Source: Arbacia lixula
Lineage: Eukaryota > Echinodermata > Echinoidea > Arbacioida > Arbaciidae
DNA: 64,000 bases
Assembly: GCA_963669155.1 (NCBI GenBank)
Contig: OZ022583.1
Coordinates: 14,459,105-14,523,104, forward strand
Direction: 5' to 3'
The translations under genes and the position numbers were made by a program. Shown here one piece after another: positions 1-64,000 of this stretch. The notes under the pieces are model-generated. The model did no database searches. It was not told where the DNA came from and was given only the letters and a program-made list of their open reading frames with translations. The first letter of the stretch is position 1; each line of letters opens with the position of its first letter.

Positions 1-982
1 CGGCCTGTACTCATGTAGTACCGAACTTATGTAAAACAAATAATATTTGACAAAGCATCAGTTTAATAATATCTCAGCCTCTGTAGTTCATTCATCACGT
101 ACACGTCAAGAAAAACTAAGGTTTATTTTGTTAAACATCATTTTGGTATTTTTAGAAGCCAGTGGTTGCCGGGTGATAATGCAACTGTCCGGCAAGTAGT
201 ACATGCACGTTTGAAATGCACAGCATTGATCATTAATTTTTTTATTCATGTTGAGAATAGTGAAACCAAATTACAAACTCTTTGTTTTCAGAGAAGCCTG
301 AGAGATTTATTCCATTCAAGAAATAGTTACTGTTCACTCAAGTAGCATAGAAACGGGTCAACTGAACTTCCAAGAAGGTCGAGTTTGCAACATAAGAAAA
401 AAGTGTTGAGCGATGATATCCCGATTTTCCCAAATATCTTCATCTCATAATCTGTTTCTTAAAAATTCTAACAAATCAAACAAGTGTACCGGTGTTGCTT
501 TTTATTTTCAAGAAGCTTTTCAAAATGAAGACAATCGTGTAAATGTGCAGGAAGCATTGGACTATTAATGACAATGTGCTCTTGGCACAGTATGATAACG
601 TTCACCCTCTCTGTGTACCTCAGTTCCACTCCACTGTCTCATTTAGTCTATTGATTTTTTGTTTCCATTTTGTTCTTTACTTTCTATTCACCTCACCTAT
701 ATATCCTGGTAACGTGTATCCGTCACCCTCTATCACAATCTCCTCTTGCTCTTCCCCTCTCTTTCTCCCTCTCATTCGTCCTTCTCTCCTTGCGTGCCTA
801 TCCCCTTCTTACAACACATATATACATATGTATACACCTTTTTTTCTCTCCCTATTTCATAAACACGCACACATACCGTTACCCCTTCTCACCACCCCCT
901 CTCTCCCTCGTTCGCGCTGTGTATTGTTTTCCTCTCCACCCACCCACCCACGCAAACACCCACACACATGCACACATACCAG
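1..982. other. Upstream intron of the GPCR gene
   Basis: No LRR exon with correct splice sites and phase was found here. Positions 600-970 are pyrimidine-rich low-complexity sequence that keeps a frame open without protein-like composition. The next upstream GPCR exon must lie before position 1 or was missed. Confidence 0.5.
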
Positions 983-3900
983 CAAACTGGATTGGAAGTT
1001 CATCAAGTCTCTACAAGCAGATGTCTTTTCTACGTTTACGGAACTGGTGATACTGTAAGATTATTCTCTATTCATTTTAATACTGACTAGGTAATTTGCT
1101 GTTTTATCGTCAATACAAAAAATAACCGAACATACAAGGTGAGCTTTACCGTTAAATTAAAAGAACCATGGTATGGTTCAGATATATGTCCTTTACTTAA
1201 TAACGTGCATCAATTTTAGGATAATATCGATTTCAGTAGGGCTTTCTTTTCTTCACTTTGTAAATTTTTCCTACAAATTTATATCAAATCTATTATTACA
1301 CTTACTTCAAACAATAGCTTCTTCGCATATTGCTGTCATTCCAGAAACCTAATTGTGACTTGTCTTAATTCAAAATTCCTTGCATGCTTCTTTTGTTTTA
1401 GATACATGAAATGCAACACACATTTCCATTTATTAGGTACAACTCTTATTGATAAGGATATCAAGAGAAAATTGGTGACATGTTAAATATTATGTCAGGT
1501 ATATGTAAATGATGTTCTCCCATTATGATATGATTATATTTCTTCTATAACTATTTGAAGTCAGGTTTGATGTATTACATACACAATTTATGTTAACATG
1601 ATAAAAACCCTATTGATAAAATAAGCTATAAATACTGTCATTGATACGTTTGTTATGTTTGTTTTTCTCCCCTCAAATGTTGTATAGATTTGTACACAAT
1701 ATTTGAAATTCTGAGTAAGTCCGAGTGTTATTGATATTCTAGTACAGCTGTAAGGCATGATGGTAATACGATTCCAATGAAATATTTATGCTTATTTTAC
1801 TCTCCTTCTCTATTTTATTTCTTAAAGGGACAAATAGACAATATTATCCGTATTTCAACTCTTGTATGTTGAGCTTATCATGTTTTTGATGTGTCTGTGT
1901 GTTTTGCCCTGCATTTAACAGTAATTGATGTATGTCCTGGTCTATGTATGTTTACATTCCTTTGATTTTTCTGAATGACTTATAAGGCGATCTTGAAAAA
2001 TAGGTCTGGAAAATATGACTTGATTTGATCTTCTTTTGACATTTCTGCATTCTTTCCTTAATGTTTGTCATATAGGTGTATGATTATATTGATATTGAAT
2101 TACAACCGCAACATATTTGTACGTATTTAACACTTTCACTGTGGTTTTCTAGCACTGGCCACACAATAAACGTTGTCGATGCTCCACCTATAGAACGGGA
2201 TTAATATTGTTATCAAAGTGTTTATTCACATGTTGAAATGATTTATACGAATTTATGTAAGAGGTGCTTTCATTTGTTATATATATAAAAAAAACTGTTT
2301 TCTCTGTTCTCTCTCGTTCATCACTTCAACCATTTTAATTCTACAGGCATTTTCCGTTTCTTTCGTTTCGTTTGTGTATCTTCCACAGGAATCTATCACA
2401 CAACTTCATATCATACATACCTGATGGCACTTTCGTAAATCAGGGCAAACTAGATTTCCTGTGAGTAAGATCTTTTGTACAACTTACTAAATTATGCTAC
2501 ATTGAGAAAAGCTTTATACAAAATGCATTGAGAAGATTAGGTACAGACAACAGCTTTAAAATCATTCATGCAAAACTAGAAAACGGTATTCTTTAAATTC
2601 TTTATTGTATTTAATTAAAACCATCTTATCAATCCTGACTTAAAGTTAAAGATGCGAAAATTATATAACGTCTTATGAAATTTGATTAGATTCTTTATGA
2701 AGTCCAGTGTAAGGATATAACATTTGTCCATATTCATCTCTCTCTTTTCTCACGTTTCCTGTAAGACTTTGTCATGCGTAATTTAGTGTTTGTGTTGTAA
2801 ATGCATTGATTGTTTTTTTTTTTTGGTCATGTTTAAGAGAACTCACCGACAATCGACTGAGTATTATACAAGAAAAGGCATTAAGTGGTCTGTTCAAGCT
2901 GCAAACTTTGTAAGTACGAAGTTATTGCGAAGTTGTTTGCGTGATGGTTCTACCATGTCTATTATCAATAGTTTATTATTTAGAATGGGTTTAAGAATCT
3001 CCAAAATAATCATCCTTCCTTCACAAAGATTCCTATAATGCATTCTATCTTCCATTAAATCCAAATTATATAAATTATGTCCTTCGATTTTTTGCATGGT
3101 CATTATTCGGCATGACCGAAATCATACTCGGCTGCGCTTCGTGTGTTTTAACCATACAACGTGAACTTGTGCACACAATTCGTACTAACGCACTCATGTG
3201 CGTCATTTCTATACCGTAGCTCCTGTCTGTTACATGTTTGACATATTGCGTGATATATACCAAACAATGCTTCGCTTGTGCATGTAAATTCTCCTCCCAT
3301 TCGACAAACCCTTTTTGCGTATTCTTTTATTTTTAAATCAAGATACATTGATAGCAACAATATACAGGAAATAGAGGATGGAGCTTTCCGTGATCCTTCA
3401 ACGAGGATGAATAAAATGTAAGTACAATTTTATATAAATTATATCTTATTTATATGTTCATATATATATGTATATATATATATATTTTGAAAGAAATGGA
3501 TGAAGAGAACAATGGTAGGCGTAGCTTAAATCAAGGTTCCCCAGATATATACTGTATATACAAAATTATATATGTGTATGTATATGTACAGTATATAACG
3601 TGTGGAAACATAAAATAAAGGCGAATTTCAAGGTGTCTTTGCCCATATGCATTGGAGTTATCCATTGGGATTTCACATTTGAGTCAAGAAAAAAAGAGTT
3701 CTTAATCATGTTAATAGTATATTGCATTTCCTTTAATAATGTCAAAAGTTCTGGTATTCTGTTTTTTCTCATGCAGCTATCTTTCGCAAAATGAGATCAG
3801 CGTACTGACCAATGAATCTATTCCGGGCCGGATGATTATATATTTGTAAGTACGTGTGATGCTTAGTAAATCAAAGTTCGAATTTTGGATGAGTTATGAA

Positions 3901-6825
3901 AGCTGTCTTTAAAATAGTAATGTACAATCGATTGCGTATCATAGATGATTGAATATTACAAAAATACTGTTTCTTCAATTGCTCACCACGCTCAGGTATT
4001 TATCCAATAACAAAATCAACTCCATCGAGGGAGCGTTCTCAGCTGTCCCAGGTCTTGAAACAGTGTAAGTATATCGTAAGAACATCAATGATCATTCGAA
4101 GAACAATCAAAAATAAATTGTACAAGTTGTATTCATTTTCTATCAGGACTATCAAACCTATCACCATGATTTTCCCGTAACGTTTTGGCTATTTAAATGT
4201 GTATTCTGGAAATAAATAGGTATGATGAACGCGATGAATTCCTCATCAGTCTCTATGTTTTATTTGTTACTGTATTGTATGACGTAATGTTTTTATTATG
4301 ATTTTCAAAACTTCCCTTTATGTCATAATCTATAACAGATGATGGCCCACGCCCCCCCCCCCCCCGCGCGTTTTTAAGTCACTACTATAATTTAAAGAGA
4401 ACATGACTTTTCTCGACTGCCTCTGTAAGTTTCAATTTGTCATTTTCCAACTCTTTATCAGGAACTTATCGACCAATGCGATTACATTCGTGTCGAATTG
4501 GACTTTCCGATATGTATCAAACCTTAAAGTATTGTAAGTATACATACAGTACCTTTATCATGGAAATACACTGTCATGATCGTAATATGATTATAACATT
4601 TAAGTAGCGTCTAGGGATTGTTTCCGTTTTCATTTCACTTCATTCCATCTAATCTATTTTTTTATGTTTTGCTTTAGTATGTTTAAATGCATATTCCTGC
4701 CGCCATCCTCATGTCATTTTTATTAAGTCAAATATTTGATATTATTGTATTACTATTGTCATTAATACTATTCCATTAGATTGTTTCAGTCGAATACACG
4801 GCTGTTTTGTCTGTTTGGAAAATATTAATACGATTGAGGTACATACATGTTTCGAATCGAATTGAAATTGGTGAACACTTATTGATATGAATTCTCCCAA
4901 CAGTCTCGTAGCACTATTTACATTTAATACAATCATTCATTAGTCCAATTTTCTGCAAAAGCACAGGCTATCTGTTAAGATCTCGTTTCAATTTCTCAGG
5001 GATCTTAGTTACAATCCGATAACCCACATCGACGGAAGAGCATTTTTCTACCTGGATATCATTTTGTACATGTAAGTATTATTACTATGTATTACAATGT
5101 GCTCCTAAATGAGTCAGACGACCTCTGCTCAAACATTATCAATACGTTCAAAACCTTCTGCCAGAACATGTTGCTTTGTCTCATGACTTCCGAAATGAAG
5201 TTTACGTTGTAACCAGTCTATATATACACCTATAATTGTAACGTTCTATGCAGCTATGTGTGGCATAAAACATGGTAATGAAGTTAGGATGGTAGAGTGG
5301 TGTCCAACTGAAGCTTGTTTGATCTACTTAAAAACAAGCCCAAAACGAGTTCATACAAGATCTTCAAACTCTTCTGCCTTTATTTGACGTAGATTCCTTG
5401 TGGACGTGCGCCTAGTGTCTGTGGACCCTGACACGCTGTCTGGTATGCCTGCTCTCGAAATAGTGTAAGTCGTCATTGTTCATCGTGCTGCTGAAAGAAC
5501 TAATTTGACAGAATGAAATGATCATTTTATTTATTCACTGTCAGTGGTGCTTTAGTCATAGCCACAAAATAATTGTACCGTTTATTCACTTAATATTCGC
5601 TTTATGATTATGGAATGAGCACATTACTGCCTTTTCTTTGTTTCGCAGTTCTACGTCTGACAGCAGATTATGCTGTCTACTGCAAGAACAGGAGAGAAAT
5701 GTAACCTGCGCGAGAACGTCAGCTGCAAGCCCGCTGGAAACATGCGGAAGTCTGTACCCGAGCGTGGTACTTCGGGTATTCGGCTGGATTATTGGTCTTT
5801 CGGCTCTCATCGGAAATATCGGAGTCCTCGCCAAACGTCTCCAAGAGCGAACTAGTTTAAAAGTCCAAGACGCATTGGTGATTAACCTCGCCGTGGCAGA
5901 TTGCATCATGGGTGTGTACATGATCGTGATTACTTCTGTGGATGTCTACTATGGCCAGCTCTACTTTTTGAGTGCGCCGTTGTGGCGAGGGTCGCTTCTA
6001 TGCAAGTTCTCCAGCTTCCTCGCTCTCCTATCCAGTGAGTCCTCCGTCCTCACCCTCGCCTTGATCTCGTCGGACCGACTCATTTGCATCATGATGCCAT
6101 TCAGCCAGTACAAGCTCAATGGGAAGACAGTCGGTGTATGTCTTGCGTTGATCTGGGCACTAAGCTTTGCTCTCAGCCTCGTCCCCGTTCTGATGATTGA
6201 TTCGGGTGTTTCGGATTTTTACGGGCTCTCCGATGTCTGTCTCGGATTACCGCTGCACGTTGAGTCAGGTGAAATGGGTAGAATCATCATCTCCAGGGAT
6301 AGTCCTGTTAGCGACAAGATCAACACCAAATACGAAGCCATCAATGATACCACTTACCCGACATGGCTCTACTCCATCATCATGTACATTGGTTTCAACG
6401 TGGTGTTGTTCATTTTCATCCTTGGCTCCTACGTCGCCATGTTCGTTGAAATTAGGCGATCGAGCCGTTCTGTTGGGAGCACCACGCTTCGCGATAGGGA
6501 GATCAAGGTTGCACGGAAGATGGCGTTCATCGTCGGCACGGATTTCGCCTGTTGGATGCCGATTATTGTGATGGGGATTCTCTCTCAAACCGGACTGGTT
6601 GTTCTCCCTACATCCCTCTACGCCTGGAGCGTCATCTTCATTATACCAATCAACTCCTCTCTCAATCCCATACTATACACTTATATCAATAGCCTAAAGA
6701 GTTACAACATGAAAAAGTTGACAGAGTCTAAGATCACAACAGTGAACACTTTGCATGCTAGGCGCAACTTTGCAGGATCGAGCGATCTTAGCAACGTTAT
6801 TTCAAGGGAAAACACGCATATCTAG
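983..6825 (+). CDS. LRR-containing GPCR, relaxin-receptor/GRL101-like (3' part of gene)
   Basis: Cell-surface receptor with an extracellular leucine-rich-repeat (LRR) domain followed by a rhodopsin-type 7TM domain. Ten LRR exons are visible: 983-1054, 1402-1473, 2389-2460, 2838-2909, 3343-3417, 3777-3845, 3996-4064, 4462-4533, 5000-5071 and 5393-5464, followed by the terminal exon 5649-6825. Every LRR exon is 69, 72 or 75 bp and every junction is phase 2, so each split codon rebuilds Leu, Ile or Val. Each exon encodes one repeat of about 24 residues with the LRR pattern xLxxNxIxxIxxxxFxxxxxLxxL. Examples are LSNNKINSIEGAF and LSYNPITHIDGRAF. One LRR per 72-bp exon is typical of the LGR/RXFP families. 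The N-terminal part, including any LDL-receptor class A module, lies before position 1 and is not seen. Exon 1402-1473 has the weakest repeat and a weak donor (gtgaca), but fits in length and phase. The ligand cannot be told from the sequence. Confidence 0.88.
5649..6825 (+). CDS. 7TM exon of the LRR GPCR
   Basis: Terminal coding exon; acceptor ttcgcag at 5642-5648, stop TAG at 6823-6825. It opens with a Cys-containing cap (CCLL, then two more Cys), as after the last LRR of relaxin receptors. It then runs into TM1 (LRVFGWIIGLSALIGNIGVL), close to the RXFP TM1 region. TM2 has the NLAVAD motif. The usual disulfide partners are present: Cys at the top of TM3 (SLLCKF) and in extracellular loop 2 (SDVCLGL). 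The TM3 end reads SDRLICI in place of DRY. TM7 carries NPILY, the NPxxY motif. The cytoplasmic tail is short and ends in RENTHI. Codons are more GC-rich than the flanking introns, and the 7TM part has no intron, as in many marine-invertebrate LGRs. The Met codon at 5638 lies in the intron and is not the start. Confidence 0.9.
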
Positions 6826-9800
6826 ATGATCCCAGATTACTAACTCACCGGTCAGAGATAAGTGTTTACAAATTCATGTTACAATGTTACATTTGTATAG
6901 TTTGACATGATGTGTGCAGGCATTCTGGAGATATTGACTGTCAATAGGGACAATATAACAATTAAGAATCTCGAGGCGAGTTATATCTTTGTCGAGGGAT
7001 ATTATGTTTACTAATTTATCAGATATAGTTTCCCAAGACCAACTCTCCAAGTTAAAGTAAATGTTTTGTTGTTCCGGAAGGAGAAAGTCATTATCTCTTA
7101 TGGTACAATGACCTGTATAGATACAGAACTAAATATCTAGTAAGTTTGATAAAATCCAACTGTAAAACATTTTTAAACAGGATCAATTTGAAATAGAGTA
7201 AAAGCTGGAAGAACGATAAATCACGTACGTATGACGTCATACTTCATGATATAACAGCGTTATATTCAGCGGTATGACGTATTTTACGTCATGTTCGGAA
7301 AGTCTCATCCTTGTTGAGATGGTCACGTGACGGTATTTGGACCACTCGTGCATAAGTATCTACATAGGTCATGCAATCCCTGTCATGCATCCCTGTAGAA
7401 ACAAATCACAAGTGGATTAATGATATCTTACTGCTTGTTACTACATCTTATCACAAAGTTTCTTGATCTCAAATGATTTCTCTAAGGAAGCAGTTATGGT
7501 AATGTTTTACCATATACATGTATATATATATCAGGTTGTGTCCTTCTATGAGATCATTATATGAAAAGTATGCATTTATAAATATGATTAATTAGTTTTG
7601 CTCAGAGAAGTCCTTTTACCATAGTGTAAACATGTGTTCAGAAGTACATGAGTCAACATCGTATGGAAGTGCGTTCGAATCTAATCGTATTGTGTGCAGG
7701 TTTTGCGTTTTTCCGATGAATATTGTTTTAACGTTCGAGATGAATTCTAGATCATTTTTCTTTATCTTTATTCAACTTTCCTTGTCACCATCTTAACATT
7801 GTACTGCACCCAAAGGAGGTCAAAATCCAGTATTTTGTTTTCTCTTTGTACTAGGAATGTGGCTTGGAATATCATTAATATGTAAAAAAAAAAATAGTCA
7901 TGATGGTTTACTTCATACGTCATTTGCATGTGATCATGTAAAATGAATTCACGCGTGACATTTAATCGTCACAATTGTAGCATTGTTCTATGTAACGCAG
8001 CACGTCGTAAGTAGGTAAAGAACGGCGCTGTTTGCCCATTTGTATGTAAAATGTTTTAAATACCATACACGTGTAGAAATAATCATGATTGACGACAGGA
8101 TGTTTGTAGGCAATGTTGGAAAATTTAGTCATATGTAGCATTCATTAATTCCTGTTAGATCAAACTAATCATAACATTGCATATGGCATGTATGGAATAT
8201 GTATTCTGTTTGTTCCTGTAAGTGTAAGCATGTTTGCTTGTTTGTCCTTATGCATTGGTCGAGGACGGTTTGTATAGATAATATGAAGGAGATCAAATAT
8301 AGGGAGAGAGGTGTAATAGGAGGATAGGCAGGATGTTGCAAAGAAACGAAAAGAAGGTTAATTAGAATAAATGTTGGAAAATTTAGTCATATGTAGCATT
8401 CATTAATTCCTATTAGATTAAAAAAATCGTAACTTTGCATATGGAATATGTGTTCTGTTTGTTCCTGAAAGTATAAGCATGTTTGCTTGTCTGTCCGTAT
8501 GCATTGATCGAGGACGGTTGAGAATTAAAATATATAGTGTGGAACTGTTCCTGTCTCTTCTTTCTCCTTGATCATTCGCCTTACCCTCATAAATGCAATC
8601 ACAACATCACTGTCCTGATCACCATTAACTCCGTTAAACCGTGCCTAATTACCGTCGTCATGACAAGCATAACACCATTATCAGTATGGTTATTATCACC
8701 ACTAGCCTGGTCACCCTCATATCGACAAGCACAACATCGCTCTTATGATCGCCACAATCAAAATTTCTTATCATTACATATATAACATGTGTGTCAGTGC
8801 TGAGGATCTCCTCCCTTTTTTTTCTTTTTTTCTTTTTTCTTTTTGTTCACATACATCTCAATGTCGGCATCTCCCTCTCTCTCCTTTCTTTCTAGTCCCT
8901 CTCAACCAAACCAAACCAATCATTCATCTTCTTTTCTGGCTACCTCTTTCATCATTTACAAATAAACAAAAATCCATCACACTAATTATTACTACATACA
9001 CATGGTATGCATTGTGGCTTTAATAAAATATCGTACTTAAGGTTCAAACCTTGATTAATATTATAAAGAAATCTTTATCAATTAATGCAAACTACAATTT
9101 TTCTGAAACACGAACAAATCTCTACTGCTTTGAAGAGCAAAATCCAGTGAAGAAACTTGATACAGTCGACCGACTTATGTTAATTCCTTTTAAATATGCT
9201 ACTGCGAAGAGTGTGACTTTTCAAAGTACGTGGAGAACTGTGAAAAAACTATAGACTCCAGTTGCATTTGAGCATATCTTCCATTATCACACCTTTTTTG
9301 TTGATGTTGGTTACGGAGTGACGTTGTCGGCATGGTTACTCCATTCTGGTGAGATTGGAGAAGAACAAAATTAATTGGGATTTTATGGTAAACGGGCGTA
9401 TATACTCGGGTTAACATTTGTAGTACATATTTGAAGAACTTAATCCAGAACAAGATGCACAAACTACAAATTGCAGGTGATAATGTAACTCATATACAAC
9501 ATTCCTGAGAAAATATGTGAAATATATTAAGTCCAGAATGATATTTGTCTATATGTTAAATTATTGTATCCACGTGTAATCATTTTCACTTCCAGATTTT
9601 GAGCGCGGTCTTCTGAGAGAAAGGAAATATCAGACATGAACTTGCTCAAAAGTACCCTCCCACTAACTATTATCAAGCAAAGACACTTTGTCAATAACAA
9701 CCATGCGATCTGTGATAGGCCCTATACCGTCCCGCATGAATACTTAAACTTTAAGTTGAATTATGCGAGTGTAGAGGCCAGGCTAGATAAGTCCAACAGT

Positions 9801-9889
9801 CGGGCTTATAGTACACCATGCAATGTCTACTCACCAAAAATAAACATCTAAGCACAGGGAAAGGTTTCTGATGTCATAGGGAAGATGTT
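6826..9889. other. Intergenic region between GPCR and peptide gene A
   Basis: Presumed 3' UTR of the GPCR, then AT-rich DNA without a convincing gene. It contains a CRE-like palindrome (tatgacgtcata near 7230), a degenerate tandem duplication (8112-8270 and 8370-8519) and a T/C-rich stretch at 8810-8960. Open frames at 8537-9254 lack codon bias, splice context or known motifs. Confidence 0.5.
8112..8519 (+). repeat. Degenerate tandem duplication, about 155-bp unit
   Basis: Positions 8112-8270 and 8370-8519 share most of their sequence. Both begin with AATGTTGGAAAATTTAGTCA and end with CGAGGACGGTT; small indels separate them. About 100 bp of unrelated sequence lies between the copies. Confidence 0.85.
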
Positions 9890-10820
9890 TTAGACGGGCG
9901 TCCCCTTGTTTGAAGGTCTGCAGTGAAGAAAGCGCCGCCTACTGTGGCGTCTGAACTTCCGGTCACAGATGCAACTATCTCCCCGGGCGTTTGAACAGAC
10001 TTCGAGTACAGGGAAAAAGGATAAAAATAGTAATACGTGCTAGCCTAGATTTAGAGATATATCAACGAAATATATATAGATACTTCAAATTTGATCTCTG
10101 TGAAGAGACACATACTTTCCAAGATGCCTTTAAAATGATATATTCCGATTATATAAATATATATCAAACATTAACTACGGAAATGATGATGTGAGGAATC
10201 TGCGTTTCTATACCTGCTCATGAAATGTTTCTCAAACGTAAAATATATTTTTGCAAAAGAAAACAATATTTCATATAGCCTTGAGAGTAGTGCAGAAGAC
10301 CGGTCCAATGGGCTTGTATCCATCATTGTAAAAAAAAAAAGTGTTTTCCCTATGCACATGGTAAAATAATGAAATTTTTCACATTCCATGACATTTTAAT
10401 CAAATCAATCTGAAAGACTTGATATTTTGTATCTTGAGCCAAAACGGTTGAAATGCAAGCTATGATTTATAAGAGCTCTTTGATAGGATAGGTTGAGCTG
10501 TTGCTTCCTTTTCTTGATATCTAGATATAAGCCAGCGCATAAGTGTATGCATGTAGAATATTTCGAATTTCAATAGAAGTAAAGAATAACGTCGGATGAC
10601 TTTTGCAGTGATTTATTATGAGGATTGACTCACATTTGAAGCGGCCCCTCTTAACCATGGGCTCGCTGCCGTACGCCATGTCTTCCAGGAGATCAGCCTG
10701 CTCCGGGGATCGCTTCTCCAGCATCTCAAACAGCTCCGCATCCTCCTCGTCCTCCATCTCCATGGCAACCACAGATGCCACGAAAACCGCCATCGCGAGT
10801 ACAATGTACAAGGCCTTCAT
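9890..10820 (-). CDS. Peptide A: prepropeptide with basic four-Cys C-terminal peptide
   Basis: Two coding exons: 10634-10820 (62 codons plus 1 nt, donor gtgagt) and 9890-9999 (acceptor cgaag, stop TAA at 9890-9892), giving 98 residues. Residues 1-19 are a signal peptide (MKALYIVLAMAVFVASVVA). An acidic propeptide follows to Lys-Arg 36-37, then an acidic spacer ending YGSEPMV, then Lys-Arg 57-58. The predicted mature peptide is 40 residues starting GRFK, with net charge about +10 and Cys at 64, 72, 74 and 89 (C-x7-C-x-C-x14-C). The first loop contains Arg-Gly-Asp (CSNARGDSC). Layout and charge suggest a secreted host-defence or signalling peptide; this is inference, and I do not recognise the family. 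The splice phase rebuilds Phe just before the first Cys. Closest relatives in the window are peptides B and C. Confidence 0.82.
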
Positions 10821-10856
10821 GATTGTTAGTGCTCTTCCTTTGTGGGTTTTTGCAGT

Positions 10857-11806
10857 TCTTTGAATGAGTCGGGATATAAGGAAAAGAGGTCAAGATGTTT
10901 TTATCTCCACAATGTAAGCCAGTGTAACCTTCTTTTTTTTCTACACAAATGCCTACAAACGAAGATTGATTATTGTTTATTCACGAAAGGATTTTTAGAG
11001 ATGATGATGTAAAACGTCCCCAAGAAGACGGATCTTAACTGTAATAGCATTGTATTCACAGGAAGGTGACTTTGCACATGGAATTCTCATTTGGTTAATC
11101 TTAAGATATCTCCAAAGAACACGGTGATATCAGTAAACATATCATTTGAACTCAAAAGGTGGCAACTCTTTAATAGTACAGTGAAGGTATGAAAGGTTCA
11201 GTAAACCAAACTTGTCCAAGCAAACAGGGCATCAATTACAGTCAAATAATCTGTAGAGGATTATCTGTGAAGATTAGCTTTCCTAGGACTACCTGGATAA
11301 TAAATCATGACGATATTACCGAAGATTAACAACTCGATCATTCTTATCGAAGAGGTGTTGCTTTCGAGAGATTCCACTTGAAACACACATTGGGTTAACT
11401 CGCAATTGAACTGTCGAATTACCAATTATGATTATGACGTGACATATAGTCACGGAATTAGATGAAGTCCGAAAACAGCGGTTAAGTCATGTTGATAACC
11501 AAGACATAATTGAACAGGTAAACGCATTCAATGGTATACATCCGGTGTTTCAAAATTATCTTAAGAGAAATACATTATCTGTTAGCAAAATTTATTATCT
11601 GAGTTGACAATATGATTTATATAATAGCGAGCCTTTTTTTATATATATAACGGCAGTACGAGGGAGTTATACCCTGAGCTAAATACCGAAATTAAATAAC
11701 TCAAAATACAGGATGAAATATGAGCTTACCTTAGTCCTGTGTTAGATGCGTGGAAACGATCATTTAGTTCTGATTTCTAAGGCAACGCTTTGACGGCTTT
11801 TATACA
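10857..11806 (-). promoter_or_regulatory. Peptide A promoter, TATA box and likely 5' non-coding exon
   Basis: On the minus strand a TATA box (GTATAAAAGCC, about 11795-11806) is followed by a candidate 5' exon ending at 11730 with donor gtaagc. A candidate acceptor after a pyrimidine tract lies at 10858-10859, about 38 bases before the ATG at 10820. Genes B and C have the same arrangement. The start site, about 25-30 bases downstream of the TATA box, is inferred. Confidence 0.5.
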
Positions 11807-12599
11807 CTTTCTGTATGTTTTTTCCCCAACAGTTGAGGACGTCTTTAAATGTTGAAAAAAGAAAGTCAGGTTCGTTTGAAGTCATTGTCACAAAAATAAT
11901 ATTGTACGTTTTAATTACCTTAAAGACATCATCACCAAGTACTGAAAACCCATCTTCATTGTTTATTTTCGGTAGCAGTCATTTACGTAATACGGTAATT
12001 CGATTAACACTTCTCTTCCACAGCAGGGGTACTGCAATTGTTGAGATTTATTGCATCCAGTTGTGCGTAACACGTGTTTTTGGCCTTGGATGCTCAAAGC
12101 CGACGAAAGATTTGATTTTCACCTCTTCATGTGCCATTGTTACACACATCATACATCATATACATTATCATATACAGCAGCTTCTTTCTGCACTGAAGGG
12201 GTTAAGCTGTGATGTTACGCATCGACATGGATCGTTAATGTACCAGGAGCTGCGTGCTGCACGGATGGAAACACATGGCTGCGTACGTGAAAGCGCGACG
12301 GAGCGTGCGGGAGGGCTGCTGAAAAGTGGTGTATCTACCATCATCTACTGGATAACGGAGGGGGGAGCTAAGGCTTTTGCATACAGTATCGGAGGGAACA
12401 CAAAATCACGTAAGTGCGCATGCGTATATAGATATAGACACACACGCACATATACTAGTACCTCCACCCCCACTAACCGCAGAGCTCGGAAATCAGCTCC
12501 CTTTATCCGGAAACTTCGTTTTGTCAGAATTATGATTACCACCACTATTTATATTACTATACATATTACTCTTATAACTACAACACTATATTACTCTTA

Positions 12600-12825
12600 T
12601 AACTACAAGAAAGACTACTACTACTACAACTACTACTAATAATAATTCTACTCCTTCTTCTGCAACTACGGCTACTGCTTCTACTACCACTACTAGTACT
12701 ACTACTACTACTACTACGACTACTGCTTCTACGCCTACTACTACCGTAACTACTGCTACTACTACCGTAACTACTGCTACTACTACCACTACCAACACCA
12801 CTACTACTACTGTCATTAAACAAAA
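12600..12825. repeat. (ACT)n/(CTA)n trinucleotide repeat with interruptions
   Basis: Imperfect CTA/ACT repeats fill this stretch. They create artificial Ser-rich or Val-rich open frames on the minus strand, which are not genes. Confidence 0.9.
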
Positions 12826-13185
12826 TAACATCCGCATGGTCAACATCACCATCGTCAGATCCTGTAGTATTTTGACAATAGTACATAATAGTTCACTAAA
12901 GTATTTCTTCGTGATAATAATAATTTATATTCCATAAACTTCAGTGAGCCATGACTACCGCGAGGTTTCTAATGTCATGCTTTTCGGAGGGAATCGTATC
13001 GAATCGAATCTGAATGCCAACCAAAACATTAAGGTCGAGTTACGGGTATGCAATATGTCTATTGAAGCATTGCCTGCCTATCATTTGGAATTGTTTGATC
13101 CAAAATACTTATAAAGAATTGAGATGATTAATCGTATTTCCCAATTTACACAACCTAAGCTGGACAGCTTATTGACACGCAGCGT

Positions 13186-13556
13186 TTTAAAGGGCATATA
13201 CGGTACAGGGAAGGCAAAAAAGCCTTCAAAATATAATTGTTAGCAATCTTCTTGCTAATGGTCTTAAATTCATGTATTGTCTATTTTAGAAGCTTGCTGA
13301 AAGTTATTTGCCCTCAAATGATCCACATATGGAGTAATTAATGATTAATGATTAAATCATCAAAATGTTAGGGCCGAACATTTATAGGATTTGTGATTTA
13401 ATCACCAATCCAAATGTAGATCATTTGAGGGCAAATAACTTTCAGCAACCTTCTGAAATAGCCAATACATGAATTCAAGACCATTGGCAAGAAGATTGCT
13501 AACAATTACATTTTGAAGGCTTTTTTGCCTTCCCAGTACAGTATATGCCCTTTAAA
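13186..13556. mobile_element. Foldback/MITE-like element, about 140-bp inverted arms
   Basis: The element begins TTTAAAGGGCATATAC and ends with the complement, GTATATGCCCTTTAAA. The arms (about 13186-13325 and 13418-13556) are near-perfect inverted repeats around an AT-rich centre of about 90 bp. There is no coding capacity, so it would be a non-autonomous DNA element. A one-armed relative lies at 17982-18125 inside the intron of peptide gene E. Confidence 0.88.
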
Positions 13557-14291
13557 GTTGCAGGTTGAACGCTTAAACTTAAAATTGTAGCAATAATGTA
13601 AGAACAATGATATCAGTGATATTATTTATTCATTTTATTCATTTCTTGTTTTATTTAAGCAGGGTGGCCTCTTCAGTTATTAAACTGCTGTCAGTGAGGG
13701 GCCTGACACATAAAAAAAAATGCATACCAACAATACATGTAATGATAAATCAATACAAAACATGTCAACATTCTGAACAAATTCAATGGACAAGACGTAG
13801 CAGTCAAATCAACAGCTTTATACCAGGTGGTAGTAGTAGGTGTTGTAATCAGTTGTCACCACATTATGACTTTTGATTTAAACTTTTAAGGCTATCATAA
13901 TTGTGCAAATCAAACAAAAATGGCGCACAAAGCGTTTAAAGGGTATTTTCAGTTTCGAACGTTTTTATCATGATGATTTAACAATTTTGTCTTTCATAGC
14001 ATGAGATCAATTAAATTACAAATGATTTGCATGTACCAAAAACAAAAACAAAATCAGATCCCAGCAATACCCGACCGAGGTCCGTGCACTCTAAAAGAAG
14101 GTCTTTATCTGCGTCATTTGACATACATTGTTGCGGAACAATTTGCATATTTATGTATTCATGCTAGAAACCAAATATATAATACTCATCCTCCGTGAAA
14201 TTAGTTATATCATCCATAACCATTTACCGTATGTTTTAAAGAGCGATTAAGAATGCTTATCTATCTTATGCATACCGAAATTAAATGTAAA

Positions 14292-14913
14292 GCAATAAAT
14301 ACCACACCAGTTGCGGTGTTAAATTACATTTTGTTTGACCATAACTACAGGGAAACATCTTGTAATTCTGTTTGTACGCGGTAAGATATACTTCTACTCT
14401 TTCCTTGCTTTAGCTGTTAACTGTTTGAAATTATCGGCTAACTATTCGCCATTGCAATATTAAATATATATTGCTGTATATAGCACAACAAACGTACGTG
14501 TGTAAAGTCATGTCCGAAACAAAATTTACTTGTTACACGCAATGTCTGTTATCATCGATGCTTTCGGAAAAAAGTAAATAATCACAGGTCAAATTAAGTG
14601 CCTTGTTCATTTTATAAGATTAATGTTGTTTCTGCATGTATATTAAAATTGGTGGATAGATCATTTGGACACATATTATAAGCTGGATTTGTGAAAAACG
14701 ACGTTCACCACGAAGATGAGTAGATCAAAGAAAACATAAGAGAAAAAACTTTCATGTCCGGCACAATTTAATTTTATTACGTTGCCATTACACCAAAGTT
14801 GTAGTAAAGCTTACGATCTGTAAGTAAATGTTTATAGGAGGTTGAACCTATTGCGAAATACGTTGGGTATATACTTTTTTTCGCAGTGAATTGGTTGGAA
14901 GTCATCTATAACC
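14292..14913 (+). promoter_or_regulatory. Peptide D promoter and 5' non-coding exon
   Basis: An AATAAATA box (14294-14301) is followed by a likely 5' exon ending at 14380 (donor gtaaga). The acceptor ttttcgcag at 14878-14886 precedes 27 bases of leader and the ATG at 14914. The same blocks are conserved in the E copy (TTTAAATA 17015-17022, donor after 17101), which supports function. Confidence 0.55.
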
Positions 14914-15386
14914 ATGAGGTTCTCCTACGTGCTAATGCTTCTGGTCATCGTTGCTATTTCTTGCGACGCATACTCTAGCGACAGTGGCGAGGCCGAGGAC
15001 GACATGATTAGCGAGACATCTCGTAAGTAAAGCAGTCATGACACATCTCTCTAAATCTTCTTTCGTGCATTACTTGTTCAAATATGCATTAAAAATAATG
15101 CATATAATAAACATGATAAAGGTATTATTGGTTAATGGTGCATCGATCGAGGTTGGGTAAGACTTCTCAATGTGATTTATTTATTATTCATGTTAGACTT
15201 TTTATTTTCTTTCATTTCGTTTGCACTCCTTTCGCCCCCCCCCCCCCCTCCTCTTCCTTACCCTCCTTCCTTATTCTCTTTCCACTTCCAGTATGTGCCA
15301 ACGATGCGGGCCTGATCTGTCTATGTGATTTACGATTTCCCGAGGGCGACTCCCGAAGGATCCTTGGGTGTAAACCCCCAGCGTAA
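14914..15386 (+). CDS. Peptide D: secreted four-Cys peptide
   Basis: Two coding exons, 14914-15022 (36 codons plus 1 nt, donor gtaagt) and 15292-15386 (acceptor cttccag, stop TAA), give 67 residues. A signal peptide (MRFSYVLMLLVIVAISCDA) leads into a short acidic segment (GEAEDDMISETS) with no Lys-Arg site. The C-terminal module has Cys at 38, 46, 48 and 63, the same C-x7-C-x-C-x14-C spacing as peptides A-C. It also shares the CxCD start of the third segment and the RR before the last Cys. The phase-1 intron sits one residue before the first Cys, as in A, B, C and E. The peptide is much less basic than A-C, so its role may differ. The intron has a long poly-C/pyrimidine tract before the acceptor. 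ATTAAA near 15493 may be the polyadenylation signal. Confidence 0.82.
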
Positions 15387-17014
15387 ACATCTAAACTCAA
15401 CCCGGCCTGAAATCCCAGTGTTCCAAAATGTGACGTACTTGATCACATTTAAGGCTAAACATTGTGATTCAGAGCAATACTTGATATAGATTATTAAAGT
15501 AATCTAAATGTTGAGTCATCTCCGATCGTATACATCAAGTTCTTTTTTCGTAGTCAAGATGTGCAAAGACGAAAAAAAACTAGAGAGAGAGAAATAGGAA
15601 AGAGTTGCATGGGTGTGTGGAGAAAAGTGGACAGGAAAAACTATATTCAACTATGTTGTGTGCCACGTGTGATTTGTCACAGGTAAAACACATGTAGGAA
15701 CATTAAATCGGGTACACAAAGGGTAAAAGAGAGCAAGAAAGAGAAAGACGCATTAATCTAAATGTATGAGAGGGATAGGGAGAGATGGAGGGAGAGAGAG
15801 AGAGAGAGAGAAAGACACACACACACAACACACACACACAAACACACACACATACATATACACACAAACACAAACATTCTGGTCATATGTAGAATTTTTT
15901 TGCACAATTGAAACGTGATTTTTTTTTTACAAATTATGAACACTGACTACATACTTTTTCAGTCACTCTCCTTTATCTATGTTACATATATATAAATAAC
16001 ATTAATTATCGTGTTTACTCCTTTCTTAATTGTTTTGATTCAATTCAACATTTTCGACATTTATTTGGTAAAATCTGCGGGTAAAATATATACGACATTC
16101 AGTGCCAGGATGTTCTTTGTAAGCCGAGGCTTTTGATAAATAAAAACATCCTTTACAAACGAAGCGTTTCATTGTACCATTCATGTTTAAAACATAAGAT
16201 AACATGATAACAACTTTCTTATAAATACGTATTTAGAAACAAGCAAAAACCTATACCAGATTATGATTTGTTTATTTCTTCTTGCCGTGTTTAAATTGAA
16301 TACAAAATTACTAAGTAATGAGTTTACCTTAAAATGTAAATCATATTCATTCATTTTTCAAATTAAAATGTATTTTGCTACAAATTCCCCTAACGTAATT
16401 GGATATTTCACACTCTGATTGATCACAGTTTTGATAATTAAAAGTCTGTTTTTTCTTTCCATGACCATACGCTCCAGAGCTAGGATTTAATTCTGTGCGT
16501 GCCTAGAACACATAAACATGTCATAGAAGTATACCAGCCGTTTATATACCAAATTAAATGCTTTGATATTATTTTGTTTAAACCATGCAACGTGCTTAAG
16601 TGACGCATTAAGCGTTTAAATGGAGAGTTCTGTTTCGAGCATTACTATCATGATGATATAATCATATATCGTTGTTAGCATGAGATCAGTTTGATTACAT
16701 TTAATGAGCATGTATCAGAATACAACCAAGTCTAAGCCTTGCTCAAGTGAGATCCATGCACTCATAGAATATGGTCTTTATAAAATGTGTTGTTTTGTCG
16801 AATAGCTCATGGTACTGTCGCGAGGTCGGTGATTTACGCCGTCATGTGACAAACGTTGGTGTGAAACGGTTGGCCTATTTTTGCTAGCAACCAAATATAT
16901 GATACTCATCCTCCGTAAAAATGTATGATATTAACCAAAACCACTTACCGTATGTTGTTAAGAGCGATCAGGAACGCTAATCCATCTCATACATACGTCA
17001 ATTAAATGTAAAGC
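15387..17014. other. Region between peptide genes D and E
   Basis: Contains the D 3' UTR, a GA then CA microsatellite (15791-15875), AT-rich sequence, and from about 16585 the second copy of the duplicated promoter unit. No other gene was found. Confidence 0.6.
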
Positions 17015-17571
17015 TTTAAATACCACACTACTCACAGTGTTGAATCACATTATGTTTTATCATAACTAGAGGGACACAACTTGCAATTCTGTTTGAACGC
17101 GGTAAGTTATACCTGTACTCTTTCGTTGCTGTAGCTTAACTGTTTGCAATTATCTAAATCTAGATTACCTCAATATTTGTCAGTACAATGGTGAATATAT
17201 ATTTCTGTTTATAGCGGTATATAAGTAAAAAAAAAATAATAAACCATCACATGTCAAATTACGTGCCATTTTTCCATTTTATGAAATAAATTTATTTTGT
17301 TTCTTTATGTAAGCATTTTTAAATTGGTGGGAAGATCATATGGACCCAATTAATCAGATAATTCTTTGACGTTGGGCGTTTTAAAACGGATCAACGAATT
17401 CAAAAGAGAATAACTATCACACCCGGCCAAGTTCAAGTTTATTACGTTGCCATTACACCATAGTTGGTATAATGCTTACGATCCGTAATCATGTCTACAA
17501 GAGGTAAACCTAATACTTAATACGTTGGCTGCATGTTATTTCTCACAGTGAACTGGAAGTTATTGACAACC
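17015..17571 (+). promoter_or_regulatory. Peptide E promoter and 5' non-coding exon
   Basis: A TTTAAATA box (17015-17022) precedes a leader exon ending at 17101 with donor gtaagt. The acceptor tttctcacag ends at 17548, and the ATG follows at 17572. Sequence and order match the D copy. Confidence 0.55.
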
Positions 17572-18423
17572 ATGAAGTGCTTCTACTTGTTAATGTTCCT
17601 GGTCATCGTTGCTGTTTCTTGCGACGCTAGTGGAGGGGCCGAGGATGACATGATTAGAGAGACATCTAGTAAGTATATCAGTCATGACAGATTTTGGTTA
17701 TGTCACTACTGATGCATTATGGGATTTGCGTGCATTACTTGTGCAAGTACATGTAATTTATAATGGTGCATGCCGAACTAATCAGTTCACATCATCATAA
17801 CATACCAAAACACAAGATAACGATTGTGTGATTTTTAATAATCCCAATGTAACATGCTTATTAAATAATCACTTTTATCAGTTGAATCAATCACAAGAAA
17901 AACAAAGCATATTGAAAGAATTAGTGGTTATAATAATACATGTAGCCTCTATGTTGGAAAGTGTTAAAACGTAAAACAATACTACTGTACTGGGAAGAAA
18001 AAAACTTCAAAAGATGATCGTGAGCAATCTCCTTGCCAATGGTCTTAAATCCATGTATTATCCATTTTAGAAACTTGCTGAAAGTTACTTGCACTCAAAT
18101 GACCCAAATTTGGAGTAATTAGTGAATTCTTGAGCGGAATTTGTTTTATTCTCCCTCGGTATACAGAGCTGGTGTAAGATTTCTGAATAGTGATGTAATT
18201 ATCACTAATGTTGATATTTTCGTTTTATTTCATTTCATTTGCACCCCTTCCTCTGCCAACCACCCCCCCCCCCCCTCACACACACACACACCATCCCCAC
18301 CTACTTCCTTCCTCTATTCCTCTTCCAGAGTGTTCCAATAACGCGGGCCTGATCTGTCGATGTGATCTACGATTTCCCGAGGGCGACTCCCGTAGGATCC
18401 TTGGGTGTGATCCCCCAGCGTGA
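17572..18423 (+). CDS. Peptide E: secreted four-Cys peptide, paralogue of D
   Basis: Coding exons 17572-17668 (32 codons plus 1 nt, donor gtaagt) and 18329-18423 (acceptor cttccag, stop TGA) give 63 residues. The signal peptide is MKCFYLLMFLVIVAVSCDA; the acidic segment is GGAEDDMIRETS. The Cys module has the same spacing as D and shares the stretch DLRFPEGDSRRILGC. Differences from D cluster in the first loop and the C-terminal residues (CDPPA against CKPPA). The intron is 660 bp against 269 bp in D, partly because an inverted-repeat arm (17982-18125) is inserted. ATTAAA near 18514 may be the polyadenylation signal. Function is unknown. Confidence 0.82.
17982..18125 (+). mobile_element. One-armed copy of the 13186-13556 element
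   Basis: This stretch matches the left arm of the foldback element, with shared blocks such as CCAATGGTCTTAAAT and CTTGCTGAAAGTTA. It lies in the intron of peptide gene E and is absent from the D intron, so it arrived after the D/E duplication or was lost from D. Confidence 0.75.
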
Positions 18424-18636
18424 ATGTCTTAACTCAACCCAGCCTGCAATCCCGGATGTGACGTACTTGATCACATACATTCAAGGCTAAACAAGTCAAT
18501 ACTTGATTTTAATTATTAAAGATATTTAAATTTTGAGTCGTTTCTGATTGTATACATAAAGGATTCTTTTACAGTTGTGTTTCACTCAGGTTTGAGTCGT
18601 AATGAAGATTGGCAAAGACGAGACTACTAGCATGAG

Positions 18637-18640
<4 letters not shown>

Positions 18641-18687
<47 letters not shown>
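18641..18687. repeat. (TA)n microsatellite
   Basis: Pure TA repeat of about 47 bp downstream of peptide gene E. Confidence 0.95.
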
Positions 18688-18690
<3 letters not shown>

Positions 18691-19001
18691 GTAAACAAAG
18701 AAATAAACCGGTATTCATTCATTATTTAGAGAGTAACATAGCTGTGTACAGAAATGTGGACGGAGAAAAAATAGAGGTTTACCGATATTGTCTATCGCGC
18801 CAGTGTCGGGCGCTCCCAAAGAGAATCCCCGCTGTGATCACTGCTGCTTCTCTGCCACCTTAGTTTAGAAATAGTTTTCTTGACAATGTGGTCAAATGAC
18901 GTCACATTTCGGTACTCTATGACAAGCATCTATATGCCGTGATCCAGTTTCAATGGATCATGGATCTATCATGGATGACTGATAGACTTCCTTTGATCTA
19001 T

Positions 19002-19034
19002 CATGATCACCGCCTCATAGAGGCGGTGATCATG
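19002..19034. repeat. Perfect 15-bp-arm hairpin
   Basis: CATGATCACCGCCTC, the loop ATA, and the exact complement. It sits among looser TGATCTATCATG repeats. Confidence 0.95.
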
Positions 19035-19105
19035 AGATTCAGGTGTTTTAAGCAGTACGCTGTAGATCTATTTAGGCCATGCCTCCATTTGAATAACAAA
19101 TGAAA

Positions 19106-19185
19106 ATCTGGTTTGAGAAGTATGTCAATCGTTTAGCCTTCGCTGTGATTTCATAGCTGATCTTAATACACAAACTGTGAGTTAG
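19106..19185 (+). repeat. Dispersed repeat fragment (shared with 46994-47080)
   Basis: Shares blocks with 46994-47080: ATATGTCAA/GTATGTCAA, CTTCGCTG and CATAGCTGATCTT, then ACACTGTGAG or a close match. Confidence 0.7.
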
Positions 19186-19782
19186 TTTGGGGGCAAACGA
19201 AGGGAAATTTTGCTAAAATTGTAGAAAGAATTTGGTCCGCAACTTTTGCGGACACCTCCGGACACGAAATTGAGGATGGTTCCATGGAGGGTAAAACACT
19301 CAATAAACGATTTACAAGATTTTGTGTAAAGGAATATGATTAATCCTGTTTAAATAAAACTGAATAAATAAATAAATAAATAAATAGATAAATACATAAA
19401 TAACCAATGTACGATATGGAAGCATTTCTCTGACATGTTTTCTGCATTATCACAAAAACAAAAAACAATATGATTTGAGATTCACAAAATCGTATCATTA
19501 TAAGTCATACTACTGCACATGTAATTAAGTATACGATGTGGTTATAAAATCTTCTGTTCGTGCAAAATATATAATCCTCAAAATGCGTCCCAAATCTGTC
19601 TTGCCTGTTTGGTGGCGGCAGTGACTGGATCAAAGAGCTAAACGCGTCAAATATTCTATTGTGTTAGCAATGAACACGACTGGTCTAGGAATAAATTACT
19701 CTTTGTGCTGACTCCATTTCTGACACCTCCCTGATTGAATTAAATATAGGGGAGACCCGGGATAATAAATCGTGACGCAATA

Positions 19783-20165
19783 GTACATTCACCTGTATTT
19801 CGTGATTCAGTTTCAATGGATTGAACGCACTCTGAATCTATTAGTTGTTGCTACTCGGACAAACCTCGGACAAGTTTTGGGGTAACCATTAGTAACGAAT
19901 TGTTCGAAAGACGTGAATAATATTTGCATACATAACGAAAATGGTCTATTGTAAGATTTTGAGAAAATGCACATTTTCGAAAAAAATTGTACCCAGCATA
20001 TGGGAGAGCACCTCGCACATGGTGTCACAATATTGAAAGTTTAAATTAAAATAATTTTCTTTTCCTTTGACTGATTTTCGTCAAACCTTCATTAATATGT
20101 TTTTTTTTCATGTGTCTACTTTTATTGAAACCAAAATAATTTCAGAGTGAAGTATCCCTAAAAAA
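19783..20165 (+). mobile_element. Dispersed repeat joined to a MITE end
   Basis: The left part (19783-19950) belongs to a family with other copies at 21365-21452, 48549-48612, 48939-49112 and 51290-51468; the common core is CGTGATTCAGTTTCAATGG. The right part (about 19960-20165) resembles the right half of the inverted-repeat element at 39717-40258, including GGGAGAGCACCT against GGGTGAGCACCT and the closing AGTGAAGTATCCCT. Confidence 0.7.
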
Positions 20166-20573
20166 AATTTTTCAGTCACTCTCCTTTCTCTATGTGACAC
20201 TCATTCATGAATCAAACTAATTACTGTGTTTTGACTTGTTTTCACTGGGAGGACATATCAATGATCAATATGGTATCAAGGGATATACAAAAGTTATCAA
20301 TTTCTTTTTAATTTCAAATCACCCGCAAGCTGACGTGCATAACGATCTTTTTGTTGTAAATATCAGATCATGAAATGAAGTGATTATTCTGTAGATTTTT
20401 TTTCATCATAAAGGGGTCATTATTCCGTGGATAGTACCACCATCTCTTCCAGGTGGCTGTACTGTTTTTGTTTTTGTTACGCTTCCTTTGGATTCTGGAA
20501 GTCGTAGTGAAGGGTCGTTCCGTATGTAGGTCGTAGGCAGGAGGTCGGGAGGAATAAAGAGAGAAATCAATAG

Positions 20574-20665
20574 ACTGCAGCGGCAGGTTACTGCGGCGGC
20601 AAGCTACTGCGGCGGCTAGTGCTGCGGCAGTCTACGGCGGCACGCTATTGCGGCAGCGGTAGGTC
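20574..20665. repeat. CGG-rich minisatellite, period about 16 bp
   Basis: Around six imperfect units of CTGCGGCGGCAAGCTA form a GC-rich island in AT-rich DNA. No coding signal was found. Confidence 0.75.
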
Positions 20666-20683
20666 GAGAGAAGAAAAAAGGGT

Positions 20684-20900
20684 GGAGACAAAGTAGATTG
20701 TAAGTTGGAAAAAGACCACGAGAATAGAGTTGAAAGAGGGAAAATGGAGAGATAGATTGAGAGAGAGTGAGAGAGAGAGAGTGAGATAGAGAGCGAAAGG
20801 TGGTGAAAGTGAGTAAGAGAGAAGTTAAAGGGGTTGAGATAAAGTAGACTGTAAATTGTAAAGAGGCGACGAGAAGTGAGTTAAAAGGGAGAAAATAGGA
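20684..20900. repeat. Purine-rich direct duplication
   Basis: The block GAGACAAAGTAGATTGTAA near 20684 recurs near 20836 as GAGATAAAGTAGACTGTAA; both are followed by similar GAGAA- and GGGAAAAT-rich sequence. Confidence 0.65.
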
Positions 20901-21364
20901 AGCTTCAACATACTACATTTCAGGGACTTGCCTAAATGGTCACATGTATTAATAGTCATTTCAAATAAGGGGACGAAAGAAAAAAATTGGGAATGAAAAT
21001 CTCAAAAAGAAGGACAAAGTGGGGGATAAAACAGAAGAAGGTGGGGAAAAAACATTGCAAAAGGAATGAAGTAACGACCCTACCCATCCCAGGATTCGAA
21101 TCGGAATCGCGCCTTCTTACAAACAGCGTTCACAAATTCATCCACAAATCTTTCCATTCACTTCACACTTAATGCACAGCAGGGGATAGAATGATTTATA
21201 AATCGATATTCAAGCTGAAATTTCATCATGATCCCGAAATCTGATTACAAAATGGAGACAACGCTCCCGAAAGCTAATAGATTTAACTACTACATACTAC
21301 ACTTTCATAATAAAAGATTCAAACAAAAGTGAGATACAGCTCATTAACTGCCTGCCAACGTGTT

Positions 21365-21452
21365 ATTACATTCACCCGAATTTCGTGATTCAGTTGCAAT
21401 GAATGGAACGCACTCTACATCTACTCAGACATACCTCGGACAAGCTTTGGGG
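21365..21452 (+). repeat. Fragment of the GTGATTCAG dispersed repeat
   Basis: TTACATTCACC, TTTCGTGATTCAGTT and CCTCGGACAAGCTTTGGGG match the longer copies at 19783 and 48939, with an internal deletion. Confidence 0.75.
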
Positions 21453-21481
21453 CTGAGAGAGCAAGTTGAGGGAGAGAAAAT

Positions 21482-21483
<2 letters not shown>

Positions 21484-21531
<48 letters not shown>

Positions 21532-21651
21532 GGGGGCGGTACGGGTGTTAAAAGAAAGAAGTTACAGCAGAGAGAGAACCCCACGGGAAATTCAAATGAA
21601 TGCTAGTTTTTCTCGGTGTTCCCTCCCTCCTATTTCATAATTTCCCATTAA

Positions 21652-21689
<38 letters not shown>
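21484..21689. repeat. (GA)n and (CA)n microsatellites
   Basis: GA repeat at 21484-21529 and CA repeat at 21652-21689. The CT-rich sequence at 21765-21790 adds a third short tract. Confidence 0.95.
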
Positions 21690-21695
<6 letters not shown>

Positions 21696-22366
21696 ACACT
21701 CGATCATACCTTCTCTGTAACTCTCTCTTCCACTCTCATTCTTTCTAGCGACATTTCATTTTCACTGTTTCTCTCTCTCTCTCTCTCCCTTGTTCTATTT
21801 GCTGTCCTTTGCCATTTACCCTGTCTCCTTTCATACTGATAGACCGCAACTGCAAACAACACAAGTGTGTTTAACAGGATATTAACTTTAGAATGCAATT
21901 TTATTTGAAGTTTTATTCACATGACTGAAAGGGCATGTCATAGCCAATATTTTTTCACGCATAAGAGAAATATAAAGAACTGAAATCCATGTTGTGACCA
22001 AGCATTGCCAGTCAAAATGAGGCAGAAAGGTAAAGAGGTCCAAGGTACAAAATCTGTCCTGCAGAAAAGAGAAAAAGTGAGAAACATGATTATTTTTGAG
22101 GGTGAAATATGAAGATTGCACTGGGTCTCAGATGAGAAATGTACATTTGCTCATACATTCTCATTTTTTTTTTACTCAAGCTTTATAAATAAATGATAAC
22201 TACTCAAATAAGTTACTAACCAAAATAGTGAGAACTGAAATGATCAGCAATTAATAAGAACTAACATATTAATATTTATACGACCTAACATTTTACATTT
22301 AAATTGTAATTCATTAACTGATGATTTTTTAACTGAGCTTAGAACATTTTGTAAGGGCGTCCCATT

Positions 22367-23227
22367 CCCGGGGGGGTCACTCTCCACATAGCCTGCTACG
22401 CACCCGCGTCCAGAAAAAGCGTCGAAAAGGGTCCCGTTTCAGGCACTCCGGCGTCGTCGACGTCTTTGGCAAAAAGGGTTGCATTTCAGCACCATTCGCT
22501 GGTAAATCGCCGTTTAGGGTAGCCTTTTCTCACTCTTCACGCCGTTTAGGGTTGCTAATTTGGTTATGAAGATTACGCCGTTTAGGGGTGCAAATTCAAG
22601 TAGATCTACGCCATTTAGGGTTGCAAATTTGGGCGAATTTGGGGGAGACCCGGGAGCAGACCTAAGCCATAAACACCATGAAAGGCGTGATAGGGGATAC
22701 AAAATAATCCTCGCACACGCCGGCCAGCGCAGCACTTATGAGAGTTACCCCCGTACAGTCCTAGCTAGTCTCTTACACCCGGCTCTATACTAGGCAGCAC
22801 GCGTTACCTATACCACACGCCCACAGGTCGGATAGGATGCTATGCTATATTATATTGCTAATACAACTGTTCCGGGCCTGTTTGAAGCGACTATATGCTT
22901 GGCTGCAAGGCTGCAAATACCCTGCGCGATTTGCGCGGTATTTTCCGTGCCTTATGGAATTTATACCTGTTGTATTTAACATCAATTTAACATCAGTCAT
23001 CAGTATGGTATCAAATTAATCGATTTCAATGTTCACGCCATTTAGGGTATCAAATTAGGGGATTTCCCTGTTCACGCCACTTAGGGTGGCTTTTCTCATG
23101 GGTTACGCCCCCGTTACGCCATTTAGGGTTGCAAATTTAGGTAATGTAGTTACGCCATTTAGGGTGCATTTCTGAGGTTGTCGGACACGGGTGGGTAGCA
23201 GGCCATGTGGAGAGTGACCCCCCCGGG
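22367..23227. mobile_element. Complete 861-bp non-autonomous DNA transposon
   Basis: The ends are inverted repeats of about 38 bp, CCCGGGGGGGTCACTCTCC... on the left and its complement on the right, differing at two positions in the first 38. The element is flanked by a perfect 8-bp direct repeat, GTCCCATT (22359-22366 and 23228-23235), which fits a target-site duplication. Inside, the motif CGCC[GA][TC]TTAGGG recurs about eight times, all in the same direction, four near each end. There is no transposase, so it must have moved with help in trans. An 8-bp duplication is seen in hAT-like and some other superfamilies; the superfamily is left open. Confidence 0.9.
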
Positions 23228-23507
23228 GTCCCATTACGTCCGAAATCAAACATTTACAGAAAACATTTCAGAAAAACGTTCTATGATGCATCGCGCAGCC
23301 ACATTCTGATTTCGTTTGCCGTCAAGTCCGCTGCCGGGCTAATGATAAACTATACGAGACCGGAAACGGAGCTGCAAAAATCCGGATGACGCTGTAAGGT
23401 GCATTATAAGGCGACTTTCCCCCTATATGCGGATTTCGTTTATTTTCCTTTACCTGTCTTTGGTATTGCGCTGCATCGGCAGAGCTCACGAGAGGGCGGG
23501 CTGCAAT

Positions 23508-24581
23508 CTAAACGGGTGTTCCCATGTTCTTGGGGACACAGTTCACGAACCGTCTTCTGTTGCTCTTGCGGAACTTGCGGTCACAGACGCAGTTGTCTCC
23601 GCGCGCGTTCAGGCAGTCTGTGGAATGGTTTCATGACAGAAAATACAAAGCAAGATGAGTTAAGAATGGGAAAAAAATAATTCAGAAATTGTCATTCCAA
23701 TTTTCTGAACTTCATAAATTTCCATTTGGGGCAAATATGAGCCTCCGATTTGGTTTGCATTGAATAATATCGCTTTATTGAATACAAACCCTTGAGTTAA
23801 ATACTGAAGGTGGTGTGCTCATGAAGAATAGGATCGTAGCACAGAACCGATCCCATAAGTCTTAGTGGATTTTAGTCTGAAATTTGTGACCTGCTGTGTG
23901 TATCATTCAACAAGATTACAGATATTTCGCCTTCAAATACATCATAGTATATTTAATTGTACCACATGTGTTGAGCAGACACATATTGATGATAGTACGT
24001 TTCGAATGTTTACGGTAACAAAAAAAATCTCTGCATTCATGGCAGAATTGTTTAAGACATTTTTTTCATATTAACAACGTAAACAATGATATTGATATAA
24101 ATTCTAAATCAATAACGCTGATCCCTTGAAAAGACTCAAAACTGTATTTATTATCTTTTGTTATAATAGAATACCGAATAGTGAAGCAATATTTTGAGCA
24201 TGTTGTGAGGACAAATGGTCCTAAAATGTGACTCTTATCGAAAGTGCCCGGCACTAGCCCGTTAGACAATGTCGGACAAGTGAGTTTCTCACTTTGGAAC
24301 CAGCAACCTACATAACAATAGATATGACGAGACCACCTCAGTTGTCTATTGTTGAAATTTCCAATGCTTGAAAAATAGTTATACGTATGTGACAAAAACT
24401 CACGCTTGAAGCGCCCTCTCTTGACCATGGGCTCACTGCCGTATGCGAGCTCCTCCAGAAAGTCGTCATCCATCGATCTCTTCTCGAGAAGGTCAAAGAA
24501 GTCTGTGTCCTCCTCCTCCTCGAAGGCGGCGACGGAGGCGACGATGACGGCAACGGCGAGGAAGACATAGAAGGCCTTCAT
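23508..24581 (-). CDS. Peptide B: prepropeptide with basic four-Cys C-terminal peptide
   Basis: Coding exons 24404-24581 (59 codons plus 1 nt, donor gtgagt) and 23508-23617 (acceptor ttccacag, stop TAG) give 95 residues. The signal peptide is MKAFYVFLAVAVIVASVAA. An acidic stretch (FEEEEDTDFFDLLE) ends at Lys-Arg, then an acidic spacer ending YGSEPMV ends at a second Lys-Arg. The mature peptide is about 40 residues, starts GRFK, has net charge about +9, and has Cys spacing C-x7-C-x-C-x14-C. The first loop carries Arg-Gly-Asp (CLNARGDNC). The tail MGTPV matches the KGTPV tail of peptide A, so A and B are the closest pair. An in-frame upstream Met at 24671 precedes the leader acceptor; the ATG at 24581 begins the clear signal peptide and is chosen. 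Function is unknown; a secreted defence or signalling role is inferred. Confidence 0.84.
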
Positions 24582-25423
24582 GGTTGGTTGGTTGGATGGT
24601 TGGTTGATGAAGTGTCTAAAAATATAGAAGCATGTAAGATTAATCAAAGTCATATACAAATTACAAGACAATAAAGTTCGCTTCTTTTGTTAAAACTATT
24701 GAGACATTCTAGAAACATGAGAAAGCACTGGATGAACTGGTGTTCACATTGACATCACTAATTACGAACGAACAGGGGAGAAAACCAAATAGCGTGATAT
24801 CCAGGCATTTGAATTTTCTGATCCAAACTGAAAGTAAGTGTCTAGTACTCTAAGACTATTCGTCTTTTCTCAGTCGAGAACTATTAGTCTACTGCAGACA
24901 GACCCATTTATTGGATAGCTTTGTTTTTTTTTTTAAATGCCATACATCCTAGATGTCTGGTTACGATGTGCTGAATGACTTCGCAATTTTAAGTACAACG
25001 ATACAAACGTCGTCATGATAGGAAAGACAGATGCGAGACACACTGATGCATTAGTTCAATCAGTACAGAATTGACGGCGTAACCGTAATATGAAAAAAGC
25101 CCACTTAATTGTCGCCTTAAAAGTGCTTATGCATGTCCGGAGTAGCAATGTCTATTAACTCTTTCGTTGTCATACTCCATAATTCCCTGTGGGAATAATG
25201 GGTACTACCGGGGCAAATATGCCTCAATAGCTCATGAGGTGTTAATGTTTTAACGCCACATTTCGTCTGGCGTACGAGGTTTCAACTCTCTCCAGAGGCA
25301 CTATGTCAACAATGTAAGGCACAATGTGAAATGATACTTACAGTCAAGATCAGAAGAAGAAGTGTCAGAGGAATCCTTCTCAGGTTGTGATGACCATCTC
25401 CTCTCTCTCTAGTCCTTTTATAG
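24582..25423 (-). promoter_or_regulatory. Peptide B promoter, TATA box and 5' non-coding exon
   Basis: On the minus strand CTATAAAAGG lies at 25414-25423. A likely leader exon ends at 25342 with a strong donor (gtaagtatc). The acceptor atatttttag, about 24615-24624, precedes a leader with TTGG/AACC repeats and the ATG. Confidence 0.6.
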
Positions 25424-26593
25424 GTTTCGCTCAGGTCATCTCTTTGCACAATTATCCTCACACCCTTTTCATTAGCCAATAGAAGTCAAAGGCAGAAGGA
25501 ACGAAATGATAGAAGCAAAAAGAAGAAGATCTGTCATCAAAAGTTTATTCATTATTGCTACCGCAGCGGGAACTCCCACATAGGACGAAGGCCGCCGTGT
25601 CATCACTTCTTATTGGGAACTAATTCATCAGACACCGCAAAACGGAAGCCGATTTCTGCTTCATTAAATAATTTATATTGTTCATTCGTTTCATACCATG
25701 TGCATATAGACCGTGTATAACATTTTTTTTTTTTAAAGAGGATACTTTCAAAAATGCAGTTGGTCCATTTTCATCGTTTTATTTTCTGGCACACCGAGTG
25801 TGAAATGACTATTACTATTTTTTCCAACTTTTTCTGAAACTGACATGTGTGTCCATGAGTCATCTCCTTGATTCGATCTGGTTTAGTAAATTCAAGACGT
25901 AGACTCTTCAGAACAGGAGATGAAATTGTACTTTGTTTATATATCTTCATTTATTCTTAACCGTTAGCAGTGCGATGCAGAGTAAAAGTATGAACGGAAA
26001 GGTAAAGTGTTATTAAAGGAAAAGGTACAAAACTGATATTGAAGTAAATCTAGTTAAAGAAAAATGTTTATAATCGGGATGATATATCGTGTTGTGGTTT
26101 TGGCATGTATTTTGTTGTTTCAAACAGTTTTAATTGCTTTCTATAATATATGATACATCACATAATTATTCTCCATCTGTTCATTATATTCATTCATTAG
26201 TCGATTTACGCCGCCTCGCTTTCGATATGCCTGTTCTTTCCATTAATATTCAATTTATATTCACATTTAGGGAGAGATATATATGATATTGTCACAATCA
26301 GTTTCCGTGGAAAAGAAAGGCGAAACACGTTATGGTCGAAGGGAATGGTACGCTCATTAGCTATGCGTGTAACATGAGCGTAACAAAAATTGGAATATAT
26401 TCCACACAAAAAATGTGGGGTGGTGGAACCTTTTTTAAAATCTGAGAATATGGATAGATAACAAAAACAGCTAGTGACATAGATATGTAAATATAGCACA
26501 TCTATTGGGATCAGTATCATGGTAGCTGCGGGTTGTTCTTGTTTTTCTTCAAAACATGTGAGGGAGCGCCAGAGGGAAATATAAAAGGCACAA

Positions 26594-27203
<610 letters not shown>

Positions 27204-27526
27204 GAGACAGAAGGTGGTGAGGCGAGAGGTCGATATGAGTTTGAGCAAGATATTTCTTTGAAAGGTTCTGCATCACATATTATATCATGCCACATCTGTT
27301 GTGGGTTTTCTTTTGGTCATCTGGCCCCATCGATGACTCACAATACATCTGGAGTGTGATGTAGGACGTTGGTCATCAGGTCTAATGATGGCATTATATT
27401 AGTATGGCTTACTTATTTTATTTTGTTTATACCGGTCATTTGCCCACACATACCAGTTTCTGTCATCATGTCCTACTTACATGCCTCTCCCCACCAAATA
27501 ACCCCGCTCAATTCCTCCCCCACCCC

Positions 27527-27530
<4 letters not shown>

Positions 27531-27605
<75 letters not shown>

Positions 27606-27695
27606 CGTCTCTGTCTGTCTGTCTCCGTTTCACTCTCTCTGTCCCCTCTCTGCCTTTCTCCACCCCTATCTCTCTCTCTCTCTCTCTCTCTCTCT
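27531..27695. repeat. (CT)n microsatellite
   Basis: CT repeat with a CTGT-rich interruption at 27600-27670. Confidence 0.95.
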
Positions 27696-27740
27696 AACAC
27701 TCACGTCTAAGACATACATTATGCTTAGAGAAGACAGTCA

Positions 27741-28212
27741 TTTACCTGTCATGATGAGAAGCTCCCTCTTTCTCTCAAGAAACAGATTTTCAACCAATGC
27801 ATCATACCTGTGCTCTCTTATGGAGCAGAAACATGGACCACAACTAAGAGACTGGAGAGAAAATTTAGAGTAACTGAAAGGGCTATGGAAAGAATTATGA
27901 TTACAAAGAGGGACAAAGTTAGAAACCAGGATTTGAGAAAGAGGACCAAAGTACGGGACTTAGTACAGAAAATTAAATCAAAGAAATGGAGGTGGGCTAG
28001 TCATCTGGCCAGGAAGAAAGATGATAGATGGATAAATTAACCATCTGGCCCCCAAGGGCTAACACCAGAAGAAGAGGCAGGCAAAGTAGGAGGTGGATTG
28101 ACGATATTAGAGAATATGGTAGTATGACATGGAAACGAACGGCACAAGATAGATCAAAATGGAAAAATGATGAGGAGGCCTTCCTTCAGCAGTGGAGAGA
28201 AAAAGGTTAGCG
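27741..28212 (+). pseudogene. Non-LTR retrotransposon remnant (3' end of reverse-transcriptase ORF)
   Basis: The frame reads QIFNQCIIPVLSYGAETW, the typical end of the reverse-transcriptase domain of endonuclease-type LINEs. It continues into KWRWASHLARKKDDRW and, after a frame change near 28028-28040, RRGRQSRRWIDDI and DRSKWKNDEEAF. This order matches the C-terminal region seen in many animal LINE ORF2 proteins. The upstream part is missing (5' truncated), and at least one frame break leaves it inactive. Clade is not assigned. Confidence 0.85.
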
Positions 28213-28877
28213 ATAGAGATAGAGATAGTCATTCTTTAAATTCATTTTATTGTTTACCGTTGGGAAGCTTCTTTTCAACACACTTCCCTGTCCAAGAAAA
28301 AGGGAGAACAAAACACAAATTAAGACTCGATTTTCGACGACACATATAGGCTCAGTCACCTGAATGCGTGATTATTAATCATGATTATGTAGTTTGGCGG
28401 TCGACTGTACACGCCGTGACTTCAGACGACTGAGCCGAGGTTTTCTGTGTGATCGATGATCGTCTTCGTGGAAGACTTGTCTTTCGTGGTCCTACCTCAT
28501 ATTGATTAGCTCTTTGTTCTCCTTCGTTTTGACAAGGAGTGAAAACATGCAATATGCTGCAAATCAACTTTCCAAAGGCACCCACATTAAATGTCAGTCA
28601 ATATCTAATTCAAAGCGAGACATTGATCATGCTGATATTAAACGCTACAGACAAGATAAGCAACACAAATACAAAAAGCAAAAATTGTTACCGACACATG
28701 TTACCGTTTGAAAAAAAGTTGTATTCTTTACTGTAATTCTTTACAGAGTTTATGTTCTTGTTCTTGGTGGTGAATTGGGCATGATAAATGCATTGCGCTC
28801 ACCCCTACCGTGCCCTTGTACATAGACACATCATTCGATATCATATTATCTCTTGCCATCTCCCTTCTTTTCTGCTA

Positions 28878-29205
28878 AACACACACACGCACACACATAC
28901 ACACACACATACACATATACACGCATACACACACACACACACACACACATACACACACACACGTGCGCGTGCGTACACATAGTCCCCCACATACACACCA
29001 CACAATGACACATTCAGGCAACTCACACAAAATATGCATGTACACAAACATAGACGCTCACACCCATCACTACATCCTTCCCTATCTCTATAATACTATA
29101 TTCAAGTACATATCTTGCTTTATCTCTCACACACATTCCTATATCCCATCCTCCTTCTCTCCCCCTCCATCTCTCTCTCTCTCTGTCTCTCTCTCTCTCT
29201 CTCTT
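28878..29205. repeat. CA-rich then CT-rich simple repeats
   Basis: Imperfect CA tracts at 28878-28970 and CT tracts at 29165-29205 with intervening low-complexity sequence. No gene. Confidence 0.9.
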
Positions 29206-29952
29206 TTTTATCGACCTTCTCAGTTACCACCCCTTCCGGTAAACCGACATCAGAGGAAAAATCACAATGCAAACAAGGTTTGTGGAACCGATCAGATAAG
29301 TGATTATTAAAAAATGGTACAAAATTACGTCATATTTAGAAAATCTCCATGGTGTGGGTTCATGATGTAATGTCAAAATTGAGCCATAGTATGTCGTCTT
29401 GATGTTGTGGTATCTGCTGATTGTTTATCTAATGCTGCCCGTATGCCTCTGTATATACCTGTATGTAGTGAAGAAACAGGCAGGGTGAAATCCGGTTAAC
29501 AATTCATAAACGCATCATAAAACTAGGTCAAGTTCAGTGCGACATCACTTTAATCGTCATTGAATTTCCAATCCTCTGAATTTTCTGATTTTCGTACAAC
29601 CCGAGATGTATAAACCATGATTTCATTTGTATGAGTTCTTTCGATCGCTTAGAGCAACACCCCCCCCCCCTTCCCCTCAAACAGACACATGTTTTAGATT
29701 TCCTTATGGTCCATCCTTTCTCCTAATCTGATAATTACTGCGTCTACGCCATGTTCAATTTGTTTTCGAAATACACAAAAGCCTAAATGGTTCACGTCTT
29801 ACGAAAGTCTAATATTCTAGCTCATTTCAATAGATTTGAAGTTTCAGTTTACATGTAATATGTGCAATCTAACCCTGAACCTAACCCGTACGTACCTCAC
29901 CTTAGTTAGTGTTGATGTGATAGATTGGTGATCGATAGAAGGTCAAATAGAT

Positions 29953-30846
29953 TTAAGATGTGGTAGCCTCCGTTTCCTTGGGCATGGCTGCCTTGGAGTT
30001 GCCCATGTTGGGCACGCAGCTCACGTAGCGCCGCCTGTTGGCGTTCCTGTACCGTCTATCGCAGATGCACTGGTCTCCGAAGCTATTGGCACAGACTGTA
30101 CAGTGGCGATAAATGAATAATCGATTGAATGGGAAGTTTGATCAATTGATCAATTGATTGAGAGTTTGATTGATCAATTGCTTCTTGCAATTATTTGTAG
30201 TCCATTGCCTCCATAAAACATGCTCTTTATTTTAGACTACTAGTGTTGTGGTTTTCTCCCTGTTTTTGTAAGTATTGTGTGTTATTTCTCGTAAGGAATA
30301 ATAATAGAAGAACGAAAACGACATCAATATGAAATAAAGAAACGAATATACATTACGAAGAAAGATCAAAGACGAATAGAAGAATGAAATAAAATTAACA
30401 AATTAAGGAGATAAAACAAGAACGTGAATAGAAAGGAGTATGAGAAATGAGGAAATTTCTTTTTTGAATACATTTTATTCCACGGAAACCGGGGCCCCAT
30501 CCTATAAAGACTTGCGATTGAGCTGACTCGATCGTAAGTCCAATTCCCTATTTCTATTCTACGGAGTTACGATTGATATCAATCTGATTCATGATGCTTT
30601 CAATCGGAATTAGCTATATTAACAAGACAGGACCCCGACCTAACTTAAACATGAATCAAGTTCAGTGGGCTTACACTTGAAGCGACCCCGCTTAACCATC
30701 GGCTCGCTGCCGTACACGACCTGCTCCAGCTCTTCCACATCCGGTGTTCGTTTCTCCAGCATCTCGAACAGCTCGACATCGTCGTCGTATGCAGCAACGG
30801 CGGCGACGAAGACGACGAGGGCGATGAACACGACGAAGCTCCTCAT
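29953..30846 (-). CDS. Peptide C: prepropeptide with basic four-Cys peptide and longer tail
   Basis: Coding exons 30675-30846 (57 codons plus 1 nt, donor gtaagc) and 29953-30095 (acceptor ctgtacag, stop TAA) give 104 residues. The signal peptide is MRSFVVFIALVVFVAAVAA. The acidic propeptide (YDDDVELFEMLE) ends at Lys-Arg; the spacer ending YGSEPMV ends at a second Lys-Arg. The mature region starts GRFK and keeps C-x7-C-x-C-x14-C, with CANSFGDQC as first loop: the Arg of the RGD found in A and B is replaced by Phe. After the last Cys it has a 20-residue tail (SKAAMPKETEATTS at the end), about ten residues longer than in A or B. The basic RRR run before the fourth Cys is conserved. Function unknown. 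Confidence 0.84.
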
Positions 30847-31260
30847 GGTTGGTCTTCAGAGATACACGTTCCCAAACAGAAATGATGGATATATAAACAC
30901 TTATAAGGCTCCATTACAAAATAAGAAAGGATTCTCTCTTTGTCTATTTTCACCTAAACTCTTGCATCCGTGGTGTCACCATCTTCACAAGTAGTTTTCA
31001 CACGGTATCCGTGATATCTGTCATAACTATTGTGTTAAAGTTTGATAAAGTAAATCGCGTTTATTCAATAAAATATTGGTGAGAGCACAAGCAAACTCAG
31101 ATACAAACAAATCTTATCATGGTTATTAAAACAATTCAACTAAATTAAAACCGAAATTATAATAATTAGAATGGTAGTACGTACCCTTTTGAAGAGATGT
31201 TTATTGAGTAACAGTAAAATCCTGTTCTTATTTTACATCTCTCGAACACGTCCTTATATA
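30847..31260 (-). promoter_or_regulatory. Peptide C promoter, TATA box and 5' non-coding exon
   Basis: TATATAAGGA (minus strand) at 31251-31260. A candidate leader exon ends at 31185 with donor gtacgt. An acceptor (ctctgaag) lies about 8 bases before the ATG. This parallels genes A and B. Confidence 0.5.
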
Positions 31261-31836
31261 CTACCGTCCTTATCCATTTGGGTATTTGAGAACGAGTTTT
31301 CATCATTCATCTCTGGTGATTTATCCCTCGTTATCATCATATTTTGTCCCCTCTTCCTTGCTGTAACACATGACTTTAAGCTTTGGGGATTTGGAGGGGA
31401 TTATGATATCAAGTACAAAAGGGAACCGCTAATCCACGAAACAAAAAATGGAAATCCCCTGCCATCTGTAAATTCTATGTGTAATATAGTGCGGGTGAAT
31501 ATGTGTGTGTGTAATTTCTTCTCTTTTTTTACATGTCTATCATCAATTGTGTTCGTCCTGAATAACTCAACTGCCTTGGAAATATTTGAAAAGGTGAATG
31601 ACCTGCATGACTTGTTAACGACCTGTACTTTCCATCTATGCCATTCATCCCATTGCTTGTTAGCATCTTGGCCTGGCCGTTGTGTACATGGTGTAGCTGT
31701 CCTGCATTGTATACATGGACAAATTGACCTGTCTGTCGTAATTATTCTGTCGTAATTATGAAGTAGTCCTTAGTCTCCCGATTCTTCCACTCTCTGTCTC
31801 TTTATTCCTCAATCTCTTTCTTTCTTTGTATCCCTC

Positions 31837-31891
<55 letters not shown>

Positions 31892-34531
31892 CCCCATTTT
31901 CTCTGGGTTTTTCTGTCTCCCAATGCATAAAATGTCTATATCTGCCCCCTCTCTTTCTCTTCCTTTTTATTTATGTATTTCTGCCTATGAATTGATCTCT
32001 TTGTCTGCATGTCACTCTCAGTCAGTGTCTCTCTTTTCCCCTCCTTCTCTTTCCCCTTCTCTTTGTCTCTATCTGTCTCTCTCTCTCTCTGACATTCTTT
32101 CAATATCTGTTTGTATGTATGTCTCTCTACTTCTTTCAATTTCTCTCTCTCAGTCTCTCTCATGCTCCCTCTCTCTCTTCCTTTCGTTACTTCTCTCTTT
32201 GTCTCTGTATCCGTCTCTTCTGATTCAAAATTTGTCTTTCTAGTATTTCCATCTCTTTCTGTCCCCTCCCTATATACTTCTCACTATATATCTACCATTC
32301 CTTTTCTCCGTCTTTCTACCCCTTTCCTTACCCCCCCCCCTCCCCCTCCCAATTACAGAGAGCAGTATCATCATGAAAACAATAAAAAAAAAAATACAAG
32401 AATCTCTACACCTCGATATAGAAACGTTATTTATTTCAGAAATATAAATATCTCTAAGGAACCAATAAGCATAAAAATAGCACATCAACCAATCCAGGCA
32501 ACGGCACTTCTTTGTTAATAAAGTTGAAACTTCCCTTGAAAGACACAAAAATTGGAAGAGTGAAGAAGAAGTAATCTTCAGTACCCATTGTTCACCCAAT
32601 CGATCCTTCAACTTGGGAATACGTCGTGTGTAATACCATTAGTGAAAAATATAGTTATATCATTATACAGTACATTTTATAACAGAATGTATGTGTCTGA
32701 ATGATGAATATTACCACAAACATCAACTTTGAACCGTTTAACAACGGCACATTTATATATACAATCAAACAAGTGCATGTAATGAAATGGAGAAAATATC
32801 AACAACAAATTACAAGAAATTGGAAGACGGACGGATTTTGTTGTTGTATATCTACATGCACAACTATATAACGTAGCATGACGAATCTAAACATTCAATA
32901 GAAAGACATTGCTTACAGTGTACAATAAATCAGGACTGGGCGGATAGATTAATATGATCTAATCGTTCTTTGTTCGGAAATGAGGACGTATATTTTGACA
33001 AAATGGACATGGCTTTAAAATGGAATAACAGGAGGGGACGGAAGCTATCACAAAAAGAAATTCATGTTGTTGTTTCTGAAGTAAGGTGGGAGCAGAACTG
33101 ATCAGAAAAAGAGAATCGCATACAAAGTGGAGAATAAGAAAAAGCAAGAAGAAGGTAAATGATTATTGGAAATTTACAGAAGGAGAAATATTTGGGGGAG
33201 TTATATACAGGGGAAGGGGAAGAGAACATGGTAAATAATTATTAAAAAAAAACATGAGTGAAAGAAAGGAAGGAGGGGGGAAGGAGGAAGAAGAAAAAGA
33301 AGGGGAACTAGAAGACAGAGATGAGAGAAGAGGGCAGGGGCAATTCTGTCACAAAAACATCCCTTTTCCTTCGTTCAACGTTTTCATCACGTCCGTAATT
33401 AGATGTTTAACGCGAGCGATGAGGCAAAAAACCCGATTTTCGTCGCGATTTAATTACGCCTATCTCACCTTACACTTCTATTCTTTATTAAGCTCTCCAT
33501 GGAAGTGTTGAGATCTGGCTCTTCGTTCAACGTGATCTGTTTATTCGATCATACATACAACTCTTCCGACGGTCCCTGTTTGGTTCTAACCTTCTATAAC
33601 CGTAACGATATTCCACATCATTTATCTCCATACAAAATATACATAAAGAAGCTCGTAAAATTACCAAAACAAAAATGTTACAAAGCGAACAGGCGCTGTA
33701 CTGTGCTCTAATGCTCTAGATTTGATATCAACCATGCATACTTCGGCAATCTAAAATCACTTTCCTCATTTACAATTACAATGTTTACATGTATACGAAT
33801 TCTAAGAACATCCTGTTAATATTCTTTTCCTTGTAAATATACAAATATTCAAATATGAATTTTATATTCCACGGTAGCTGTTTCACTGTTATCAGTTCAT
33901 TTGATGATCTATCTAGCTAGTTGAAATAGTGGGTTTCTCATGATTCAAGAAGAGCAATGGAATTCCACACGCATATTGTTTTGTTGACGAAATGCTAATC
34001 ACACAATGAGTAGCCCCATTAGACATCATGCCTCAACTTAAAATATATTTTCACACACTACAGTCCATGCAAATCTTATCATGTAATGATCTGCTCATGC
34101 AACTTTGCAACTGAGAACTGGCTTAATTCTGCAGTTAACGATTTAACCTTGCATAATATTCACGGATATAAATATTTTGCATCTTGCGCCAGTAACATAC
34201 ATTTTTGTCGGGCAATGGATCATTTCTTATCAATTGTTTTAATTAATGTAATCATGGCAATATGTTTCATTGTTGATAACTACTGTGGTATTAGCGAGAA
34301 TCTCATCAATATATTTGATGTTGCCATGGCAATTGATCATAGGTTTCGATTCTTAGAAACCTATATACAATAAGTCGCATAATAAATAAACATGGTTCAC
34401 TCTTTATCCACCACCTTCGTCTGTGTATTCTATCTATTGACATGTAAAATACACACATCTCATAAAACAGCAGTTTACTTGACACTGCAAGAGGTAATAT
34501 CAACACTTGAACGTTTTTCCCGTTCTTGCTG
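31261..34531. other. Intergenic region between peptide gene C and the NOS-like gene
   Basis: No supported gene. The 194-codon frame at 31171-31755 overlaps the peptide C promoter and has no recognisable motif. A CT tract (31848-31888) is followed by pyrimidine-rich DNA to 32350; a purine-rich tract lies at 33180-33345. Confidence 0.55.
31848..31888. repeat. (CT)n microsatellite
   Basis: CT repeat following a poly-C run at 31837-31847. Confidence 0.9.
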
Positions 34532-34904
34532 CTAAGGCTTGGGTGCGCCGCGCGACTGGCTCCAGCTGTATCGGCGGTTGTCTTCTTGGCGTCTCGGTCG
34601 AGTCGCGGAATCGTCCCTTGGTCTGGGAAGAGTAAATAAAATCAGGGATTAACAATAATCATCAAATAAATCATTAGCTCAGTTTAATCTACACAAAAAT
34701 ATTCAAATTAAGTTGATTAATGGGAAATGTTGTCGAGGAGACTTTTATATTCGATATGAACTTCAGGGTTTTCTTCAAAGGAGTATTTATCAGTTTTGAT
34801 TTTTGTAATCGTATTGTGTGAGAGAACAGAGAGACCTTGGAGACGGAGACTGGTAATCAGAAAAAGATTGACAGATAAACAGAGAGAGAGAAAAAAAAAA
34901 GAGG

Positions 34905-34952
<48 letters not shown>

Positions 34953-37900
34953 AGGGGGCGGAATCGAGAAAGGAAGGGAGAGACAAGGGGAGAGAGGAAG
35001 AGACAAATAGAGTGAGAGAGTAAGGGAAAATGTGAGAAAATGAGTGATTGATACACATGGGGAAGGGAGGGGAAGTGGTAAAAGGAAGAGTGCTTTAGAG
35101 AGAAAGAGAGGGGGGAGGAGGAAAGAAGACAGCATGAATCAGTAATAGGGAGAGGGGAAAGAGAGAGGGGCGGATTTTAAAGTACCGTATCAAATGTCAA
35201 AATTAAAGCCGTGGTGGACATGTACAACAACAAAAAAAGTCGAAAAAAATACAAAATCAGTCACATATCAAAATGAAAACAATTGTATATTACTTTCAAC
35301 TGTCATAACTCTATATTATTGATATTAATAATAACATTTACTTCCTGAGTTTGACTTGCTGGAAGGGTTTTTCATCCTCTTTGCTCTTCTTGTCCATGCC
35401 CATCAGGCTGTTATAGCGCATCAGAATGGTGGCCGTCACGCGCCTGCGCAGTCGAGGCATGGTCGGAGAACCGGGAGGAGTGCCCTTCCTCAGATTTTCT
35501 TGTTGCTGACAAAAACGAAGATGTCATCATGTTATCCAGGCGAAGAAGGGAATGCATGCGTATAAGCTATTTTACTGTCCGACCATAAACAGACCATAAA
35601 ACTTACGTTTTATATTATATATAAAAAAAAAGATGATGAGGGTAGGTCGTACAATGGCTTTTATATTACTAATCAAAAACAATAAATCCTTACGTGGGAT
35701 TCATAATGTTTGCTGTGATTTTAAAATAGAAATACGAAAAAAATCGGATTTGATTAACAATTATATTATTTGGAGTGAGATAATGAACGAATTAAAAAAT
35801 GGTCTTTGTAAACTTGCAACATACGTTGAGTGTTCAATTGTGTATTTCCTCAAAACATGCCTTCTTAGACTTGGCTAATTAAATGATTTGATTATTTTAA
35901 GCGTCTGTTTGTTTACAAGTTTTTGAAGAAAAATAAAACGCATGCTTTAAGACAGCGCATATGTGTCCAGTTTGATTTTTATGGCTACTAAATAATTTCT
36001 TTACTAGATATATTTCAAAAATATCTAGAAATATAACATTTATGATTGGTTTCATTATATCACTGTAATATTCGAATGTTCGTAAGGAGAAATCCTGTAA
36101 AACGATGAAGAATTGCCGCTTTAACTGTCACTTTAGTTGGTCTCTTACTTTAGAGCTGGTCTTACCTTTGCTAGTATGGCACCTTTCCTGCCAATGACCG
36201 GCTGAAGCCGCGGACTACTTGCATTCATGACCAATATCTGAGTGCCCTTCTTCCGGGCACGTATTTTCTCCATGACTTCGCTGTAGTGGAGGGTCAGGCC
36301 GTAGAGTTCTTCATGGTATCGATCCTCATCCTGCGTCGCCCAGAAAGCAGCGGGAAGGATGGATGTAACGGAAGGGGGGGGGGGGGAAGGAGGAATTAAC
36401 AGAAGGACGGAAAGAGGAAGGAGGAAGGAAAGAAGGAAAGAAGGGAGGAGAGAGGAAGGTAGAAAGGAGGAGAACGGACGAAAGGAGGAAGGTAATAGAA
36501 ATGAAAGAAGAAGCAAGAATGACGGAAGGAATGAATGAGGAATGGAGGAGGAGTGAAAGAAGGAAGGAGGGAGGAAAAAGGAAAGAAGAAAGATAGAAGA
36601 GGTGATTACACAGGGGAGAACAGAACAGGTGGTATGAAGAAGGTGTAGAAGGAGAGGCGAAGGGAGGGGGAAATAAATAAAAATAGATGAAAGGAGTAAT
36701 TCGAAAATTATAATCAAGCAAATTTTGAAAGAAATTTGAAAATCAGTATGTTCCACTTAAAAAAAAATCAACAAAGGTTTATTTGTGCATTGATTTTCAA
36801 AAGGCAAATTCTAAAGAAATTTCAAATTACAAATTCTTAACAAAATTAATACGATTCTTGACTTGAAAGTTATTAAAATGTGACTTGGTGAAGAAAACAA
36901 ATTACCTTCATCCGCCTCACGAAGTTTTTCGCCTCTGCCGCCCCCATGCGTCCAAAATCAGCGATGATAGTTTCCACTGATTTGCTGACTTCTCTAACCA
37001 TGTTGACGTCACCGCTAACGTAGATGTGGCCGTGACGTCGGAAGAGAACGTTGTAGACCATCCATGGGTGGTCCTTCAGGATATCCTGAACGTATTTCTG
37101 GGATGAGATGATTGATGTAATTGGTATTGGTTGGTTTATTGATAGATTGACAATTAATTTATTGATCAAATTGATGATTGGTTCATTCCATTCCATTTTG
37201 TTTATGAACTATTAGCCGCGGAATCGAAGCCACACTGAGAATGCAGGAAGTAACATTTAATAACAAATACAAACTGCTCTAAGGACACGTTTCAATGATG
37301 GCTCACCCTGTTCTTTCCGGGCTCCCTCGAATAGCCAGTCAACACGGATGAGAGGGCGCCCTCGTCCTTAGCAACCGACGTCTCCCCTTTGTAGAGGTCT
37401 TCCTTCGCGTTCCTGCAGCCAAACACGAGCGTCATATCGCCGAAGCGGTCCGAGCCGCCGTCACCCTCCCCGCGTCTCTCCCGAGAGTCGACGGCACCGG
37501 ACTGATTGGATCCTCCTCTACCTCCACGACTCGAGCTGCTGCTGCTGCTGTTCTCGTTGCTATTCGAGGCTTGCTGCCGAATTTCGGCCTGCCGCTCCTG
37601 CCAGAAGGACCGGAAGGGGGCAACCCCCGTCCCTGGCCCGACCATGATGATAGGCACGGATGGATCAGCTGGCAGGTTGAAGTACGGAGCTCTATACGCA
37701 ACCAGAAAAAAAATATACAGATCCCGAAGGCCAATGAAAATATATCCCTCGACAACAAATACATTGTAATCCATTGCAAATACGTTTCAGCCAACATTTC
37801 TTTCGTAAAGGTCAATTCAAATTGTTCCTAAAAGCTAGCAATACACTTCAAGCTCAAGGTACTAACGAACTGAGAGGAAGTCATTTTTCGTTTAGTCAAT

Positions 37901-40900
37901 GTTAATTATTAGTGTTATTTTCTCTTGCATAATGCGGCCACACAATGTTGTAAAGACTATGGATTGGTTTCTTTATATATTGGCATTCACAATTCTTGAC
38001 AATTGCACAATTTGTATGACAACTTCATATTTTGATTTGCTTGTGGCTATAATCGTGTATGATATTGTATTCGAGAGCAAATTATTTTGATTCATTTCAA
38101 AATCAATAATCTTTGTCTAACACTGAAACATACTCATGAGAAATGACCGAGAACAACAAAATTGCATATTAAACCTAGTACAATCACACATCCTGAACGT
38201 AGTATGAATACAAGTTCATAGTTATAGTGTGACGAATTGTTGTGACATGTAAATTTCAAAATTGAACGATGACAAGAAGAATGTCATGAGGAATGAAAAC
38301 ACAAATGAGCCATTTCTCCTAACTCGTTTTCTGATCATTGACATATTTAGGACTGTAGAACAGGTGTACTTACGGGGTGACGTAGGCAGGAATTACGTCA
38401 TCTTTCCAGACCCTGTAGAGCCAGGATGAACAGGTCCCGTTGTGGACCGTGCCTCTGCCTCCTGGGGTGGGGTGGGGAGACATTGATGATAGGATACAAC
38501 CCTTTGACAATAATTTGGAGGTGTGCCATTGATGCGTGTGTATGATCTGCTTACTTGTGCATTGAGCTATTCTACCCGTTCATTGCACAAATGACCGTAT
38601 GAATAAAACAAGGAGTTGTGATTAGACTTAAGACGAATTATTTCCTTAGCAGAAAAAAAAAGAGAAAAGTAGCGCACACCTCAATGAATCAACTGCTATG
38701 ATTCATTGTACAGTACTTGCCTTTTATTTGGACTCCCCCGACTTAAGGTCCCTCCGATTCATAACTGTGATTGGCAAACTGGCGCATATGTTGTTGTTTT
38801 TCAGTCAGTCTTCAGAATACCAAAACCTTCTTTGCTCAAAGAGTTTTTATGAAAAATTTCATTCAGAATACCACCATATGTTTGTTCTCTTTATACTAGG
38901 TAAAAATAGATAAATTAAACTGAAATATCTTCCTAGCCATGACATACCATTGGGATGGTAGGAGACGACTGCTACGGTGGCGTGAATCTCGTTGGGGTAC
39001 TGCTTGGGGCTGGAGCTGATGGAGAAGTAGCGGGGCTTGACGAGCGGGAGCTGGGTGAGGAGCAAGGACGCGGGGACCCGCAGCGACGGGTACCCCTCCA
39101 GGATTTCGGCCATGTTCGGCCAGTTTTCGGCCTTCCATTCCTCGTAGTCCTCAGAACCCTGTGACCATGATTATAGGGAAAGATAGATCATGAAAGAATG
39201 GTCACCCGCTCATCTTTCATGTGTTGTGTCAAACAATTGTTTTTCCAATTTTTTGATAAAGAAATAAAACAACAGGAAAATCTTTAATTTAAGGGCAACT
39301 AAATGTATATATTTTTAAATAATTAAAGGCAACCGAATTTTGACAAAAAAAAATAATAACAAAATTGAGGTTGGCAACAGTTTCTAGAACATCATTCATA
39401 TCACAAGGAAATTATTTGAATTATAAAAATAACGTTTATTTGTAACATTGAAGTAGACAAGTGATGACATTTTTTTTATATGAGAAAGATTAGTAACACT
39501 CAATGTTGTTCTTACCATTCCAAGGATTGTAAGTTTCTCTTTATCCCGAGGGTCGTTGGCGCGTGTTGCTAGGAGACGGAGAAAGTCTGGGGTAGGGGGC
39601 GTGGTCAGGTCAAGGAAGCGCTCCAGGGCAGTTCTCATCGAACACGAAGGGAGGCGAGAGACTGTCGTCCACACTTTCAGCATACCTATAGGGAACATGG
39701 TGTGGTGATTTTGTTTCTTAATGGAATAGTTCATCCTGAAATTTAGTTAGTTTCAATGATAGGAGACACATGAAAGAAACGCATTAGTGAAGGTTTTAAG
39801 AAAATCAGTCAAAGGTTAAGAAAGTTATGATCTGTTTAAGTTTTGATTTTATGACGTCACGTGCAAGGTGCTCTTCCATCATAATATCTTCATGTTTCCC
39901 ACATGGTGTGTACAATATTTGTCAAAAATGTGCATTTTCTCAAAAAGATATCCTATCGTTTTGTCTGTCATGTCTCTGCATTTGATACATCATTAGAAAT
40001 ACGTCTTTACACATATTACTGTATGAGCAAATATCATTCCGTTGTCAAAAATAAAAAAAAAGAGCAATTCATGGAATATTTCTGTACACCACATTATGGG
40101 TGAGCACCTAACAGGTGACGTCACAAAATTGAAATTTCAAACTATCATAACTTTCTTATCCTTTAATGGATTTCGTCAATTCTTTACTAAGTTATGTTTC
40201 TTCATGTTTCTGCTTTAATTGAACCCAAATTATCTTCAGGGTGAACTATCCCTTTAAGCCTTTTTGTGCCTTTTTGACATTTTTTGCAACTCTTGTAAAA
40301 ACAAAATGCACACGTGGCACATGAATAGTCAAATAGTTATTTTTGAAACTATTTGGGGCCGATGACCCCTTTGTCCATCAACGTAACTATATTCCTAATA
40401 GTGCATTTTGTAACACTAACGATTTGGCCAGTTGTATAAGTTTTACGTGTGTTAACAACGCAGGAAAGAGTTGCAAACATAACTCTAAGTGTGGTATAGT
40501 AGAACTTACCAAAATATGACTTAAGAGATGTCTGCTTTTTCAGCTTACATGAATGTTTACTCATGTAAATGTAGGCAGGTGAGAGTACTATGTTTAATAT
40601 GTCCTAAAGATGAGCCCTAAACAGTTGTTTGGAAACCAGGTAAGTCGAGCTACTCAAAATGAAATGAGTGAGAGTGATGAGATATCAACAACTTACCTAG
40701 CTGGGTCTCTCGTGGTTCCAGTTTCTCCAACTTAAAGAGTGCCTCTGGGGACTTGTGATAGTCCAGTCTTTTGAGCACGCGCGCGACCAGCGTGCTGTCA
40801 TTGGCTGGATAGATGGCCACGTGATCACCCGGCCGATACGTCAGTTCCTTCTGTCCGTTCGTGTTTAGACGTACTAGGATTGTGGCACGGCTGGGAAAGA

Positions 40901-42523
40901 AACCAAGATATTTTCATTTTACTTGAATGCACTTCAAGTGAATATTCGAAGGAAGGAAAGCTTTAAATCTGCTACAGCTGCTACATCTGAAACATCTTTT
41001 TCTTCTTCCGCATTATTATTTGCACGTGAAATATCCTTCCCCTTTTGCAGGTCTCTCCCTCCCACCACCCTTCCGCTCTCTGAATCCAATCTCTTCTATA
41101 TTTGTTTCTATTTTTTTTCTTCCCCATCCCGCTCTCCTTCCTCCTGGCCCCCTCCCTCTATGTACCCCCCCCCCTCTCTCAGTATTGCTCTCTTTGTCCC
41201 CCCCCCCCCCTCCATTCCCCCTTTTTTTCTCTCTTGCGCTCTCTCCCTCTCTCGCTTTCTGTCTGTCTGTCTCTCTGTCTCTGTCTGTCTCTCTCTCTCT
41301 ATCTCTCTGTCTCTGTCTGTCTGTCTCTCTCTCTCTCTGTCTGTCTCTCTGTCTTTCTCTCTCTCTATCTATCTCCCTCCCTCTCACATGGCATGCCTCT
41401 CTTACCTGGACTCCTGCGGCAGCAGATTCTTGCGGGAGATGATGTTGCAGGGGAAGACCTTCCGGCCGTGAAGCCGGGTCAGCGCATCGCAGAGATCAGG
41501 CGGTGGGCCTGTGCTGCTCAGATCCGTTCCGGCTGCGTAGATACGGAACTTAGACGGAGCCCAGTCTGATCCAGCGGACACCAGAGTAGGGGTCGGGGGC
41601 AGTCCCGACGCGCTGTCCCCGATATGGAACTTCTCACAGGCGCTCTGTAAATACAGAATTTTGTTAGAATACAGTACCACCATATAAAACATTACTAGAA
41701 CACAAACTGTAGCTGCAGTACTTCAAGTGGTCCTTCATATTTCCATGATGTTTATATTATTTATTTTATATTTGCTTCACAGTGTACTGTTCCATCTCCG
41801 TTCAGCTAATTACTTCGTCATGTATTTTCTCTATAGTGTAAGCTGCAGCAAATGATCATTATGATACAAACTAACCATTCAACTTGCTTTACTTCTTCCG
41901 CTATGTAAACAGTTAAAGAAGCAGTTACGGGAAATGGAGAAGAAAGCCGACGACAAAAATTAGAGAGGCGACAAATCTTTTTAAGTCCTTATTATTAGTA
42001 GCATATCTTATAAATAAATTTATTATCAGCTCTCCAAAATTTTGGGTGCAACAAAGGAGATCGTACATCAATTGATATTCACCTTGAACGTTTTGATCAT
42101 CCAGTTATCAAAGGTTTCGTCCAGCCCTCCCATTTCGTCACCATATCCCATATCCACCATCCGCTCAGCACCCAGCGAGTCAAGCATGAGGTCGACGCCC
42201 CGAGCAAAGGCGCAGAAGTACGGGTAGATGCTGGACCCAAGGCCAAACACACCGAAGCTGAAATATCCGAATATTAGCAAAATGGTTGTTCACGATTATG
42301 TTATTTATTTCCTTTTGATTTTTCTTTTGATTTGAAAGTGGTTAGAAGTATAATTTTTATCAAATGAACTCAGTCAGACACAGTGTTGTGATGGGGGAGG
42401 GGTGAAAGGAGGGAGGTGGTGAAAAAAGGGAGAAAAGTAAACGATATTGAGGGGAGGGGAATACGAAGAAGACAAATTATAAACATACATGAATAGAGAG
42501 ACAGAGAGAGAGAGACAGAGAGA

Positions 42524-42567
<44 letters not shown>

Positions 42568-42737
42568 AAGAGAGAGAGAAGAATAAATTCCTACTTAATC
42601 TCCAGCTTCAAACTAACCAACATAAAAAACAGAGGAGACAAAACGGATATAGCCTGACTGACAGACATATGAAAAGTGTGTGATAAAAGGAGGGAACGAG
42701 AGAGAGAGATAGAAAGAGAGAGAGAAGGGGAGGGAGA

Positions 42738-42773
<36 letters not shown>

Positions 42774-45464
42774 TTTATGAATTCATTTGTCAACCAGAGA
42801 CTTAAAGAGCATGAAGAAAGAAGGGGGAGCCCAACCCCGTTCAAAAGTCAAACTCGTCAAAGATGGAGTCGTCCCATTTTGTACCGCGCAGCCACATTCA
42901 GGTTTTCAGGTTTTGTCTGTTTGTCATGTCCGCTTCCGGTCCAGTGTACTAGCGTATGTAACCGGAAGTGAGCATGACTACAAACAAACCAGAGTGCTGC
43001 TGCGCGGTGCATCAAGGGACGTCTAGCATGCGGTATGGTGAATTTAGCAAGTGTGTTTTTTTTACCTCAAACTGCCCAACATGCCAGCTCCCTTCAGATT
43101 GAAGCCCCCACCAGCTGTGACGTCAGAGAGGGGGTTCCCCTCACAGAACTTCTCGCATCGGGGCGACATGGGGGCGCTATGTAGTGGGAGGAAAAATCAT
43201 CATAATTAACTATGTCGGTGCCAAGCCATGTTGTGGTCAGGTAGATCTCGATACTTGTGTACACTCAATTATATATGTCAGTTGTTGTATCATTTAATAT
43301 GATGCATTTGTTCTCATCCAGACTCAAAATGAATTAAATCAACAAAATAGAGTGAATGCTTTTCCTTTTAATGGTGTCATGGTATGAAAGTGTTCTTACT
43401 TTGCATAAACAAATTTGATTAAGGTTTGGACACAACCGAGCACTAAATCACGGGATGAGTTCTCACTTCATCCTTGTAAGTGCCTTGGGTGCGTTTTGCG
43501 CAAGTAGGGCACGCAAAGCAGACATGTGTCTAGCACACAAATGGTTAATGATTATTATACTCACTCTGGGACGACCGATGCGTTGTTGTTGTTGTCATCC
43601 GTCATCTCCATGAGGTAGCGACAAAACTCCTTGAATGAAAGGAACGATATTCATCAGTAAACATAGATACACCTATGTATCTAACCCTCAAAACCAAGGC
43701 TTGACTAGACCATTGATTCATAACATAGTAGATGACTGTACCCATAGTAATAAAAGGATTACATGGATTAAGGATTAGAAATGTTGGCATGCCCCCATTT
43801 ATGAACAAAATTTATGGAGAATGTTCGATTTTGTTTATAAATGGATGGAATAACCTTAATGTATATTTCTCGAAAATGAATTAAGACACGACTTTATATT
43901 TATAGAATTCGATGGGGTTTTCTCATTGTTGAATGGAAAATTCAACTACTAGAAGAATGATCATACAACCTTGCACAATTTCAAAATAATCTGGCGTATA
44001 TACAAATACTAGTTTTGATTACATCTGGATGCGGATACTGGAAAAGAAGAAGAATTAAAGTCTTATGTATCAGTTGCATTGGTATAAAATCAACATAAAA
44101 GTGAACACTGTGTATGAACAATTGAATGAAAAGTGTTATTAACATACTCATTTCATGAATCATATGATATCATCATTTTATTGAAATTGGGCGTAGGAAA
44201 GTAGTCATAAAGGGGTAAGGAGAAATTGGAGTGAATGGAAAAATGGCAGGAAAGAGAAACAGGGAGAGGAGAAAAAGAATTTTGTAATTGATGTTAATTT
44301 GTTATAATAAAAACAGAATTATAAAAAAAAAAAAAAAAAAAAAAGAATTAGCGTGGGCTCAGCCGGTTAGTGTACGTTGCACACGCACCTGTCCGTTGCT
44401 AGGCGCTTCCCCGTTGCCACGCGTGCTCGTGACGACTAGCAGAAGGTTCTCGTGCTCCAGATTCATGACGTCATACTCGTCCATGCACAGGAGGCGGATG
44501 TCGAAGGCCTGTCGGAACATTTCGTAGACCTTCTTTGCGTAGTACGCGGATTTGCCGAACTCGCTGGCGTAGAGTACGGTGGCCTTGAAGGTTCCCGATA
44601 GAGCTCGTCGTAAGACACGCGATGAAAAGCGCGCCGGACTGAAAAAAATGAGGACAGTGGAATGTCCATAATTGCTTACTCATATGTAAGTTGTAATACA
44701 TGGTTAATCATTATCGAATGGTCTCTAGGTAGAAACGTATTTCCCTGAAAAGGTCGTATCATATGATTTTGTCAAGCATGCTTACCCACCATTTTTATAT
44801 TGTGTGTAATGTATTACCACACAGTATTTGCGATATTTTTACATCTACTTACCTTGTCACAGGAGTTGGTCAGTACAACGTTGCCTAATTCGCGCTCGCG
44901 TGCGCAAGAAGGGAAAGAAACTACAGGATTAAGGGCTAAAGAGGGTTTAATTTTGTTTACTACCGGACGGAATCGTTGCTATGTTTTAGTTTATTCACTA
45001 TTAAAATCAAAACTTGTCATAAACATGATTAATAGGTTTGATCAGACTTTGATTTCAAGCTACTTTCGTCAAGCCACTACAACAGCGTACCATTTTAGGG
45101 GATACCGTACAATGTATTACCATTATGACCTTTATTTGGACAGCTTTGCATCAATAGTAGTAATGAGTTAATGCAAAATCATTATTTAGACAAACTATGG
45201 ATTCGAAATCACCAAACAAACCTATAATTCGAGTTACTTGGGGATGGTGTTGGCGTTGGTGGGTGGTGGGCGGCGGGGAGTGGCTACGCACATAATTTTA
45301 ACACCTTACATACGTCAGAGAAGACCACAAATAATTCGATTAGCGGGGGTTTTTTTAAGATAATTATGTGATTCTTACTCTGCTCCCGGTGACCGCAGTC
45401 GGTCTGAGGTGATGCGGCCTGATGCAATCCTAGACTTCCATTCAGCAGTCTGCCACTGGTTATC
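34532..45464 (-). CDS. NOS-like gene: calmodulin site and reductase-domain exons 10-24
   Basis: Residues 559-1419. A basic amphipathic stretch ([20 protein letters not shown], about 589-608) sits where NOS binds calmodulin. FMN-binding LYASEFGKS (609-617) and [15 protein letters not shown] follow. A Cys/Gly-rich insert lies between MTDDNNNN and [17 protein letters not shown], like the autoinhibitory loop of constitutive NOS. FAD-binding RYFSISS is at 1031-1037, NADPH-binding [17 protein letters not shown] from 1106, then VFGCR and [10 protein letters not shown]. The last has Ser1244 where reductases usually have Cys. A Ser/Gly/Arg-rich insert of about 43 residues (1129-1171) interrupts the NADPH lobe. 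The flavin-shielding aromatic appears as Tyr1290 ([11 protein letters not shown]). The C-terminal tail beyond it is long and basic ([13 protein letters not shown]). Two endings are possible: splicing from 35342 to 34622, or read-through to TAA at 35338-35340. Confidence 0.88.
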
Positions 45465-48400
45465 CTGGGAGAGAGAGAAGTATTGATAGTTGTCCATTGA
45501 AGAATTCAGTCATCCCTACACCCATCCGTATCTTTATTTATCCATCTGTTAATCAGTTCGTCCATCCATCTATTCAAACTTACATTCGTTCGTCAAACCG
45601 TCAACCTCTCGACCCGTCCGCCTCTCGACCCGCCCATCCACTCCTTTATCCATCTATCCACTCCTTCATCCATCCACCCATCCTTCCATCCATCCATCTA
45701 TCCTCACACCTTCCATCTATCCACCCTTCTATCAAAATATGTATATATTGATCTATCCATCTATCCATCCATCTGTTAATCAGTTCGACCATCTATCCAT
45801 CCAATCTTCAATTCGTTCGTCAAACCGTCCATATCTCTCTATCCGTCTATCCTTCCATCCGCCCATCAATCAATCCATCCACCCTTCCTTCTATCCAACC
45901 CTCATTTGATATATGTTTATTGATCTATCCATTTATTCAGGCAATCAGGCATATCAGGCAATCAATCTATCTCTCAACCATCTACCTATATCCATGCCCG
46001 TACCTGCAAGGCGAAGCTGGGTGTGAGTCGGTAGTTGAGTGTCTCCTGATGAAACAGGCGTGTGAGGGAGGCAGTGAGCGGAGAGACTACGGCCCGCCAG
46101 TCCGTTGGGCAACCGTGCCTGGTCCGGTGCTCAGCTATAAAGAACTTCATGAATTCCTCAGACGCTGTGTGGTGGTCCATGATTGTCACCCCGTGTCGCT
46201 GAAGAAGAGAAAATTAAATCAGTTTTAAGAGTTTAAGTTTGAGGTTTTCGCTCGTAACATGTTTTCAATAGCGTGTACAAAATATTTATTATACATTATA
46301 CCAGTCGCTAAATCAAAAGTAAAAAAATATCCGGTAGCAATATTATTTTCGCGTTTACTCGATGCGCCGACATCCGTGGCTAAATGAAGATGCACGCAAC
46401 AACATGCATTTAAAATAAAAAGTTTCGACTCTTCTGAAATGTTGTTCATGATTTTTCACTGCACGTTACTGTATAATATACAATCCTCCTCCACACCCTT
46501 TCCTGGTTGCCAAATCAAAGGCAAATACAATTCCGGCAGCAATGTTATTTTCGTATTTTCTTGGGCGTATGTGTTGGGAGGTAATACCGCAGAAGCCCCC
46601 AGCACTTACTATACCAGCTATTCTATTCTTCTGGAGAGTGATATATGTCACTTTAAGCACCAGCGAAGTTTGCCCCATGAAGCGAGGGTTGTCTGGCATA
46701 GAAGGAGTTAAGCCTACAATGATGACTACGACATTAACGACGACGACGACGACGATAATGATGATGATGGATTCACATACCTGGAAACTGTGCAGGACTG
46801 CGACGTTCATCTCAACCAAGGTGCGGTCTTTCCAGAGAGAGTCAGCAACCGTTGTGTCCAGGCCTAGGCGCTCGGCTACCATCTAGGATCAAAGTATAAT
46901 ATGATGATTTAGATACATTGAACTCGTTCCCATACTCTTCTTAAAGCAGCAATTATATATCTTGCATCTCAACAGTGGAAATAAATATATACGGAAGTCT
47001 GTTTGGAAGAAATATGTCAACCGTGCAGTCTTCGCTGGGAGTGCATAGCTGATCTTGATGCACACACTGTGAGTAAGCCATTTTTCGTAATTACTTTCCC
47101 CCTTACTGCCTGGGGTTGCAGTTCGATATTCCGAAGGTTCGTTATTCCGTACATACAAGTTAATAGGCCTAATGCATGGATGAATATTCATAAGCATCTC
47201 AGTTATCATGTGGGTAATTCAAGGTGGAAAAGCCAATATGGGCCCCATATGGGTTTTATATGGCTCAGTCGACCCAGAAATAGGACCACATTACCCATAT
47301 ACATACCACATGAGGCCCATATGGTTTTATTATCTGGGTTCTAGGAAGCACAAACTATATGGGGCCCATATGGGTTGAACATGGTACATTTGGGCCACAG
47401 TAGACCCACATGATTCCCATATCTGCCCCAGATACTTTGCTATCTGGATTCCAATTACTAGTTTCTTCCAATCACTGGAATTTGTTTTGGTTTTTTTTTT
47501 TCAACTCTCGGCAAAGCATGAGGGTGAGTGCGCATTATACTTCTATATGTGCTATTGGTCGAAGGCCTAAATTTTAATGTTATACTTTTGAATCAATTTT
47601 ACGGGTTGGACTTGTAATTAGCTGTTGTTTAATTTTGATTCGCATCATCCAAGCTTATTGTTACTAGAGATAAGGATAGAAAATAAATTAAAGTGGATTT
47701 CAAAAGCAAAAACAAAAACAAGGGGGAGGAAATGTGACTGCCTGCTTAATACATATAGAGATAGAGAAAAAAACAACTAATCAAAACAAATTTAAAAAAA
47801 AATCAAAAGATTACGCAATGGTTGCCAGGCGTTCAGGTGTCGTGACTTAGGAGCCAATTCAATGACCTTTTACCGACTACCATTAGTGCCCTTCTGATAT
47901 GACGATCGACCCAAAGCATGTCTCTTCGTAAACTCCTGGAACTCTAGCCGAGGCCCTGACGATTTAGGGGAGGAAACAAGGCTGATCCCAATCACACGGT
48001 GCCAAACCGCAAAAATCCTTGAACCTGTATTAGCGTCAGACGAGATTCGAACCCGTGCGAGGAGCGCGAGTGTGAGCTTACTGCCGGCGTATTAGACCTC
48101 TCGGCCATAATAGCGTCGGTGCTCAACCGGGAGAATTTAGCCGCTACATGGCGTTTATGTTTATGTTTGCATCCCTCCACGATGAATGTTTTAGCGACCC
48201 TAAGCTGTGAATGTATCGTGCCCGAAATCGTTCATACACTACGAACATGGTCTTTTGTTATGCGGACATTTCAAAGGGACCCTTTGAAATTGTGTCCGCA
48301 TAACAAAAGATCGTGTCCGTAGTGTCAGTAATACACACAGACCCTTGGTACATACAGAGTCGTGGCCTTATGTATTCAGAGTACATGCTAAGTTTAATGT

Positions 48401-51400
48401 GTAGCTTATCCCTGGTTTAACGTTGTATTGTACGATATACGGTGGATGTTAGAATGGTGTTATTTAAGTGTTGCATAATCGTACAGGGCTTTTGAATAAG
48501 CAGTTTTCGCAATGTATTTATAACTTTATCCCTAAGACGCTAAGATATTCGCCTGGATCTGGTGATTCAGTTTGAATTGGTGGAATGCATATTAGTTGTT
48601 GCTACTCGTTAACTTTCCCGCTATCCGCCACCTTATGAGTCGTTTCGGACACGCCTGTTTCAATCAAGGAAACTGGTCACGTGTGACTTTCTGTGCAACT
48701 GGTTTGAACCTTCATGTTGATATGCCGTTGAGTTTGTTCCATATCTTCTACCACTCTTCTTGCAGAATCGAGAAGATCTTTGTAATTATGAGTTTTAAGT
48801 AGTCTCGATCAAAACACCTGAGCTCGCTCTTGCTACTCTTGTCTGGTGACATTAACATCAACCCTGTCCCTTGCCACTTATCCATTTTCGGAATGTATTC
48901 ACAAATTTCCCTCTTTATACTGCCTTGTAATGCGTAAATACATTCACCTGTATTCATGGTGTTTCGTGATTCAGTTTCAATGGATGGAACGCAATCTGAA
49001 TCTATTGGTTGTTGCTACTCGGACAAACCTCACAAGCTTTGGGGTTACCATTAGTAACGTATTGTTTGAACGACGTGAATAACATTTGATTACATAATGA
49101 AAATGGCCTGTTAGTGTGGGGATGTGCATACATTACGAAATTGGTCTACTAAAGAATTAACCAGTATGAATGGACTTTCCTTTGGTCTATGATGACCCAA
49201 GCCTCATCAACGTACCAGACACCATGCAAAATTGCTTGAATTAGATATCAAGTGATCAGGTAAACGATAAATTATCATTGAATTTGAGGTAGAATCTTGC
49301 ATATGAATTTGGTACCTCAGTACATGAAGGATTACCATGCTTCACAGGAAAATCTCTTCCAAATCTCCTATCCGTTCTCTCTTCAGACTCTTGCCGTCTA
49401 CTCAAACTGTCATTGTCATTGATTGCTTATCAAATAGAGAAAAGTGATGGACAATTAACTAACATTTCTGTGTTTGCGGTGTTGATAACACACATAACTC
49501 TCCCTACTGCAGATTATTGTCATCTCAGCTTGTGCTGCCGAATCGTCAGATGTTTTGGGGGACAAAATCGATAACTATACAATGATTGCTCAAAAGGAAA
49601 GCTATTCTTCCAGTGAGAACTACGATTTCATGGACACAAACTTAGAAAAAGTATATAATTGATGATAAAATAAAGTTCCTTATTATGAAACAGTAGAATC
49701 TCTGAGCGCTTTACAATATTATTACCCCGGTCATCGGCATGATCGGATGCTTATATAAACTTTGTGACACTTGTCTAATTCCAACATGCCCACGAGATCA
49801 TTTAGCATAATGGGAACCACTCATTCCATTCCTGCCAGTTACCCAATTATAAATCTGAGTTGAGAGCGGTAATGTGGATTAATTATTTTGCTCAAGTACA
49901 CGGTTGGCATGGATGCGCTTGAACCTGGGAGATCATATGTTAAACATATCTCAATCTAGGTATGAATGCATGGCGTGTTCACCAGAACAATTCAGTAACC
50001 ACACACCTGCAACATGTTGAATCGTTTCGGAGCGCAGAGAACGTTGTTTGCTATATCGGATGCCACAAACCACTCGTTGAATGGGCAGGCAGGGAACTGG
50101 ACGCCCCCAATCTCTAGCAGGAAGTTAGCATAGGACGGCATGGCGAACCACTTCAGCTTCAGGTCAATGAACCAACGGAGCCTGCAAATTGAATGTTACC
50201 ATGGTTACCAAATATCAAAAGAAGGAAAATTGATTTCCTTTTTCCTTTGCCTGCTCCTCAAATTTGTTTAAGTACAATAGATATTAAGTACAATGACAAC
50301 ATTATAATATCATTATAAAACCTTCACGTTTGAAAACGAACATCCTGTATTGACTTATTTGCTTTTGTGAAATAAACTGGTTGTCCAAAGTAATATATGT
50401 ATTGACTGGCTGACACTCATTAATGTTATGAATATATTGTTCAAATCGCGCTGCATGGATCTAACTTCTTAAAGAAAAGAATATTGCGAGTTAAAGAATT
50501 GCATGAAAACCTGCATTACGAAAAGCGTTATCATCATTGTTTTTCATTTGCTCAAAAACTTTCTACACAACTCAATTATCTGATATTTTTTCTTTTCGCA
50601 AATCAACTTGCTATTCTCTGTAACACTTGAACAGGATGACAGCACAAATAGATGCCCGAGAACTGACAAACCATATGTTATCTCTTGTCCATTATATATT
50701 GTGTATTTTTAAAAGAAAACAAAAACAGCAGAACTGAACATGCTAGAGAGAACATAGGGGAAAGCTTTTGCGAGGCCATGACATGTTTGATTAATATTAA
50801 AGGGCAAAACAAACGCCTCGGCACAGCACTTTAGACAGTGGTAGATTTAAAGTATACGGAACCTACTCTGGGTGCGTGAACTCGACTTCGAAGATGAGTT
50901 CGGGAGGGATCTCAAAAACCTCGGGGTCTTCGCCGTTGACCTGGAGAACGATCGGGAGGATGTCGTAGCGAGTTCGATCACTCCGCCAGCCAAGAGCTCG
51001 ACATACCTGGGTAGTCAGATGGAGACATGATGTCATGACGGAAGGAATGTGAGAGTGGGACTGTTATAACATATCTACATTCTGTTTCTGGGCACGTCAC
51101 TACACTATCTCTGATTGGTCTATTATTTTAAGATACCTATCATTCAAATACTTTCATCCCAGGCAGTTGAATATTTCTTATCCAGCATGAAATTAGACTC
51201 TAGTCTTCACAAGACTAGTTACTTTTATTCACTTTCCTCCGTCTACGACCAATATTCACAACTTTTACCTTTACTGCGTAGAAACGAATTAATCCATTCA
51301 CCTGTATTGTGTTATTCAGTTTCAATCGGTGAAATGTACGCTTAATCTATTGGTTGTTGCTACTCGAAAAAATCTCTGACAAACTTTGGAGTTACAATAC

Positions 51401-54400
51401 AAGTAGTAACGTATTTTTCGGACGACGTGCATAATATTAACATACATTTCGAAAATGGTTTACAGCCTGGGAGCGAGGCTAAGAAGACTCCACGTGAGGA
51501 TAGTGATTCGATCCTTGCCCGCAGAGGCCCCACAATCTACCAACCACGCCCACCTCAGTCAGCTTACCTCGGTAAATTCCAGGTTGCTAGGGTCACCCAG
51601 CACCGAGCCGTCGGGCTGGCGGTAGCCCGCGTAGCCGATCAGCTCGCTGTTCCAGATCCGGAAATCCTTGTTGCCCTCGCCTTGTCGGGCCGGAAACACC
51701 GTGATGGCAGGTCTGCGAAACAGAACAAGGTCAAGCTTAGTATTATGGTTGTTTTCGCTGTTCAGCCATTCCTGCCTCCAGAGACCAGTAGATTATAGCG
51801 ACCGCCTGGCTGTAAAGACCGCTCAACTTCAAATATGTTACCCTCAATGCCATGGACTAATTTCCCTTATCTTTGATTTCTTATACATCATTTGATCATT
51901 AAAACTTGTACGGCCCCACAGCTAGTTTGCCTACGATCTCATGCATGTTGATCATTCTGGTTATGAAACTGAATATCATTTTCGCGCTCTGCTTTAAAGA
52001 GTCCCATCTTCATTCTGCAATTTATGGTATTTCGTCGTAGCATACGTTTGTAGTTTTAGGAAATACTAGTAGTAGAATCTAATTTTCGTGAGACTGGTGT
52101 GTATTGTTACAAACGAAAACATGACGTTCCTTTCCAATCTTACCTCACGTTTCCTTTATTGCTTGCGTAGAGTAGATGCTTGCATAGCGTCTCGAACATA
52201 TCTCGTGAACTCGTCACTTTCCGCGCATCAAACACCTAGAGAAATAAGAAACAAACATTCGCCACCACAATGATGAAAATCCATTTTCCATGCATAACTC
52301 AAATTAAATATCAATTCTTCTTTATACTTATTTTTCGCATAATAGCGGTGATTCGAAATTCTGCTCTGTTCTGCTCTATTTTTCATTAACCATGTTAACC
52401 AAGGTGCTACGATGTGGAGTGTGGAGTGTGCAAGCAGTGTCTCACAAGTACGTGTGGACACGTAGAAGTTTAGAACTCCTGAATCAACCGCCCTTTTATC
52501 ATGTTTATCCCCGGTCTTTGGAAACATGAGTATTAGACCATGTGTCCAGACTTTGTTCCAGCAGTGCACCACAACATGGCAATGGCTATAGCTACTCATG
52601 AGATCAGTAATGATGAATTTATTTATATATTTCACGTTTTATTTAGACAGGGTAGTCCTTTCAGTCTCGAGGACTGCTTTCCAAAGGAGCCCTATGATAC
52701 AAATGACGTAAACATAGCAAGATATGTAGCATTCAAATACAATTAATACAAAGATCAAAGATAACAATAGCAAAGACTTACAGTAAAAAGAAAACACATT
52801 TGAGAAAAAACAGATAAAAAGAAGTCACGCAAATGTATAAGTGACTAAGTGATTCCCCCCCCCCCCGCCTAACGATGAATCACAATGAATAATAGGCGAG
52901 TCAATAGTAAAAGTTTCAGGAGATGCCTCTGCCATTGCCTGAAACAAATCATCAAATCATAAATACATTAAACTGTAACGAGCCACAACATGTCACACAT
53001 GTCACATGTGCCTCTATCAAAATAGTCACTATAGTTAACATGCTTAACATTATGTATTATATCGACTGCTTATAATGAACAATGAAGTAATGAGAAAAGA
53101 CAGCATTTCGCGCGGCCTTTATCTTATTACGTAGCAATGAGTCACATAATGATTGGCTATATATACATACCTGTAGTTTGTTCCAGTAGATGCGGCATCG
53201 AGACTGAGGGAGATTCCTCCAGGCGGACTTGGCGCCGAAGATGAGTTCGGCCTCGGTCAGCTGGTAGGACCCTGTTTCCTTGATACTCATCTGCACCTCG
53301 TACAGACGCCGCTCGTGGGAGACCGTGCCGGATCTAGCAAGGGGGATTGTGGGTAACAAATATCCAAAGGTAAGGGGAGGAAGTGGTAATGGTTACGGGT
53401 CGTATTTATTGCAGAACTCTTCTGCTGTAGTCACGAGGTAACGATTTGTTGATTTGTTAGGCTTTATTTTCTTTTCCGTGTCTTTAATCTATTCCCTGTC
53501 CTCATTCAATTTGTGTACATCTCCTTTTTTCCCCTTCCTTTTTTGTTTTTTCCTCCTTTTCGTTGTACTTTGTAGTTGTGCTTGTTCGTTCTTTTCTTTT
53601 ATCTTATCCCCCTTGTTGTGTTCTTCCGCATCGTGATATTACCCTGTTCCTACTTCCTGGAGTTCTCCCCTGACATGTATATCATACTCATCCTTTTCTC
53701 ATGTCTATGGTCAACTAAAGACAAACCTCTGAGCATGCGCATAGTACTGATCGATGAACTCCCTGGCCAATCGTATCTTCTCGTTCTGCGGTCTCAGGGT
53801 GGCAGGTGCGTGACGTGTCGGTGACGTCACTGAGTCGGTCCTGGAAAATCGACCTCCTGATTGGCTGCTTGGCTCCTGAACAAAAATTTAAAAAAAAAAT
53901 GAAATAATAACAAATGAAATCCATTAATAGCCAAAAAGATAACAACATAATGAAGCTTTGATAGTAATGATTGATTTATTCTTGCATAGGGTATAGGAAA
54001 ATCTATGTCGACAGTGTCTCATTTATGTTGTGAAATGATTTAAAGGAGGAAAAAAATGGTATTTGAAAGAGCTTGGCACATTGTCATGAATCTTGTTTTA
54101 AAGCGTGTCTTAAACTTCTCAATCCCACGGGAGCATGGCATATGTAATATCTCATAGGATTGGTCATGGCTTAATGCTGTAAAACTTAACCTGGACGATA
54201 TGCGAGTTGTCCCTCCACCAACCAATTTGCCCTTTATTTCATGTTACATTCGGAAACAAAGATGGCCATTTTCGTTTACATACATGAAACGTACACAAAA
54301 TACACGCATTCTCACTGTTAATACCCCCATTGCACCACGCATATTGAAAATGAACACTAAAAACTAATATAATGTATTATCAGATGTTATTTTCTTAACC

Positions 54401-56592
54401 TCTCATTTGCATAACGTAGTTAGCCTACATGTTTTTGCTTATAGTGTTGTATTTTCATATCCAACTGTGAATCAATTGATTGATTGCACATGAACATACA
54501 GGCTGTGAATATGATTTAAACCGCAATTAGTTACAATATAAATGTTTGTACAGACGAATACCACCCGATTAATGATTAATTGTTGTCATAATGATGATGT
54601 CATACATTCAAATCCACGAAAAAAGAGTGAATTTGAAAGACATTGGCCCTTACTCATATCGGTAATTTAACTCAGAAAGCGTACTAAGCGTAGACTAAAT
54701 TTATGGAGCGCAAAAAAAGTCTGTTGTAAAAATATCATTGATTTTCATGACATAATCACAACAGTTAGTGATTTCGATTATTTGTTGTACTTGTGTGAAC
54801 AAAACATAACATACTATAGTGATTCCGAGGACAAAATTACTTATGCTGAATGAATAAAAATGGTTCATGTTATATTATTTGATGTCTCTTAAAGTTCGTT
54901 AAGTACACTGTTTGCGGTAAAGCTCTATTCAGAATACGGGCTATTATATATAGTGTACTTAATATCGAGCATCGGAATAAATGCGTCAAAATGTTATGGT
55001 CAATGCAAGCCCGGATGCACGTAAAAGCTCAGTTTTTTCCATCAAAATCAATGCGTTTTGTCATGCGGTTCTTTTCAACCCCCTTTTCACCTTGAGAGTG
55101 TAAACCTTGCGCGGGAATTTAAAGACTGGAAATCGATAGCTCGGACGCGGTTCGTTGCATCGCAATTTAAAGGCCCCCCATTACAATAACTACATCGATC
55201 CGTTTCCTATTTCACTTAGGGCCTAACTAACGCATTACCGTGGCGGGGGAGTTAGAAATATTAGCAAAAAGAGAACTAATAAACATGCTTGCTTCATGAG
55301 GTTTAATTTATCCAACTGCATTATATGGCGAAGTTCAATTTCTTTAGGGGCGTTTCAAAGCCTACAAATAACTACAAATGTCATTTCATTAAGCTGGCAT
55401 ATCTCAATTAGTGTGTTTGACAGATGCTAAGCCCCAATTGAAACTGTTCCTCTTTGTGATTTGACAGTGGCGTGTTAACAGTTATAGCTAAGAGGTAGTA
55501 GAGGCAAAATATGATGCTACCCGTAATCATTGCGGAATCATTATGCCGTGATCCCAGGTAATATTCTTGTTTGCTTTTAGGATAACATTTAAACACATTG
55601 CAAATTAATGAAATCTGTGAGATGAAACAAGACCCCACGTTGCGAAGAAGGGCCTTGTAATCCAATCAACTATAGCCTGTCTTACCTTTAAAAGATTAAT
55701 ATATGATAATTTAGTTTGTTTTTAGTTGTTGTTTATCATGGGCCTCGTTACCATCGTAAACCCTTTTTGGCGGTTCTGATTAGGGAACATTAATTATTTT
55801 AATGAGACGGGCACTTCACGTTTTTAAATGTCAATTTGTCTATCGGAAGGGGACACCTATGGTTTACAAAAAAATGTTTGTTTTTTCTCGAGGAGTGTTG
55901 AACATAAAAAAACTGTAATCCCGCTTTTGTAAGTCTGGTAGATTGAAGTGGGACCCCCCCCCCCCCCCCACCCTCCTCCCGCCCCTACTTCCCTTGGTCC
56001 TGGCTGCAGAACATGGTTGTCCTCGAGAATATGTTTTTACCTAATTAATTAGTCATTACAACCTTTCTCGATCACGTACCTGTGTCAGCGCCTTCAAGTG
56101 AAGTGTGTCGGTGAACTCCGATCCGTCGAGGTGGTTAAGGAGCACAATGGGATTATTCTTCTTTCCCGGAGAACGATCTAGTGTTTGACGCGGCGGTCGA
56201 ACCGAGTTCGACGTCAGTTTTGGAGGTCGATTCAAAGTTGGCGACTGATCTGACGTCGGTTTCACCTTGTCACCGGCTGCGCCACCCGGCACCCAGCGCG
56301 AGACGAAGCGAGCTGGTGCAGAGGACATCAACTCCGGATTCGTATCGAATGATGACGACAACGACGGCGATGATGGAGACGTGTTCTTGATTTCTAACTC
56401 ATGTGGTCTTTTCGCCGTTTGATCTCCAGGAGCGTCGCCGAAATCATTACCAAAGTTCCCATTGCCGCCTGAGCAATTTTCTACTGGCGTCGGCGACTCC
56501 GTCCCGCCGACCGACATCGCTTTTAGATCGTTGACCGTTCCGTTCAACATGTTGTGATGGGGTGGGGCGTCGTCTAAATCCTCGTTCTCCAT
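34532..56592 (-). CDS. NOS-like: Nitric-oxide-synthase-like flavohemoprotein, complete 24-exon gene
   Basis: Canonical NOS turns L-arginine into NO and citrulline, passing electrons from NADPH through FAD and FMN to a heme. Coding exons, 5' to 3': 56080-56592, 53727-53875, 53171-53333, 52144-52235, 51568-51712, 50867-51006, 50007-50181, 46781-46882, 46004-46198, 45379-45464, 44389-44638, 43565-43629, 43066-43176, 42083-42257, 41406-41644, 40697-40890, 39516-39685, 38948-39158, 38374-38461, 37307-37691, 36906-37097, 36166-36330, 35342-35505, 34532-34622. Lengths sum to 4260 bases, in frame throughout (1419 residues). The Met at 56592 has a good context (acaaccATGG) and begins a 171-codon exon. 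No PDZ domain precedes the catalytic core, unlike vertebrate neuronal NOS. All main NOS blocks occur in order, but several key oxygenase residues differ, so NO synthesis is uncertain. Splice sites were read by eye; a missed small exon, especially between 53876 and 56079, is possible. Confidence 0.9.
34904..34945. repeat. (GA)n microsatellite in last NOS intron
   Basis: GA repeat inside a purine-rich stretch (34870-35170) between NOS exons 24 and 23. Confidence 0.95.
36372..36670. repeat. Purine-rich (GGAA)n tract in NOS intron
   Basis: Plus-strand GGAAGGAAAGAAGG-type repeats after a poly-G run (36375-36386), just upstream of the acceptor of exon 22 on the minus strand, where it forms a very long pyrimidine tract. 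Confidence 0.9.
39717..40258. mobile_element. MITE with about 115-bp terminal inverted repeats, in NOS intron 16
   Basis: The left end TTAATGGAATAGTTCATCCTGAA pairs with the right end, whose complement reads TTAAAGGGATAGTTCACC and continues CTGAAG. Similarity extends inward through AAGAAAGTTATGAT on both arms. There is no coding capacity. It ends about 31 bases from the acceptor of exon 17. Part of the same family recurs at about 19960-20165. Confidence 0.85.
41157..41390. repeat. Pyrimidine-rich repeats in NOS intron 15
   Basis: Poly-C runs, then (CTGT)n and (CT)n tracts before exon 15. Apparent open frames here are low-complexity. Confidence 0.9.
42495..42773. repeat. (GA)n microsatellites in NOS intron 13
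   Basis: Two GA-rich blocks, 42495-42585 and 42698-42773. Confidence 0.95.
42871..43020. mobile_element. Short foldback element in NOS intron
   Basis: Imperfect inverted repeat with arms of about 70 bp: left GTCCCATTTTGTACCGCGCA, right complement GTCCCTTGATGCACCGCGCA. Both arms continue into TTTGTTTG/TTTGTCTG and ACTTCCGGT/GCTTCCGGT. A related half (GATGCATCGCGCAGCCACATTC) is at 23285-23306. It ends 46 bp from exon 13. Confidence 0.75.
45530..45990. repeat. (CCAT)n-rich degenerate satellite in NOS intron 9
   Basis: Long run of ATCCATCC/TATCCATC units with an internal duplication: AATCAGTTCG... and CGTCAAACCG recur near 45550 and 45780. It lies immediately downstream of exon 9 on the coding strand, in the intron before exon 10. 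Confidence 0.85.
46004..56592 (-). CDS. NOS-like gene: oxygenase-domain exons 1-9
   Basis: Residues 1-558. The NOS oxygenase fold is clear: [119 protein letters not shown] and [14 protein letters not shown]. Departures, compared by eye with the canonical motifs: WRN-APRCIG-RI is [11 protein letters not shown], so the heme-ligand Cys position is Ser265 and a Cys sits at 267. The substrate Glu in GWYMGTEIG is Asp443 (EWFVASDIA). The following pterin-site Arg is Asn. The second Trp of ADWVWIVPP is Ala529 (TDWRAVVSP). No Cys-x4-Cys zinc pair is seen after DTLHLK. The N-terminal exon is low-complexity, rich in Ser, Pro and Asn. Confidence 0.88.
46299..46575 (+). repeat. Direct repeat pair in NOS intron
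   Basis: About 46299-46360 and 46497-46575 share CCAAATCAAAGGCAAATACA-like and CCGGCAGCAATGTTATTTTCG-like blocks. Confidence 0.55.
46994..47080 (+). repeat. Dispersed repeat fragment (shared with 19106-19185)
   Basis: Same order of short conserved blocks as at 19106-19185; located in NOS intron 7. Confidence 0.7.
47220..47450. repeat. Cluster of ATATGGGGCCCATATGGG palindromic repeats
   Basis: The motif GGGCCCATATGG or its complement recurs several times (near 47247, 47310, 47360 and 47410) with GGACCACATTACCCATAT and ATCTGGG(T) between. Located in NOS intron 7; no coding signal. Confidence 0.75.
48036..48118 (-). mobile_element. tRNA-derived SINE or tRNA pseudogene
   Basis: On the minus strand an A-box-like TGGCCGAGAGGTCTAA (48092-48107) and a B-box-like GGTTCGAATCTCG (48041-48053) are spaced as in a Leu/Ser-type tRNA. 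The T-arm can pair, but the acceptor arms do not, so this is not an intact tRNA gene. It probably is the 5' part of a SINE whose body would extend towards lower coordinates. Confidence 0.6.
48237..48324. repeat. 88-bp near-perfect palindrome
   Basis: CACTACGAACATGGTCTTTT... on the left and its near-complement on the right meet at the perfect centre TTTCAAAGGGACCCTTTGAAA. A compact foldback element in NOS intron 7. Confidence 0.9.
48549..49112 (+). mobile_element. Two copies of the GTGATTCAG dispersed repeat
   Basis: A short fragment (48549-48612) and a long copy (48939-49112). The long copy matches 19783-19950 over most of its length, including GGTTGTTGCTACTCGGACAA. Confidence 0.8.
51290..51468 (+). 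mobile_element. Copy of the GTGATTCAG dispersed repeat
   Basis: Diverged copy (GTTATTCAGTTTCAATCGG, TTGGTTGTTGCTACTCG) in NOS intron 5, ending about 100 bp from exon 5. Similarity to the 48939 copy extends about 50 bp upstream. Confidence 0.75.
53876..56079. other. NOS intron 1
   Basis: AT-rich, 2.2 kb, with a poly-C run at 55954-55970. No further exon was recognised, although the zinc-site Cys pair expected at this place is not encoded by the flanking exons. Confidence 0.5.
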
Positions 56593-57064
56593 GGTTGTCT
56601 CCCAGTTCTTTTTGTCTTTCGCTGTTGCAAAACGGTCTTGCCCTGGCTTAAGGTGAAATTCAAACCCTACTCCGAGGGCACACGGATTCCCGCTTCGATC
56701 TCAGAAGGATGCAACGTCGAAATCCCGATAGAGTCACGATGATGAGAGCTTGTGATGAAGCAAGGACCCAACATTGGCTACAAGTGATGAAAACGCGCCT
56801 TACATGCACACCCACACTACTACCTGGACATTAATCCTGTAAATTTGTATACAGCGTGAAGAAGACTGCGTAGTATTGTGGGAGCACAATGACATCAAAT
56901 CGATTTGATTTTGCAGGACGCGTGGGTCGTGATTAATTATTTATAGCGCTGTAGAACTTTTCTTTTTTGTCTTGTTGCATTCCTCTTTGATCGAAAGATC
57001 GAGAGAATGAGAGGGGTCAGAAAAGGAGGGGTGAGATGGGAAAGAGACAGAGAAACACGTAGAA

Positions 57065-57101
<37 letters not shown>

Positions 57102-60013
57102 ATGAAGAAAAAATGAGGGGTGATAATTAGGAGGGAGAGAGAGAGAGAGAGAGAGGGCGAGAGAAAGACCGAAAGGCAGACAGACGTACAAATAGACAGA
57201 CAGAGTGAAACAGCGAGAGAGAGAGAGATAGAGACAGACAGAGAAGGGGGTGGGGAAAGTTAGAGAGAGACGGGTGACGAGGAAGGTGATGGCAAAAACC
57301 AGCATCCGTTTTTATCTCTTTATTCCATTATCAAGTCAAAGTATCATATGAAGTCAAGACATGTTCATGTATTTATATTTTGGAGATGTGGCGCCCGTCA
57401 TCCAAATCAAGGCTGCCATTGAGATGTTCTTAGTTGTAAGTTTTTTAAGTTGATTGAATGAAATTTTCCTCAAAGCTTTTTGCTACGGGGGGTTTCAGTG
57501 ATGCCAAAGTTAGAGACATCTATATGCATGAGATTCTGCGCAATTATTTATTTTTTACTTCCCCCCCCCCTTTCTGTTAGATCCCATGGAAAGGGGAGAG
57601 TGGGTGGGTAAACTCCCTTACCAACCCCAACCCCCCCCCCCCCCCCCTGCCCAATAGATCTGCCACTGCAAAATACTGGACACTAACGGAAGAAAACGAG
57701 CCGAAAATGAACGAAAGGGAGAAGTGAGAGGAAGAGGCGGTCAATATCACAACTGCGCCTATAGCACCAGATTGTACAGCGCCCTCTTCTCCTCCTATCT
57801 TTCTTTGTGTTTGTGTATGTGTGTGTGTGTGTCACGTCAATCTACCCGTTGTACACCACGTATGTTCGACATATAACATAACGTACGTACCCATTATTTT
57901 GTTTCTCCTAATGTTGATCATGGTGACATTCCGTATCAAATTACAAAAAAAAAAAACTTTGTTGTTGTTTTTCTCTAATATCAATACTCAATTCCAAGCA
58001 ATTTGAATAGAAAAAAGACCTGTTGGGGAAGCGTAGGCCTATTACTTTTGTAGCCTCTAACCGACGTAATCGATTTGTGAACAGAATAGATAAACGGCGG
58101 GCAATGAGACGGAAAGAATCGGTAATTTATTCATTCTCCTAATTGTGATGGAAGTCCGATGGAATGAACTGGTGATATAGTAGGCTGATGAATGAATTAT
58201 GTAATCACTAGGTTTTGATACTGTTGCGGGGTGCATTGGGGTATCTGCATGTCGATTACCCCAAATCCCCCCCCCCCCCCCCCACCCCCCTTCCCCCTTT
58301 TCCCGATTTGGGTTAGCTTCAAACGCATCACTATGCCTGATGACGCTATTCCGATAGAGTCAAGTCCCTTGATTTCCATAATATATTATAAAATGCGAAG
58401 TGGTCTTTATTGGCAGGTGGTCTTTATACAGGTGTAATTGCAACCTGCTCTGGTCTGGAGTCATGTTGCGAGAGACGTTTACATCACGGGACCGGGGGGG
58501 GGGGGGGGGCGGCATTACATACTCGGGCCCTCGAGATGTCTAACGGTCTAACGTCTGCGTCTTAGACTAGACTGCAAGTAGCTTGAGCAAACTCGGCCAT
58601 TGCAAGGTGCCTGGGAATGACGTAACAATAAACAGCTCAGTGGATAACAGTGGCATGGTCGACGTAGGAGTTGTCGACGTACAATGTAGTTGTTTTCATC
58701 GAATGAACATAGGAAAGACCAAACATTGCTAATTCTGACGTGAATGGAAAAAATACTGTGATATTTCTATATGGTCAATTATTGAAAGAATGACCACCGA
58801 CAACGCTGCTTCCACTAGTTCTAGAACGGGCTGTGCTTTAAACCAGGACCCCGTGTGCAAGTCTTTCGTTCGTCTCTACAACTGTGATCTTTGTGCTATG
58901 CGACCTGCGTGTGGCGATAGAACTTCGAATGGTAGGCCTATGTTATATCAGTGCACGACAGGTGCATTGGCTGCCCTGCGCGCTGTTACGATGTTTCACA
59001 TAAAAGATGAGTCATTTATCAGGAACATGATTGGTCCAAAGTTGATGTTAATTAGCAATGTAGTTAACATGATATCGTGCTGAAATAAATTCAATGTTGT
59101 TTGGCGAAATACTGTGATTTTATGGATTAAACGTCGTTTTGACTTGGGTTTAAACCTGCTGCTGGTACATCATGTATGCTAAGTAAGATTTTCTAAGAGT
59201 AAGATCTGTAGCCTATGTCTACAGGCTTGTAGAACGAGGGTATTACTAGATGTGAAAAATATACATTTGACATTTTTGGAAAATTATGAAAAGTAAGTTA
59301 CAACTCAAAACAAGCTGAAATCATAATGCCTAGCCTATGGATGTCATTTCTTTTTCATGTTTTTCGAAGCAGTTACGTTTTGTGTCATTTCATTAATTGT
59401 TATAAATAGTCCTTGGAATATTCAATGAGATTTACACTTTTTGACACATTTGCACCTTAAAACTTATGTGTATCAGATAATAAATGCAGAACACAGCAAT
59501 TAATGACCATCGTGAATCACACCTGTCGATCTGCTAGCATCTGCCATCACAGTGTCATTAATAATGCCTGATGTTTCTGGCAGAAAAGAAGTGATAGGTT
59601 GACATGCATGCGCAGTTACCATATAATTGTTCTGATCTGAATTAATGCTCTGATCCGAATTCGCCCAAAGTGAAAATCTCATTTAATTTTCACTGGATTG
59701 TTACAAGAAAAGTAATTGATGAAATATCACAAAACCATCTATTGATGGTGACGTTCTACTGCACCTGCAAACTTCATGACTGAGTATCCGAATTCAATTT
59801 ATACAGTTTCTTAAATATGATTTTAGTCCCACTATTTGTTGTTAGTACTCATAAATATGCGGTTTTATAGATGTTGTCCATTTCCCTTATGCTGTCGAGT
59901 TTGCATAAGCCATTAATGAGAAAAAAAGTTTGCAAAGATTAATTTTAGTTTGGTATGATTCTTTACTATTTCTTTAGGGGAGTCCTTGCGGTGTCTAGGG
60001 GAGGGGAAAGATC

Positions 60014-60083
<70 letters not shown>

Positions 60084-60234
60084 GACATTCTCACGCAGAA
60101 TCATTAAATACAATGTAGAATATAATTCATAATACAGTATTTTCAATACATATTTACACAAATGACATTGTGCCATAGAGCTACACATGTAGTGTTCAAG
60201 TTACATTTTTTTTTTATTTCACCAGCCCTTCCTG
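56593..60234. other. NOS upstream region and repeat-rich DNA
   Basis: 56593-56940 should hold the NOS 5' UTR and promoter; no clear TATA box was seen. GA tracts lie at 57070-57097 and 57136-57156, and poly-C or poly-G runs at 57561-57570, 57631-57647, 58268-58283 and 58495-58510. A Cys-rich 97-codon frame at 58790-59083 is open but not recognised. A TA/GA compound repeat lies at 60015-60079. Confidence 0.5.
60015..60079. repeat. (TA)n(GA)n compound microsatellite
   Basis: TA then GA repeats. Confidence 0.95.
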
Positions 60235-60900
60235 TCAAGCATTACCCTCCCCAGTTCATCAACACCCAGACCAGTGTCGTCCTATGTCAATGACCTTTCC
60301 CTGCATCTCTGTCCATGTGAAGGTGTCCACAACATGAGTTGGGAGACAAGTTCATTTGTTCTCCTGAAGCAGTGGCCAGTCAGTCTTAATGTTCTCTGCC
60401 TTATTTTTTGATTGATGTTTGGTAAATGGCCATACAGATCAATGAGATCAGCATTGCTTATATGGTGCTCTGCATCTACCGTGATACTCAGACAGACAGC
60501 CATCCAGCTGTCTAGTTATTTCTTGGTGTAAGTGTCCACGACTCACACCAATAGAGCAGTACAGATTCTTCTGTTCTTTAGAAGAGATGAAATTTTCGTT
60601 CCCTACTCATCTTAGATTTCTAGACTTTCTTTGATCCTGACCACAGCTTTCCACGTCTGGGCTTTACTGATTGAGATATCTTTTTCTGAGCTGTCAAGGT
60701 GGCTTCCAAGATATTTGATAACGCTCCCCTTCTCTATAATTGTATACAGATCTGCATATTTTTCTTCTGGTTGAAAGACATATATACTTGGTCTTCTTAA
60801 AATTGAGATAAACACCCATCCTGGATCTGGATGTATCTTTCTCCACATTTAAAAGTAGAGTCTGTGCTCGCTGAGTAACATTGGAGACATACACATGATG
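60235..60900 (-). pseudogene. Non-LTR retrotransposon remnant, second family
   Basis: Minus-strand frames, broken by shifts and stops, read in order: GVYLNFKKTKYICL (the G-x-x-x-N-xx-KTK region of reverse transcriptases), VIKYLGSHLDSSEKDI, then after a gap LYGHLPNINQKIRQRTLRLTGHC, QLMLWTPSHGQRCRER and DDTGLGVDELG. This is the usual order for the C-terminal half of a LINE ORF2 of a different subfamily from 27741-28212. Stops and frameshifts make it inactive. Confidence 0.8.
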
Positions 60901-62520
60901 AACACTTAATTTGTGAATTGGGATGATGAAAGAAGCAAGTTAACTGATTGTTCCGAGCCTAACAAGCTCATCAAGGGTTTTAATCATAAAGGGTCGAGGA
61001 TAAATAGCGACTGGAAGGAGATGAAAGTTAACCTGTGGGAACTTCATCCTGGATTCGTGGTGACGGGTTTCATTTGTGGTCTCACAAAGAGGCATATCTA
61101 TATGCAAGGTAGTTGTTACCTCAGCTTCAAAGCTCCAAAGCACAATAGTATGTCCCTGATTGACTTTATGCTGTTCTACACTCAGTAGAAAGTACTCAAA
61201 GGTTCTCATTCTTGTTGTCAGGTGTGAATTGATATTGTACGTTTTGCCTGATTCTTGTTCAATTTACTGCCAAACTTCAAATGAAACTCCTCTTTCATCG
61301 GAGTAATGTTAAGTCAACATTTTGATTTTACGAAATTCTGAACAAAGACCCTATTCCTAATCCTTAAACCTACCCACTTTTAAAGTCAATTGCTCATCAA
61401 CAAACTTGGAATGAGATGACCTGGTAATGGACCCAACTGCGATGCGACATTTTGGGTGTATGGCACTTCTGTTCTGATTCCTGAAGGCTCCGAATTCACT
61501 TTTAAGAACAGCCAGAATCATGGGACAACTAATCGGGACTACAAACATATGTTATGTATGGAAAATTAAACAAGGTCGGTTTCTAAATTAGAGTGACAAG
61601 GTCATGATAAGAGCAGCCCTGTGAAGGTGGTGGGGTGGGGTGGGGGGGGTGGGGGGGGGGGGGAGGCGTGGATGGGGATGGGCATTGTTTTGTTTGAAAA
61701 AAAATTCTGGATTTTGTTCCTTCAGCACCTGTAGCTATCCTAGTGTTGTGCTGTTCACTTTTTTGCTGTAGGAAGTTCTTTCATATACATCTGACACAAG
61801 TTGTGAAAGAAAATCTTTGTCACTTGGGATGTACCTCTGGGTAATTTTATGGCATGGGGACGTGTGCCAGTAATGCAAGTGACTGTGGAAGTCAGAGTGT
61901 ATGTGAAAGGTTCAAGGTTCGAATGAGGGGGGGGGGGGGGGGGGTGGGCATATTTCAAGTGCAAGAACAAAGGTCGGTCCCAGACCTAAATATTCCCATC
62001 TGATTGATGAACGCCTGTCAAAGCCTGCATTTATGGCTATTATTGGGGCTATGTTATATGAGTAACTAATAATGTTCCATTTGTACCTCTAACAGCTTTT
62101 TCTGTACTTAAATATTTTGATTGTGTGTGTCGAGCACATGGGAATGTATACTCCCTAAATAAACATTGAAATAATTGATATAGTACGCTTTGACAAGAAA
62201 TAGAATGATAGCAAGGACATTGGTAACTCATGTTACTTAACCTAAAAACAAACAAACATGGAATTGCTCTTTTGGACCCACGTAGTACTTACTTGGTGCT
62301 GTTGTATTTGTTGTCTTTGATTCCTTATGATGATAGTAGAATTGTACAAAATTTGATGTTCTTGCCCTTGTGTTGAGAAGTTCCTGCAGAAGTACAGACC
62401 TCCAAGACGGTGTGTTGCTTTGGTTTAAGGAGATCATATTCCTTTAGTGAAGCCACTCATCTGTCTCCCAGTCACATGGAATTTCTAGACCCAGATGGTA
62501 CTTAGATGGATTCTGATTTA
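60901..62520. other. Intergenic DNA
   Basis: No gene or clear element other than two G-rich tracts. Open frames are short and without recognisable motifs. Confidence 0.5.
61627..61664 (+). repeat. G-rich tract
   Basis: Repeated GGGG runs that could fold as a G-quadruplex on the plus strand; a second G-run is at 61927-61944. Confidence 0.7.
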
Positions 62521-62937
62521 ATCACGAAAGTGGTTTACGGTACACCATGTGTAAAGTCCTGGAAGGACTGAGATGAGAAAAGTGGACAGAATTGGAGATG
62601 AATCGGAAAGGCGAGAAAGTGGAGATTTGAAAGTAGAGTATTCTTTCGAAGTGAGTGTACACCTTCAAAGGACTGTAAACCAGAAAGAGTGAAGAGCTGA
62701 TGAGTAGAGAAATAGACTCACTTCTCACAAGTCTACTTCTCTACTCATCAGCTCTTCACTCTCTCTGGTTTACAGTCCTTTTAAGGACCACACTCACTTC
62801 AAAAGAATACTCTACTTTCAAATCTCCACTTTCTCGCCTTTCCAAGTCATCTCCAATCCTATCCACATTTCTCATCTCAGTCCTTCCAGGAATTTACACA
62901 TGGTGTACCGTAAACCTCTTTCGTGATTGATTATATC
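62521..62937. mobile_element. 417-bp palindrome (foldback element), arms about 200 bp
   Basis: The sequence starts ATCACGAAAGTGGTTTACGG and ends with its near-complement CCGTAAACCTCTTTCGTGAT; similarity continues to a centre near 62729. The loop is only about 12 bases. Mismatches are few, so the copy is young or kept uniform. The same short peptide-like frame appears on both strands only because of the palindrome. Confidence 0.9.
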
Positions 62938-63377
62938 ACCATGCAAACCTTCAAACATCATCAGAGTCTGATTTGTTAGGGAAAAGGTTCTGTCTGTCTT
63001 CAAAGATGCTATTTTGGGATGGTCTACCCGCACACATACCCACAATAACCTGCTCAGTGATTCTGCCATCTTATCTGCCCATAGTGATTCCCTAACTTTG
63101 GGCACTAGACCTAATTACCTAAGATAGTTCTCAGCCAAGGTTGGACAGTGTTTAATTTGAATGAGCAATATCAAGAAAAATATGCTTCCAGAGGTATTTT
63201 CCCTAGTTTCTTGTTATTGAAGTGAAGTCATCTTCTGTAATTCACTGAAGTATGTCCATGATTTTAAAGCATATTTCAATTTCTAAAGCAAGAAAGAAGA
63301 AAATAAAATCTCAAAGGAGATAACATAAAAACAATCAAGATGGAGTCAAAATGGATAAAGAGAGAGGGAGAGTGAAC

Positions 63378-63495
<118 letters not shown>

Positions 63496-63576
63496 TAAGG
63501 AACAGTGAGGTAAATTATTCTGAATATGAACAAATTTTAAGCGTGGAATATTTACCTTCATATATTGATAAAAGAC

Positions 63577-63872
63577 ACAAACTTTGGCACAGACTTAATT
63601 ATCAGTAGGGGAATTATGGAACGAAAACTGAAGTACTTTGGGCACATTGTAAGAGAACGAAAGGAATTGAAAAAAACAATACTGCAAGACGCAATTGAAG
63701 GGAAGCATGGTAGAGTTCATCCACCTTCATCTTGGACCGGTTGACATAAAGAAAGTGTCCAGGGAAGGAATGAAGGGTGTAACACGATTGGCGGAAGATC
63801 GAGTTGCATGGCGTGCTCTCGTGAAGACCACAGCAGCACTTTACAGCGCCTCCCGATCTTGATGATGATGAC
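63577..63872 (+). pseudogene. 5'-truncated LINE 3' end with flanking direct repeats
   Basis: The plus-strand frame reads RKLKYFGHIVRERKELKKTI and IEGKHGRVHPP, then after a shift GVTRLAEDRVAWRALVKTTA to a stop, followed by a (GAT)n tail near 63860-63870. This is the extreme C-terminus of a LINE ORF2 plus a short-repeat 3' tail. It is bracketed by about 46-bp direct repeats (63531-63576 and 63873-63918) that differ at a few bases and look like a long target-site duplication. Confidence 0.75.
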
Positions 63873-64000
63873 CAAATTTTAAGCCTGGAATATTTACCTT
63901 CATATACTGATAAATGACTAAGCATCTTGTTAAATTGATGGTTTCTAAAATCATTAATTCCTCACTACATTTTATCTTTTAAAAACATCAAATTGAAAGC

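Follow-up and report, generated by a model that had tools for sequence, protein, structure and literature searches.

Results

Five gene models with two coding exons encode four-cysteine precursors

The window, a 64-kb stretch of the Arbacia lixula genome, contains five gene models (A to E), each with two coding exons separated by a phase 1, GT-AG intron that splits the codon directly preceding the first cysteine of the encoded module (Cys1). In every case the predicted precursor runs from a signal-like start, assigned by eye without a predictor, through an acidic segment to a C-x7-C-x-C-x14-C module. This architecture and the intron one residue ahead of Cys1 had been proposed in a sequence-only reading of the same DNA, and both were found in 5/5 models. 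The same holds for two further shared features named there, an Asp after CxC, present in all five, and an Arg run before the last cysteine, which is RRR in A to C and RR in D and E.

Genes A, B, and C lie on the minus strand. Coding exon 1 of gene A (10634..10820) encodes the signal-like start, an acidic prosegment, and two KR sites (EKR/S and MVKR/GRFK), and coding exon 2 (9890..9999) encodes the four-cysteine module. Gene B (coding exon 1, 24404..24581; coding exon 2, 23508..23617) and gene C (30675..30846 and 29953..30095) are organized in the same way with two KR sites each, the module of gene C having a longer tail. A putative TATA box and short 5′ UTR exon, predicted by consensus only, were placed upstream of each gene, at 11730..11804 for A (TATA box at 11804, exon ending at a GTAAG donor), 25342..25422 for B (TATA box at 25422), and 31185..31260 for C (TATA box at 31260, which coincides with the end coordinate given in the sequence-only reading). 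Genes D and E lie on the plus strand, and their first coding exons (14914..15022 and 17572..17668, respectively) encode a signal-like start and an acidic segment without a dibasic site, followed by the four-cysteine module in coding exon 2 (15292..15386 and 18329..18423). Alignment of the D and E upstream regions suggested a TATA-like box, a 5′ UTR exon, and a 5′ UTR intron conserved between the two genes (14296..14913 for D and 17015..17571 for E). NF-κB-like sites were observed upstream of B and C only, among A to E, and were not counted as evidence.

Common descent of the window genes

The C-x7-C-x-C-x14-C spacing occurred exactly five times in the six reading frames of the window, whereas 100 dinucleotide shuffles averaged 0.04 occurrences and never yielded more than 1. 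A stricter pattern that added the common N, G, D, RR, and P residues was found five times against none in 100 shuffles. When the window was searched with a profile of A and B, the next-ranked sequences were C, D, and E (E-values 1.1e-12, 9.9e-5, and 8.7e-4), D and E scoring 19.9 and 16.9 bits against 14.8 bits for the best of 20 shuffled windows. The reverse profile, built from D and E, was weaker (E-values of 0.0047 for C, 0.014 for A, and 0.13 for B). Within the family dN was lower than dS. The intron, the cysteine module, and the profile matches agree on the common descent that had been claimed for the five genes and, judged from sequence, the gene family is real.

The further suggestion that dispersed repeats reflect repeated local duplication stood for one pair. 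D and E are a tandem duplication, with four aligned blocks of 69–76% identity, and the claim is limited to these two genes because similarity at the DNA level among A, B, and C was detected over exon 1 only (E up to 1e-5).

Further members lie outside the window

Additional members were found in the same genome: F and G, an inverted pair, on contig C4, and H, I, and J on contig C12, together with a probable member, K. The intron position is retained in F to K, and the spacing is loosened to x8 in I, J, and K and additionally to x12 in K, giving a genome-wide pattern of C-x(7,8)-C-x-C-x(12,14)-C. K was graded as only probable because its exon 2 came from a loose pattern, its exon 1 had an E-value of 0.34, and a K query recovered K alone. 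The family totals 10 clear members and one probable member at three chromosomal loci, and because of F to K the earlier picture of a five-gene cluster had to be abandoned; its exact spacing held in 5/5 window genes and not genome-wide. Viral contigs contained 11 stretches that fit the pattern, with no relatives among them. A nine-residue stretch at the cleavage site, GSEPMVKRG, gave five exact-pattern matches in 607 Mb, in A, B, C, F, and G, and none in the control.

Predicted processing, charge, and divergence

The predicted mature peptides of A, B, and C are 40, 40, and 51 amino acids long, with pI values of 11.5, 10.9, and 9.7 and charges of about +9.9, +8.8, and +5.7, and the corresponding prosegments carry net charges of −10, −10, and −7. 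In A to C, the residues lying between the first and second KR sites are acidic overall. Predicted mature charges were +4.8 for F and G, +5.7 for H, +6.8 for I, and +9.0 for J, with predicted mature lengths of 34–51 residues across the family, and D, E, and K were not cationic (−6.3, −2.6, and −1.3). The KR sites and charges of A to C match their initial description as processed, cationic-looking peptides, as the acidic character and missing dibasic site of D and E match that of a divergent, unprocessed-looking branch. In 3/3 pairs among A to C, dN was lower in the pre-pro region (0.19–0.29) than in the cysteine module (0.26–0.43), while the single D/E pair showed the opposite trend (0.08 in the module and 0.11 in the pre-region).

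Database and structure comparisons

No credible relative was found in Pfam, NCBIfam, PDB, or Foldseek searches. The strongest sub-threshold Pfam match was to CfAFP, a moth antifreeze protein, for E (E 0.00016; 22.1 bits, cut-off 25.9), spanning E residues 1–45 with the signal, acidic segment, and first three cysteines; GpA_ATPase for C (E 0.034), RXLR for D (E 0.19), and four matches for H and I (E 0.15–0.24) were also recorded. All were judged to be chance because they fell below curated cut-offs and none was common to two members. A 10-member profile searched against PDB returned no chain at E up to 1, and its sole match, myosin VI at E 2.7, covers profile positions 25–59 in the acidic segment and was likewise rejected as chance. 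The KASH2 entries 8V2M and 8V2U, if in the PDB copy searched, were therefore not recovered by this profile. An AlphaFold model of module A contained strands at residues 8–11 and 23–27 but was weak (pLDDT 66.6), and Foldseek gave no PDB match to it up to E 10.

The four cysteines and the two-strand hairpin predicted by this weak model resemble disulfide-directed β-hairpin (DDH) peptides, whose fold is defined by disulfides I–III and II–IV spanning a β-hairpin. In classic DDH peptides the Cys2–Cys3 spacing is longer than one residue, whereas the gap here is a single residue. It could also be that the module is a truncated EGF-like module (the second half, C3 to C6) acting as a growth-factor ligand. 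The C-terminal half of EGF is resembled in the C-x(7,8)-C-x-C spacing, in a first loop that carries N and G, and in an aromatic residue four positions past the third cysteine, and EGF modules are often preceded by phase 1 introns. However, the two N-terminal EGF cysteines are missing, leaving four rather than six, and no Pfam EGF model matched up to E 10, with HMMER filters applied, in the 9/11 proteins scanned (A to F, H, I, and J) or in eight modules alone. EGF-like membership was rejected on these grounds, and such a ligand is considered very improbable.

Known sea urchin peptides were also compared. The available part of PMC4805251 describes strongylocins as having six cysteines and three disulfides. 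In the same source, centrocins pair a heavy chain with a light chain as a heterodimer, their precursor includes an interchain segment, and their presequences are conserved while the active chains vary. Like strongylocins, the A. lixula peptides are predicted to be secreted, cationic, and cysteine-rich with a prosegment, although this is 33–38 residues long in A to C against 16 in EeStrongylocin 2; 11/11 members have four cysteines past the presumed signal peptide, not six, and strongylocin membership was rejected. Like centrocins, they have a cationic product and an active part that varies more than the conserved pre-pro region, but a single C-terminal four-cysteine chain is not the heavy, interchain, and light arrangement, and centrocin membership was also rejected. 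Relaxin/insulin membership fell in the same way, the Cx(7,8)CxCx(12,14)C module differing from the A chain (CCxxxCx8C) and B chain (Cx11C) motifs given in the accessible portion of PMC4772807. The window spacing C-x7-C-x-C-x14-C was not found in the available text of PMC4805251, PMC11891777, PMC4772807, PMC13409769, PMC11595613, or PMC5656890. Cysteine number, spacing, and chain layout agree with the initial view that the genes fit none of the relaxin, strongylocin, and centrocin patterns.

A precursor plan shared with starfish injury peptides

Members A to K may be strict relatives of starfish CHUPA, of the same gene family, with an injury-response role, and known in kind. CHUPA and KARTESH were reportedly first described in J Exp Biol in 2019 (jeb198556). 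As described in the part of PMC11891777 available, both are Asterias rubens peptides raised in coelomic fluid after injury; the CHUPA precursor has a signal peptide, acidic region, convertase sites, and four cysteines, mature CHUPA and KARTESH peptides are 35–48 and 28–30 amino acids long, and CHUPA homologues are restricted to echinoderms. Compared by description only, the multigene A. lixula family has in common with them a signal peptide and an acidic region, together with a dibasic convertase site and a four-cysteine mature peptide, and its predicted 34–51 residues lie close to the CHUPA range. Read by eye, this plan is found in A to C and F to K, whereas D and E differ in having no convertase site. 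The description of the family as unrecognized is consistent with the database searches but is doubtful because the starfish precursors follow the same plan, CHUPA with a similar length.

The relation to CHUPA is drawn from the precursor description and not from sequence or cysteine spacing, and KASH2 searches gave usable homologues from A. rubens only, according to the same partial source (PMC11891777). On this analogy strict relationship is given slightly less than an even chance; it is compatible with a defence or wound role, and the two probabilities overlap.

Discussion

One interpretation of these data, predicted from sequence and evenly poised in our judgement, is that A to K are secreted host-defence or wound-response peptides. 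A to C and F to J would most likely be processed cationic defence or wound peptides, and D and E their acidic unprocessed paralogues. In this scheme the signal peptide would be cleaved off, and within the secretory pathway the cationic module would be offset by the acidic prosegment, whose net charge is −7 to −10 in A to C. A proprotein convertase would cut after KR and release, from A to C and F to J, a peptide of 34–51 residues with a net charge of roughly +5 to +10. The product may fold as a β-hairpin braced by two disulfides and, once released into the body fluid, could target microbial membranes or act at wounds. The scaffold is kept in D and E, which probably have a different role, perhaps that of stable extracellular modulators, because they are acidic and carry no dibasic site.

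This role is favoured by the cationic mature peptides (A to C and F to J) with acidic prosegments (A to C), by the GSEPMVKRG stretch, by the multigene, duplicating loci (D/E in tandem, F/G inverted), by the greater divergence of the A to C module than of the pre-pro region, as in centrocins (available part of PMC4805251), and by the same plan in the injury-raised starfish peptides (PMC11891777, likewise in part). Against it stand the noncationic D, E, and K, the reversed D/E dN trend, the weak structure model, and, from that same part of PMC11891777, the absence of an effect of the starfish analogue KASH2 on human fibroblasts, its role in starfish being unestablished, and the failure of synthetic CHUPA-3 to fold into well-resolved isomers. 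Secreted signalling peptides, moreover, share the anatomy of dibasic sites and disulfides.

Indeed, the freed four-cysteine peptide could be a cytokine-, hormone-, or neuropeptide-like receptor ligand, with the paralogues as tissue-specific variants. The combination of a signal peptide and dibasic sites with a C-terminal peptide rich in disulfides is a standard layout for peptide-hormone precursors, and the starfish Arnp11 precursor, with an acidic spacer and six cysteines, also follows it (PMC4772807, available part). The conserved GSEPMVKRGRF block might be functional on its own, and the same window contains a relaxin-receptor-like 7TM reading frame (5608–6825), although a receptor-gene neighbourhood is weak evidence. 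The high net charge of A to C, their faster-diverging module and lack of an amidation signal, and the multicopy, duplicating nature of the family all argue against signalling, which is held to be somewhat doubtful.

Other peptide queries gave separate observations. A tandem pedal-peptide query found two precursors on contig C16, with units such as FGSGGNMEPMQSGFFKR, which we take to be sea-urchin-like. The exact Strongylocentrotus purpuratus echinotocin pattern was not found in the genome, and a looser pattern gave one match, read as chance because controls gave 3 and 1.

It is also conceivable, if unlikely, that these genes form a new secreted family without homology to CHUPA, strongylocin, or centrocin. 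A single scaffold with one ancestral intron would then have given rise to processed cationic effectors (A to C and F to J) and, nested between them, to charge-reversed unprocessed paralogues (D and E), which might be stable molecules that antagonize or regulate those effectors.

With regard to host defence, animal defence peptides are probably under-counted because short, secreted, cysteine-rich peptides outpace standard libraries in evolution. The phase 1 intron one residue before Cys1, together with an acidic prosegment, usually with a dibasic end, and C-x(7,8)-C-x-C-x(12,14)-C, provides a usable signature. It recognized members on other chromosomes, of which the exact window spacing would miss I, J, and K, and it would allow a test of whether the starfish injury peptides and A to K are one family. 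The matched cationic and acidic paralogues would be natural controls for the contributions of charge and cleavage.

Gene models and shared cysteine module

The window covers 14459105-14523104 of contig C8 in a 607 Mb assembly of 590 contigs, and its five genes lie at window positions 9890-30846 in the order A(-), D(+), E(+), B(-), C(-). The predicted models each contain two coding exons separated by a GT-AG intron, which spans 634 bases in A, 786 in B, 579 in C, 269 in D and 660 in E. Exon 1 encodes an N terminus judged by eye to be signal-like, together with an acidic segment; in A-C, it also carries two KR sites and finishes at its 3' end with GSEPMVKRGRFK and the first base of the split codon. 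The C-x7-C-x-C-x14-C module and a short tail after it come from exon 2. The sequence-only reading had described a phase 1 intron one residue before the first cysteine, and this was present in 5/5 of the predicted window models, at the codon directly 5' of that cysteine.

The cysteine pattern of these genes is not due to chance. Six-frame translation of the window yields five matches to it, whereas 100 dinucleotide shuffles averaged 0.04 matches and never gave more than one, and a profile prepared from A and B only returned C (E 1.1e-12), D (9.9e-5) and E (8.7e-4) as its next best matches. This shuffle control and profile retrieval bear out the earlier proposal of five genes with a common module. 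With a profile from D and E, the E-values were 0.0047 for C, 0.014 for A and 0.13 for B.

Consensus matching placed putative TATA boxes at 11804 (A), 25422 (B) and 31260 (C), and a putative TAAATACC box at 14296 (D) and 17015 (E), the D/E version being conserved in the alignment of that pair. A GT donor match lies ~75-87 bases past each box, and CAG acceptor matches were found 27 (D) and 23 (E) bases 5' of the ATG, which together suggest that all five genes may have a short non-coding first exon.

Divergence and surroundings of the window genes

The substitution rates, given here without a significance test, were dN 0.11 and dS 0.27 for D/E (63 codons), dN 0.36 and dS 1.46 for A/C, and dN 0.32 and dS 1.41 for B/C, while A/B gave dN 0.22 with dS not computable. 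The D/E coding sequences are 87% identical, and the duplication around them comprises four aligned blocks of 69-76% identity, two of which include exons. That the coding sequence is kept better than the surrounding duplication suggests that D and E are functional.

Between A and D, a 57-column inverted repeat (13186-13242 and 13500-13556, 94.7% identical) resembles the termini of a small mobile element. In a 405-codon open frame at 5608-6825 (+), Pfam recognises a 7TM domain of the rhodopsin type (7tm_1, E 1.2e-27), and the best solved-structure match is relaxin receptor 1 (E 1e-42); this frame is possibly the final exon of an LRR/relaxin-receptor-like gene that lies upstream of the peptide genes. 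Nitric oxide synthase exons occupy 37292-53392 (-), with oxygenase (53057-53392), FAD-binding (39396-39746) and NAD-binding (37292-37786) domains.

Further members in the genome

The family had been read as five genes, a count now superseded by protein searches of the same genome, which themselves give lower bounds: F and G were found on contig C4, and H, I, J and probably K on contig C12. F (+), near 4.009 Mb, and G (-), near 4.015 Mb, are inverted and convergent (loci L014 and L015, about 4008677-4015312); their proteins differ at 2 of 83 residues, and their spacing and intron are exactly those of the window genes. The inverted blocks around their exons and upstream are 86-90% identical, and another block between the genes is 68% identical. 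About 19 kb from F, a weak match to the D/E exon-1 profile (E 0.021; locus L049 1731-1832 (+), about 3.9897 Mb) could be chance, and no matching cysteine module was seen within the surrounding 10 kb.

H (10.9255-10.9267 Mb) first surfaced as a weak match (E 0.245); a profile naive to it, run on a 5 kb locus, gave E 3.3e-9 for exon 2 and 3.5e-5 for exon 1. Further members on this contig are I (10.9302-10.9320 Mb) and J (10.9539-10.9566 Mb). K (+, 10914213 to about 10919184, locus L046) has a 4615-base intron, an extra QKR processing site and a predicted mature peptide that is acidic, not basic; it is a probable eleventh member, less certain than the other ten. The spacing claimed as exact holds for A-E, F, G and H, but is C-x8-C-x-C-x14-C in I and J and C-x8-C-x-C-x12-C in K. 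The phase 1 intron lies exactly one residue before the first cysteine in 11/11 models. Predicted mature lengths are 40 residues for A, B and J, 51 for C, 43 for F and G, 41 for H, 34 for I and 46 for K. A tree of the 11 proteins gave firm support for D+E and F+G only, the grouping of the C12 genes being weak (78/81). The 10 kb flanks of the window (L050, L051) held no profile match below E 0.4.

Relation to known families

Pfam searches up to E 10 covered nine of the eleven proteins (A-F, H, I and J) as well as modules on their own, and gave no credible match; the strongest sub-threshold match was CfAFP (E 0.00016), to protein E alone. NCBIfam gave no match among the five window proteins, a PDB sequence search no credible match, and Foldseek no match to a model of module A (pLDDT 66.6, two strands). 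Elsewhere in the genome, contig C16 carries two tandem-repeat precursors of the pedal-peptide type (14380882-14381973 and 17266742-17267275; L031, L032), whose units include FGSGGNMEPMQSGFFKR and FNEGAMEPLSSGFIKK; they are sea-urchin-like and suggest an echinoderm host, but a pattern search of the genome found no exact echinotocin pattern. The nearest description found in the literature is that of the injury-induced CHUPA and KARTESH peptides of the starfish Asterias rubens (PMC11891777), which are alike in precursor plan: a signal peptide, an acidic region, a dibasic convertase site and a mature peptide with four cysteines, 35-48 residues long in CHUPA against a predicted 34-51 here.

Proposed mode of action

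The processed, cationic look ascribed to A-C agrees with their KR sites and with a predicted pI that rises from 7.7 (A), 6.6 (B) and 6.3 (C) in the precursors to 11.5, 10.9 and 9.7 in the mature peptides. The acidic prosegment and basic module would offset each other's charge, and a cut after KR would set free a strongly basic disulfide peptide. The pre-pro region is conserved more than the module in 3/3 A-C pairs, whereas the D/E pair shows the opposite trend. Centrocins are reported to have likewise a pre-pro region conserved over the active part (PMC4805251); A-C resemble them in this and the D/E pair does not. On balance, these features favour a defence peptide over a hormone, the latter being the less probable reading. 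D and E retain the unprocessed look first attributed to them; since they are acidic (net charge -6.3 and -2.6 after the presumed signal peptide) and have no dibasic site, they must, on their predicted properties, work differently from A-C.
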